A DNA stretch of 64,000 bases. Origin: Pollenia angustigena. Lineage: Eukaryota > Arthropoda > Insecta > Diptera > Polleniidae. Shown one piece after another: positions 1 to 64,000 of the stretch (position 1 is the stretch's first letter; the number at the start of each line of letters is the position of its first letter). The translations under genes were made by a program, and so were the position numbers. The notes under the pieces are model-generated. The model worked only from the letters and a program-made list of their open reading frames with translations. It made no database searches and had not been told where the DNA came from. The DNA lies in contig OV884059.1 in the NCBI GenBank assembly GCA_930367215.1, positions 64,265,393 through 64,329,392 on the forward strand, in the 5' to 3' direction.

Positions 1-990
1 GAATTTTTGTGTTCAATTTTGATATAAAATAATTACCATTTAAAAAAATTAAAATTTTCTATTCAAAATTTACAGCCTGTTTTTAGAAAATGAAAATATT
101 TGTTCGTTCGTTAAAAAAAAGAACAAAATCCGATTTAGGTTTTCATAAAATTAAAAAAATTTTCCGGTGAGTGACAAAAAAAGCTTTAATTTTTTTCTAC
201 ATATTTTTGGTTCTTATAAAATGAACATCTTCGTAATAAATGAAAACAAAAGTGAGAAGAAGACGATAAGTAAAAGGCATTCGTTTAAAAAACAAATCAC
301 CAAAAATTGGAAAACAACTTCGGTATTTTTAAAAAGGAAACCTAAAAAACTTATACTATTATTAAATATTCTATAAAGGTTCACTTATAATTACATAAAT
401 ATGCATTTACAGGTTCAAAAAATTCTAGAAACAATGGAACTACATACGCTCAAAAATATGTACATATGTATGTACATTAGAGTGGGTCGACCTCCATACA
501 ATAAACAAGTTTGTGCCTTGAATGGAAGGTACATATGTCAATAATGTTTCTTAAACAGTTAAATTTGTATAACCACGCCTCTATATGCAGCCATTTTGTT
601 GTTATATATAGCGCTGCATTTTATAGTCCGATCACATCGTATCGCATAGTACGTACTGCCTCTAAAATTGGAGTTTAAGAATTACTCTGGATTTCTGATC
701 GATATTTTTGCTTGCATTAGCAAGGCATCGACACACTGGTAAAATCAATCTGCAAAAAGTTCGGGTCACTTTCCACTTATTATACTTTTACACTTGAAAA
801 TTTATCTGACAGCACAGATAATTATACGTTCGTAGGATGCCAAATAGAAAACGGTCTTAAATTAAGTAGATTTAAAGAAAAAATAATATACGGAAAGTGG
901 TGCAAGCTAAATTTGCAAGCAAGTTTTAAGACTGCAGTAATTTTAGAAGAAAAAATATTACTGTTTTGTTAAAATAGGTAAGAAAACAAA
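1..990. other. AT-rich intergenic DNA, no gene seen
   Basis: I see no coding region or recognisable element. The stretch is AT-rich with short simple motifs such as ACATATGTATGTACAT near 460-480. The 69-codon open frame at 167-376 is lysine/asparagine-rich low-complexity sequence and is best read as chance. Confidence 0.5.
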
Positions 991-1004
991 GGACATTTGC
1001 ACCG

Positions 1005-1320
1005 AAATGCGTGAACATATTTTAAAATTTTTAAAATTGTTGGACGTGTCAGTTTTCAGTGCAGACTGTAATAAAACACTTGTCTGAGTCTCAATTCCTA
1101 AGAAAGCAAGCCAAAAACTGGACGTCCACCCGAAATTACCTTACGAGTTTAGCAATTTATAAAAACTGTTGTAAGTTAAAATCCTAAATCAACAGCCGTG
1201 GAAAAGCGGATTCCATAGCCACGTACCAAGAAAAAACCTTAATTTGGGATATAAACAGATAAAGGCGACTCGACTTCGCACTTAAGTATGTATGTGGGCG
1301 AATCAGTAGTCTTAAATTTA
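1005..1320 (+). pseudogene. Tc1-like transposase N-terminal relic
   Basis: Reading across frames on the plus strand gives GRPPEITLRV (about 1120-1150), then QFIKTVVS and NPKSTA with one stop between. This matches the linker between the two DNA-binding helix-turn-helix subdomains of Tc1-family transposases (GRP.(K/E)(T/I)T.R..., then NPK.(T/S)A). The upstream stretch from about 1005 looks like the degraded first helix-turn-helix. Stops and frameshifts break the frame and there is no catalytic DDE part, so it is inactive. The family call rests on motif memory over a short span. Confidence 0.45.
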
Positions 1321-1329
1321 AATAATGAA

Positions 1330-1925
1330 ATAAATATTTTCTTTCATTTAAAAATGTTAATTTATTTATTGTTGTAAATATCACCAATTTTTGGAAAATC
1401 AAAGAATTTTTAAGGCGTACGTACTATTATCTGTGTGACTGTACATACAGTGTAGTAAAAAATGACACCGTTCTTCCAAAACTTCCAAAAAACTAGTGTT
1501 ATCACGCAAATATCTTCTACATAAATATATGTTGATGTGCAGCAAAAGATCTTCTTTATGTATTTATTTCATTTATTGCTATTATTGTTAACATTTTCAT
1601 TCAACATTTTTATTTTTACTAATTTACTAACACTTTTATGAAATAATTTGTTTTTGAAATTAATTTAAATTTTTGTAAACAAAAGCCAGGGTTATCCACA
1701 AACACAAAACCTTTATATGAAAAAATAATAGAAATGTACAAATATTAATGCATTGGCAATAATGTTGATTCACGAAAGAAAAAAGCTCTATTTATGTCAA
1801 CCATGAATAGACGAAAGCTTTTAAATGTTTTTTAAAAACCAAATGTTGAACATTATCGTATTAATACGAAAACTTCAAGTGAGAAGACTTATGTTTTACA
1901 AAAACAGGCTGTTATAATTGACTAC
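1330..1925. other. AT-rich spacer, nothing recognised
   Basis: No gene or paired repeat was seen. The sequence lies between the Tc1-like relic and the next transposon-derived pseudogene and could be decayed parts of either. Confidence 0.4.
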
Positions 1926-1929
1926 TTAA

Positions 1930-2565
1930 CCAAGGAAGTATTCCCGAATCTGGAATGTGTTTTAGAGTACCTGGAAGTCATAACCGGGTTAGATGGATGG
2001 CTAAAGCCATTTACTGTTTGAAGATTTACTCATTTAGAAACGAATTCAAGCTAACTAAAATCGAAGCATCCTCAATTCGAGATGTTTGTATATTTTCAGT
2101 AAGAATTTATGTTAAATATTGGTTCGTAACCCCATCAGCGGTTTGTGCGCCTAGAAATGATCTGCAGCTTTAAAAGGACCTAAAATATTATGCATAAGTA
2201 AATGAGTTGATTGGAACTGAAGCCATCAAAAAATCTTTGGTCATCTTTGGTACTTATCAGAAGAGCTTATTGCATTCGCCCGGAAACGAATTACATTAGA
2301 CGCCTCTCTAATAATTGGCAAACAATTAGAAGATTTAGTTTCAAAAAACACTTAGATTTTTTAGCATAACGGGCATTTCATCCCATTTCATAAAGAAAAG
2401 TGTTGAAGATTGGGAGGAAGATGAGGGTTACGTAAATGGTAGAGACATAGCTCGTTCTATGAGAGTTGTGAACGATATAGTAGATCGAGGAATAGCACTG
2501 ATGGAGGGATATAATAAATTACATAAGATTATAGACAAAAATACCCAAATTCTAATAAATCAACT
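1930..2565 (+). pseudogene. Decayed transposon-type protein with PG-RWMAKAIY and GHLWYLSEEL motifs
   Basis: Three frames together give a coherent but broken protein C-terminus. PGSHNRVRWMAKAIYCLKI begins near 1970, PSAVCAPRNDLQL follows near 2130-2170, GHLWYLSEELIAFA lies at about 2239-2280, and DRGIALMEGYNKL with a trailing helix lies at about 2475-2525. This motif order recalls uncharacterised multicopy proteins found in insects, Hydra and other animals, which are probably transposon-encoded. I cannot name the superfamily. At least two frameshifts or stops separate the blocks, so it is a pseudogene. I saw no bounding terminal repeats. Confidence 0.55.
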
Positions 2566-2760
2566 TTTCTCCAATAATTATTTTGCAAAACTTGAACATT
2601 CTTTAAAGGTTAAAAAAATATTTCATGTTTATCACCATAAATTTCAGATTTTTTTAAGTTTCTATTTTACGTTTAAACATTTTTATATTTTATATTTTAA
2701 GTTACAATAAAAACATGTAACCTATTTAAAAATTTGAATGTTAATATGCATATCTGTGGC

Positions 2761-2947
2761 ATTTTGACAAAACATCTTAAGTCAAATTTAAAAAGTTGAA
2801 AAAATTTTGTTAATCATACGAATTTCCATTAAAAAAAGTTTTATTTAATTTAGGTTTATTTTATTATTTGCGAAAAATTATTTTTTCTTCGAGTTTTTTT
2901 TTAACTTTTTTGCTATCTTATCTCGACTTAAGATGTTTTGTCAAAAT
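2761..2947. repeat. Short inverted-repeat element (23-bp perfect arms)
   Basis: ATTTTGACAAAACATCTTAA at 2761-2780 and its reverse complement ending at 2947 form 23-bp perfect arms around about 140 bp of AT-rich DNA. The layout is that of a small MITE or foldback relic. No target duplication is evident. Confidence 0.6.
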
Positions 2948-3529
2948 ACCCGATTAATTATGAAATAAATCTTTAAATATATTAAAACTACGCTCGCAAT
3001 CGTCTTATTTACGGCCTTTTTTCCACTATTTAAACACACACTGGAAAAATATAAAGAAACAGTTATAAGGGCAGCGATTTCTATTAACACCACAGTGCTT
3101 AATATATATTCCGGTTGGCCATCAGAGAACCTCAAAATTCACTATTTTTGTTGATTTATTCATACGCTAAAATTTACAATAACTCTATACATGCAAAACA
3201 AAGTTCAACGTTGGTAATTTTTACATCCTTTCGTACACATTTTTTTTTTGCATTTATTCGTTTTTTATTGAAAGTGCTTTATTTGCATTTTTGTTGCTTA
3301 CGCAATATAACACAACTGAGTAAATTCAAAAGAACACATTCTTATACTTTTGTTTACATTAACAACAACAATAAACCACTCGATGAGACGCTTTTTCCAA
3401 ATTAACAACAATAAAAACAACAATAACAAAAATACTTTGTACATACCTAGTAGGTAGTAGTAGCCCTGAAGGAAAAATGGGTGCAATTTTCTCCAAGTCA
3501 CCAGTTTTGTCCACTATTTTGGTGACATT

Positions 3530-5042
3530 GGGTCGAGTGAATAAAAATGTAGCTTATACTAGCTAGTACTAAGTACTAGCACTAGCTTTTACTTTTCAGT
3601 ACTAGCTATGCTGAAAAGTTTAAACTACAAAAAGTGTGAATAACTCTTTGCTAGTGCTAGATAGCTAGTGCTTAAAAGGGGAAGCAAACGCTGGAAAATG
3701 TGACTATTAAATTAAATTAATTACAAAGTGCAAAAATGTCAAAAATTAAAATTTTTTTAAACTTATTTTCAAAAATATTAATGTATAAAACAGAATATAA
3801 GTACAAAAAATTTTTATTTTCTTTTATATGTATGTCTTGAAGCGTTAACAAGTACTGTGTATTGATATTTTTATTTCATTTTTTCCTTTTCAAAAATTGG
3901 TTTTATTTTATTTAAAAAATGCCTCACAGACTTTCTATGGCAAAAGTCTGTAGCGACCTTTATCAATGATTGTTATTTATTACTGTGTAACTTGTTTTAA
4001 AAAAATTTATAAAAATTAAGGCCCTAATTATAAAATTGCTTTCTACAAAAAAATTGAATCTGCAAAAAAATTTAATCTACAAAAAAGTGAATTTCTGTAG
4101 AAAGCAACAACAAAAATAAAATATATTTATGACTTTGTTTTTGCTTTCAAGTAATTCTTTTGATGTGGTAAACTGTAACATCCCTGAAGGAAACCTGGGT
4201 GCAAGTGTCTCCAAGTCGGCAGTATTGTCGACTATATTGGTGACATTGTCAGCGAAGTGTTTACACTACATTACATTTGCCACTATATTTGGATTTAATA
4301 CGAAAAAGATTTTATCAATAACAACTGAGAAGTACAGTTCCTATAAAAGCTGAAGAAATGATAAAAAAAGATTGTTATGACTTCGTATTCTTACAAAAAG
4401 TGTAGACTACTTTTACTAAAATGTACTAGCGATTCTCTGGTTTCAATGTCTACATATGTTCCCAATGGAACTACCTAGTCAGTAGTACCAACGTCAGTAG
4501 TAGATTTCCAATGTTAAATGTCTATTGTAAATAACATTGCCTGGGGTATAATAAGTCACTAGTACTGGGGACTGTGTCAACAGTGAATCAGTAGAAATTC
4601 ACTAGTGACATTTCCTGCAGGGATATGTACATATTTAAATGTATATGTGACATTTACAGAGATTTTACCATTTCAGATATTTTTCCGAAAAATAAATAAT
4701 TTTAAATAAACTTCTGGGTGAAAATCTGCTCTTAGGAGATATTCTTTTCTTTGGCCAACGTTCATAAAATTAAACAAAAAAATCAATTTTTTTTAAATAT
4801 TGTTGCAAAATACATAATTCAAGCACCCCAATCATAAGCTTAAAAAAATTAAGCAAAAACTAGTCTTTTTAAGCATTCACTCGTTTTTATTCACACATTT
4901 TTTGAGTCAACACTAGGAAAACTAGTTTTTACTAGTCAGTATAAAGTACTAGCTTTAACTGAAATTTTTATTCACCTCAAAGCTAGTTTAAACTTCAAAA
5001 TTTCAAGTATTAGCTAAAGCTACCTTTTTATTCACGCGGCCC
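3530..5042. mobile_element. Harbinger-like MITE with 3-bp ATT target duplication
   Basis: The left end GGGTCGAGTGAATAAAAATG matches the reverse complement of the right end, GGGCCGCGTGAATAAAAAGG. It is flanked by ATT at 3527-3529 and 5043-5045, and joining the flanks across one ATT recreates the sequence seen intact in copy A (GGTGACATTGTCA). A 3-bp duplication with G-rich termini suits PIF/Harbinger elements; that assignment is inference. The interior is rich in CTAGTACTAG-type stems and holds copy A. No transposase is present. Confidence 0.6.
4182..4622. mobile_element. CCCTG(A/C)AGGAAA-ended element, copy A (intact)
   Basis: A 441-bp element starting CCCTGAAGGAAACCTGGG and ending TTCCTGCAGGG. 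It lies inside the Harbinger-like MITE that itself split copy B, in the same orientation as B. The pair shares long stretches, for example AATACGAAAAAGATTTT and CAATGTCTACATATGTTC. It has no coding capacity; the open frame at 4129-4353 is chance. Confidence 0.6.
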
Positions 5043-5542
5043 ATTGTCAACGAAGTGTCTAAACTTCGTTACATTTGCCACTATATTTGGCTTTAATACG
5101 AAAAAGATTTTGTCAATAACAACTGAAAAGTACAATTCCTTAAAAGCTGAAGAAATAGTAAAAAAAGATTGTTATGATTTCGTATTCTTACAAAAAGTGT
5201 AGACTACTTTTAATAATATGTACTAGCGATTCTCTGGTTCCAATGTCTACATATGTTCTCAAAGGAACTACCTAGTCAGTACCTAGTCAGTAGTACCAAC
5301 GTCAGTAGTAGATTTCCAATAACACGCACATGTTAAATGTCTATTGTAGATAACATTGCCTGGGGTATAATAAGTCACTAGTACTAGTGACTGTGTCAAT
5401 AGTGAATCAGTACAGATTAACAAGTGACATTTCCTGCAGGGAGGTATTACCTACTACTACTACTACTGTACTTTTTAAAATGAAAAAAAAGTCTGTTTCT
5501 ATGGAAATTGTGTGTACCTACATATGTATGTGTGTTTAGTTT

Positions 5543-6506
5543 CCCAGCGGGAAAACTCAGAAGACCTTCTTACTTCAGGCCTTTTTAAAGGCCTGCTTAA
5601 AAAAATTTTTGATTTAATTCATATTCTTACGTAACTGCTAAAGAATGCCTCATAGAAGGCCTCGGCTCTTTGGTATGAGAAGCGAGAAAAGAAGGAGTAA
5701 CATTTTTTGTTTTTTTTTTTTTTTGCACAAGCAAAAGCAAAAGAATTCAGATCCCTTTACAAAAACAAAGTAAAATATGCTGTAAATCATTTTAGTTGAA
5801 GTGGAAAAGAGAAAGAGTAAAATTTTTTGTTTTGTTTTTTTCAGATCCCGTTATAAAAACAAAGTAACAAAGTAGGTGCATATTAAAAAACAAAATAAAA
5901 ACAATAATGTAAATCATTTTAGTTGAGTTTTGTACATTAAGGAAGATAGGTACTTGTGCTTAAAAGTTTTTTTTTATTATAGGTATACTTTTATTTACAA
6001 TGTTTAGCAAATTTGATTATTTCAATAAAAAAATAGGTATCACATGTGTTATTAAACCACAATAAGTTTAATAAAATATATAAACATACGTTCATGAAGC
6101 CTATTCAGTCTTCTAATTTCATTTGTAAGGAAATATTCCTTAATGTTTTAGACTGATAGCCCTTCAATATGACCTTTAATGCATTTGTAGAAGGATGGTC
6201 TGAAAGGCCTTTTAAGAGCCAGTAATTGAAAGGCCTTTTAACATACCTTTCTTAAAAGCCCTTCAAGATAACCTTTTTGCTAAGGCCTTTTGAAAGTCAT
6301 TCTCTGGAAAGCCTTCTAAGAGCCATTTATTTGAAGGCCTTTAAGAAGCTCTGGGGAAGAATGGAAAGCGGAAAGCCTTCTCCGCAATGACAACGCGTGT
6401 AAAAAAGATATGAGTATGGAATGGAGCGAGAAGGCCTTGTTTATCCAAAAGAAGGGGTACAGAGGCCTTCTGGAAGGCCTCCGTACTCCTTCTTTTTCCC
6501 GCTGGG
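5543..6506. mobile_element. CCCAGCGGGAAAA-ended foldback/MITE
   Basis: CCCAGCGGGAAAA at 5543 is mirrored by TTTTTCCCGCTGGG ending at 6506. The interior is full of AGGCCTT/AAGGCCT repeats in both orientations (about 6160-6480), giving strong secondary structure. The open frames here are by-products of the palindromic AGGCCT sequence. No transposase. Confidence 0.5.
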
Positions 6507-6660
6507 CCCAGCGGGAAAACTCAGAAGACCTTCTTACTTCAGGCCTTTTTAAAGGCCTGCTTAAAAATTTTTTTGATTTATTTACTATTCTTACGTAACT
6601 GCAAAAGAATGCCTTATAGAAGGCCTCCACACTCGCTTCTATCACTTTTACAGCTATTTT
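6507..6660. mobile_element. Second CCCAGCGGG element, truncated, abutting the first
   Basis: CCCAGCGGGAAAACTCAGAA starts directly after the right end of the previous element, making the palindromic junction GCTGGG|CCCAGC. The next ~130 bp closely match 5543-5675. No right terminus follows, so it is a partial copy. Confidence 0.5.
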
Positions 6661-6801
6661 GTTTTTGCATTGTTTTGCCAACTAATATGTATATGCTTAC
6701 TGTCTTGCCAGTACTGGCAAATGTAAACGCTGTGTATAGAGTTATTGTAAATTTTAGTGTATGAATAAATCAACAAAAATAGTGAATTTTGAGGTTCTCT
6801 G

Positions 6802-6990
6802 CTACAGACCCGGTTTGCTGAAATTTGACAATTCTCCCGATTGTGGAAACATTTGGTCGATTATGCTGAATAAAAAAATCACGATGTGCACGAAATGCAT
6901 TTTGATTGAACGCCCATTTTCGTAAAAGGTTTTAACAACCTTAACGCGCTGCTCAATTGTGTACCTCTCAATGGTAGAAGTAGCCAAATA
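6802..6990 (-). pseudogene. Mariner-like transposase N-terminal fragment
   Basis: The minus strand reads ERYTIEQRVKVVKTFYENGR, then, after frame changes, HNRPNVSTIGRIVK and FQQTG. This is the N-terminal helix-turn-helix of the mariner-like family (DUF4817-type start) common in insect genomes. Frameshifts fall in the middle, and the catalytic domain is missing because the hAT-like element ends exactly at 6801. The C-terminus at 18.7-19.2 kb probably belongs to the same family. Confidence 0.65.
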
Positions 6991-7194
6991 CTGAAACAAA
7001 GAAAGATCAATTTAAGTTGCGCAAACAACTTGACGTTAAAGACTGACTCAGAATTAACATCGTGGATTATTGTTTTACTACCCTTTATTACATACTTATC
7101 ATTTTAAAAATAAAATATTAATATTCAAATTTGACTTTTTGATTGATTATGAAGTACTTAACCGAAACACATCTACACAGAAAATCTTACATAT

Positions 7195-7825
7195 ATACGT
7201 CCAAAAATAACGACTTTATTTCCGAAAAACAAAAGGCCGTAACTGCAACGTTAACAATTTCATAAACCAAAAAGCCGTAACTACAGTTTTCCAAAAAAAA
7301 AAACAAGAAAAAAATCAAAACAAAGTTGCCTTTGATTCTCTTTCAATGTGTGTCATTGCGCTATTATTTTTCTTAACCACTTCAATTTAATTTTATTTTC
7401 TCGAATTAAATTTATAAATTAAATAAATTTTTTTAATAGTTATGAGGAATTTTGTGTTTTGTTTTAAAATACTTACAATAAATATATACAAAAAGACATC
7501 ACTTGCCTAAAAACTTTTTTAGTTACATACGTCCTTAAAGCACTATTTTCTTATCTTAACCATTTGTTTTATTTTATGCACAATTTTATTCTTGTAGTTG
7601 CGGCTTTTTGGTTTCAGAAAAATAGAGTATAAAAGGCCGTAACTAACATTTCTTAAAAAGTACTTGTTTCCATTAATTTCTTTTTAGAAACAAATCCGTC
7701 TTTGTTTTCTAAGCTTGAATCTAAAATTTGGATATTAAGTTTTAAGTAGTCTTTAATTTATAACGTTTATTCCTTCCCCTGTAAAAAACCATAAAGTGTA
7801 GTTACGGCCTTTTGCATTTTAGGTG
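7195..7825. repeat. Cluster of AAAGGCCGTAACT repeats in both orientations
   Basis: The motif occurs as AAAAGGCCGTAACTGCAACG near 7230, AAAAGCCGTAACTACAG near 7268, inverted as TAGTTGCGGCTTTTTGG near 7597, direct as AAAAGGCCGTAACTAAC near 7632, and inverted as GTAGTTACGGCCTTTTGC near 7799. The outermost copies are inverted, as in the subterminal repeats of a foldback or MITE. No terminal duplication was identified. Confidence 0.45.
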
Positions 7826-8277
7826 ACGGTATGTATGTTTTGAAATTTTCTGCAAAAGCTTCTTAATTATAAACTAATAAGTTCTGATATAATTTTTTTA
7901 ATATTGATATTTCAATATTTTAAATAAAATACAATAAAATAATTGCAAATCATCTCTGGATTAATTTGAAATTGGTGTTTTCGGAAAACGAATTTCAACC
8001 GACACACGAACAGGCGAACATCGCTAAATCGACTTTGCTATACATGTATATTAGCGTGGCCGTTAGTTGTTGGAAGAATTTTTTATTTCTTATATTCTCC
8101 CCCTCCCCTCAAATCGGTTCAGTTTTATGTAAAAAAAATAAAAAAAAATTTCATAGCGATACGTTGTGTTTAACAAAAAACTCTCTTCTTTGACGCTAAT
8201 GTTGCTGACTAAAAGGGCTTAAATATTGCCATATATCATACTCTTGTAAAATGTTTTTTCAAAGAGATAGTCATATG

Positions 8278-10147
8278 TAGGGATGAGATTTTCATGCACT
8301 AAAAAATCGAAAATATGCGCATAAAATATGCACTAAAATCTCCAAAATATGCATTAAAAAATTAAAAAATATGCACTAAAAATTTGACCATTTTTAATAA
8401 AAAATCGTTTTTTTTTATTTTACATATTTAAAACAAAACCAAATAAAAAATTCTTTTGTTGTTTTTATTCTATTGTTATTCAAAGGCAAAGTATATTTGT
8501 TACAGGTACATGCAAGTGATCAGCTGTTCAGTTGTTTATATTGTCAAAATTTGCTTACATTTTAGTGCGCCATGATTTTTTTTTTTTTTTTTGTTTTCTT
8601 TATGTTTGGCTGCTTGACAGTATCAAATGTTTTTACACAAACAAAATGAATGTTGTTTTTTTATTGTTGATTTGTTGCAGACTTGCATGTTCTTGGTATA
8701 AATATACTTTGTTCAAAGGTATAATATTTTTTAAACTTTATTTAAATAACTACATAAAAGCTTTTGTACATGGAAAATTAACGTCAACCGAAGTTGAGGC
8801 ATACTTCAAGGATGCCAATTTATTTGGAGAATATAAATTTTCTAATTCAGATCCCACATATGATTCCAGATCAAAAATACTTGAAATTTGTTTTATTTTT
8901 TTAAAATCCTATATTTTTTTATTGCAACACGTTTTGGATTTTTTTTTAATTTGTCGGGCTATTTTCCTTCCACATGTTGATTTAATAATTTGAGTTGACT
9001 ATAAAGTGAACTAAATCCTTCCAATTTAGTTATTGTTTCACCAATATATCCGAAGTTGGAAAATACAAATGCTAATTGACTTTTGATGTTATTTAAATTT
9101 CAAAAGATTTTGTTATTCGTGCTTAATTCCCAGTTTTTATTCTTGATAAAAACACTTGAAATTTATTGTTGATGGGATAAGATATTCCTATGCGCATTTC
9201 ACTGGTTGCTTAGGCCAGATCATCAGGAAACTTCATCCATAAAGATTTCAGAAAAACTAAACATATTAAACCAAATAAAACTGTTAAACGTATAAGACTT
9301 ATAAGCAACAGTTCCACTTGTAACAATATCAAAGTTTAAACAAAACACATCAACAATAAACAGTGAGTTTATCTCATCTTACATTCCCCACTACAGTTAG
9401 TTGAAATTCTCCCAACATTAATAACAAATAAAATTTAATATTTTTTTTACTGTTATTGCATAAGCATCGGTAGCAACAAGTTCTTCAATAACATTCTTAA
9501 ATTGCTCAAAGTTTTTTGAATAGAATTCTGAAGCATATATTCAGGTTCACCTTCTTGTTAGTACAGGCTGCGGTGGTGACGGTACCAAGAGATATATTTC
9601 ATTAAAAATTACAGCTCATGAATGAGCCTTTAAAAAATATATTTTCCCGTATGCAAAAAATAAATCAATATTATCGAATTGGCTTCCAATTTCCTTCCGG
9701 TGTCACCCATGTGCCAAGCAAGTAACATGTAACAGTTTTAGATAAATTGTTTTAGGACAATTGGCAGCCTTAACCATGTAAGGTGCTGCATCGGTTAAAA
9801 ATCGAATGATCTTTTGTCGAAATATTGCATTTTAAGCAGATCTCAAACAAATTATTAATTGATCTTAAAAATTTTTTTTTTGAAGATTTGAACATTTTTG
9901 GAAGAATTTTATTTTATGATATGAAAATTTGTAAAAATATATCACTCAAAAATGTTAAAATATGCAAAAATATGCATTTAGAACCAAAATATGCAAAAAT
10001 ATGCATTTTCACCAAAATATGCAACAATATGCAAAAACAAATCGATGCCATTTTAACGCAAATTTAATGATTCGGAAAGATAATTGGTCGATATCGATTT
10101 TAGACTATCGACAAAAAACATGCATTTGCATGGAAATCGCATCCCTA
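8278..10147 (-). mobile_element. hAT-superfamily element with 8-bp target duplication
   Basis: The element starts TAGGGATGAGATTTTCATGC and ends with the inverted GGAAATCGCATCCCTA. Both sides carry the 8-bp duplication GTCATATG (8270-8277 and 10148-10155), diagnostic of hAT insertion. Subterminal AATATGCA repeats cluster at 8310-8390 and 9955-10035, as expected of transposase-binding sites. The 1,870-bp body holds a decayed transposase on the minus strand. Non-autonomous now. Confidence 0.8.
9480..9815 (-). pseudogene. hAT transposase remnant
   Basis: On the minus strand [18 protein letters not shown] is followed in frame by [10 protein letters not shown] (about 9710-9800), and after frame changes by PPQPVLTR near 9560. 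These match the central RNase-H-like region of hAT transposases, including the conserved block around CLAHGLHR and the later LTRWGTWL block. Stops and frameshifts throughout make it inactive. It lies inside the hAT element with the 8-bp duplication, which supports the call independently. Confidence 0.7.
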
Positions 10148-10489
10148 GTCATATGCAACAAATTAAATTTGAATAAATGGGCTTGAAGGCAAACTTTGTG
10201 GGGCGGACATCCCCCCCCTAAAACACAACTTATCGCTATACAATTTTTGGGGGAGAGAATATAAGAAATCAAAAAAAAAAATAACCGCCACGCTAATGCA
10301 TATGTTTTATTTTATGAAAGAGTTTTATATAAGAAGAAAAAAATAGAAAACAAGATAAAAATATATGTATAAAAACGTCAACTGATATATACATATAGGA
10401 GAAATGAAAAACCATCGCACAACAAACGCATTTTCATTCGTATATATCTAGAGGATGTTTTTTATTGAGTGACACAAGTTGAAATCATA

Positions 10490-11815
10490 ATAAAGCAAGT
10501 AGGAGTGCTACATTCGGCTGTGCCGAATCTTATATACCCTTCACCATTGCGGGAGCAGAATACAGAGCAACTAGACAAAAACTAAATAATTTTTACATAT
10601 GTATACATACATATTTACAATACTTTAAACTTCATTATAAATTAAATTTAAAAAGCGAAAACTGGTAAATATTTTTTTAAAATCGTTTTTAGAACATAAA
10701 AAAAAAATAAAAATTTTAACAAAAAATTTTCTTTTTAAAAAAACAAGATTCGAACCAGAGAACTCACAGTTTCTAACTTCACACACCCGCTAGACAACTA
10801 AACCATGAAGGAACGTTGTTTGGATATCATTAAAATGAAATATGGCCCGTTTAATTTTCACTGTGTTGAGTTGTAATTACTTTTGATGTTTTTGTTCACC
10901 ACAATAGCAAAGTTGTAAACCATAAAACTTATTTCAGTTGTGAACCGAGACGGACAACCGGATTTGAACTTCGCTTTTCATAAGGACCCAGAATATATAT
11001 ACTTTATAGGGCGTAGGATCAATATTGTAGATTTTACAAACGGAATGACAAAGTTATATATACCCTTTTACCTTCGGTGAAAGATTTAAATACCGACGTG
11101 TTAAGGAAGAAATTTACCATTTACTTGAGTTGTAAAGTTTGGACTCGGGAAGATCTATGATTCCCGAAAATGGGTATTTTAATAAAAAAAATTTTATTTT
11201 GGCCATAACTTTTTTGCATTTGAACCGATTTTTCCGAAATTTTCAGAAAATATTTTCTACTAAAGATTTCCGGTCTTTTGATATATAAGGTGTAACCATC
11301 GGTCATATAACAGTGCACAAATTCAGGTTTTTATGAAGTTTTTGATATTTTGTGTACGGGAGGTACCACGCCCACTTCTCCAATCCCGCCCACATTTTGT
11401 AGGATGGTGTGTATTGGCAACCTAAATGTGTGTACCTAATTTGGAAACTTTGCCTTTTGCCGTTCCCCAGATATACAGCAAAAAGTAAAAAAAATACAAC
11501 AACCACAAGGGATTTTTGGAAAAATAGAGGTAGTCGTATATCTCAGCCATTTGTGGACCGATCTGGCTTAATTTCAATAGCAAAATTATAATAAGAATAC
11601 CTGACAGAAAGATACCCCAACGAAGCCCCCATTATATCTGGGGGCTTCGGAAAACCCATTTCAACAGACAGACGGACAACCGGATTTGAACTTCGTTTTT
11701 CATAAGGACCCAGAATATATATACTTTATAGGGTGTAGGATCAATATTGTAGAAATTACAAACGGAATGACAAAGTTATATATACCCTTTTACCTTCGGT
11801 GAAGGGTATAAAAAA
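10490..11815. repeat. Fly interspersed repeat with duplicated 3' module
   Basis: It begins AGTAGGAGTGCTACATTCGG with TATACCCTTCACC, and ends ACCTTCGGTGAAGGGTATA. A module of about 140 bp (GACGGACAACCGGATTTGAA, then CATAAGGACCCAGAATATAT, then CAAACGGAATGACAAAG) occurs at about 10948-11085 and again at 11675-11805. Such modules are very common in higher-fly genomes. Its class is not clear to me, and there is no functional open frame. Confidence 0.5.
10745..10815 (-). repeat. tRNA-like sequence (pseudo-tRNA or SINE head)
   Basis: The minus strand has an A-box-like TGGTTTAGTTGTCTAGCGGG and, about 40 bases on, a B-box-like GGTTCGAATC preceded by GTGAGTTCTCT. This spacing matches an RNA polymerase III type 2 promoter in a tRNA. 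The acceptor arms do not pair well and T-rich sequence follows. It is most likely a decayed tRNA or the head of a tRNA-derived SINE. Confidence 0.4.
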
Positions 11816-11884
11816 AATATATATATATTTTGAATATCAATGAAACGGGCTTTATTGGAAAGAAATTTTATGAAATTAAAACTC

Positions 11885-12170
11885 TTCGAATGTTGATTTC
11901 CAGGTGTTCAATTTGTGGTATATCGACATAAAGAAGTGACTTAACATAACCCCAAAAAAATAATCCAATGGGGTTAAATCAAACGATCTTGGTGGCCAAT
12001 TAATTATGCCATTAGGTGAAATTATTTTTTCATCAAAAGTTTCTTTCAGTAAATCAATTGTAGCGCCCGCTGTGTGGCATGTGGCTCCGTCCTGTTGAAA
12101 CTACATATCAGCAAGATTAATGCCAAGTAATTGAGGTACGAAAAAATTTCGAATCATGTATCCTACCGTT
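11885..12170 (-). pseudogene. Mariner-like transposase catalytic-domain fragment
   Basis: The minus strand reads GIINWPPRSFDLTPLDYFF (about 11957-12011), preceded by QQDGATCHTAGA-like sequence in shifted frames. This is the conserved 'WPPRS.DLTPLD.F.W' region of mariner-like transposases, including the third catalytic acidic position. One base is missing in the T-run after DYFF, which shifts the frame before the expected tryptophan. It is a relic with neither start nor end. Confidence 0.65.
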
Positions 12171-12471
12171 CACCGTTATTCAACATTTTTAATTTATCGA
12201 ATTTATTCTATGAGCTAAATTACAGTTATGTATTTTATAAAGCTTTTTTGTAATAGTTCTATTCCTTCAATATTTCAGAAATTACTTAATACACTACCAG
12301 ACTATTATATTGTATTTTCTTGTTACATTTTTTACCTTAGCTTTCCTTTGGAAAGCAATGAGGTATATTTTATGTACAGAAAAATTTACAATTATTAGAC
12401 ACCAGCAGAATGTAATGCATTTTCTGGCCCACTACGGCCTTCGTCAGCATTCTTTGTGTCACACTGGATAG

Positions 12472-13198
12472 TAGTGCTGGGAAACTATCGATAGACTATC
12501 GATATTATCGATAGTCTTAAAATATCGAAAATATCGATAGGAAAAATATCAATATCGATATTATTATTATTTAAAATACAGCTATGAGCTATACACACTC
12601 AGTTTTTTACCACTAATTTTTACTTGCTATTATTAATTCGCGCTGAATTACAGCAATGAATACAAACAACAAGAATGGCAAGTGATATGAATTGCCTAGC
12701 AGTGCTTTTTACTGCTAATTAAAGGACTTTAAGTCAAAATTTTTACATGTTTATATTGGGACTGAAATGGCAAATATTTTTGTAATCTTGTAAAAAAAAT
12801 GCAAATCCAAATGCAATTGCAAGCATAAGACAAAACAATGAACGACCATTAGAGGATAAGTCCGCTAGATTGATTACCTTTTTGGGTTTAGAATTTAGAA
12901 AGTTTTTAAAAGTTGCAATGGAATATCTTATAGTCCATGTTACTTTGGTTCCTTCAGAAAGGTACTTATCAATTTTTAAAAAACTGCCATCTAAAGTAAC
13001 GTGCGTATATATGTACATAAGTCTTATACATTCAATAAAGTGATAAAAACTACGAACTGTAGTCTTATAAAATAATAATTAAAGTTTTCCTGCACAAGTT
13101 CAAACATTCAGTCGATAGTAATATCGATATATCGATAGTGATATCTGAACTATCGATAAATATCGATAGTTGAAAATATCGATAGTATCCCAGCACTA
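12472..13198 (+). mobile_element. hAT deletion derivative with TATCGATA subterminal repeats
   Basis: The termini are TAGTGCTGGGAAACTATCG and the inverted TATCCCAGCACTA. A perfect 8-bp duplication CTGGATAG flanks it (12464-12471, 13199-13206) and fits the hAT consensus nTnnnnAn. Both subterminal regions are packed with TATCGATA (12487-12562 and 13112-13185), probably transposase-binding sites. A hAT C-terminal remnant lies inside. Most of the transposase is deleted. Confidence 0.8.
12850..12995 (+). pseudogene. hAT transposase C-terminal dimerisation remnant
   Basis: Plus-strand translation gives LKVAMEYLIVHVTLVPSERY followed by LSIFKKL. This matches the hAT dimerisation domain around 'A.KYL..PATSVPSER.FS'. 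It lies inside a hAT element with intact ends and an 8-bp duplication. Everything upstream in the transposase has been lost. Confidence 0.6.
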
Positions 13199-13646
13199 CT
13201 GGATAGTGATACTTTATAAATTGAATGTATGCTTTCCAAAGGAAAGCTAAGGTAAAAAATGTAACAAGAAAATACAATATAATAGTCTGGTAGTGTATAA
13301 AGTCATTTCTGAAATATTGAAGGAATAGAACTATTACAAAAAAGCTTTATAAAATACATAACTGTAATTTAGCTCATAGAATAAATTCGAAAAATTACAA
13401 ATGTTGAATAAAATTTAATATCTTTACAATGAAATTGTTTTCCTCTTAAAGACCGTTTGCTTGTTCATTTTGTCTATTACCAATTGAAGCACAGCCGCGA
13501 ATAACGTTCTAAACGCCACATTTTGCAAAAACTGTTTTTTGCAGATAACCGTTGGCCTTACTCTCTTACACAGTTTAAACATCAAACCAACCAAAACTAT
13601 GCACCTTAACGCCTTCAAAATGGCAAACAAAGTATCAGCCAGTTAA

Positions 13647-14087
13647 CCCTTCTGCACTCCTTGGGTCAATTTGACCCAATTTTGGTTTTCAAACGCAAAA
13701 TTTGTCCCTTTTAATATAAGATATGGACGTGAAACTTCAATTTATCCATTACAGGGACAAAAATTATAAATTTAAATGAAAATAATAAAATTTTAGTTTT
13801 TCCTTCCCCCTCCAAAAAACACGATTTACACACATTTAATATCCTTTGGGTCAATATGACCCAACATGCGATATTGCAAGTTTAATTCAACTTTAAAATT
13901 TGTTTTCTATTGCATTGAGTTCATCTTCATTCAGAATCATCGATCAATAATTTTTTCGGTCAAATAATCAATAGAATCGCTTTTGTTTTTATTACACTTT
14001 AATATGAAATGCTGTTACATTTTATTGTTGGGTCATATTGACCCAAAGGATCATAGGAAGGGCACATATCCAAGGGATGCAGAAGGG
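13647..14087. mobile_element. piggyBac-like MITE with TTAA target site
   Basis: Both ends abut TTAA (13643-13646 and 14088-14091). Terminal repeats are CCCTTCTGCACTCCTTGGG and the inverted CCAAGGGATGCAGAAGGG. TTAA plus a CCCT-type terminus is the piggyBac pattern. The interior has GGGTCAATTTGACCC-type palindromes near both ends and no transposase. Confidence 0.7.
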
Positions 14088-14405
14088 TTAAACAACATTG
14101 CTAGTTACTAACAAAATGATGAAACCGAAATAGTTTTGCAGTGCGGCTTAATGTTTTAAAAGCATTTGGCATGAAACATTTTAAAACAAATAATGCTGCC
14201 TGTCAAAAAACGTTTTTTTGCTCTCCTGCTTCAATTTAAATCATTTCGCCTGTTTGCCCCCACTCCAGACATTAACTTTTCTTCACCATACGTCGCGTAA
14301 ACTTTCACACAGAAACTTTCATAAACACAATGACAAGACAAGGAGCAGCTTTTCATTTTTGTTTCTTGTACCGCACAGTTGTTTTTGTTGTCTTTTCATA
14401 ATACC

Positions 14406-15097
14406 TTCCCAGTTGGCCAGATTGCAGTTGACGACATTGTCGTCAATGATGTATGCACGACAGGATATCGTCGTGCACGACAGTTTGAGCGACGTTGTCT
14501 TGTAAGTTGTCTTCTATTTAGCTTTATATGGGACAGTATGAGCGACTTTGTCTTATAAGTTGTCCTCTATTAAACTCTGTGTGGGCAGTATGAGCGAAAA
14601 TGTCTTATAAGTTGTCTTATATAAAAGCTACTGACGACAAAGTTTTCTTGAATGCTATTCAATCACTTGCTTGGTTTTCTTAAAAGTCATACATTCTTTT
14701 TTTTAATTGTTGATTTAAATACCTACAAATAATTTACAAATTAGTTCTGAACAGTAAAACCAAAAATGATGATGAAATTATTCGCGGGCTGGAAAATGGA
14801 TTACATGCAGTTAGTACTTCACTTTACGATTGCTTATAGGAGTCGAATATTAAACACATAACAGAAATTAAAATACCAACTATACTAAAAAACTGTCTGA
14901 ATTAGATAACCATATAATAACTTTTGTCGTGGACGTCGAAATAGACGACATTGTCAGGCAGGTAGTCGTTAATGATCAAGTAGGCGAAATTGTATTTCTT
15001 TGTGTCGTGTTCCCGCTGACCCTCACATGTCGAGCAGGAATTTACATTGTCGTGCATCCGTCTTCGATGATGTCTTAAAGACGTGGCCAACTGGGAA
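14406..15097. mobile_element. MITE with TTCCCAGTTGGCCA termini
   Basis: TTCCCAGTTGGCCA at 14406-14419 is perfectly inverted at 15084-15097. Inside are many short palindromes (GACGACATTGTCGTC, GTCGTGCACGAC) and a repeated AGTATGAGCGA..TTGTCTTATAAGTTGTC unit at about 14485-14625. No target duplication or open frame was found. Confidence 0.55.
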
Positions 15098-16175
15098 GTT
15101 GCATTTGTTTAAAAAGTCGAGAAGGGGCTTTAGCCCTTAAAACACTAGCATTTGATATTTGAAAAGTTGGAACTCTAAATTGAACAGACACTGTAAAGTC
15201 ACTATAAGTGTTAATGTTTGAACGCCCCTAGTGTGAGAGACTGAGTTAGTACTATAGCACTCGTCGTATGTGTGAGTAATGGCGTTAAAATGCGTTTTCC
15301 GCTAAACGTAGTTTTAGTGCGATTTTGTAACAGGCAGTCAGTAACCAGCAAAAAGCAAAAAAATAAATTAAATAGACTTTAAATAAAATATTATTGTTGT
15401 TGCTCTCTTTTTACTTCTAACTTCCCCCACTGGCAATCACTCCCAATCCCACAATTTAAAAAAAGGGATGTTGGCTGCTGTAAGAAATGTTAGATTTGCT
15501 TGAGCTTGTAACGAAAAGTTGTACAAGGACTTATAGCAACTAAAAAGCAAGGACAACTGGATATTTGTTTGTATTTTTCAAATAGAAACTAACAACCATT
15601 TGCTAACAAACAAAAGAAAACAAAGAAAAAATATTTTGTTTCACATCTGAAAGAAAACTTTCATAGTGTGATCCCAGACTAAGGTAAAATAAAGTCTTCC
15701 AGAATATAAGTATCTAATTAATTACAAACTCTAATAAATCAGTGAATGTTTAAACGCTAGCTTAGTTGAACAATACTTGAATTTATGTGTATTTTAATTT
15801 CAACAGTTGTAAATCAGTGCCCCAAATTTATTCAGCCGGCCACCACAATTAAGTTAGATACCGCAATAACTGAGCTCACACTCCTACATTTTCTTTTAGT
15901 CATTTATTTATTCATAAATTTTTTTTTTTTCAAAATTTGTTCTTTCACTCTGCTGTTGAAATTATCAGATACAATAAACTCACCAGTTTCACTGGGCCAC
16001 AATAGGAGCCCTGTACAAGAAGACTAAAAAAAACGCTTTTATTTAAAAATATTAAGATGGGAAGTGTGAAGGGGATGGTTTGCTTAAATTGTAGGTCTTT
16101 CAAATTGTTTTTGTAGGGATTGCTAATCAAAACAAGGAAAGTATTTCATGTTTTTGTTTTATCTTGCAACAATTA
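15098..16175. other. Intergenic DNA, nothing recognised
   Basis: About 1.1 kb without paired repeats, RNA genes or coding similarity that I can support. The short open frames (15785-16027 and 15945-16130 on opposite strands) overlap each other and have no recognisable motif. Confidence 0.4.
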
Positions 16176-16469
16176 CACTGGTCGGCACAAAAAAAAATCG
16201 TTTGGTAAAAATATATGGAAATTAAAAGATTTTATGGCGCCAAATTAAAATTTACCTGACTTTCTGAAAAATGATAAGCATGTAAAATTTTTTTTCTTTA
16301 TAATTTTTTATTAGTTTTTAAAAACAAAAAAGTTTTGCATGAACAACAAAATTATCGCCACTAATTTCTGAATAACTCCGAAACAGTTGCAGATATAAAA
16401 AAATCTTTTTTGTATTACACATAGTAAAGCTCTTGCAACAGACTTTTTCTTGCTTCTTGCCGACCAGCG
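16176..16469. mobile_element. Tc1/mariner-type MITE with TA target duplication
   Basis: Starts CACTGGTCGGCACAAAA and ends with the inverted TGCCGACCAGCG, flanked by TA on both sides (16174-16175, 16470-16471). The length is 294 bp with no coding capacity. TA flanks and CA..-type ends suit the Tc1/mariner group. Confidence 0.6.
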
Positions 16470-16544
16470 TAATTAAGCATCAACAGCTGAAAGTTTTTAA
16501 ACGGAACAGGTAACATCGCAGTTAGGGAGATCGAATATCGAATA

Positions 16545-16573
16545 AACCGTTTATTTTGGTAAAATAAACGGTT
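16545..16573. repeat. Perfect short hairpin
   Basis: AACCGTTTATTTT and AAAATAAACGGTT form a perfect 13-bp stem with a 3-base loop. Function unknown. Confidence 0.5.
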
Positions 16574-16870
16574 ATTTTAGTAGTGTGTAATTTATATACG
16601 TTTTCCTTACTTTTGTTATAAATGTACATGTAATTCAAGTATTTTTCTAATTGAATGTTGGGCAAACCTAAACTTTTTATGAGGACTGTCAAAACAAAAT
16701 GTAACTAAAGTCAAAAAACATTATGAGCAATGTAAATACAAATCCCTTATATCGGGTGATTTTTTAGCTATTATCTTTTGGCAGCACTGGTTTAAACAGC
16801 TGACGCACGTTTCGTGTTTTGTTTCACTGTCAAACATCTTCAGTTTGGTCTATAACATGGTGAAATGATT

Positions 16871-18620
16871 ACAAGGTGGCAGCGCTAGGTGTTTTTGTAC
16901 AACAATTTGTTTGTGTAATAAACTCCGTGCTGTCAAAAATTATGTACAACAACGTTGCCACTGTTTGTCTTTTCCGACAAAATTTGGTCGGATAATTTTC
17001 GCTTGGTAGGATGGTAGGCTAAGCCTTAGGGCAATGTTACACGTTTAATAAATGCATACATATATAAGAAAATCGAAAACCTATTTTAAGATATTAAAGT
17101 TGTAATTTTTGATGCTAAAACATTGCATAATGAGAATGAAAATATTGAAGTCTAAGGGGAATATTATTTCTGGAAAGCTAAGCATTACGAAGTAGTAATT
17201 CTGAAACAATTTCGTTATTAAACAAATTGTGCATTAAGGGGAAATTTAATTTATCATATTAAATAACATTTTTTTACAGTTTTATACCCTTAATCAGCCG
17301 TTGTGTATGAGGGGATACTACGTTTATCATTCTATGTGAATCTTCTTTTTAATATTCATCGAAGATCCCATAAAGTATATACATACATATGTAAATTCTG
17401 GGTCTTCTAAGTTGATTTTGTCGTTTGGGTTTCCAATTGTTTCTAGTTCTTCAAAGATGTTTTTATTAGAAAAAGTTAAGATCCCAAATGTGAAATTACC
17501 TCTCTAAAAACTAACATAAATTTGTTGCGGAATTTCAACGAAAACCTTTTTATGACACCAAATATGGTGAAGGTCGGTTCATAATTTACTTACGGCCCCA
17601 TGTTAACTCAAAATTTAAAAATTTTCAACGCTGATCTGCAACAAATAAAACGAAAAATATTATGAAAAATTACTAAAAGATTCATACTTAAAATTTTAAT
17701 GTTATTTAAATTAAAAACAATTGTTTTTCCACTTTTTTCACTACAAGTCCTTTGGAGATTTAATGAAAGTGGCGCACAAGTGCATATCAAAAAAAAAACG
17801 CATTTTTCAAACGTACACACGACGTGGTCACATACACAATTATTTTTGTTTTTATTTATTATTTAAAAAAAAAAACTATTAGCACACCTAAAGACACACA
17901 CATATGTATAAAAACCAAATACGATTTATTTTTTGCAAATATTTTAATTGTTATACACAATTTTCATTCAAAAACCGCACAAAAATTATTTAAAAAAAAT
18001 TTTTTTTTCAACAATGGGTGTGTGTGAAACGGTACCAAAGTACTCACGGAAGTAAAATTTTGACACTATTGAGGTGAATTAAATTTCACTAGCCCTAGGG
18101 GCTAGTATAAATTTTGACATTAGTGTAGAAATTATTGACAACCACAAAATTATTTTTTTTCATCAAATTTGTTTAAACAAAATAAAAATAATATGGAAGC
18201 AGGACCAGCGGTAAAAAAAATTAAAAAGGATTATACAAGATGTAAGTATTTAAATGTGTATAAGATTTTTTGCACACACTTTTTGTAAAAATTGTTTATA
18301 TATCAGAACGAATTCATCAAATAGTTGGGACGATTTCATTTCCAATAGATTTGAAATGATTATTGGTAAACGTTTGTTTAATTTATTCATTTTCACAAAA
18401 CTATAAGTAATTGTTTTTTCTTTATGTCAAAATTTTACGTTGTCAAAAATGTTACAATTTCACACAAAAATTTTTTACCACAAACAAATTTCATTTCACC
18501 ATAGAACTTTGCTACCGTTTCACACACACCCAAAGTAAACAAAAAAAATATGATATCTTTGGGTTCTCACCACAGTTAAGCAAAAAGTTACCAGATGCCG
18601 TAGTGATGCCACCTTATAGT
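16871..18620. mobile_element. Possible element inserted in the mariner
   Basis: ACAAGGTGGCAGC at 16871 and GATGCCACCTTATAGT near 18605-18620 are roughly inverted and bracket the DNA that replaces the mariner N-terminal coding region. The interior includes a fly-repeat remnant (about 17281-17420: TATACCC, then AAAGTATATACATACAT and TTCTGGGTC) and an ACTAGCCCTAGGGGCTAGT palindrome near 18090. Weak evidence; boundaries approximate. Confidence 0.3.
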
Positions 18621-18630
18621 AATTTTTGTC

Positions 18631-18684
18631 ATACCAAACGTCAAAGTCCATATAAAAAAAACTTTAAAATTTGACGTTTGGTAT
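18631..18684. repeat. Short hairpin around CATACCAAACGTCAAA
   Basis: CATACCAAACGTCAAA and its inverted TTTGACGTTTGGTATG flank about 25 bases of A/T-rich loop. It may be a footprint or a tiny MITE. Confidence 0.5.
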
Positions 18685-18693
18685 GAAAAAAAA

Positions 18694-19162
18694 TTGTCAG
18701 GTGAAGACCCTATGTTACAAACGAACAACGCTTGCAAATTATTGAATTTTATTATCAAAATGCGTGCTCTGTTAAGAAAGTTCAGAAGCGCGCGTCTTGT
18801 GTTCAGCGACGAAGCTCATTTTTGGCTCAATGTGTACGTTAATAAGCAGAATTGTCGATTTTGGAGGGAAGATCAGTCAGAAGCATTGCAAGAGCTACCA
18901 ATGCATCCAGAAAAAGTCACAGTTTGGTGCGATTTATGGGCTGGTGGCATCATTGGACCGTACTCCTTCAAAGATAATGCGAATCGTAACGCAACTGTGA
19001 ATGGTGAGCGCTACCGTGAGACTATATCCAACTTTTGAAGCATTTATTCATGAGATACCGGCCGAAATGTTGGAAAGAGTATGCCAAAATTGGACTAAGC
19101 GTATGGACCATTTGAAACGCAGTCACGGTCAATATTTGCATGAAATAATCTTCAAACATTAA
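18694..19162 (+). pseudogene. Mariner-like transposase C-terminal half with internal deletion
   Basis: An open stretch reads LVFSDEAHFWLNVYVNKQNC, then EKVTVWCDLWAGGIIGPY and NGERYRETISNF, containing the catalytic (S)DEAHF aspartate region of mariner-like transposases. Directly after ISNF the frame shifts by one and continues EAFIHEIPAEMLERVCQNW to LHEIIFKH and a stop at about 19162. About 90 residues expected between these blocks, including the second and third catalytic acids, are absent. The reading frame is otherwise well kept, so this is a fairly young deletion copy. Confidence 0.75.
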
Positions 19163-19282
19163 ATTATATGGACCGTACTATCGATTCAAATAATGATTTT
19201 ATGCATTTTTCTAATTTGTATGTGTTTTTTTTTAACTTTCCTATAGCTTTTAAAAAATCACACGATATAACACTGTGATGTA

Positions 19283-19670
19283 TTTTAGGCGTATTAAACT
19301 GTTTTCTGGGAGTAGGGTATATATGGGCCCTATGGTAAATAAAGGACCGATCATCACAAAATGTTATAGTCTTATTTCTAGTTCTATAAAACTGTAATAT
19401 ACCAAATTTTGGTATGATAGCATTATTAATAATGATTTTATGCGTACTAAACTGTTTTCCGGTAGTAGGGTTTATATGGGGCCTAGGGTAAATTATGGAC
19501 CGATCTTCACGAAATTTTACAGTCTTGTTTCTAGTCCTATAAAACTGTGACGTACCGAAATCATAGCATTATTAATTAAGGTTTTAGGCGTACTATACAG
19601 TTTTCCGAGAGTATGGCTTATATGGGGCCTAGGGTAAATTATGAACGGATCTTCGCAAAATTTTACAAAA
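19283..19670. repeat. ~150-bp tandem repeat, about 2.6 copies
   Basis: Units begin at 19283, 19436 and 19581, each with AACTGTTTTC.G.GAGTA, TATATGGGGCCTAGGGTAAA and GACCGATCTTCAC-type blocks. Period is 145-153 bp. Similar sequence occurs in noncoding parts of fly transposable elements; here it follows the mariner-like end. Confidence 0.65.
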
Positions 19671-19804
19671 TTATAAGTTTTTTTAGGAGGTGGTTCCACA
19701 TTTTGATTCATAGCTCTGATCCTACCGAACCGATTTTGCTTGATTTTAATCCTAAACTCCTAAATTATGGTTTAGGCTATTGAAAAAGGCTGGTTTGAAG
19801 TCAA

Positions 19805-20100
19805 CTTTACACCCTCACCCAGAGATCTTTATGGTCCATTGTGGCGCTATAGTTAGTGATAGAATACAAATTAGAAAAGAATAGAAGAAATAAAGAGTGA
19901 AAGCAGAAAATTTGAGGTAGTGGAAGATTAAAATCGTACCACACAAGAAAGGACAACCCTACTAAGCAGGAAACTGCCCTACGTGTACCCACTCCCGTCA
20001 AATTCTCTTACCCACAGCTCAAGACATCTGCCAATTCGCCTAAGAATTTACTTCCTCCTCTGGGTCCTCACACAACTTGCATATATCCGACAAGATCCCA
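19805..20100 (-). pseudogene. Possible LINE ORF2 C-terminal relic
   Basis: The minus strand gives DICKLCEDPEEE near 20050-20085, recalling the C-terminal cysteine motif (C..C.....) of Jockey/R1-type LINE ORF2 proteins, followed by broken sequence with stops. Very short and degraded; the call is tentative. Confidence 0.3.
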
Positions 20101-20185
20101 TGCATGAAAAACAAAATTTCTCGTAACTTTTTTTCTGAATAAATCCTAAACAGTTGAAAATTTAAAGGAAATGTTATTGCTAATC

Positions 20186-20187
<2 letters not shown>

Positions 20188-20216
<29 letters not shown>

Positions 20217-20217
20217 G
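20188..20217. repeat. (TA)n tract at left edge of palindrome
   Basis: An almost pure TA run directly followed by GCACAGCGTG. It may be the insertion target of the left arm or a part of its terminus. Confidence 0.8.
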
Positions 20218-20759
20218 CACAGCGTGCTTTTTCGGCACTTTTTTTCGAGCTACCGTATTTTTTGGGAACATTTGCATTCTTTGAGGACGGTGCCCAAAAA
20301 AATCGTATACCACCAGTAGATTTTGGGCACATAACACTTTGAGTACTATTTTTTTTAAAATTTTTTTTTTTTTGATTGTTAATTTACTTTTAATTCTTTT
20401 TATAAATAACGTATCCATTAATTTATAGACTCTAAATAAATGCCTAAATTTTTAATTTTTATTTAAAATTTTCCATTCGTGTGCTGCCATATTTTCAATT
20501 TTAAATTAATACATTTGACGCCATTAATTCTGTGCTTTTGCGTTTTTTCTTTGTTTTTAGAGATTAAGCATTATATCCAAGGTGGGTAGTAAGAAACAGC
20601 TGTTTACTTTTTAATCCCATTTGTCTATGCTTGTTGTTGTATTGGTTGTAATACTTAGACCACCTTTTAAGTACACATGTGCATTTCTTACAAAAAGCAT
20701 AAACAAAACGTGTTACCACTGAAAATCATTATCGTTTTTTTTAGATATACATGTGTACA

Positions 20760-20960
20760 TATAAATATATTGGAATGTTATTTTTTTTTGTATGTATGTA
20801 TGTCTGTCTGTCTGTTCGTATGTTTGTTGGTTGTAATGATATTGTAATGTTTATTTTTTTGAATGTCTGTAAATCTGTCCGTATGCTTGTTTGTAGTTTG
20901 TTTGTTTGTTTGTTCGGATGTTTGTTTGTTTGTTTGCTTGTTTATTTGATTGTTTCATTC
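20760..20960. repeat. TTTG/TCTG simple repeats, left arm
   Basis: Runs of TGTATGTATG, TCTGTCTGTC and TTTGTTTGTT. The 71-codon Cys/Val/Phe-rich open frame here is a translation of the simple repeat, not a gene. The same sequence lies inverted at about 62735-62915. Confidence 0.7.
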
Positions 20961-21048
20961 AGTTAAGAAAACCTTATAGCAAGTTAAACAGTTGCTTTTG
21001 TGAAGTTTTGTTATTATTTTTTAATTGTTTACATACCCCTAAAGATGG

Positions 21049-21065
21049 TTAGCGACGCTAACCGA
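21049..21065. repeat. GGTTAGCGACGCTAACC hairpin
   Basis: A perfect 7-bp stem with a 3-base loop, mirrored in the right arm near 62623-62639. It is followed by inverted AT-rich sequence (TTTTAATTTTTATTT). Role unknown. Confidence 0.55.
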
Positions 21066-21239
21066 AATATTGGGAATTAAAAATAAAAACTTAAAAACAA
21101 AAATCACAAGTTTTTAATTTTTATTTCTTTACTTGGACCTACAGCCAAACAAAAACAACCAATAATTAATCTGTTTGTTTGTTTTTAATAAATTTGTTTG
21201 TTTGTCATACATTTGTTTGCCATATATTTTATCACCCAA

Positions 21240-23335
21240 GGGCGCGTCCTGGGCAGCTATGGGACTTTTCTGCAACATTTTTCTAGTCTGTATGGTAGCC
21301 CCCTTAAGGAATGGAGAAAGCGGGTAGATATCTTAGAAACATATTGTGGGGATAAAAAATAAAGTGGGGTTGGTCATACATTTGACCCGTCTAGGAGCAT
21401 CCTACGCGCTGAAGGGGCCAACTTTAAGAATTTCATTACACCGCCATATTTGTATAGGAGCCTCCATAAGGGGTGGAGATGAGGTGCAAGTATATTTAAA
21501 GAAAATGTTGGGGCCAAAAAACTAATAGAGGCCGGTCATACCTGGGCAGTTATGGGACATTTTGTATGGGAGCCCCCTTAAGGAATGGAGATAGGGGTTA
21601 TGTATGTTAGAAATAAATGATGGAGATGAAAAATAAAGTAAGGCTCGTCATAGATTTGACCCGTCTAGGAGCACCCTACGCTCTGCAGGGGCCAACTTTA
21701 ATAATTTTATTAAACCGCCATATTTGTATGAGACCCTCCCTAAGGGGTTGAGATAAGGTGCAAGTATATTTAAAGAAAATGTTGGAGCCAAAAAACTAAT
21801 AGGGGTCGGTCATACATGTTATCCCCCTGGGGGCCATTCCTGGGCAGTTATGGATATTTTTCTTCAATAAATTTCTAGACTGTATTGAAAATTTTATAGG
21901 GAAGCCCCCTTAAGGAATGGAGATAGCGGTTAGGTATGTAAGAAATAAATGATGGAGATGAAAAATAAAGTGAGGTTCGTCATAGATTTGAACCGTCTAG
22001 GAGCACCCTACGCTCTGCAGATGCCACTTTAAGAATTTCAAAAAACCACCATGTTTGTATGGGAGCCTACCTACGGGGTGCAGATAAGGTGCAAGTATAT
22101 TTAAAAAAATGTTAGGGCCGAAAAACTAATAGAAGTCGGTCATACATTTTTACCCCTTAGGGACGATTCCTGGTCAGTTATGGGTCTTTTTCTTCAATAT
22201 ATTTCTAGAATGTATTGAAAATTTTATATAAGAGCCCCCTTAAGGAATGGAGATAGCGGTTAGGTATGTTAGAAATAAATAATGGAGATGAAAAATAAAG
22301 TGAGGTTGGTCATAGATTTGACTCATCTAGGAGCACCCTACGCTCTGCAGGGGCCAACTTTAAGAATTTCATTAAACCGCCATATTTGTATGGGAGCCTC
22401 CCTACGGGGTACAGAAAAGTTGCAAGTATGTTTAAAGAAAATGTTGAGGATAAAAAACTAATAGCGGTCGGTCATACATTTTATCCCCCTAGTGGCGATT
22501 CCTGGGCAGTTATGGGACGTTTACTTCAATAAATTTCTAGGCTGTATTGCACATTTTGTATGGGAGCCCCCTTAAGGAATGGAGATAGGGGTTACGTATG
22601 TTAGAAATAAGTGATGGAGATGAAAAATAAAGTAAGGTCCGTCATAGATTTGACCCGTTTAGGAGCACCCCACGCTCTGCAGGGGCCAACTTTAAGAATT
22701 TTATTAAACCGCCATATTTGTATGAGAGCCTCCCTAAGGGGTTGAGATAGGTGCAAGTATATTTAAAGAAAAGGTTGGAACCGAAAAACTAATATAGGTC
22801 GGTCGTATATTTTATCCCCCTAAGGGCGATTCCTGGGCAGTTATGGATATTTTTCTTCAATATATTTCTAGACTGTAATGCAAATTTTATATGGGAGCCC
22901 CCTTAAGGAATGGAGATAGCGGTTAGGTATGTAAGAAATAAATGATAGAGATGAAAAATAAGGTAAGGTTGGTCATAGATTTTACCCGTCTAGGAGCACC
23001 CTACACTCTGCAGAGGCCACTTTTAGAATTTCACTTAACCACCATATTTGTATGGGAGCCTACCTACAGGGTGCAGATAAGGTGCAAGTATATTTAAAGA
23101 AAATGTTAAGGCCAAAAAACTAATAGAAGTCGGTCATACATGTTATCCACCTAGGGACGATTCCTGGCCAGTTATGGGTCTTTTTCTTCAATATATTTCT
23201 AGACTGTATTGAAAATTTTATATGGGAGCCCCCTTAAGGAAAGGAGATAGCGGTTAGGTATGTTAGAAATAAATAATGGAGATTAAAAATAAAGTAAGGT
23301 TGGTCATAGATTTTACCCGTCTAGGAGCACCCTAC
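21240..23335. repeat. ~330-bp tandem array, left arm (about 7 units)
   Basis: The anchor GCCCCCTTAAGGAATGGAG occurs at 21298, 21572, 21904, 22234, 22566, 22896 and 23228, giving spacings of 274, 332, 330, 332, 330 and 332. Each unit also has a CCGTCTAGGAGCACCCTACG block and a CCGCCATATTTGTATG block. Units fall into three subtypes by the sequence after CCCT (GGTTGAG, GGTGCAG, GGTACAG), repeated in order, so a ~993-bp higher-order period is visible. No open frame runs through it. Confidence 0.85.
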
Positions 23336-23816
23336 GTTTCTGGCAAAGTTTTTCAAAGATATTTTGTTATGAATACTAAAAAACAGTGACAACTAAATTG
23401 TTTTATTTTGCTGTTAAGTTTTCTAAGTTCTTCTGTCGTCTGCTTATTTTTGTTTATATGTTAATTTTTATAAATTAATAACATCCAATTTGTTTTAATA
23501 ACATCCAAAGATAGTTACATTTAAATTATTTTAATGTTTGCTTAAAAATTACATAGGTACCCTATATTTATGACTTAAATAGATATAAAAATGAATTTAT
23601 ATGATATCATTATCTTAAAAATAGTCATTAAATATAAAATAAAAATGTTATGTTAATAAAAGTTAAACGTTAGAAATGGATATTCAAATTTTTTTCAAAA
23701 TGTATCTATTTGGGAAAAAGGGTATCATTTTGGAAACTAAAATGTATCTTTCTCGAAATTTCACTGGTAACACTGTAATACATATTAATGTAAGAATGTG
23801 TTAGTGTACAAAATTG
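23336..23816. other. AT-rich spacer in left arm
   Basis: AT-rich sequence without genes, mirrored at about 59610-60060. Contains ATCCAATTTGTTTTAATAAC-type repeats. Confidence 0.5.
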
Positions 23817-24130
23817 CACACAGAGTTGCATTACATCAGCGTTGCCATTGTGAAAAATTGTCCCTCTTTTTTTATTTACGAAGTTTTAAAGTTAAAGAAG
23901 GTTTTTAAAAATATCCTGCCGTATTCATAAAAAATTACTGTGAATTACAGCGCATGAACATTCTGCCTTAAAACCTATTTTAAACTTATTTTATTTTTTT
24001 AAACGGCTGATACAATTAAATTTGCTGTATATTGGATGACTATTATATGATGATTTTTTGCTTTTGACCGATCTTATATTTTATCTGTCCTTTATTAGTG
24101 CAACGTTTTTGAGTTTTGTGTACCCCTTAG
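23817..24130. repeat. Boundary module copy 1 (ACACAGAGTTGCA..CAGCGTTGCCA)
   Basis: CACACAGAGTTGCA at 23817-23830 and CAGCGTTGCCATTGTG at 23836-23852 are followed by TATATTGGATGA and TTTATCTGTCCTTTATTAGTG. It is a diverged copy of the modules flanking the satellite arrays (38.3 and 28.5 kb, and mirrored in the right arm). Confidence 0.6.
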
Positions 24131-24277
24131 TGCCAATTCACACGTTGCAAGTCTTATTGACCAGCTTGCTACCTTATAGGCGAGAGAGAGTGAGAGAGAA
24201 ACGTTTATTTTCCTCTCTTCACTCTCGTTATAGAGTAGCAGGCTGATCAATAAGACTTGCAACGTGCGAATTGGGAC
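24130..24277. mobile_element. 148-bp hairpin MITE with TTA target duplication (left arm)
   Basis: Arms GTGCCAATTCACACGTTGCA and the inverted TGCAACGTGCGAATTGGGAC, extending about 55 bp each around a GAGAGAGAG-rich loop. Flanked by TTA (24127-24129, 24278-24280). A 3-bp TTA duplication suggests a Harbinger-type MITE. Present at the mirrored place in the right arm, so it predates the duplication. Confidence 0.65.
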
Positions 24278-24627
24278 TTAATGTGTACCCCTTTATGCCT
24301 TAATTAAGGGTTGCGCGATCAAGTTTTAATACACTCGCACTTTTTTACCAATTAACTCACACTTAGTGAGTGGATTGACCTACTACGTTTAAACGTTAAG
24401 GAACATATTTAATGGAAAGAGCAAAATATTGGAAATTTTTGCGTCTCCAAAGTAAGATATTACGATGAGTCTGAATTTTTTCCATAATATATATTTTGTC
24501 GTTACCAAATCTATACCAAATATGAATTTAAACAGAAATGTTGGATTAATACACTATTGTTGAACAAAAGCGATATGTGTCATTTTAAAGATCTGCTTAT
24601 ATGAATTATGTTTTTATTTTTGAAATA

Positions 24628-25760
24628 CAGTAGAATCCCGATAATTCGTAATCGCAAGGGACCAGCAATTTCCTACGAATTATAGGGGCTTTTGATTTAG
24701 CGGGCTTTCGATTTAACGGGGTTAAAATAAAAAAAATACGAATTAAAGGGCTTTTCAATTTATTTACTAAAACGATAAAAAAAAACATAAAAAACAATTG
24801 TTGAAAATAAAATACAGTTAAACCTCGATTAACCGGGCCTCTATTAATCGGTTACATCTATTAACCCGCATGCGGTTCTTTTTACTTTTTCCCTCTATTA
24901 TCCGTGCTTTACCTCTATTTTCCGTGCTTTAGATTTATACCTCTATTAACCGTGCTTTACATATATTATCCGTGCAGGATTCATATGATTTTTATTATGT
25001 ATGTTAATCTAAATACGGTGTTTCCCCTTTTTAAGTTCATGTGCCCACACATAAGAACATACATATATGCGTTTTTATTCATTTAGTAAGTGAAATTTAA
25101 ACATTTCGTCAGAAGAAATGCAAAAACAAAAAAGCAATAAACGTTGTAAAATTTACAAATTTTGTGCAGTCATGTAGTTTGATCAACCAAAGCATAGTCA
25201 GTAAAAATCCAAATTTTAATGTTTTTGACGATACATACATATTTGATTTTGCATTGTCTATGACAATTTGTATATTTTGTAAAAAATTTGTTGTATATTA
25301 TAATCTGTAGTTACATAAATCGAATGTTTTAATAAAAATACATAAATTTCTGTATATTTTAATATAACCTCTATTAACCGTGTATTTCGATTTTCCGTGC
25401 TGGTGCCGGTCCCACGAAAGCCGGATAATAGAGGTTTAACTGTATATAAAAATTATACATGTAACAAACTGATATTAAGAAAATAAACACACACACAAGC
25501 AAAAACCCACAAAAAACAAAGCGGTAAACAAAAAATTATTCTTTCCATGTTTCTGTTGTTTTTATTATGAATGATAAGTGGTAGTTAGCAAACAATTACG
25601 ATTTATAAGAGATAAAGAAGATTTTATTTGAAAAAAAATTTATAATTAGCGAGGGGACCAAAATGTATGGAAATTTTACGAAATAACGAGATTTTTTCAA
25701 AGGACCGACAGTTATCGGGAATAACGATTTACCGGGGTACGACTTATCGGGATTTGACTG
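24628..25760. mobile_element. pogo-like MITE, interrupted (left arm)
   Basis: The termini CAGTAGAATCCCGATAATTC and the inverted TTATCGGGATTTGACTG are flanked by TA. This resembles pogo/Tigger ends. The element is about 503 bp once the nested 628-bp insertion is removed, against 504 bp for the uninterrupted copy in the right arm. No transposase. Confidence 0.7.
24815..25442. mobile_element. Second pogo-like MITE nested in the first; left arm only
   Basis: CAGTTAAACCTCGATTAACC at 24815 is mirrored by the inverted GGATAATAGAGGTTTAACTG ending at 25442, with TA on each side (24813-24814, 25443-25444). The interior repeats CCTCTATTAACCGTGC-type units. The right arm has the clean empty site at 58622-58623, so this insertion followed the inverted duplication or was never copied to the other arm. 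Confidence 0.75.
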
Positions 25761-26620
25761 TAAATAGTTTCTTGTTATCAATTTTTTTAAAATAAAAATA
25801 TATTTTTTTTATTTAATTTTCTTATATCTTTTTATGTGGTTTTTTTGACTTCCCTCTGTGTGTTTATTTGTAATTGCTACGCAAAGGTTTAGGAAAAAGA
25901 CAAGAAGATAAAACAGGTGTAAAAAGTCCTACTTTTGGGTACTTTTTGTAAACACTTGTTTTTAACAATTTTGCTTAAAATTGAAACCTATGTTCTTTAC
26001 GATACGTTGTAAAGCGGCCCATACACTTGCAATATTATTGTATATGATATTCGCCATATTATTTCCATTTTGTCGTAAATTATGCAATAAGTCGCACAAT
26101 GGTTTAAATTTAAATATTGCTCAACTTTCATTAAAAAAAAGGTGTACATACATAACCTTTATGAATAACATCAACAGCATTGTACAATGTTAGCAACAAA
26201 TTTCAGTTTCTTTTCGTTGTGCAATACAAATCAAATGTCTTTTGATTGTTGCCAATATAATTTGTTACCTTCGAATATCACATACACATCGATATAATTG
26301 TACAATACTTAAAATTTAACAATTTTATTGCAAGTGTATGAGCCACTTAAGAACGTAAGTTAACGGTCGTACATTTTTTAAAACACGATCTATTTACTTA
26401 CAATTCCGTCGTACACAAATCGAGTTTTCTTTTGAAAATAATCTTAAAAAAATCTAAATTTTTGTTAATTTTTTCCTTGGTTTATGTTGTTATCAAATAT
26501 TCAATTTGAGAACACAAAAATAATTTAAATTAAATTTTCAATTTTTATTTCCCTTCTCCAGCAACTTTCAAAAATCCTTTGTGTTTATACGATGATTTAA
26601 AGTTACGTATTTTTTATTTG

Positions 26621-26745
26621 CAGAAGCGCCTCGATTATCTGTCATTCGATTAACCGGCAGATGCAACACTATTCGTTTGTAACTTAATTAGAAACACACA
26701 AAAAACTACTCAAAATTGTTGCTATGGATGATCGAGGACTTACTG
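26621..26745. mobile_element. Short decayed pogo-like MITE (left arm)
   Basis: CAGAAGCGCCTCGATTATC and the inverted GATGATCGAGGACTTACTG bound 125 bp. The termini are of the same CCTCGATTA type as the neighbouring MITEs. Mirrored at about 57297-57421. Confidence 0.5.
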
Positions 26746-26759
26746 TATTTTCAATTTAT

Positions 26760-28520
26760 AAAACGTAACGATAAGAAAATAAATAAGTTGAAAGATAAAT
26801 CTGAGAAAAAGTCATGAAAAACACAAACCAAGTATTTTTGTTTACCCCTCTATCTTCACTTAACCGTTAGCCACCAAACCAAAAGAGAAGTTGTAAAAGC
26901 CCCCGTCTGAATTTTCTGTAAGTCGACGTACGACGTAGATACGCTTTTAGATTTGCGCCAGCTATTGTGTGCCTTTGTATACAATAGTATACATATTAAT
27001 TTGACATCGTATCTACGTCGTAGACTACTACGTTCATACGGTGCAATTGTGTTCCTTATCATAGAGATAGCAAACAAATATAGTACATCTGAAGAGAAAG
27101 CTGTTACAAATTTGTACTTTTTGAAAATTTTGGCTAACCCTTAATTTTTTATTTTTTAAACAGGCATATTTTTCAGAAACCAATTATGATTTTGTTTTAA
27201 TAATTGCAGCTTTACACTAGGAGACAAAAATTGTATAACGAACTAACGCAAAAAAGCTGCAGCTAGCGCCATAGAATTGCTAAAATGTCGACAAATTTTA
27301 ATTTATTTTTTTAACATTCATGGCCCGCCGCGGCCAAACTGTGGATTCTTTAGTAAAGTTCTATTCAGAAAAAATAATTCTTATAATATAATTCAAAATT
27401 CTTTAGAACATCATAATTCTTTTTTTACATTTTTCAGCTGTATTTATATCGAAAATTCGAAATATGTGTAAAAAATTATTATTGGATAATTTACGTTTTT
27501 ACCTTTTGCAATGTATTTCATAAATTTCACGAATTTCCGATAAAAAATACAACTGAAAAATGTGAAAAAATGCATTTTTCAGTAACTATATATGAGGAAT
27601 TATGAATTAGAGTAAAAGGAGTATTTTTTCTGAAGATTACCGTTTGGCAGCTACGGGCCAAAAATGTTTTTGAGGCTTTAGATAAATTTTTTCGGATTAT
27701 TTTGTTCTACTTATTTTCTAAGAGTCTATAGCTACAATTATGGCGAAAATAATTGCTTTCCGAGATTAAGACATGAGAAAAATAAAATAAAAACTAGCAA
27801 AACGCAAAAGTTTCGTTGGTTACGAAAAGTACTTCGAGAAATTCCACACGAGAAAGAGTTTGAAAAATTGGACTATGGGCCAAAAATAGTGCAAAATATT
27901 TAAAAATTTAATATTTTAGCAATTTTAATTCACTAAATACTGTTTTTACGCTTATTTTGTTTTAAGCTTTCCTTCTCCCAGTTTATAGCTAAGATTATGG
28001 TGAAGACAAGAAAACAAAATGCTAAATGGTTTCCGAGATAAAGAGCATGTAACAGGTGCATAAAAAAACCTTGGTACATTTTTATTAATAATGAAATACA
28101 ATAAAATTTTTTTAGAGCCAATTCATTATAGAATAAAAAGTGCTTAAAGTAATAAAAAGTAAAACTACAACTTGTTACAGACGGTCGTTATTAAAATTTA
28201 ACTTTTGAACAGAACATTGCATAATTCAATATAAGACTTTGAACAGTGAACACTTAAGTCGATTTCATCATTTTTAGATACTTCAGCACCTTAAAGAATA
28301 CATTTGTGATCGTTAAGGTATGAAGTATTGAAGGAGTAAACAAAATTAAACAACGTTACAGTAATAAAGCAGATAGAATCTAAGATAGCTTTGTTGCACT
28401 TAACTTCACTTAACGTTTTCATCTAATATACTGCAAAGATTAGATTATATATTGACAAAAATCTTTATACAAATTTTAAACATGTGTACGTCTAACAATA
28501 TTTAAAAAAAAGGGAAAATA
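26760..28520. other. Left-arm spacer leading into the satellite boundary
   Basis: Non-coding. Contains a TACGACGTAGATACG / CGTATCTACGTCGTA inverted pair (about 26930-27023). From about 27530 to 28520 it is an inverted diverged copy of 38350-39370 (for example CGATAAAAAATACAACTGAA and ATATGAGGAATTATG). About 130 bp (27566-27696) is missing at the mirrored place in the right arm. The open frames here have no motif and recur only because the arm is duplicated. Confidence 0.5.
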
Positions 28521-28523
28521 TGA

Positions 28524-28558
28524 CAAATGGCAACGCTGTTCAAGTGCAACTCTGTGTG
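28524..28558. repeat. Boundary module copy 2 (inverted)
   Basis: CAAATGGCAACGCTG and TGCAACTCTGTGTG, the inverted form of the boundary motif, lie just outside the satellite array. Confidence 0.65.
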
Positions 28559-28669
28559 ATTATTTCTACACTGCTGCTAATGTAGCAATTTTCTTGTCAA
28601 AACCAGCGAATTTAAATAAAATTTATTAGTAAAACTTTTTGGCGTTTTATCGCTAAATTATATAAAATT

Positions 28670-31600
28670 TCAATTATTTCTTTTCAAAAAGGGCGGTTTT
28701 TATTGGTTTATAACTAAATATACTTTCTATTTAAAATTTGGAGCTATTTTTTATTGTGTTTCATTAATAATAATTCAATAATTTTATTTCAAAAAGGGTG
28801 CTTTTTAGCGATTTATGACTAAAAATACTTTCTATTTAAAATATTGAGCTATTTTTTTTTGTGTTTGTTTTACCATATTTCAATAATTTCTTTTCAAAAA
28901 GGGCGATTTTAGGGATTTATGTCTATATATACTTTCTATTTAAAATATTGTGCTATTTTATATTGTGTTTGTGTTATAATATTTCAATAATTTATTTTTA
29001 AAAAGGTCGATTTTAGCGATTTATGTCTAAATATACTTTCCATTTAAAATTTTGAGCTATTTTTTATTGTGTTTCATTAATAATAATTCAATAATTTATT
29101 TTCAAAAAGGGTGGTTTTTAGCGATTTATGACTAAATATACTTTCTATTTAAAATATTGTGCTATTTTATATTGTGTTTGTGTTATAATATATCAATAAT
29201 TACTTTTTAAAAATGGCGATTTTAGCGATTTATGTCTAAATATACTTTCTATTTAAAATATTGTGCCATTTTATATTGTGTTATAATATTTCAATAATTT
29301 CTTTCTAAAAAGAGCGATTTTAGCAATTTATGTCTAAATATACTTTCCATTTAAAATTTTGAGCTATTTTTTATTGTTTCATTAATAATAATTCAATAAT
29401 TTCTTTTCAAATAGGGTGGTTTTTAGCGATTTATGGCTAAATATACTTTCTATTTAAAATATTGTGCTATTTTATATAGTGTTTGTGTTATAATATTTCA
29501 ATAATTTCTTTTTAAAAAGGTCGATTTTAGCGAATTAAAATTTTGAGCTATTTTTTATTGTGTTTCATTAATAATAATTCAATAATTTCTTTTCAAAAAG
29601 GGTGGTTTTTAGCGATTTATGACTAAATATACTTTCTATTTAAAATATTGTGCTATTTTATATTGTGTTTGTGTTATAATATTTCAATAATTTCTTTTTA
29701 AAAAGGTCGATTTTAGCGATTTATGTCTAAATATACTTTCCATTTAAAATTTTGAGCTATTTTTTATTGTGTTTCATTAATAATAATTCAATAATTTCTT
29801 TTCAAAAAGGGTGGTTTTTAGCGATTTATGACTAAATATACTTTCTATTTAAAATATTGTGCTATTTTATATTGTGTTTGTGTTATAATATTTCAATAAT
29901 TTCTTTTTAAAAAGGTCGATTTTAGCGATTTATGTCTAAATATACTTTCCATTTAAAATTTTGAGCTATTTTTTATTGTGTTTCATTAATAATAATTCAA
30001 TAATTTCTTTTCAAAAAGGGTGGTTTTTAGCGATTTATGACTAAATATACTTTCTATTTAAAATATTGTGCTATTTTATATTGTGTTTGTGTTATAATAT
30101 TTCAATAATTTCTTTTTAAAAAGGTCGATTTTAGCGATTTATGTCTAAATATACTTTCCATTTAAAATTTTGAGCTATTTTTTATTGTGTTTCATTAATA
30201 ATAATTCAATAATTTCTTTTCAAAAAGGGTGGTTTTTAGCGATTTATGACTAAATATACTTTCTATTTAAAATATTGTGCTATTTTATATTGTGTTTGTG
30301 TTATAATATTTCAATAATTTCTTTTTAAAAAGGTCGATTTTAGCGATTTATGTCTAAATATACTTTCCATTTAAAATTTTGAGCTAGTTTTTATTGTGTT
30401 TCATTAATAATTATTCAATAATTTCTTTTCAAATGGGGTGGTTTTTAGCGATTTATGACTAAATATACTTTCTATTTAAAATATTGTGCTATTTTATATT
30501 GTGTTTGGGTTATAATATTTCAATAATTTCTTTTTAAAAAGGTCGATTTTAGCGATTTATGTCTAAATATACTTTCCATTTAAAATTTTGAGCTATTTTT
30601 TATTGTGTTTCATTAATAATAATTCAATAATTTCTTTTCAAAAAGGGTGGTTTTTAGCGATTTATGACTAAATATACTTTCTATTTAAAATATTGTGCTA
30701 TTTTATATTGTGTTTGTGTTATAATATTTCAATAATTTCTTTTTAAAAAGGTCGATTTTAGCGATTTATGTCTAAATATACTTTCCATTTAAAATTTTGA
30801 GCTATTTTTTATTGTGTTTCATTAATAATAATTCAATAATTTCTTTTCAAATAGGGTGGTTTTTAGCGATTTATGACTAAATATACTTTCTATTTAAAAT
30901 ATTGTGCTATTTTATATTGTGTTTGTGTTATAATATTTCAATAATTTCTTTTTAAAAAGGTCGATTTTAGCGATTTATGTCTAAATATACTTTCCATTTA
31001 AAATTTTGAGCTATTTTTTATTGTGTTTCATTAATAATAATTCAATAATTTCTTTTCAAAAAGGGTGGTTTTTAGCGATTTATGACTAAATATACTTTCT
31101 ATTTAAAATATTGTGCTATTTTATATTGTGTTTGTGTTATAATATTTCAATAATTTCTTTTTAAAAAGGTCGATTTTAGCGATTTATGTCTAAATATACT
31201 TTCCATTTAAAATTTTGAGCTATTTTTTATTGTGTTTCATTAATAATAATTCAATAATTTCTTTTCAAAAAGGGTGGTTTTTAGCGATTTATGACTAAAT
31301 ATACTTTCTATTTAAAATATTGTGCTATTTTATATTGTGTTTGTGTTATAATATTTCAATAATTTCTTTTTAAAAAGGGCGATTTTAGCGATTTATGTCT
31401 AAATATACTTTCCATTTAAAATTTTGAGCTAGTTTTTATTGTGTTTCATTAATAATTATTCAATAATTTCTTTTCAAATGGGGTGGTTTTTAGCGATTTA
31501 TGACTAAATATACTTTCTATTTAAAATATTGTGCTATTTTATATTGTGTTTGGGTTATAATATTTCAATAATTTCTTTTTAAAAAGGTCGATTTTAGCGA

Positions 31601-34600
31601 TTTATGTCTAAATATACTTTCCATTTAAAATTTTGAGCTATTTTTTATTGTGTTTCATTAATAATAATTCAATAATTTCTTTTCAAAAAGGGTGGTTTTT
31701 AGCGATTTATGACTAAATATACTTTCTATTTAAAATATTGTGCTATTTTATATTGTGTTTGTGTTATAATATTTCAATAATTTCTTTTTAAAAAGGTCGA
31801 TTTTAGCGATTTATGTCTAAATATACTTTCCATTTAAAATTTTGAGCTATTTTTTATTGTGTTTCATTAATAATAATTCAATAATTTCTTTTCAAATAGG
31901 GTGGTTTTTAGCGATTTATGACTAAATATACTTTCTATTTAAAATATTGTGCTATTTTATATTGTGTTTGTGTTATAATATTTCAATAATTTCTTTTTAA
32001 AAAGGTCGATTTTAGCGATTTATGTCTAAATATACTTTCCATTTAAAATTTTGAGCTATTTTTTATTGTGTTTCATTAATAATTATTCAATAATTTCTTT
32101 TCAAATAGGGTGGTTTTTAGCGATTTATGACTAAATATACTTTCTATTTAAAATATTGTGCTATTTTATATTGTGTTTGTGTTATAATATTTCAATAATT
32201 TCTTTTTAAAAAGGTCGATTTTAGCGATTTATGTCTAAATATACTTTCCATTTAAAATTTTTAGCTATTTTTTATTGTGTTTCATTAATAATAATTCAAT
32301 AATTTCTTTTCAAATAGGGTGGTTTTTAGCGATTTATGACTAAATATACTTTCTATTTAAAATATTGTGCTATTTTATATTGTGTTTGTGTTATAATATT
32401 TCAATAATTTCTTTTTAAAAAGGTCGATTTTAGCGATTTATGTCTAAATATACTTTCCATTTAAAATTTTGAGCTATTTTTTATTGTGTTTCATTAATAA
32501 TAATTCAATAATTTCTTTTCAAAAAGGGTGGTTTTTAGCGATTTATGACTAAATATACTTTCTATTTAAAATATTGTGCCATTTTATATTGTGTTATAAT
32601 ATTTCAATAATTTCTTTCTAAAAAGAGCGATTTTAGCGATTTATGTCTAAATATACATTCCATTTAAAATTTTGAGCTATTTTTTATTGTGTTTCATTAA
32701 TATTAATTCAATAATTTATTTTCAAAAAGGGTGGTTTTTAGCGATTTATGACTAAATATACTTTCTATTTAAAATATTGTGCTATTTTATATTGTGTTTG
32801 TGTTATAATATTTCAATAATTTCTTTTTAAAAAGGTCGATTTTAGCGATTTATGTCTAAATATACTTTCCATTTAAAATTTTGAGCTATTTTTTATTGTG
32901 TTTCATTAATAATAATTCAATAATTTCTTTTCAAAAAGTGTGGTTTTTAGCGATTTATGACTAAATATACTTTCTATTTAAAATATTGTGCTATTTTATA
33001 TTGTGTTTGTGTTATAATATTTCAATAATTTCTTTTTAAAAAGGTCGATTTTAGCGATTTATGTCTAAATATACTTTCCATTTAAAATTTTGAGCTATTT
33101 TTTATTGTGTTTCATTAATAATAATTCAATAATTTCTTTTCAAATAGGGTGGTTTTTAGCGATGTATGACTAAATATACTTTCTATTTAAAATATTGTGC
33201 TATTTTATATTGTGTTTGTGTTATAATATTTCAATAATTTCTTTTTAAAAAGGTCGATTTTAGCGATTTATGTCTAAATATACTTTCCATTTAAAATTTT
33301 GAGCTATTTTTAATTGTGTTTCATTAATAATAATTCAATAATTTCTTTTCCAAAAGGGTGGTTTTTAGCGATTTATGACTAAATATACTTTCTATTTAAA
33401 ATATTGTGCCATTTTATATTGTGTTATAATATTTCAATAATTTCTTTCTAAAAAGAGCGATTTTAGCGATTTATGTCTAAATATACATTCCATTTAAAAT
33501 TTTGAGCTATTTTTTATTGTGTTTCATTAATAATAATTCAATAATTTCTTTTCAAATAGGGTGGTTTTTAGCGATGTATGACTAAATATACTTTCTATTT
33601 AAAATATTGTGCTATTTTATATTGTGTTTGTGTTATAATATTTCAATAATTTCTTTTTAAAAAGGTCGATTTTAGCGATTTATGTCTAAATATACTTTCC
33701 ATTTAAAATTTTGAGCTATTTTTTATTGTGTTTCATTAATAATAATTCAATAATTTCTTTTCAAAAAGTGTGGTTTTTAGCGATTTATAACTAAATATAC
33801 TTTCTATTTAAAATATTGTGCTATTTTATATTGTGTTTGTGTTATAATATTTCAATAATTTCTTTTTAAAAAGGTCGATTTTAGCGATTTATGTCTAAAT
33901 ATACTTTCCATTTAAAATTTTGAGCTATTTTTTATTGTGTTTCATTAATAATAATTCAATAATTTCTTTTCAAATAGGGTGGTTTTTAGCGATGTATGAC
34001 TAAATATACTTTCTATTTAAAATATTGTGCTATTTTATATTGTGTTTGTGTTATAATATTTCAATAATTTCTTTTTAAAAAGGTCGATTTTAGCGATTTA
34101 TGTCTAAATATACTTTCCATTTAAAATTTTGAGCTATTTTTTATTGTGTTTCATTAATAATAATTCAATAATTTCTTTTCCAAAAGGGTGGTTTTTAGCG
34201 ATTTATGACTAAATATACTTTCTATTTAAAATATTGTGCCATTTTATATTGTGTTATAATATTTCAATAATTTCTTTCTAAAAAGAGCGATTTTAGCGAT
34301 TTATGTCTAAATATACATTCCATTTAAAATTTTGAGCTATTTTTTATTGTGTTTCATTAATAATAATTCAATAATTTATTTTCAAAAAGGGTGGTTTTTA
34401 GCGATTTATGACTAAATATACTTTCTATTTAAAATATTGTGCTATTTTATATTGTGTTTGTGTTATAATATTTCAATAATTTCTTTTTAAAAAGGTCGAT
34501 TTTAGCGATTTATGTCTAAATATACTTTCCATTTAAAATTTTGAGCTATTTTTTATTGTGTTTCATTAATAATAATTCAATAATTTATTTTCAAAAAGGG

Positions 34601-35170
34601 TGGTTTTTAGCGATTTATGACTAAATATACTTTCTATTTAAAATATTGTGCTATTTTATATTAAGTTTGTGTTATAATATTTCAATAATTTCTTTTTAAA
34701 AAGGTCGATTTTAGCGATTTATGTCTAAATATACTTTCCATTTAAAATTTTGAGCTATTTTTTATTGTGTTTCATTAATAATAATTCAATAATTTCTTTT
34801 CAAAAAGGGTGGTTTTTAGCGATTTATGACTAAATATACTTTCTATTTAAAATATTGTGCTATTTTATATTGTGTTTGTGTTATAATATTTCAATAATTT
34901 CTTTTTAAAAAGAGCGATTTTAGCGATTTATGTCTAAATATACTTTCCATTTAAAAATTTTGAGCTATTTTTTATTGTGTTTGTTTTATAATATTTCAAT
35001 AATTTCTTTTTAAAAAGGGTGATCTTTAGCGATTTATGTCCTAATATACTTTCTATTTAAAATATTGAGCTATTTTATCTTGTGTATAACACAAATTTTG
35101 TGTTTGTGTTATAATATTTCAATTATTTCTTTTCAAAAAGGTTGGTTTTAATTGGTTTATAACTAAATAT
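28670..35170 (+). repeat. Satellite array A, left arm (209-bp dimeric unit)
   Basis: About 6.5 kb of tandem DNA. Monomers of about 105 bp alternate between a GGTCGATTTTAGCGATTTAT type and a GGGTGGTTTTTAGCGATTTA type, so the real period is a 209-bp dimer (the GGTGG anchor at 29601, 29810 and 30019). Every monomer has an AATATACTTTC.ATTTAAAAT block and a TTTCAATAATTTCTTTT block. A variant marker (AAATGGGGTGG) recurs 1,046 bp apart, exactly five dimers, indicating block duplication. No genes. Confidence 0.95.
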
Positions 35171-38100
35171 AAAATAGCTCAATATTTTAAATAATAGTTA
35201 AATTTAGCTATCAATCGATAAAAACAACCCTTTTTTAAATAAAAATATTGAAATATTATAAAACAAACAAAAAAAAATAGCAAAATTGTTTAAATAATAG
35301 TTAATTTAGCCATCAATCGATAAAAACCACGCTTTCTTAAATAAAATTATTGAAATATTATAAAACAAACAAGCACAAATAGCTAAATTTTTTAAATTAT
35401 AGGTAAATTTAGCTATAAATCGCTGAAAACCACCCTTTTTGAAATAAAATTATTGAATGATTATAAAACAAACAAGCAAAAATAGCTAAATTTTTTTAAT
35501 AACAGGTAAATTTAGGTATTAATCGCAAAAAACCACCCATTTTGAAATAAAATTATTGAAATATTATAAAACAAACAAGAAAAAATATCTAAATTTTTTA
35601 AATAATAGGTAAATATGGCTATAAATCGCTGAAAACCACCCTCTTTGAAATAAAATTATTGAAATATTATAAAACAAACAAGCAAAAATAGCTACATTTT
35701 TTTAATAATAGGTAAATTTAGCTAAAAATCGCTGAAAAACACCACCCTTTTTGAAATAAAATTATTAAAATATTATAAAGCAAACAAGCAAAAATAGCTA
35801 AATTTTTTTAACAATAGATAAATTTAGCTATAAATCGCTGAAAACCACCCTTTTTGAAATAAAATTATTGAAATATTTAAAACCAAACAAGTAAAAATAG
35901 CTAAAATTTTTTAATAATAGGTAAATTTAGCTATAAATCGCTGAAAACCACCCTCTTTGAAATAAAATTATTGAAATATTATAAAACAAACAAGCAAAAA
36001 TAGCTAAATTTTTTTAATAATAGGTAAATTTAGCTAAAAATCGCTGAAAAACACCACCCTTTGTGAAATAAAATTATTAAAATATTATAAAGCAAACAAG
36101 CAAAAATAGCTAAATTTTTTTAACAATAGGTAAATTTAGCTATAAATCGCTGAAAACCACCCTTTTTGAAATAAAATTATTGAAATATTATAAAACAAAC
36201 AAGCAAAAATGGCTACATTTTTTTAATAATAGGTAAATTTAGCTAAAAATCGCTGAAAAACAACCACCCTTTTTGAAATAAAAATATTGAAATATTATAA
36301 AACAAATAAGCTAAAATAGCTAAATTTTTTAAATAATAGTTAAATTTGGCTATAAATCGCTGAAAACCACCCTTTTTGAAATAAAATTATTGAAATATTA
36401 TAAAACAAACAAGCAAACATAGCTACATTTTTTTTATTATAGGTAAATTTAGCTAAAAATCGCTGAAAAACACCACCCTTTTTGAAATAAAATTATTAAA
36501 ATATTATAAAACAAACAAACAAAAATAGCTAAATTTTTTTAACAATAGGTAAATTTAGCTATAAATCACTGAAAACCACCCTTTTTGAAATAAAATTATT
36601 GAAATATTATAAAACAAACAAACAAAAATAGCTAAATTTTTATAATAATAGGTAAATTTAGCTATAAATCGCTGAAAACCACCCTTTTTGAAATAAAATT
36701 ATTGAAATATTGTAAAACAAACAAGCAAAAATAGCTAAATTTTTTAAATAATAGGTAAATTTAGCTATAAATCGTTAAAAACCACCCTTTTTGAAATAAA
36801 ATTATTGAAATATTAAAAAACAAACAGCAAAAATAGCTAAATTTTTTTAACAATAGGTAAATTTAGCTATAAATCGCTGAAAACCACCCTTTTTGAAATG
36901 AAATTATTGAAATATTATAAAACAAACAAATAAAGATAGCTAAATTTTTTTAATAATAGGTAAATTTAGCTACAAATCGCTGAAAACCACCCTTTTTGAA
37001 ATAAAATTATTGAAATATTATAAAACAAACAAGTAAAAATAGCTAAATTTTTTTAATAATAGGTAAATTTAGCTATAAATCGCTGAAAACCACCCTTTTT
37101 GAAATAAAATTATTGAAATATTAAAAACCAAACAAGTAAAAATAGCTAAATTTTTTTAAAAATAGGTAAATTTGGCTATAAATCGCTGAAAACCACCCTT
37201 TTTGAAATAAAATTATTGAAATATTATAAAACAAATAAGCAAAAATAGCTAAATTTTTTAAATAATAGGTAAATTTAGCTATAAATCGTTAAAAACCACC
37301 CTTTTTGAAATAAAATTATTGAAATATTAAAAAACAAACAGCAAAAATAGCTAAATTTTTTTAACAATAGGTAAATTTAGCTATAAATCGCTGAAAACCA
37401 CCCTTTTTGAAATGAAATATTATAAAACAAACAAGTAAAGATAGCTAAATTTTTTTAATAATAGGTAAATTTAGCTATAAATCGCTGAAAACCACCCTTT
37501 TTGAAATAAAATTATTGAAATATTATAAAACAAACAAGTAAAAATAGCTAAATTTTTTTAATAATAGGTAAATTGAGCTATAAATCGCTGAAAACCACCC
37601 TTTTTGAAATAAAATTATTGAAATATTAAAAACCAAACAAGTAAAAATAGCTAAATTTTTTTAAAAATAGGTAAATTTGGCTATAAATCGCTGAAAGCCA
37701 CCCTTTTTGAAATAAAATTATTGAAATATTATAAAACAAACAAGCAAAAATAGCTAAATTTTTTAAATAATTGGTAAATTTAGCTATAAATCGTTAAAAA
37801 CCACCCTTTTTGAAATAAAAATATTGAAATATTATAAAACAAACAAGCAAAAATAGCTAAATTTTTAAAATAATTGGTAAATTTAGCTATAAATCGCTGA
37901 AAACCACCCTTTTTGAAATAAAAATATTGAAATATTATAAAACAAATAAGCTAAAATAGCTAAATTTTTTAAATAATAGGTAAATTTAGCCATGAATAGC
38001 TGAAAACCAACCTTTTTGAAATAAAATTATTGGAATATTATAAAACAAACAAGCAAAAATAGCTAAATTTTTTAAATAAAAGTTAAATTTAGCTATAAAT

Positions 38101-38260
38101 CTCTAAAAACCACCCTTTTTGAAATAAAATTATTGAAATATTATAAAACAAAGACAATTAAAATAGCAACATTTTTTAAATAATAAGTTAATTAAGCTAT
38201 AAATTGCTAAAAACCATATTTTTTAAATAAAATTATTTATTCCAGTAAAATTTTATTAAA
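35171..38260 (-). repeat. Satellite array B, left arm (~103-bp unit, opposite orientation)
   Basis: The strand reverses at about 35,170. Units here read AACCACCCTTTTTGAAATAA, ATTATTGAAATATTATAAAA and CAAGCAAAAATAGCTAAATT. The reverse complement is clearly homologous to the GGGTGG monomer of array A but with its own diagnostic bases (TCAGCGATTTATAGCTAAAT). Period about 103 bp, about 30 units. Confidence 0.95.
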
Positions 38261-38269
38261 AATCGCTGG

Positions 38270-39370
38270 ATTTGACGAGAAAATAGCTAAATTAGCAGCA
38301 GTGTAGAAAGAACACACAGAGTTGCATATTACCAGCGTTACCATTTGTCATGTTATTTTTTTTTTTATAAGTATTTTTAGACGTAAAAATGTTTAAAATT
38401 TTTATTAAGATTTTCATATACATATAATAATAAACTAAAATTTGCAGTATATTAGATGAAAGGATGCAATCTTAGATAGTATCTGTCCTTTATTACTGTT
38501 AAGTTGTTTAATTTTTTTTACTCCATATATACTTCATACCTTAAAGATCCCAATTACTTATATTCTTTTAGGTGCTAAAGTATCTAAAGATGATGAAATC
38601 GATTTTAGAGTTAACTCTTCAAAGTCTTATGTTGAATTATGTAATGTTCTGTTCAAATGTTCGATTTTGATAACGCCCTTATGAAACACGTTATAGTTTT
38701 ACTTTTAACTACTTTAAGCACTTTTTATTCAATAATAAATTTTGGTTCTAACAATTTTTTTATTATATTTTATATAATATACCCTTCACCTCGAAAACCA
38801 ATTAGAAACTTTGTTTTCTTGTCTTCGCCATAATCTTAGCTATAAACTAGGAGAAGGAAAGCTTTAAAAAAAATGGCCATGAAAAACTGTAGTTAGTGCA
38901 TTAAAATTGCTAAAATATAAAATTTTTATAAATATTTCACAATTTTTGGTCAATTGTCCAAATATTTAAGGATATCGACTTCAAACTCTTTCTCGTGTGG
39001 AATTTCTCGAAGCACTTATCGCAACCAACGAAACCCTTTTGCGTTTTGCTAGTTTTTGCGTTTTTTTCTCATGTCAAAATCTCGGCTAGAAATTATTTTT
39101 GCTACAATTGTAGCCTACAGAATATAAGGAGAAAAAAGTAGAACAAAATAATCCGAAAAATTGCATCTAATGCCTCAAAAATGCTAAAATGTAGAAAAAT
39201 TTTAATTTATATATTTTTTTGCACCATTTTTGGCCTGTAGCTGCCACACGGTAATCTTCAGAAAAAATAGTCTCTAATGCATAATTCCTCATATATCATT
39301 CCTAGAAAATGCATTTTTTCACATTTTTCAGTTGTATTTTTTATCGGAAATTCGTGAAATTTATGAAAAA
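38270..39370. repeat. Boundary module copy 3 and inner spacer (left arm)
   Basis: AACACACAGAGTTGCA and CAGCGTTACCATTTGTCA (38311-38350), then about 1 kb homologous in inverted orientation to 27530-28520. This makes the satellite array plus flanks a palindrome within the left arm. TACATA at 38419-38424 marks an apparent transposon excision scar (see the right-arm Tc1-like element). Confidence 0.7.
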
Positions 39371-39371
39371 C

Positions 39372-40692
39372 ATATGTTGCAAACAAACAAATAAGCAAAT
39401 AAACAAATAAGCAAATAAACAAATCAACAAATAAGCAAATAAACAAAAAAACAAACAAGCAAATAAACAAACTAACAAAAAAACAAATAAACAGATAAAT
39501 AACTAAGCAAATAAACAAATAAGCAAATTAACAAATTAACAAATCAACAAATAAACCAATTAACAAATACACGAACAAACGAATAAACAAATTAAAAAAT
39601 AAGCAAATAAACAAATTAACAATTTAAAAAATTAACAAATAAACAAATAAACAAAAAAGCAAATTAACAAATAAACGAACAAACGAATAAACAAATTAAC
39701 AAACAAGCAAATTAACAAATTAACAAATAAACGAACAAACAAATTAACAAATAAAAAAATAAACAAATAAGCAAATTAACAAATTACTTAATAAACAAAT
39801 ACCCAAATAAACATATTAACAAATTTAAAAATAAACAAATTAACAAATAAACAAATTAACAAATAAACAAATTAACAAATAAACAAATACCCAAATAAAC
39901 AAATACACAAATAAACAAATACCCAAATAAACAAATTAACAAATAAACCAATAAACAAAAAAACATATAAACAAACAAACAAACAAATAAACAAATTAAC
40001 AAATAAACAAATTAACCAATTAACATATAAACGAACAAACTAATAAACAAATTAATAAATAAACAAATTAACCAATTAACAAATAAACGAACAAATGAAT
40101 AAACGAATAAACAAATTAACAAATAAACAAATAAGCAAATTAACAAATAAACAAATAAACGAATAAACAAATTTAAAAATAAACAAATAAACAAATTTAC
40201 AAATAAACAAATTAACACACAAACAAACTAACAAATAAACAAAAAAGCAAATAAAAAAAATAACAAATTAACAAATAAACAAATTAACAAATAAAAAAAT
40301 AACAAATTAACAAATTAACAAATTACTAAATAAACAAATAAACATATAAACAAATACACAAATAAACAAATTAACAAATAAACAAATTAACAAACAAACA
40401 AATTAACAAATAAACAAATACCCAAATAAAGAAATTAACAAATAAACAAACAAACAAATAAACAAATTAACAAATAAACAAATACCCAAATAAAGAAATT
40501 AACAAACAAACAAATTAACAAATAAACAAAAAAACAAATAAACAAATTAACAAATTAACAAATAAACAAATTAACAAATAAACAAATTAACAAATAAACT
40601 AATAAACAAATAGGCAAAAAAACAAATAAATAAACAAATCAACAAATAAACCAATAAACAAATTAACATATTAAGAAATTAACAAAAAAACA
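39372..40692. repeat. AACAAAT/AACAAATT minisatellite, left arm
   Basis: About 1.3 kb of degenerate AACAAATAAACAAATTAAC-type repeats. The minus-strand open frames rich in Leu, Ile, Cys and Phe are translations of the repeat, not proteins. Mirrored at 41,455-42,775. Confidence 0.9.
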
Positions 40693-41046
40693 AAAATCGA
40701 TACTTTAGTATCACAACGGTAACATTGTTTTCCAATAATCACAGCGGTAGCACTGTTTTTCAATAATGAAAAACATGATGGCGGAATAAAAAACGCAGTT
40801 TTTTATGAAATATGTGGCAACAAAAATTTTCATATGCATAGTGTACAGATTCGGCACTCGTCCTTTAAATGTACACAATGTAGAGCAATGTACCCTAAAA
40901 ATACGCTTTATGCTAAAAACGATTTTCCTCCGATTTTTCTAAGAATAAGGGCAAAATATTTGAATCTATATGCCCGATTTTCAAAAATTTTGTAGATTCC
41001 GTTAAAAAAAGTGAAAAAATTTCACGTGCCCGAAATACACTCTCTG

Positions 41047-41049
<3 letters not shown>

Positions 41050-41097
<48 letters not shown>
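41050..41097. repeat. Central (TA)n tract: palindrome centre
   Basis: A pure TA tract flanked by inverted sequence that is essentially identical for at least 350 bp each side (GTGCCCGAAATACACTC at left, GAGTGTATTTCGGGCAC at right). This is the fold-back point of the 43-kb inverted repeat. Confidence 0.9.
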
Positions 41098-41100
<3 letters not shown>

Positions 41101-41454
41101 CACAGAGTGTATTTCGGGCACGTGAAATTTTTTCACTTTTTTTAACGGAATCTACAAAATTTTTGAAAATCGGGCATATAGATTCAAATATTTTGCCCTT
41201 ATTCTTAGAAAAATCGGAGGAAAATCGTTTTTAGCATAAAGCGTATTTTTAGGGTACATTGCTCTACATTGTGTACATTTAAAGGACGAGTGCCGAATCT
41301 GTACACTATGCATATGAAAATTTTTGTTGCCACATATTTCATAAAAAACTGCGTTTTTTATTCCGCCATCATGTTTTTCATTATTGAAAAACAGTGCTAC
41401 CGCTGTGATTATTGGAAAACAATGTTACCGTTGTGATACTAAAGTATCGATTTT

Positions 41455-42775
41455 TGTTATTTGTTAATATCTTAATATGTTAATTTGTTTATTGGTTTTT
41501 TTGTTTATTTGTTGATTTGTTTATTTATTTGTTTGTTTGCCTATTTGTTAATTTGTTTATTTGTTAATTTGTTTATTTTTAAATTTGTTAATTTGTTTAT
41601 TTGTTAATTTGTTTATTTGTTTTTTTTGTTTATTTGTTAATTTGTTTGTTTGTTTATTTGTTAATTTCTTTATTTGGGTATTTGTTTATTTGTTAATTTG
41701 TTTGTTTGTTTATTTGTTAATTTCTTTATTTGGGTATTTGTTTATTTGTTAATTTGTTTATTTGTTAATTTGTTTATTTGGGTATTTATTTATTTGTTTA
41801 TTTAGTTATTTGTTAATTTGTTTATTTTTTTATTTGTTAATTTGTTATTTTTTTATTTGTTAATTTGTTATTTTTTTTATTTGCTTTTTTGTTTATTTGT
41901 TAGTTTGTTTGTTTGTTAATTTGTTTATTTGTAAATTTGTAAATTTGTTTATTTGTTTATTTTTTAATTTGTTTATTCGTTTATTTGTTTATTTGTTAAT
42001 TTGCTTATTTGTTAATTTGTTTATTCGTTTATTCATTTGTTCGTTTATTTGTTAATTGGTTAATTTGTTTATATATTAATTTGTTTATTAGTTTGTTCGT
42101 TTATATGTTAATTGGTTAATTTGTTTATTTGTTAATTTGTTTATTTGTTTGTTTGTTTATATGTTTTTTTGTTTATTTGTTAATTTGTTTATTTGGGTAT
42201 TTGTTTATTTGTGTATTTGTTAATTTGTTTATTTGGGTATTTGTTTATTTGTTAATTTGTTTATTTGTTAATTTGTTTATTTTTAAATTTGTTAATTTGT
42301 TTATTTGGGTATTTGTTTATTAAGTAATTTGTTAATTTGCTTATTTGTTTATTTTTTTATTTGTTAATTTGTTTGTTCGTTTATTTGTTAATTTGTTAAT
42401 TTGTTTGTTTGTTAATTTGTTTATTCGTTTGTTCGTTTATTTGTTAATTTGCTTTTTTGTTTATTTGTTTATTTGTTAATTTTTTAAATTGTTTATTTGT
42501 TAATTTGTTTATTTGCTTATTTTTTAATTTGTTTATTCGTTTGTTCGTGTATTTGTTAATTGGTTTATTTGTTGATTTGTTAATTTGTTAATTTGCTTAT
42601 TTGTTTATTTGTTTATTTGCTTAGTTATTTATCTGTTTATTTGTTTTTTTGTTAGTTTGTTTATTTGTTTATTTGCTTGTTTGTTTTTTTGTTTATTTGC
42701 TTATTTGTTTATTTGTTTATTTGTTGATTTGTTTATTTGCTTATTTGTTTATTTGCTTATTTGTTTGTTTGCAAC
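41455..42775. repeat. Minisatellite, right arm (GTTTATTTGTTAATTT type)
   Basis: Inverted counterpart of 39372-40692, similar in length but with a different local order of variants. Open frames within it are repeat translations. Confidence 0.9.
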
Positions 42776-44940
42776 ATATGTTTTTCATAAATTTCACGAA
42801 TTTCCGATAAAAAATACAACTGAAAAATGTGAAAAAATGCATTTTCTAGGAATGATATATGAGGAATTATGCATTAGAGACTATTTTTTCTGAAGATTAC
42901 CGTGTGGCAGCTACAGGCCAAAAATGGTGCAAAAAAATATATAAATTAAAATTTTTCTACATTTTAGCATTTTTGAGGCATTAGATGCAATTTTTCGGAT
43001 TATTTTGTTCTACTTTTTTCTCCTTATATTCTGTAGGCTACAATTGTAGCAAAAATAGTTTCTAGCCGAGATTTTGACATGAGAAAAAAAACGCAAAAAC
43101 TAGCAAAACGCAAAAGGGTTTCGTTGGTTGCGATAAGTGCTTCGAGAAATTCCACACGAGAAAGAGTTTGAAGTCGATATCCTTAAATATTTGGACAATT
43201 GACCAAAAATTGTGAAATATTTATAAAAATTTTATATTTTAGCAATTTTAATGCACTAACTACAGTTTTTCATGGCCATTTTTTTAAAGCTTTCCTTCTC
43301 CTAGTTTATAGCTAAGATTATGGCGAAGACAAGAAAACAAAGTTTCTAATTGGTTTTCGAGGTGAAGGGTATATTATATAAAATATAATAAAAAAATTGT
43401 TAGAACCAAAATTTATTATTGAATAAAAAGTGCTTAAAGTAGTTCAAAGTAAAACTATAACGTGTTTCATAAGGGCGTTATCAAAATCGAACATTTGAAC
43501 AGAACATTACATAATTCAACATAAGACTTTGAAGAGTTAACTCTTAAATCGATTTCATCATCTTTAGATACTTTAGCACCCAAAAGAATATAAGTAATTG
43601 GGATCTTTAAGGTATGAAGTATATATGGAGTAAAAAAAATTAAACAACTTAACAGTAATAAAGGACAGATACTATCTAAGATTGCATCCTTTCATCTAAT
43701 ATACTGCAAATTTTAGTTTATTATTATACAGTGCACTCGCGAAAACGTCAACTAATTAAAACCGCGGTTGTTGACGTTTAACAAATTGTTGACGTTTACG
43801 AATGTAAAATTTTTAAATATAAAACATATCGGTAATGTGCTTTTAGACATTTTTATTGATTATAAACTAAAACCAAACATAAACAAATTCAAAAAGGTAA
43901 CAAAAAAAGGAATTCAACCTGACTAGAACCATAGAAGACAACTAGAACCAAAAGAATACATTTTAAATGAGATCTTATTTTTAATTTTACATGCACACAT
44001 ACATAGTATGCATTTAAAAAAAATCTGTTATTTTTTCTGCTGTTTTTTCCAACACTTGAAAAAGAGCCTTCTCTCTTAAACGTCTTAATACATTTAAGTA
44101 ATTTTGCCCAACATTCTCGCATTGAGCCCATTCCAAAGCCCAGTTTAATATTTCGACGGGCCTAACAGGCCTAGGCGTAAATCACAAAGTATACAGAGAT
44201 GAAAAAAGTGACGTATGAAAAATGCCTAAATCATTTGCGAGGGCAGCTTTCGAAGAAAGAGAAAGAAAACGTTTTTTGTTAGTGAAGTGACAATGCGTAA
44301 AAACAGGCCGCTACTATCTACACAAATTGCATAATCAAAACAAAAAACGCAAAAAGGGCAGCTTTCGAAGAAAAAGACAGAAAAAACACAATATTTTCTG
44401 TCTCGTGACGCCTCTGTATACTCTGTGGCGTAAATCCACCACTGCGCACTTGTACCCTTTTCTAATAAGTTTGGTAATGTGATACCTTTGAGACCAAAAA
44501 TCAACTTAACATGAGTAAAAAGACAATACATACATACAGTTGTAACTTCTTTTCTACTCAACTTATAAGGGGAATCCCCAATTTCTGAAATGATTTCATA
44601 AAATAAACGTGTGTGTGTACAAATGTGTGTATTTTAACTGCTGCTAAATTCAAAATTTTGTTTTATTCACAGTTGACGTTTTAGAGCTTTGTGGTTGGGT
44701 TGACGTTTTAAAGTAGGCAATGTAAAAAAAAGAGGGTTGACGTTTTGGGATGTTGACGTAAACGAGCGTTGACGTTTTCCCGAGTGCACTGTATATGAAA
44801 ATCTTAATAAAAATTTTAAACATTTTTACGTCTAAAAATATTTATAAAAAAAAAATAACATGACAAATGGTAACGCTGGTAATATGCAACTCTGTGTGTT
44901 CTTTCTACACTGCTGCTAATTTAGCTATTTTCTCGTCAAA
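42776..44940. repeat. Inner spacer and boundary module copy 4 (right arm)
   Basis: Mirror of 38270-39370, expanded by the Tc1-like insertion at 43729-44791. The boundary motif lies at 44861-44900 (TGACAAATGGTAACGCTGG, then ATGCAACTCTGTGTG). Confidence 0.7.
43729..44791. mobile_element. Tc1/pogo-type non-autonomous element, right arm only
   Basis: The termini CAGTGCACTCGCGAAAACGT and the inverted CGTTTTCCCGAGTGCACTG are flanked by TA (43727-43728, 44792-44793). GTTGACGTTT repeats cluster near both ends (about 43757-43800 and 44672-44775), likely subterminal binding sites. The interior has two copies of GGGCAGCTTTCGAAGAAA (44240 and 44355) and no transposase; the minus-strand open frames show no motif. 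The left arm lacks the element but has TA-TG-TA at the site, the scar expected of a Tc1-type excision. Confidence 0.8.
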
Positions 44941-44944
44941 TCCA

Positions 44945-47900
44945 GAGATTTTTAATAAAATTTTACTGGAATAAATAATTTTATTTAAAAAATATGGTTT
45001 TTAGCAATTTATAGCTTAATTAACTTATTATTTAAAAAATTTTGCTATTTTAATTGTCTTTGTTTTATAATATTTCAATAATTTTATTTCAAAAAGGGTG
45101 GTTTTTAGAGATTTATAGCTAAATTTAACTTTTATTTAAAAAATTTAGCTATTTTTGCTTGTTTGTTTTATAATATTCCAATAATTTTATTTCAAAAAGG
45201 TTGGTTTTCAGCTATTCATGGCTAAATTTACCTATTATTTAAACAAATTTAGCTATTTTTGCTTGTTTGTTTTATAATATTCCAATAATTTTATTTCAAA
45301 AAGGGTGGTTTTTAAAGATTTATAGCTAAATTTACCTATTATTTAAAAAATTTAGCTTATTTGTTTTATAATATTTCAATATTTTTATTTCAAAAAGGGT
45401 GGTGTTTTTCAGCGATTTTTAGCTAAATTTACCTATTATTAAAAAAATGTAGCTATTTTTGCTTGTTTGTTTTATAAAATTTCAATAATTTTATTTCAAA
45501 AAGGGTGGTTTTCAGCGATTTATAGCCAAATTTACCTATTTTTAAAAAAATTTAGCTATTTTTACTTGTTTGGTTTTAAATATTTCAATAATTTTATTTC
45601 AAAAAGGGTGGTTTTCAGCGATTTATAGCTAAATTTACCTATTTTTAAAAAAATTTAGCTATTTTTACTTGTTTGGTTTTAAATATTTCAATAATTTTAT
45701 TTCAAAAAGGGTGGTTTTCAGCGATTTATAGCTAAATTTACCTATTATTAAAAAAATTTTGCTATTTTTACTTGTTTGTTTTATAATATTTCAATAATTT
45801 TATTTCAAAAAGGGTGGTTTTTAACGATTTATAGCTAAATTTACCAATTATTTAAAAAATTTAGCTATTTTTGCTTGTTTGTTTTATAATATTTCAATAA
45901 TTTTATTTCAAAAAGGGTGGTTTTCAGCGATTTATAGCTAAATTTACCAATTATTTTAAAAATTTTGCTATTTTTGCTTGTTTGTTTTATAATATTTTAA
46001 TATTTTTATTTCAAAAAGGGTGGTTTTTAACGATTTATAGCTAAATTTACCAATTATTTAAAAAATTTAGCTATTTTTGCTTGTTTGTTTTATAATATTT
46101 CAATAATTTTATTTCAAAAAGGGTGGTTTTCAGCGATTTATAGCTAAATTTACCTATTATTAAAAAAATTTAGCTATCTTTACTTGTTTGTTTTATAATA
46201 TTTCAATAATTTCATTTCAAAAAGGGTGGTTTTCAGCGATTTATAGCTAAATTTACCTATTGTTAAAAAAATTTAGCTATTTTTGCTGTTTGTTTTATAA
46301 TATTTCAATAATTTTATTTCAAAAAGGGTGGTTTTCAGCGATTTATAGCAAAATTTACCTATTGTTAAAAAAATTTAGCTATTTTTGCTTGTTTGCTTTA
46401 TAATATTTTAATAATTTTATTTCAAAAAGGGTGGTTTTCAGCGATTTATAGCTAAATTTACCTATTGTTAAAAAAATTTAGCTATTTTTGCTGTTTGTTT
46501 TATAATATTTCAATAATTTTATTTCAAAAAGGGTGGTTTCATCGATTTATGACTAAATATACTTTCTATTTAAAATATTGTGCTATTTTATATTGTGTTT
46601 GTGTTATAATATTTCAATAATTTCTTTTTAAAAAGGTAGATTTTAGTGATTTATGTCTAAATATACTTTCCATTTAAAATTTTGAGCTATTTTTTATTGT
46701 GTTACATTAATAATAATTCAATAATTTCTTTTCAAAAAGGGTGGTTTTTAGCGATTTATGACTAAATATACTTTCTATTTAAAATATTGTGCTATTTTAT
46801 ATTATGTTTGTGTTATAATATTTCGATAATTTCTTTTTAAAAAGGTCGATTTTAGCGATTTATGTCTAAATATACTTTCCATTTAAAATTTGGAGCTATT
46901 TTTTATTGTGTTTCATTAATAATAATTCAATAATTTCTTTTCAAAAAGGGTGGTTTTTAACGATTTATGACTAAATATACTTTATATTTAAAATATTGTG
47001 CTATTTTATATTGTGTTTGTGTTATAATATTTCAATAATTTCTTTTTAAAAGAGCGATTTTAGGGATTTATGTCTAAATATACTTTCTATTTAAAATATT
47101 GTGCCATTTTATATTGTGTTATAATATTTCAATACTTTCTTTCTAAAAAGAGCGATTTTAGCGATTTATGTCTAAATATACTTTCCATTTAAAATTTTGA
47201 GCTATTTTTTATTGTGTTTCATTAATAATAATTCAATAATTTCTTTTCAAAAAGGGTGGTTTTTAGCGATTTATGACTAAATATACTTTCTATTTAAAAT
47301 ATTGTGCTATTTTATATTGTGTTTGTGTTATAATATTTCAATAATTTCTTTTTAAAAAGAGCGATTTTAGCGATTAAATTTACCTATTATTAAAAAAATT
47401 TTGCTATTTTTACTTGTTTGTTTTATAATATTTCAATAATTTTATTTCAAAAAGGGTGGTTTTTTACGATTTATAGCTAAATTTACCAATTATTTAAAAA
47501 ATTTAGCTATTTTTGCTTGTTTGTTTTATAATATTTCAATAATTTTATTTCAAAAAGGGTGGTTTTCAGCGATTTATAGCTAAATTTACCAATTATTTTA
47601 AAAATTTAGCTATTTTTGCTTGTTTGTTTTATAATATTTCAATATTTTTATTTCAAAAAGGGTGGTTTTTAACGATTTATAGCTAAGTTTACCAATTATT
47701 TAAAAAAATTAGCTATTTTTGCTTGTTTGTTTTATAATATTTCAATAATTTTATTTCAAAAAGGGTGGTTTTCAGCGATTTATAGCCAAATTTACCTATT
47801 ATTAAAAAAATTTTGCTATTTTTAATTGTTTGTTTTATAATATTTCAATAATTTTATTTCAAAAAGGGTGGTTTTCAGCGATTTATAGCTAAATTTACCT

Positions 47901-49215
47901 ATTATTAAAAAAATTTAGCCATTTTTTCTTGTTTGTTTTATAATATTTCAATAATTTTATTTCAAAAAGGGTGGTTTTCAGCGATTTATAGCTAAATTTA
48001 CCTATTATTAAAAAAATTTAGCTATCTTTACTTGTTTGTTTTATAATATTTCAATAATTTCATTTCAAAAAGGGTGGTTTTCAGCGATTTATAGCTAAAT
48101 TTACCTATTATTAAAAAAATTTAGCTATCTTTACTTGTTTGTTTTATAATATTTCAATAATTTTATTTCAAAAAGGGTGGTTTTCAGCGATTTATAGCTA
48201 AATTTACCTATTATTAAAAAAATTTAGCTATTTTTTCTTGTTTGTTTTATAATATTTCAATAATTTTATTTCAAAAAGGGTGGTTTTCAGCGATTTATAG
48301 CTAAATTTACCTATTATTAAAAAAATTTAGCTATCTTTACTTGTTTGTTTTATAATATTTCAATAATTTCATTTCAAAAAGGGTGGTTTTCAGCGATTTA
48401 TAGCTAAATTTACCTATTGTTAAAAAAATTTAGCTATTTTTGCTGTTTGTTTTTAAATATTTCAATAATTTTATTTCAAAAAGGGTGGTTTTTAACGATT
48501 TATAGCTAAATTTACCTATTATTTAAAAAATTTAGCTATTTTTGCTTGTTTGTTTTACAATATTTCAATAATTTTATTTCAAAAAGGGTGGTTTTCAGCG
48601 ATTTATAGCTAAATTTACCTATTGTTAAAAAAATTTAGCTATTTTTGCTGTTTGTTTTATAATATTTCAATAATTTTATTTAAGAAAGGGCGGTTTTTAT
48701 TATAAAAATTTAGCTATTTTTGTTTGTTTGTTTTATAATATTTCAATAATTTTATTTCAAAAAGGGTGGTTTTCAGCGATTTATAGCTAAATTTACCTAT
48801 TGTTAAAAAAATTTAGCTATTTTTGCTGTTTGTTTTATAATATTTCAATAATTTTATTTAAGAAAGGGCGGTTTTTATCGATTGATAACTAAATTTAACT
48901 ATTATTTAAAAAATTTAGCTATTTTTTCTTGTTTGTTTTATAATATTTCAAAATGGGTGGTTTTTTGCGATTAATACCTAAATTTACCTGTTATTAAAAA
49001 AATTTAGCTATTTTTGCTGTTTGTTTTATAATATTTCAATAATTTTATTTAAGAAAGCGTGGTTTTTATCGATTGATGGCTAAATTTAACTATTATTTAA
49101 ACAATTTTGCTATTTTTTTTTTGTTTGTTTTATAATATTTCAATATTTTTATTTAAAAAAGGGTGGTTTTTATCGATTGATAGCTAAATTTAACTATTAT
49201 TTAAAATATTGAGCT
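44945..49215 (+). repeat. Satellite array B, right arm
   Basis: About 4.3 kb of ~103-bp units (GGGTGGTTTTCAGCGATTTA, AGCTAAATTTACCTATTATT, GCTTGTTTGTTTTATAATAT), the mirror of left array B. It is interrupted by an A-type block at 46540-47375 in the same orientation and phase. Longer than the left counterpart (3.1 kb). Confidence 0.95.
46540..47375 (+). repeat. A-type satellite block embedded in array B (right arm only)
   Basis: From 46540 the units change abruptly to A-type (GATTTATGACTAAATATACT, alternating dimer form) and return to B-type at about 47375 (GCGATTAAATTTACCTATTA). Both junctions fall within a monomer, in register. No such block is seen in left array B. Confidence 0.85.
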
Positions 49216-52200
49216 TTTTTATATTTAGTTATAAACCAATTAAAACCAACCTTTTTGAAAAGAAATAATTGAAATATTATAAAACAAACACAAAATTTGT
49301 GTTATACACAATATAAAATAGCTCAATATTTTAAATAGAAAGTATATTAGGACATAAATCGCTAAAGATCACCCTTTTTTAAAAGAAATTATTGAAATAT
49401 TATAAAACAAACACAATATAAAAAAGCTCAATATTTTAAATATAAAGTATATTTAGTCATAAATCGCTAAAAACCACCCTTTTTGAAAATAAATTATTGA
49501 ATTAATATTAATGAAACACAATAAAAAATAGCTCAAACTTTTAAATGGAATGTATATTTAGACATAAATCGCTAAAATCGCTCTTTTTAAAAAGAAATTA
49601 TTGAAATATTATAACACAAACACAATATAAAATCGCACAATATTTTATATAGAAAGTATATATAGTCATAAATCGCTAAAAACCACCCTTTTTGAAAAGA
49701 AATTACTGAATTATTATTAATGAAACACAATAAAAAATAGCTCAAAATTTTAAATGGAAAGTATATTTAGACATAAATCGCTAAAATCGACCTTTTTAAA
49801 AAGAAATTATTGAAATATTATAACACAAACACAACATAAAATAGCACAATATTTTAAATAGAAAGTATATTTAGTCATAAATCGCTAAAAACCACCCTTT
49901 TTGAAAAGAAATTATTGAATTATTATTAATGAAACACAATAAAAAATAGCTCAAAATTTTAAATGGAAAGTATATTAAGACATAAATCGCTAAAATCGCT
50001 CTTTTTAGAAAGAAAGTATTGAAATATTATAACACAATATAAAATGGCACAATATTTTAAATAGAAAGTATATTTAGACATAAATCCCTAAAATCGCTCT
50101 TTTAAAAAGAAATTATTGAAATATTATAACACAAACACAATATAAAATAGCACAATATTTTAAATATAAAGTATATTTAGTCATAAATCGTTAAAAACCA
50201 CCCTTTTTGAAAAGAAATTATTGAATTATTATTAATGAAACACAATAAAAAATAGCTCCAAATTTTAAATGGAAAGTATATTTAGACATAAATCGCTAAA
50301 ATCGACCTTTTTAAAAAGAAATTATCGAAATATTATAACACAAACATAATATAAAATAGCACAATATTTTAAATAGAAAGTATATTTAGTCATAAATCGC
50401 TAAAAAGCACCCTTTTTGAAAAGAAATTATTGAATTATTATTAATGTAACACAATAAAAAATAGCTCAAAATTTTAAATGGAAAGTATATTTAGACATAA
50501 ATCACTAAAATCTACCTTTTTAAAAAGAAATTATTGAAATATTATAACACAAACACAATATAAAATAGCACAATATTTTAAATAGAAAGTATATTTAGTC
50601 ATAAATCGCTAAAAACCACCCTTTTTGAAAAGAAATTATTGAATTATTAATAATGAAACACAATAAAAAATAGCTCAAAATTTTAAATGGAAAGTATATT
50701 TAGACATAAATCACTAAAATCGACCTTTTTAAAAAGATATTATTGAAATATTATAACACAAACACAATATAAAATAGCACAATATTTTAAATAGAAAGTA
50801 TATTTAGTCATAAATCGCTAAAAACCACCCTTTTTGAAAAGAAATTATTGAATTATTATTAATGAAACACAATAAAAAATAGCTCAAAATTTTAAATGGA
50901 AAGTATATTTAGACATAAATCGCTAAAATCGCTCTTTTTAAAAAGAAATTATTGAAATATTATAACACAATATAAAATGGCACAATATTTAAAATAGAAA
51001 GTATATTTAGACATAAATCGCTAAAATCGCCCTTTTTAAAAAGTAATTATTGAAATATTATAACACAAACACAATATAAAATAGCACAATATTTTAAATA
51101 GAAAGTATATTTAGTCATAAATCGCTAAAAACCACCCTTTTTGAAAAGAAATTATTGAATTATTATTAATGAAACACAATAAAAAATAGCTCAAAATTTT
51201 AAATGGAAAGTATATTTAGACATAAATCGCTAAAATCGCTCTTTTTAGAAAGAAATTATTGAAATATTATAACACAATATAAAATGGCACAATATTTAAA
51301 ATAGAAAGTATATTTAGACATAAATCGCTAAAATCGCCCTTTTTAAAAAGTAATTATTGAAATATTATAACACAAACACAATATAAAATAGCACAATATT
51401 TTAAATAGAAAGTATATTTAGTCATAAATCGCTAAAAACCACCCTTTTTGATATGAAATTATTGAATTATTATTAATGAAACACAATAAAAAATAGCTCA
51501 AAATTTTTAAATGGAAAGTATATTTAGACATAAATCGCTAAAATCGCTCTTTTTAAAAAGAAATTATTGAAATATTATAACACAAACACAATATAAAATA
51601 GCACAATATTTTAAATATAAAGTATATTTAGTCATAAATCGTTAAAAACCACCCTTTTTGAAATGAAATTATTGAATTATTATTAATGAAACACAATAAA
51701 AAATAGCTCAAAATTTTAAAAAGAAAGTATATTTAGTTATAAACCAATAAAAACCGCCCTTTTTGAAAAGAAATAATTTAAATATTATAAAACAAACACA
51801 ATATAAAATAGCACAATATTTTAAATAGAAGGTATATTTAGACATAAAGCGCTAAAATCACCCTTTTTAAAAAGAAATTATTGAAATATTATAACACAAA
51901 CACAATATAAAATAGCACAATATTTTAAATAGAAAGTATATTTAGACATAAATCCCTAAAATCGCCCTTTTTAAAAATAAATTATTGAAATATTATAACA
52001 CAATACAAAATAGCACAATATTTTAAATAGAAGGTATATTTAGACATAAAGCGCTAAAATCACCCTTTTTGAAAAGAAATTATTGAATTATTAATAATGA
52101 AACACAATAAAAAATAGCTCAAAATTTTAAATGGAAAGTATATTTAGACATAAATCACTAAAATCGACCTTTTTAAAAAGAAATTATTGAAATATTATAA

Positions 52201-55200
52201 CACAAACACAATATAAAATAGCACAATATTTTAAATAGAAAGTATATTTAGTCATAAATCGCTAAAAACCACCCTTTTTGAAAAGAAATTATTGAATTAT
52301 TATTAATGAAACACAATAAAAAATAGCTCAAAATTTTAAATGGAAAGTATATTTAGACATAAATCGCTAACATCGCTCTTTTTAGAAAGAAATTATTGAA
52401 ATATTATAACACAATATAAAATGGCACAATATTTTAAATAGAAAGTATATTTAGACATAAATCGCTAAACTCGCCCTTTTTAAAAAGTAATTATTGAAAT
52501 ATTATAACACAAACACAATATAAAATAGCACAATATTTTAAATAGAAAGTATATTTAGTCATAAATCGCTAAAAACCACCCTTTTTGATATGAAATTATT
52601 GAATTATTATTAATGAAACACAATAAAAAATAGCTCAAAATTTTTAAATGGAAAGTATATTTAGACATAAATCGCTAAAATCGCTCTTTTTAAAAAGAAA
52701 TTATTGAAATATTATAACACAAACACAATATAAAATAGCACAATATTTTAAATATAAAGTATATTTAGTCATAAATCGTTAAAAACCACCCTTTTTGAAA
52801 TGAAATTATTGAATTATTATTAATGAAACACAATAAAAAATAGCTCAAAATTTTAAAAAGAAAGTATATTTAGTTATAAACCAATAAAAACCGCCCTTTT
52901 TGAAAAGAAATAATTTAAATATTATAAAACAAACACAATATAAAATAGCACAATATTTTAAATAGAAGGTATATTTAGACATAAAGCGCTAAAATCACCC
53001 TTTTTAAAAAGAAATTATTGAAATATTATAACACAAACACAATATAAAATAGCACAATATTTTAAATAGAAAGTATATTTAGACATAAATCCCTAAAATC
53101 GCCCTTTTTAAAAATAAATTATTGAAATATTATAACACAATATAAAATAGCACAATATTTTAAATAGAAAGTATATTTAGTCATAAATCCCAAAAATCGC
53201 CCTTTTTGAAAAGAAATTATTGAAATATGGTAAAACAAATACAAAAAAAATAGCTCAATATTTTAAATAGAAAGTATTTTTAGTCATAAATCGCTAAAAA
53301 GCACCCTTTTTGAAATAAAATTATTGAATTATTATTAATGAAACACAATAAAAAATAGCTCAAAATTTTAAATAGAAAGTATATTTAGTTATAAACCAAT
53401 AAAAACCGCCCTTTTTGAAAAGAAATTATTGAAATATGGTAAAACAAACACAATAAAAAATAGCTCAATATTTTAAATAGAAAGTATATTTTGTTATAAA
53501 CCAATAAATACCACCCTTTTTGAAAAAATGATTGAAATAATATAACAGAAACGCAATAAAAAATAGCTCAATATTTTAAATAGAAATTATATTTAGTTTT
53601 AAATCGCTAAAAACCACCCTTTTTGAAAAGAAATTATTGAATTATTATTAATGAAACACAATAAAAAATAGCTCCAAATTTTAAATAGAAAGTATATTTA
53701 GACATAAATCGCTAAAATCGACCTTTTTAAAAAGAAATTATCGAAATATTATAACACAAACACAATATAAAATAGCACAATATTTTAAATAGAAAGTATA
53801 TTTAGTCATAAATCGCTAAAAACCACCCTTTTTGAAAAGAAATTATTGAATTATTATTAATGAAACACAATAAAAAATAGCTCAAAATTTTAAATGGAAA
53901 GTATATTTAGACATAAATCGCTAAAATCGCTCTTTTTAGAAAGAAATTATTGAAATATTATAACACAATATAAAATGGCACAATATTTTAAATAGAAAGT
54001 ATATTTAGACATAAATCGCTAAAATCGCCCTTTTTAAAAAGAAATTATTGAAATATTATAACACAAACACAATATAAAATAGCACAATATTTTAAATAGA
54101 AAGTATATTTAGTCATAAATCGCTAAAAACCACCCTTTTTGAAAAGAAATTATTGAATTATTATTAATGAAACACAATAAAAAATAGCTCAAAATTTTAA
54201 ATGGAAAGTATATTTAGACATAAATCGCTAAAATCGCTCTTTTTAGAAAGAAATTATTGAAATATTATAACACAATATAAAATGGCACAATATTTTAAAT
54301 AGAAAGTATATTTAGACATAAATCGCTAAAATCGCCCTTTTTAAAAAGTAATTATTGAAATATTATAACACAAACACAATATAAAATAGCACAATATTTT
54401 AAATAGAAAGTATATTTAGTCATAAATCGCTAAAAACCACCCTTTTTGATATGAAATTATTGAATTATTATTAATGAAACACAATAAAAAATAGCTCAAA
54501 ATTTTTAAATGGAAAGTATATTTAGACATAAATCGCTAAAATCGCTCTTTTTAAAAAGAAATTATTGAAATATTATAACACAAACACAATATAAAATAGC
54601 ACAATATTTTAAATATAAAGTATATTTAGTCATAAATCGTTAAAAACCACCCTTTTTGAAATGAAATTATTGAATTATTATTAATGAAACACAATAAAAA
54701 ATAGCTCAAAATTTTAAAAAGAAAGTATATTTAGTTATAAACCAATAAAAACCGCCCTTTTTGAAAAGAAATAATTTAAATATTATAAAACAAACACAAT
54801 ATAAAATAGCACAATATTTTAAATAGAAGGTATATTTAGACATAAAGCGCTAAAATCACCCTTTTTAAAAAGAAATTATTGAAATATTATAACACAAACA
54901 CAATATAAAATAGCACAATATTTTAAATAGAAAGTATATTTAGACATAAATCCCTAAAATCGCCCTTTTTAAAAATAAATTATTGAAATATTATAACACA
55001 ATATAAAATAGCACAATATTTTAAATAGAAAGTATATTTAGTCATAAATCCCTAAAATCGCCCTTTTTGAAAAAAAATTATTGAAATATGGTAAAACAAA
55101 CACAAAAAAAATAGCTCAATATTTTAAATAGAAAGTATTTTTAGTCATAAATCGCTAAAAAGCACCCTTTTTGAAATAAAATTATTGAATTATTATTAAT

Positions 55201-55500
55201 GAAACACAATAAAAAATAGCTCAAAATTTTAAATAGAAAGTATATTTAGTTATAAACCAATAAAAACCGCCCTTTTTGAAAAGAAATTATTGAAATATGG
55301 TAAAACAAACACAATAAAAAATAGCTCAATATTTTAAATAGAAAGTATATTTTGTTATAAACCAATAAATACCACCCTTTTTGAAAAAATGATTGAAATA
55401 ATATAACAGAAACGCAATAAAAAATAGCTCAATATTTTAAATAGAAATTATATTTAGTTATAAATCGCTAAAAAACACCCTTTTTGAAAAGAAATTATTG
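49216..55500 (-). repeat. Satellite array A, right arm (inverted)
   Basis: About 6.3 kb of A-type dimers in reverse orientation. More heterogeneous than the left array: rarer monomers (ACCAATAAAAACCGCCC, ATAAAGCGCTAAAATC) recur at long intervals. The marker TTGATATGAAATTATTG occurs near 51450, 52587 and 54448, so segments of about 1.14 and 1.86 kb have been duplicated. No genes. Confidence 0.95.
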
Positions 55501-55549
55501 AAATTTTATATAATTTAGCGATAAAACGCCAAAAAGTTTTACTAATAAA

Positions 55550-57295
55550 TTTTATTTAAATTCGCTGGTTTTGACAAGAAAATTGCTACATTAGCAGCAG
55601 TGTAGAAATAAACACACAGAGTTGCACTTGAACAGCGTTGCCATTTGTCATATTTTCCCTTTTTTTTAAATATTGTTAGACGTACACATGTTTAAAATTT
55701 GTATAAAGATTTTTGTCAATATATAATCTAATCTTTGCAGTATATTAGATGAAAACGTTAAGTGAAGTTAAGTGCAACAAAGCTATCTTAGATTCTATCT
55801 GCTTTATTACTGTAACGTTGTTTAATTTTGTTTACTCCTTCAATACTTCATACCTTAACGATCACAAATGTATTCTTTAAGGTGCTGAAGTATCTAAAAA
55901 TGATGAAATCGACTTTAGTGTTCACTGTTCAAAGTCTTATATTGAATTATGCAATGTTCTGTTCAAAAGTTAAATTTTAATAACGACCGTCTGTAACAAG
56001 TTGTAGTTTTACTTTTTATTACTTTAAGCACTTTTTATTCTATAATGAATTGGCTCTAAAAAAATTTTATTGTATTTTATTATTAATAAAAATGTACCAT
56101 GGTTTTTTATGCACCCGTTACATGCTCTTTATCTCGGAAACCATTTAGCATTTTGTTTTCTTGTCTTCACCATAATCTTAGCTATAAACTGGGAGAAGGA
56201 AAGCTTAAAACAAAATAAGCGTAAAAACAGTATTTAGTGAATTAAAATTGCTAAAATATTAAATTTTTAAATATTTTGCACTATTTTTGGCCCATAGTCC
56301 AATTTTTCAAACTCTTTCTCGTGTGGAATTTCTCGAAGTACTTTTCGTAACCAACGAAACTTTTGCGTTTTGCTAGTTTTTATTTTATTTTTCTCATGTC
56401 TAAATCTCGGAAAGCAATTATTTTCGCCATAATTGTAGCTATAGACTCTTAGAAAATAAGTAGAACAAAATAACATTCACATTTTTCAGTTGTATTTTTT
56501 TATCGGAAATTCGTGAAATTTATGAAATACATTGCAAAAGGTAAAAACGTAAATTATCCAATAATAATTTTTTACACATATTTCGAATTTTCGATATAAA
56601 TACAGCTGAAAAATGTAAAAAAGAATTATGATGTTCTAAAGAATTTTGAATTATATTATAAGAATTATTTTTTCTGAATAGAACTTTACTAAAGTATCCA
56701 CAGTTTGGCCGCGGCGGGCCATGAATGTTAAAAAAATAAATTAAAATTTGTCGACATTTTAGCAATTCTATGGCGCTAGCTGCAGTTTTTTTGCGTTAGT
56801 TCGTTATACAATTTTTGTCTCCTAGTGTAAAGCTGCAATTATTAAAACAAAATCATAATTGGTTTCTGAAAAATATGCATGTTTAAAAAATTAAAAATCA
56901 AGGGTTAGCCAAAATTTTCAAAAAGTACAAATTTGTAACAGCTTTCTCTTCAGATGTACTATATTTGTTTGCTGTCTCTATGATAAGGAACACAATTGCA
57001 CCGTATGAACGTAGTAGTCTACGACGTAGATACAATGTGAAAGTAATATGTATACTTTTGTATACAAAGGCACACAATAGCTGGCGCAAATCTAAAAGCG
57101 TATCTACGTCGTTCGTCGCCTTATAGAAAATTCAGACGGGGGCTTTTACAACTTCTCTTTTGGTTTGGTGGCTAACGGTTAAGTGAAGATAGAGGGGTAA
57201 ACAAAAATACTTGGTTTGTGTTTTTCATGACTTTTACTCAGATTTATCTTTCAACTTATTTATTTTCTTATCGTTACGTTTTATAAATTGAAAAT
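55550..57295. repeat. Boundary module copy 5 and spacer (right arm)
   Basis: The boundary motif lies at 55611-55650 (AACACACAGAGTTGCA, then CAGCGTTGCCATTTGTCA). The rest mirrors 26760-28620, with a ~130-bp deletion near 56472-56476. The open frames are mirrored copies of those in the left arm and have no motif. Confidence 0.6.
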
Positions 57296-57296
57296 A

Positions 57297-57421
57297 CAGT
57301 AAGTCCTCGATCATCCATAGCAACAATTTTGAGTAGTTTTTTGTGTGTTTCTAATTAAGTTACAAACGAATAGTGTTGCATCTGCCGGTTAATCGAATGA
57401 CAGATAATCGAGGCGCTTCTG
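57297..57421. mobile_element. Short decayed pogo-like MITE (right arm)
   Basis: Mirror of 26621-26745: CAGTAAGTCCTCGATCATCC to the inverted GATAATCGAGGCGCTTCTG. Function lost. Confidence 0.5.
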
Positions 57422-58306
57422 CAAATAAAAAATACGTAACTTTAAATCATCGTATAAACACAAAGGATTTTTTAAAGTTGCTGGAGAAGGGAAATAAAAA
57501 TTGAAAATTTAAATTAAATTATTTTTGTGTTCTCAAATTGAATATTTGATAACAACATAAACCAAGGAAAAAATTAACAAAAATTTAGATTTTTTTAAGA
57601 TTATTTTCAAAAGAAAACTCGATTTGTGTACGACGGAATTGTAAGTAAATAGATCGTGTTTTAAAAAATGTACGACCGTTAACTTACGTTCTTAAGTGGC
57701 TCATACACTTGCAATAAAATTGTTAAATTTTAAGTATTGTACAATTATATCGATGTGTATGTGATATTCGAAGGTAACACATTATATTGGCAACAATCAA
57801 AAGACATTTGATTTGTATTGCACAACGAAAAGAAACTGAAATTTGTTGCTAAAATTGTACAATGCTGTTGATGTTATTCATAAAGGTTATGTATGTACAC
57901 CTTTTTTTTAATGAAAGTTGAGCAATATTTAAATTTAAACCATTGTGCGACTTATTGCATAATTTACGACAAAATGGAAATAATATGGCGAATATCATAT
58001 CCAATAATATTGCAAGTGTATGGGCCGCTTTACAACGTTCTTATGTGTTTTTGCTGCCTTTATCGTAAAGAACATAGGTTTCAATTTTAAGCAAAATTGT
58101 TAAAAACAAGTGTTTACAAAAAGTACCCAAAGGTAGGACTTTTTACACCTGTTTTATCTTCTTGTCTTTTTTCCTAAACCTTTGCGTAGCAATTACAAAT
58201 AAACACACAGAGGGAAGTCAAAAAAAACCACATAAAAAGATATAAGAAAATTAAATAAAAAAAATATATTTTTATTTTAAAAAAATTGATAACAAGAAAC
58301 TATTTA

Positions 58307-58810
58307 CAGTCAAATCCCGATAAGTCGTACCCCGGTAAATCGTTATTCCCGATAACTGTCGGTCCTTTGAAAAAATCTCGTTATTTCGTAAAATTTCCAT
58401 ACATTTTGGTCCCCTCGCTAATTATAAATTTTTTTCAAATAAAATCTTCTTTATCTCTTATAAATCGTAATTGTTTGCTAACTACCACTTATCATTCATA
58501 ATAAAAACAACAGAAACATGGAAAGAATAATTTTTTGTTTACCGCTTTGTTTTTTGTGGGTTTTTGCTTGTGTCTGTGTTTATTTTCTTAATATCAGTTT
58601 GTTACATGTATAATTTTTATATATTTTATTTTCAACAATTGTTTTTTATGTTTTTTTTTTATCGTTTTAGTAAATAAATTGAAAAACCCCTTTAATTCGT
58701 ATTTTTTTTATTTTAACCCCGTTAAATCGAAAGCCCGCTAAATCAAAAGCCCCTATAATTCGTAGGAAATTGCTGGTCCCTTGCGATTACGAATTATCGG
58801 GATTCTACTG
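58307..58810. mobile_element. pogo-like MITE, uninterrupted (right arm)
   Basis: CAGTCAAATCCCGATAAGTC to the inverted GAATTATCGGGATTCTACTG, 504 bp with TA flanks. It is the counterpart of 24628-25760 without the nested MITE; the empty TA is at 58622-58623. A short open frame at 58286-58501 is chance. Confidence 0.7.
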
Positions 58811-59126
58811 TATTTCAAAAATAAAAACATAATTCATATAAGCAGATCTTTAAAATGACACATATCGCTTTTGTTCAACAATAGTGTATTAATCCAACAT
58901 TTCTGTTTAAATTCATATTTGGTATAGATTTGGTAACGACAAAATATATATTATGGAAAAAATTCAGACTCATCGTAATATCTTACTTTGGAGACGCAAA
59001 AATTTCCAATATTTTGCTCTTTCCATTAAATATGTTCCTTAAAGTTTAAACGTAGTAGGTCAATCCACTCACTAAGTGTGAGTTAATTGGTAAAAAAGTG
59101 CGAGTGTGTTAAGGGGTACACATTAA

Positions 59127-59274
59127 GTCCCAATTCACACGTTGCAAGTCTTATTGATCAGCTTGCTACTTTATAACGAGAGTGAAGAGAGGAAAATAAA
59201 CGTTTCTCTCTCAATCTCTCCCGCCTATAAGGTAGCAAGCTGGTCAATAAGACTTGCAACGTGTGAATTGGCAC
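59127..59274. mobile_element. 148-bp hairpin MITE with TAA flanks (right arm)
   Basis: Mirror of 24130-24277 and exactly the same length. Flanked by TAA at 59124-59126 and 59275-59277. The left arm has about 36 extra bases just beyond this MITE (near 24291-24330) that the right arm lacks. Confidence 0.65.
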
Positions 59275-59550
59275 TAAGGGGTACACAAAACTCAAAAACG
59301 TTGCACTAATAAAGGACAGATAAAATATAAGATCGGTCAAAAGCAAAAAATCATCATATAATAGTCATCCAATATACAGCAAATTTAATTGTATCAGCCG
59401 TTTAAAAAAATAAAATAAGTTTAAAATAGGTTTTAAGGCAGAATGTTCATGCGCTGTAATTCACAGTAATTTTTTATGAATACGGCAGGATATTTTTAAA
59501 AACCTTCTTTAACTTTAAAACTTCGTAAATAAAAAAAGAGGGACAATTTT

Positions 59551-59587
59551 TCACAATGGCAACGCTGATGTAATGCAACTCTGTGTG
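59551..59587. repeat. Boundary module copy 6 (right arm, outer)
   Basis: CACAATGGCAACGCTGATG and AATGCAACTCTGTGTG: the inverted counterpart of copy 1 at 23817-23852. Confidence 0.6.
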
Positions 59588-60065
59588 CAATTTTGTACAC
59601 TAGCACATTCTTACATTAATATGTATTACAGTGTTACCAGTGAAATTTCGAGAAAGATACATTTTAGTTTCCAAAATGATACCCTTTTTCCCAAATAGAT
59701 ACATTTTGAAAAAAATTTGAATATCCATTTCTAACGTTCTAACTTTTATTAACATAACATTTTTATTTTATATTTAATGACTATTTTTAAGATAATGATA
59801 TCATATAAATTCATTTTTATATCTATTTAAGTCATAAATATAGGGTACCTATGTAATTTATAAGCAAACATTAAAATAATTTAAATGTAACTATCTTTGG
59901 ATGTTATTAAAACAAATTGGATGTTATTAATTTATAAAAATTAACATATACACAAGAATAAGCAGACGACAGAAGAACTTAGAAAACTTAACAGCAAAAT
60001 AAAACAATTTAGTTGTCACTGTTTTTTAGTATTCATAACAAAATATCTTTGAAAAACTTTCCCAG

Positions 60066-62450
60066 AAACAGAAAGTTAAATATTTTATTTCTGTACATTT
60101 TGCGTGCTGATTAAAAAAAAAAACATAAAATCTTAGGATTATACATGGTACCTGAAGTCATCAAAAGATACGAAAAATGTATCTTTCGTATCCTAATGGC
60201 ATCACTGACGAAGCCATTATCCCTAGGGGGTTAAAATGTATGAGCGACCTCTATTAGTTTTTTGGCCCAATATTCTCTATAAATATACTTGCACCTTATC
60301 TGCACCCCGTAGGAAGGCACCCATACAAATATGGTGGTTTAGTGAAATTCTTAAAGTGGCCCTTGCAGAGCGTAGAGTGCTCCTAGACGGGTAAAATCTA
60401 TGACCAACCTTACTTTATTTTTAATCTCCATTATTTATTTCTAACATACCTAACCGCTATCTCCTTTCCTTAAGGGGGCTCCCATATAAAATTTTCAATA
60501 CAGTCTAGAAATATATTGAAGAAAAAGACCCATAACTGGCCAGGAATCGTCCCTAGGTGGATAAAATGTATGACCGACTTCTATTAGTTTTTTGGCCCCA
60601 ACATTTTCTTTAAATATACTTGCACCTTATCTGCACCCCGTAGGTAGGCTCCCATACAAATATGGTGGTTAAGTGAAATTCTAAAAGTGGCCTCTGCAGA
60701 GCGTAGGGTGCTCCTAGACGGGTAAAATCTATGACCAACCTTACCTTATTTTTCTTCTCTATCATTTATTTCTTACATACCTAACCGCTATCTCCATTCC
60801 TTAAGGGGGCTCCCATATAAAATTTGCATTACAGTCTAGAAATATATTGAAGAAAAATATCCATAACTGCCCAGGAATCGCCCTTAGGGGGATAAAATAT
60901 ACGACCGACCTATATTAGTTTTTCGGTTCCAACATTTTCTTTAAATATACTTGCACCTATCTCAACCCCTTAGGGAGGTTCTCATACAAATATGGCGGTT
61001 TAATAAAATTCTTAAAGTTGGCCCCTGCAGAGCGTGGGGTGCTCCTAAACGGGTCAAATCTATGACGGACCTTACTTTATTTTTCATCTCCATCACTTAT
61101 TTCTAACATACGTAACCCCTATCTCCATTCCTTAAGGGGGCTCCCATACAAAATGTGCAATACAGCCTAGAAATTTATTGAAGTAAACTTCCCATAACTG
61201 CCCAGGAATCGCCAGTAGGGGGATAAAATGTATGACCGACCGCTATTAGTTTTTTATCCTCAACATTTTCTTTAAACATACTTGCAACTTTTCTGTACCC
61301 CGTAGGGAGGCTCCCATACAAATATGGCGGTTTAATGAAATTCTTAAAGTTGGCCCCTGCAGAGCGTAGGGTGCTCCTAGATGAGTCAAATCTATGACCA
61401 ACTTCACTTTATTTTTCATCTCCATTATTTATTTCTAACATACCTAACCGCTATCTCCATTCCTTAAGGGGGCTCTTATATAAAATTTTCAATACATTCT
61501 AGAAATATATTGAAGAAAAAGACCCATAACTGACCAGGAATTGTCCCTAGGGGGTAAAAATGTATGACCGACTTCTATTAGTTTTTCGGCCCTAACATTT
61601 TTTTAAATATACTTGCACCTTATCTGCACCCCGTAGGTAGGCTCCCATACAAACATGGTGGTTTTTTGAAATTCTTAAAGTGGCATCTGCAGATCGTAGG
61701 GTGCTCCTAGACGGTTCAAATCTATGACGAACCTCACTTTATTTTTCATCTCCATCATTTATTTCTTACATACCCAACCGCCATCTCCATTCCTTAAGGG
61801 GGCTTCCCTATAAAATTTTCAATACAGTCTAGAAATATATTGAAGAAAAATATCCATAACATACTTGCAACTTTTCTGTACCCCGTAGGGAGACTCCCAT
61901 ACAAATATGGCGGTTTAATGAAATTCTTAAAGTTGGCCCCTGCAGATCGTAGGGTGCTCCTAGATGAGTCAAATCTATGACCAACCTCACTTTATTTTTC
62001 ATCTCCATCATTTATTTCTAACATACCTTACCGTTATCTCCATTCCTTAATGGGGCTCCCATATAAAATTTTCAATACAGTCTAGAAATATATTGAAGAA
62101 ATAGACCCATAACTGCCCATGAATCGCCCCTAGAGAGATAAAATGTATGACCGGCCTCTATTAGTTTTTTGGCCCCAACATTTTCTTTAAATATACTTGC
62201 ACCTCATCTCCACCCCTTATGGAGGCTCCTATACAAATATGGCGGTTTAATGAAATTCTTAAAGTTGGCCCCTGCAGCGCGTAGGATGCTCCTAGACGGG
62301 TCAAATGTATGACCAACCCCACTTTATTTTTTATCCCCACAATATGTTTCTAAGATATCTACCCGCTTTCTCCATTCCTTAAGGGGGCTACCATACAGAC
62401 TAGAAAAATGTTGCAGAAAAGTCCCATAGCTGCCCAGGACGCGCCCTTGG
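60066..62450. repeat. ~330-bp tandem array, right arm (about 7 units)
   Basis: Mirror of 21240-23335. Subtype order differs: read from the outside it is first-type, GTACC, GCACC, GTACC, CAACC, GCACC, and an extra GCACC-type unit at 60200-60400. An abrupt junction at about 61858 shortens one period to about 252 bp, so an internal deletion or unequal exchange has occurred. About 130 bp of non-repeat DNA (60066-60195) near the inner edge has no left-arm match. Confidence 0.8.
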
Positions 62451-62734
62451 GTGATAAAATATATGGCAAACAAATGTATGACAAACAAACAAATTTATTA
62501 AAAACAAACAAACAGATTAATTATTGGTTGTTTTTGTTTGGCTGCAGGTCCAAGTAAAGAAATAAAAATTAAAAACTTGTGATTTTTGTTTTTAAGTTTT
62601 TATTTTTAATTCCCAATATTTCGGTTAGCGTCGCTAACCATCTTTAGGGGTATGTAAACAATTAAAAAATAATAACAAAACTTCACAAAAGCAACTGTTT
62701 AACTTGCTATATGATTTTCTTAACTGAATGAAAC

Positions 62735-62915
62735 AATCAAATAAACAAGCAAACAAGCAAACAAACAAACAAACAAACATCCGAACAAACAAACAAACAA
62801 ACTACAAACAAGCATACGGACAGACTTACAGACATTCAAATAAATAAACATTACAATATCATTACAACCAACAAACATACGAACAGACAGACAGACATAC
62901 ATACATACAAAAAAA
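62735..62915. repeat. CAAA/CAGA simple repeats, right arm
   Basis: Inverted copy of 20760-20960 with a slightly different repeat count. The 100-codon open frame over 62720-63022 is a repeat translation. Confidence 0.7.
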
Positions 62916-63477
62916 AAATAACATTCCAATAAATTTATATGTACACATGTATATCTAAAAAAAACGATAATGATTTTCAGTGGTAACACGTTTTGTTTAT
63001 GCTTTTTGTAAGAAATGCACATGTGTACTTAAAAGGTGGTCCAAGTATTACAACCAATACAACAACAAGCATAGACAAATGGGATTAAAAAGTAAACAGC
63101 TGTTTCTTACTACCCACCTTGGATATAATGCTTAATCTCTAAAAACAAAGAAAAAACGCAAAAGCACAGAATTAATGGCGTCAAATGTATCAATTTAAAA
63201 TTGAAAATATGGCAGCACACGAATGGAAAATTTTAAATAAAAATTAAAAATGTAGGCATTTATTTAGAGTCTATAAATTAATGGATACGTTATTTATAAA
63301 AAGAATTAAAAGTAAATTAACAATCAAAAAAAAAAAAATTTTTAAAAAAATAGTACTCAAAGTGTTATGTGCCCAAAATCTACTGGTGGTATACGATTTT
63401 TTTGGGCACCGTCCTCAAAGAATGCAAATGTTCCCAAAAAATACCGTAGCTCGAAAAAAAGTGCCGAAAAAGCACGC

Positions 63478-63483
<6 letters not shown>

Positions 63484-63538
<55 letters not shown>
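63484..63538. repeat. (TA)n tract at right edge of palindrome
   Basis: A TA run with one C interruption directly follows the inverted GCACGCTGTGC terminus. With the left tract it brackets the whole palindrome, so any target duplication is hidden in TA repeats. Confidence 0.85.
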
Positions 63539-63539
<1 letters not shown>

Positions 63540-63696
63540 ATTTTGCTAGTGGTAACACTGGTGGAAGGTCTATTCGAGTGTGATTCAAAATATAATTATT
63601 TAATGCAATCTTTTATTTTTAGAATAGAGAAACAAATACAATTATTTATTGAACGTAAAAAGTTTAAAAAATCTTATTGCTAACGTTGGAGCATCT

Positions 63697-63770
63697 GGCC
63701 CATTAGCTCAGTTGGTTAGAGCGTCGTGCTAATAACGCGAAGGTCGCGGGTTCGATCCCCTCATGGGCCA
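63697..63770 (+). tRNA. tRNA-Ile(AAT): tRNA-Ile (anticodon AAU)
   Basis: A 74-nt cloverleaf. The acceptor arms GGCCCAT and ATGGGCC pair fully with discriminator A; the D-arm contains the A-box TAGCTCAGTTGG; the anticodon loop CTAATAA gives anticodon AAT; the T-loop is TTCGATC within B-box GGTTCGATCCC. There is no intron. A T6 terminator follows at about 63777. Against the fly consensus as I remember it, one T-stem base is changed (CCCTC where CCCGC is expected), making a C:U mismatch at pair 50:64. This is the only intact gene in the window and lies about 155 bp outside the palindrome. Confidence 0.93.
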
Positions 63771-63775
63771 ATTCA

Positions 63776-63782
63776 ATTTTTT
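63776..63782 (+). terminator. RNA polymerase III T-run after the tRNA
   Basis: A run of six T follows the tRNA 3' end by 6 bases, sufficient for polymerase III termination. Confidence 0.7.
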
Positions 63783-64000
63783 CATTATTTATAATTATTT
63801 TTGTTAAGGCTCAGTTAGGCGAACGTTGCTGTAACCGTAATGTACCGCACCGTACTGTAAGCACGTTGGTGCACTTATAGAACGTTTAAAAACGTGTCAT
63901 ATGTTTTCCCATACATAAAGAAAAAGAAATAGTATACATAAATAAAAACACACAGTGATGGGAATCAAAAATGTTCAAATGGTGACCGTTGTGCAGAAAA

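Follow-up and report, generated by a model that had tools for sequence, protein, structure and literature searches.

The palindrome and its two arms

The window, that is the whole stretch of 64 kb that was analysed, corresponds to positions 64,265,393-64,329,392 of contig C4 in a fly genome assembly of 1.37 Gb and 31 contigs, and the same assembly was searched for relatives of sequence blocks from the left arm (features in Table 1). The window contains a 43-kb palindrome, which is present in the assembled sequence as the preliminary description of this DNA had claimed from the mirrored order of its blocks. In fact, the self-comparison suggested there, carried out with BLAST, returned inverted matches spanning 20,186 to 63,540, and in a global alignment the left and right arms stay in register from the edge to the centre. 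In the arm-against-arm alignment, 20,217-41,049 is found again inverted at 41,098-63,482, colinear along the whole length. The placement of (TA)n at both bounds and at the centre was also confirmed, since all four (TA) runs of at least six units in the 64 kb lie there (starting at 20,186, 41,051, 63,484 and 63,522); the last two are a single interrupted tract at the right edge, counted twice.

Table 1. Features of the two arms of the palindrome and of the (TA)n tracts that bound them (window coordinates).
Feature	Position	Strand	Remark
Left (TA)n, slightly interrupted, boundary between flank and copy 1	20186..20216	.	
Copy 1 of the element, left arm, ~20.8 kb	20217..41049	+	Subfamily A from inner end CTCTCTGCAA
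Outer end of copy 1, GCACAGCGTGCTTTTTCGGCAC	20217..20239	+	29/30 outer-end loci start GCACAGCGTGC after (TA)n
331-bp satellite array, copy 1	21289..23336	+	
628-bp TIR element (CAGTTAAACCTC...), copy 1 only	24815..25442	+	TA duplicated; copy 2 has the empty site
105/209-bp satellite array, forward, copy 1	28657..35085	+	
Related ~103-bp satellite array, reversed, copy 1	35171..38237	+	
'CA' between two TA, copy 1	38421..38422	+	Read as footprint of the 1,063-bp element kept in copy 2
8-bp minisatellite (CAAATAAA)n, copy 1	39380..40694	+	
Inner end block, copy 1	40695..41049	+	41/44 matches at 100%, best 40 places
Central (TA)24, common to both copies	41050..41097	.	
Copy 2 of the element, right arm, ~22.4 kb	41098..63482	-	Subfamily B from inner end CTCTGTGCAA
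1,063-bp TIR element (CAGTGCACTCG...), copy 2 only	43729..44791	-	
Satellite arrays, copy 2	44974..55510	-	Reversed 44,974-49,220, forward 49,306-55,510
331-bp satellite array, copy 2	60220..62113	-	
Right (TA)n, one interruption, boundary between copy 2 and flank	63483..63539	.	

In the non-satellite blocks the arms diverge by 0.83% (59 substitutions in 7,090 aligned bases, with 17 indel events), and in the satellite blocks by 2.2-6.6% substitutions; no significant gradient of identity toward the centre of the palindrome was found (Fisher p = 0.11). Outside the arms, the sequence common to both flanks consists of scattered repeat fragments only, none of them within 2 kb of the right edge, and neither outer flank is an inverted copy of the other. 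These features bear on the reading of the palindrome as an assembly fault, in which two loci or haplotypes would have been joined at (TA)n or a read folded back on itself. Amplified long-read libraries are described as prone to artificial palindromes (PMC6218980), but here the differences between the arms are mostly substitutions, the insertions differ from one arm to the other, the flanks are dissimilar, the arms fall in different clades, and four such pairs exist in the genome, one of them flanked by the two sides of a single host repeat (see below). An assembly fault is, therefore, highly improbable.

Both termini of each arm adjoin (TA)n, with an outer end GCACAGCGTGC... and an inner end ...CTCTSTGCAA, and the two ends of an arm are similar to each other (GCACAGCGTGC..TTTTTCGGCAC and GCASAGAGTG..TATTTCGGGCAC). 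When the comparison was anchored at the (TA)n edge, the score of outer against inner end was equalled by 3 of 29,619 random pairs; among the 26 (TA)4+ edges listed, five rows correspond to the four ends and the remaining 21 score 4 or less. In an unanchored local alignment of the ends, 9.4% of random pairs of window sequence score as high, a result no better than random because repeats inflate that control. An extension of the terminal repeat to ~95 bp was discarded as non-specific in the window scan, its score being reached by none of 1,000 shuffles but by 4 of 2,000 real windows. Support for an inverted end repeat, which is short and imperfect, comes only from the first, anchored comparison. 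An arm thus resembles a complete unit whose inverted ends are short and imperfect, and the palindrome resembles two such units placed together. A target duplication would be masked inside (TA)n; for Mutator-like elements of the MuTAnT type, the expected length is 9-11 bp.

The arms have an internal history of their own. Older imperfect palindromic junctions are present in each arm, near 27.49 kb and 35.1 kb, and an imperfect inverted repeat, likewise older, is formed within the unit by the reversed ~103-bp array together with 27,511-28,624 and 38,248-39,373; it does not lie at the unit ends. Satellite and minisatellite sequence exceeds 10 kb in each of the two window copies. The forward 209-bp array has a mean identity of 0.960 in copy 1 vs 0.912 in copy 2, and most satellite tiles of one arm lack their best match at the corresponding position of the other, so that turnover is faster in the satellites than in the unique blocks. 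At the site of the 1,063-bp element of copy 2, copy 1 reads TA-CA-TA, which we take to be an excision footprint of the kind left by Tc1-like elements. The presence of this insertion in the right arm only and the CA footprint had been considered a sign of local duplication, a reading that was dropped, given that they fit a common ancestor with the insertion; both copies may descend from an ancestor that carried it.

With regard to coding content, 18 ORFs of the window were compared with Pfam (8 of the 15 ORFs of at least 100 aa, most of them in the flanks, and 10 left-arm ORFs of 70-94 aa), and none had a match above the cut-off, while three weak matches fell below it. The preliminary statement that the arms hold no host gene and no transposase stands to the extent that no gene was found in these 18 ORFs, which cover part of the total. 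ORF 18,607-19,038 gave no match to a solved structure and no Pfam family. No link with the element could be established for an ORF next to a copy at locus L064 that was judged hAT-like by eye. Scans of viral and genome contigs for patterns, and a phage search, gave no match.

A dispersed family bounded by (TA)n

Searches of the same genome with three blocks of copy 1, whose counts include the window's own copy, revealed many relatives. For the outer-end block, the best 40 of 955 candidates match at 97-100% identity, 37 of them from base 1, a search for further loci with these outer ends having been proposed in the preliminary description. With the inner-end block, 44 matches were obtained at the best 40 places of 139 candidates, 41 of the 44 being identical, and for the middle block (25,443-27,566) the best 40 of 5,737 candidates comprise 38 full-length matches at 98-100% and two fragmented ones. 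As scoring was confined to the best candidates, these counts are minimum values. Moreover, the exact inner-end pattern occurs 91 times in the genome (53 ends of type A and 38 of type B), and its reversed control does not occur at all.

The termini of these relatives are fixed. When the loci were turned to one orientation, 29 of the 30 fetched outer-end loci were found to begin with the outer terminus directly after (TA)n, the exception (L030) having lost its first bases, and all 30 fetched inner-end loci run straight into (TA)n with varied sequence beyond. Since L048 and L067 both belong to the window centre, one on each side of it, these 30 inner-end loci represent 29 places. Many sites, therefore, have (TA)n at both fixed ends, as expected of an element that targets (TA)n.

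The size of the unit emerges from the pairing of ends. Among the best 40 of the 955 outer-end candidates, 33 have a same-strand exact inner end within 5-45 kb, at spans of 16.5-39.4 kb (median 21,976 bp; 31 of the 33 below 28.5 kb), and seven have no exact same-strand inner end in that range. A second inner end beyond the (TA)n is absent at 25 of the 29 inner-end places at which the far side was viewed. For these two reasons, the unit is taken to be one arm. The family is dispersed and, judged from its sequences, looks young and mobile, movement appearing recent in view of the 97-100% identity between copies in the searched blocks. The proposal of a giant foldback element of a new class does not hold as such, in view of the 25 of 29 places without a second inner end and the 33 of 40 one-arm units; what remains of it is the presence of a satellite-bearing mobile element of unusual size. 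The 43-kb palindrome itself differs from foldback elements of the FB, Tetris and Galileo type, in which the arms are TIRs that move together.

Kinship of the arms and pairs within one microsatellite

The relationship between the two arms was assessed on the outer-end block, where copy 2 comes only 28th among the 30 relatives of copy 1 (at 1.12%, vs 0.19% for the nearest) and copy 1 the 22nd of 30 relatives of copy 2. The 29 comparison loci are the best matches to copy 1, a choice that favours the first of these ranks, and the rank of 22 holds regardless. Furthermore, copy 2 is absent from the 40 best places of copy 1 on both the outer-end (955 candidates) and the middle block (5,737 candidates). 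In the maximum-likelihood tree of the outer-end block, the arms are separated by a branch with a support of 95/96, the bootstrap not having settled. Forcing the window arms together costs 23.9 log units in the AU test, a borderline result (p = 0.0514), and the same constraint on the arms of the dimer at C4:44.07 costs 38.7 log units (p = 3.7e-5). These comparisons suggest that each arm has closer kin than the other arm, in contrast to what is expected of an inverted segmental duplication, with borderline AU support in the window itself. The alternative offered in the preliminary description, a heterochromatic segmental palindrome, found no support, the arms belonging to different subfamilies of a dispersed family.

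A local fold-back duplication was formerly a leading rival. A break in (TA)n beside a single unit would have folded back, the unit would have been copied in reverse, and a second (TA)n would have rejoined the right flank. The fold-back origin of inverted duplications is reported as established in human and yeast (PMC3907307, PMC7467729), and all breakpoints of the palindrome lie within (TA)n, as this course of events would have it. Nevertheless, a local inverted duplication predicts sister arms, as does a hairpin artefact, and this is the opposite of what the ranks, the tree and the absence of copy 2 from the best places of copy 1 indicate; the AU test speaks clearly against it for the C4:44.07 dimer and at the borderline for the window. 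Since the arms are related in this way and many copies are unpaired, we consider local duplication quite improbable.

Head-to-head pairs were recognised at 4 of the 40 inner-end places (best of 139 candidates), with ends 387-403 bp apart, in the window and at C4:44.09, C2:169.65 and C5:47.02 Mb. Three of them are of the A/B type and one is A/A, a composition that is unremarkable given the numbers of A and B ends in the genome. Other arrangements also occur: at L043 two units are head-to-tail neighbours joined by (TA)22, and at L044, L045 and L069 the (TA) tract is common to a unit and a related element that starts GCACAGCGTT (GTACAGCGTT in L045). Units thus gather in one microsatellite in both orientations, as head-to-head, head-to-tail and mixed neighbours. 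On C4, a tandem arrangement is also possible for two more neighbours of the same strand, at distances of 18 and 26 kb.

The C4:44.07 dimer, one of the four pairs, is informative about the site of insertion. A host repeat that contains a (TA)n supplies both of its outer flanks, one from each side of the tract: once joined (183 letters), the flanks match element-free sequence at 93-95% in the best 40 of 908 candidates, 36 of which cover bases 1-183 and four bases 4-183. This 42-kb pair, therefore, sits inside one microsatellite, and it is for this dimer only that an empty (TA)n target site was found.

It could also be supposed that the head-to-head pair itself is a mobile 43-kb foldback and that all four pairs derive from one ancestor. 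The existence of four pairs, three of them A/B, agrees with this, and so does the position of the C4:44.07 outer ends in the same two clades as the window arms; the outer ends from the window and from C4:44.07 are, however, not specifically closest to each other. Most units are single, one pair is A/A, and head-to-tail and mixed neighbours share one (TA)n too, so that a mobile pair seems quite unlikely.

Proposed origin and comparison with known systems

The reading that we prefer, and which on the sequence comparisons is very probably correct, is that the palindrome is a head-to-head pair of separately inserted copies of one dispersed family of ~21-kb, satellite-bearing and apparently non-coding transposons that target (TA)n. 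A (TA)n tract would first have harboured one copy. A transposase supplied in trans would recognise the GCACAG ends and insert the element into (TA)n, and the (TA)n left over next to the resident copy would again be a target. A copy of another subfamily, entering the same tract and facing the first, would then produce a palindrome with pure (TA)n between the inner ends. The trans-acting enzyme and the order of insertion are presumed, as is the extension of this origin from the C4:44.07 dimer to the window's own site.

A broader proposal, which we put forward only tentatively, is that this is the first-seen member of an undescribed type of giant gene-free transposons that home to (TA)n and act as carriers of complex satellites. 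Such elements might have set down ~10 kb of satellite at up to ~90 sites and formed 40-kb palindromes where two copies face each other in one microsatellite, and their superfamily and transposase might lie outside those described. Two questions can be put to the test within a single genome. One is whether complex satellites are spread by transposons; the other is whether homing to microsatellites is enough by itself to create large palindromes of the kind otherwise blamed on errors of replication or assembly.

A survey of the literature at the level of records returned no description of this element. At ~21 kb, and with no recognised genes, this mobile element clearly exceeds the sizes reported for MuTAnT, arthropod MULEs and Tetris in the accounts cited here. 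The arthropod MULE transposons are, like the present element, DNA transposons of arthropods, and their TIR length is very variable, but they are reported to measure 1.4-10.0 kb (2.0-5.3 kb in Diptera) and to carry a transposase (PMC13359780). Galileo, a foldback-like element of the P superfamily in Drosophila, has long TIRs and resembles it in its internal repeats and mostly non-coding copies; the TIRs given for Galileo reach 1.2 kb and its target duplications are of 7 bp with a different consensus (PMC2775673). Tetris, a foldback transposon of Drosophila virilis, is likewise non-coding, with satellite-type tandem repeats and an inverted structure, but its TIRs of up to 1,735 bp, its target duplications of 8-10 bp and its far smaller repeats set it apart, and the account cited mentions no (TA)n targeting (PMC4079207).

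The closest parallels in targeting come from plants. MuTAnTs are (TA)n-targeting Mutator-like elements of Medicago, described as ranging from ~200 bp to 1.6 kb, with an autonomous copy of 4.9 kb, known TIRs and a mudrA-like transposase (PMC4486113). As in the fly, (TA)n lies beside both ends and many copies are non-autonomous, and some MuTAnTs have a foldback structure; unlike them, the fly element is of ~21 kb, is filled with satellites, has other ends and gave no Pfam match above the cut-off in the ORFs searched. The microsatellite-associated MITEs of pineapple are reported to be mostly flanked by (TA)n and to occur in non-nested clusters, in which (TA)n, almost pure, lies between one insertion and the next (PMC8449440); the same arrangement is proposed here for the fly palindrome. 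Those MITEs are short and belong to a plant, whereas the fly units are giant, and neighbours that face each other give rise to a palindrome of 43 kb.

Flanks and interior of the palindrome

Window bases 1-3000, on the left, consist of two abutting dispersed repeats, each of which has its own set of genomic matches at 92-100%. On the right, a tRNA gene lies close to the outer (TA)n. An ORF in the window looks, by eye, like a fragment of a mariner-type transposase, and searches of Pfam and of solved structures gave no match for it.

Within the palindrome, the repeats of the forward satellite array show greater uniformity in copy 1 (the left arm) than in copy 2, despite the divergence of less than 1% between the unique blocks of the two copies. 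Each arm also contains a further, imperfect palindromic junction.

Positions of the features discussed, in window coordinates unless a locus is named
Feature	Position	Remark
First dispersed repeat	~69-1912	
Second dispersed repeat	1912-3000	
Mariner-like ORF (by eye)	18607-19038	
Part resembling the related element (by eye)	~23,840-24,000	
Imperfect palindromic junction	27313-27630	score 97; shuffled maximum 38
Forward satellite array, copy 1	28657-35085	
Forward satellite array, copy 2	49306-55510	
tRNA-Ile (AAT) gene	63697-63770	157 bp beyond the right edge
hAT-like ORF (by eye)	L064, 1966-2214	

Neighbours of other element copies

At three genomic loci (L044, L045 and L069) the (TA) tract beyond the inner end is common to the element copy and to a related element, which starts with GCACAGCGTTTATTTAGCGAACAG (GTACAGCGTT in L045) and whose interior, by eye, partly resembles a stretch of the left arm. 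At L064, just past the (TA)n of one element copy, lies an ORF that by eye looks similar to a hAT transposase in its C-terminal portion.

A (TA)n-bearing host repeat

By eye, the flank motifs of the host repeat in whose internal (TA)n the C4:44.07 dimer sits are also seen beside several element copies (L012, L013, L020, L024, L031, L034, L036, L054 and L061). This repeat frequently comes in oppositely oriented pairs whose members are separated by ~6-6.5 kb; the best 40 of 908 candidate rows include about ten pairs of this kind. Such an arrangement would be expected if the repeat formed the inverted end of a different element family.
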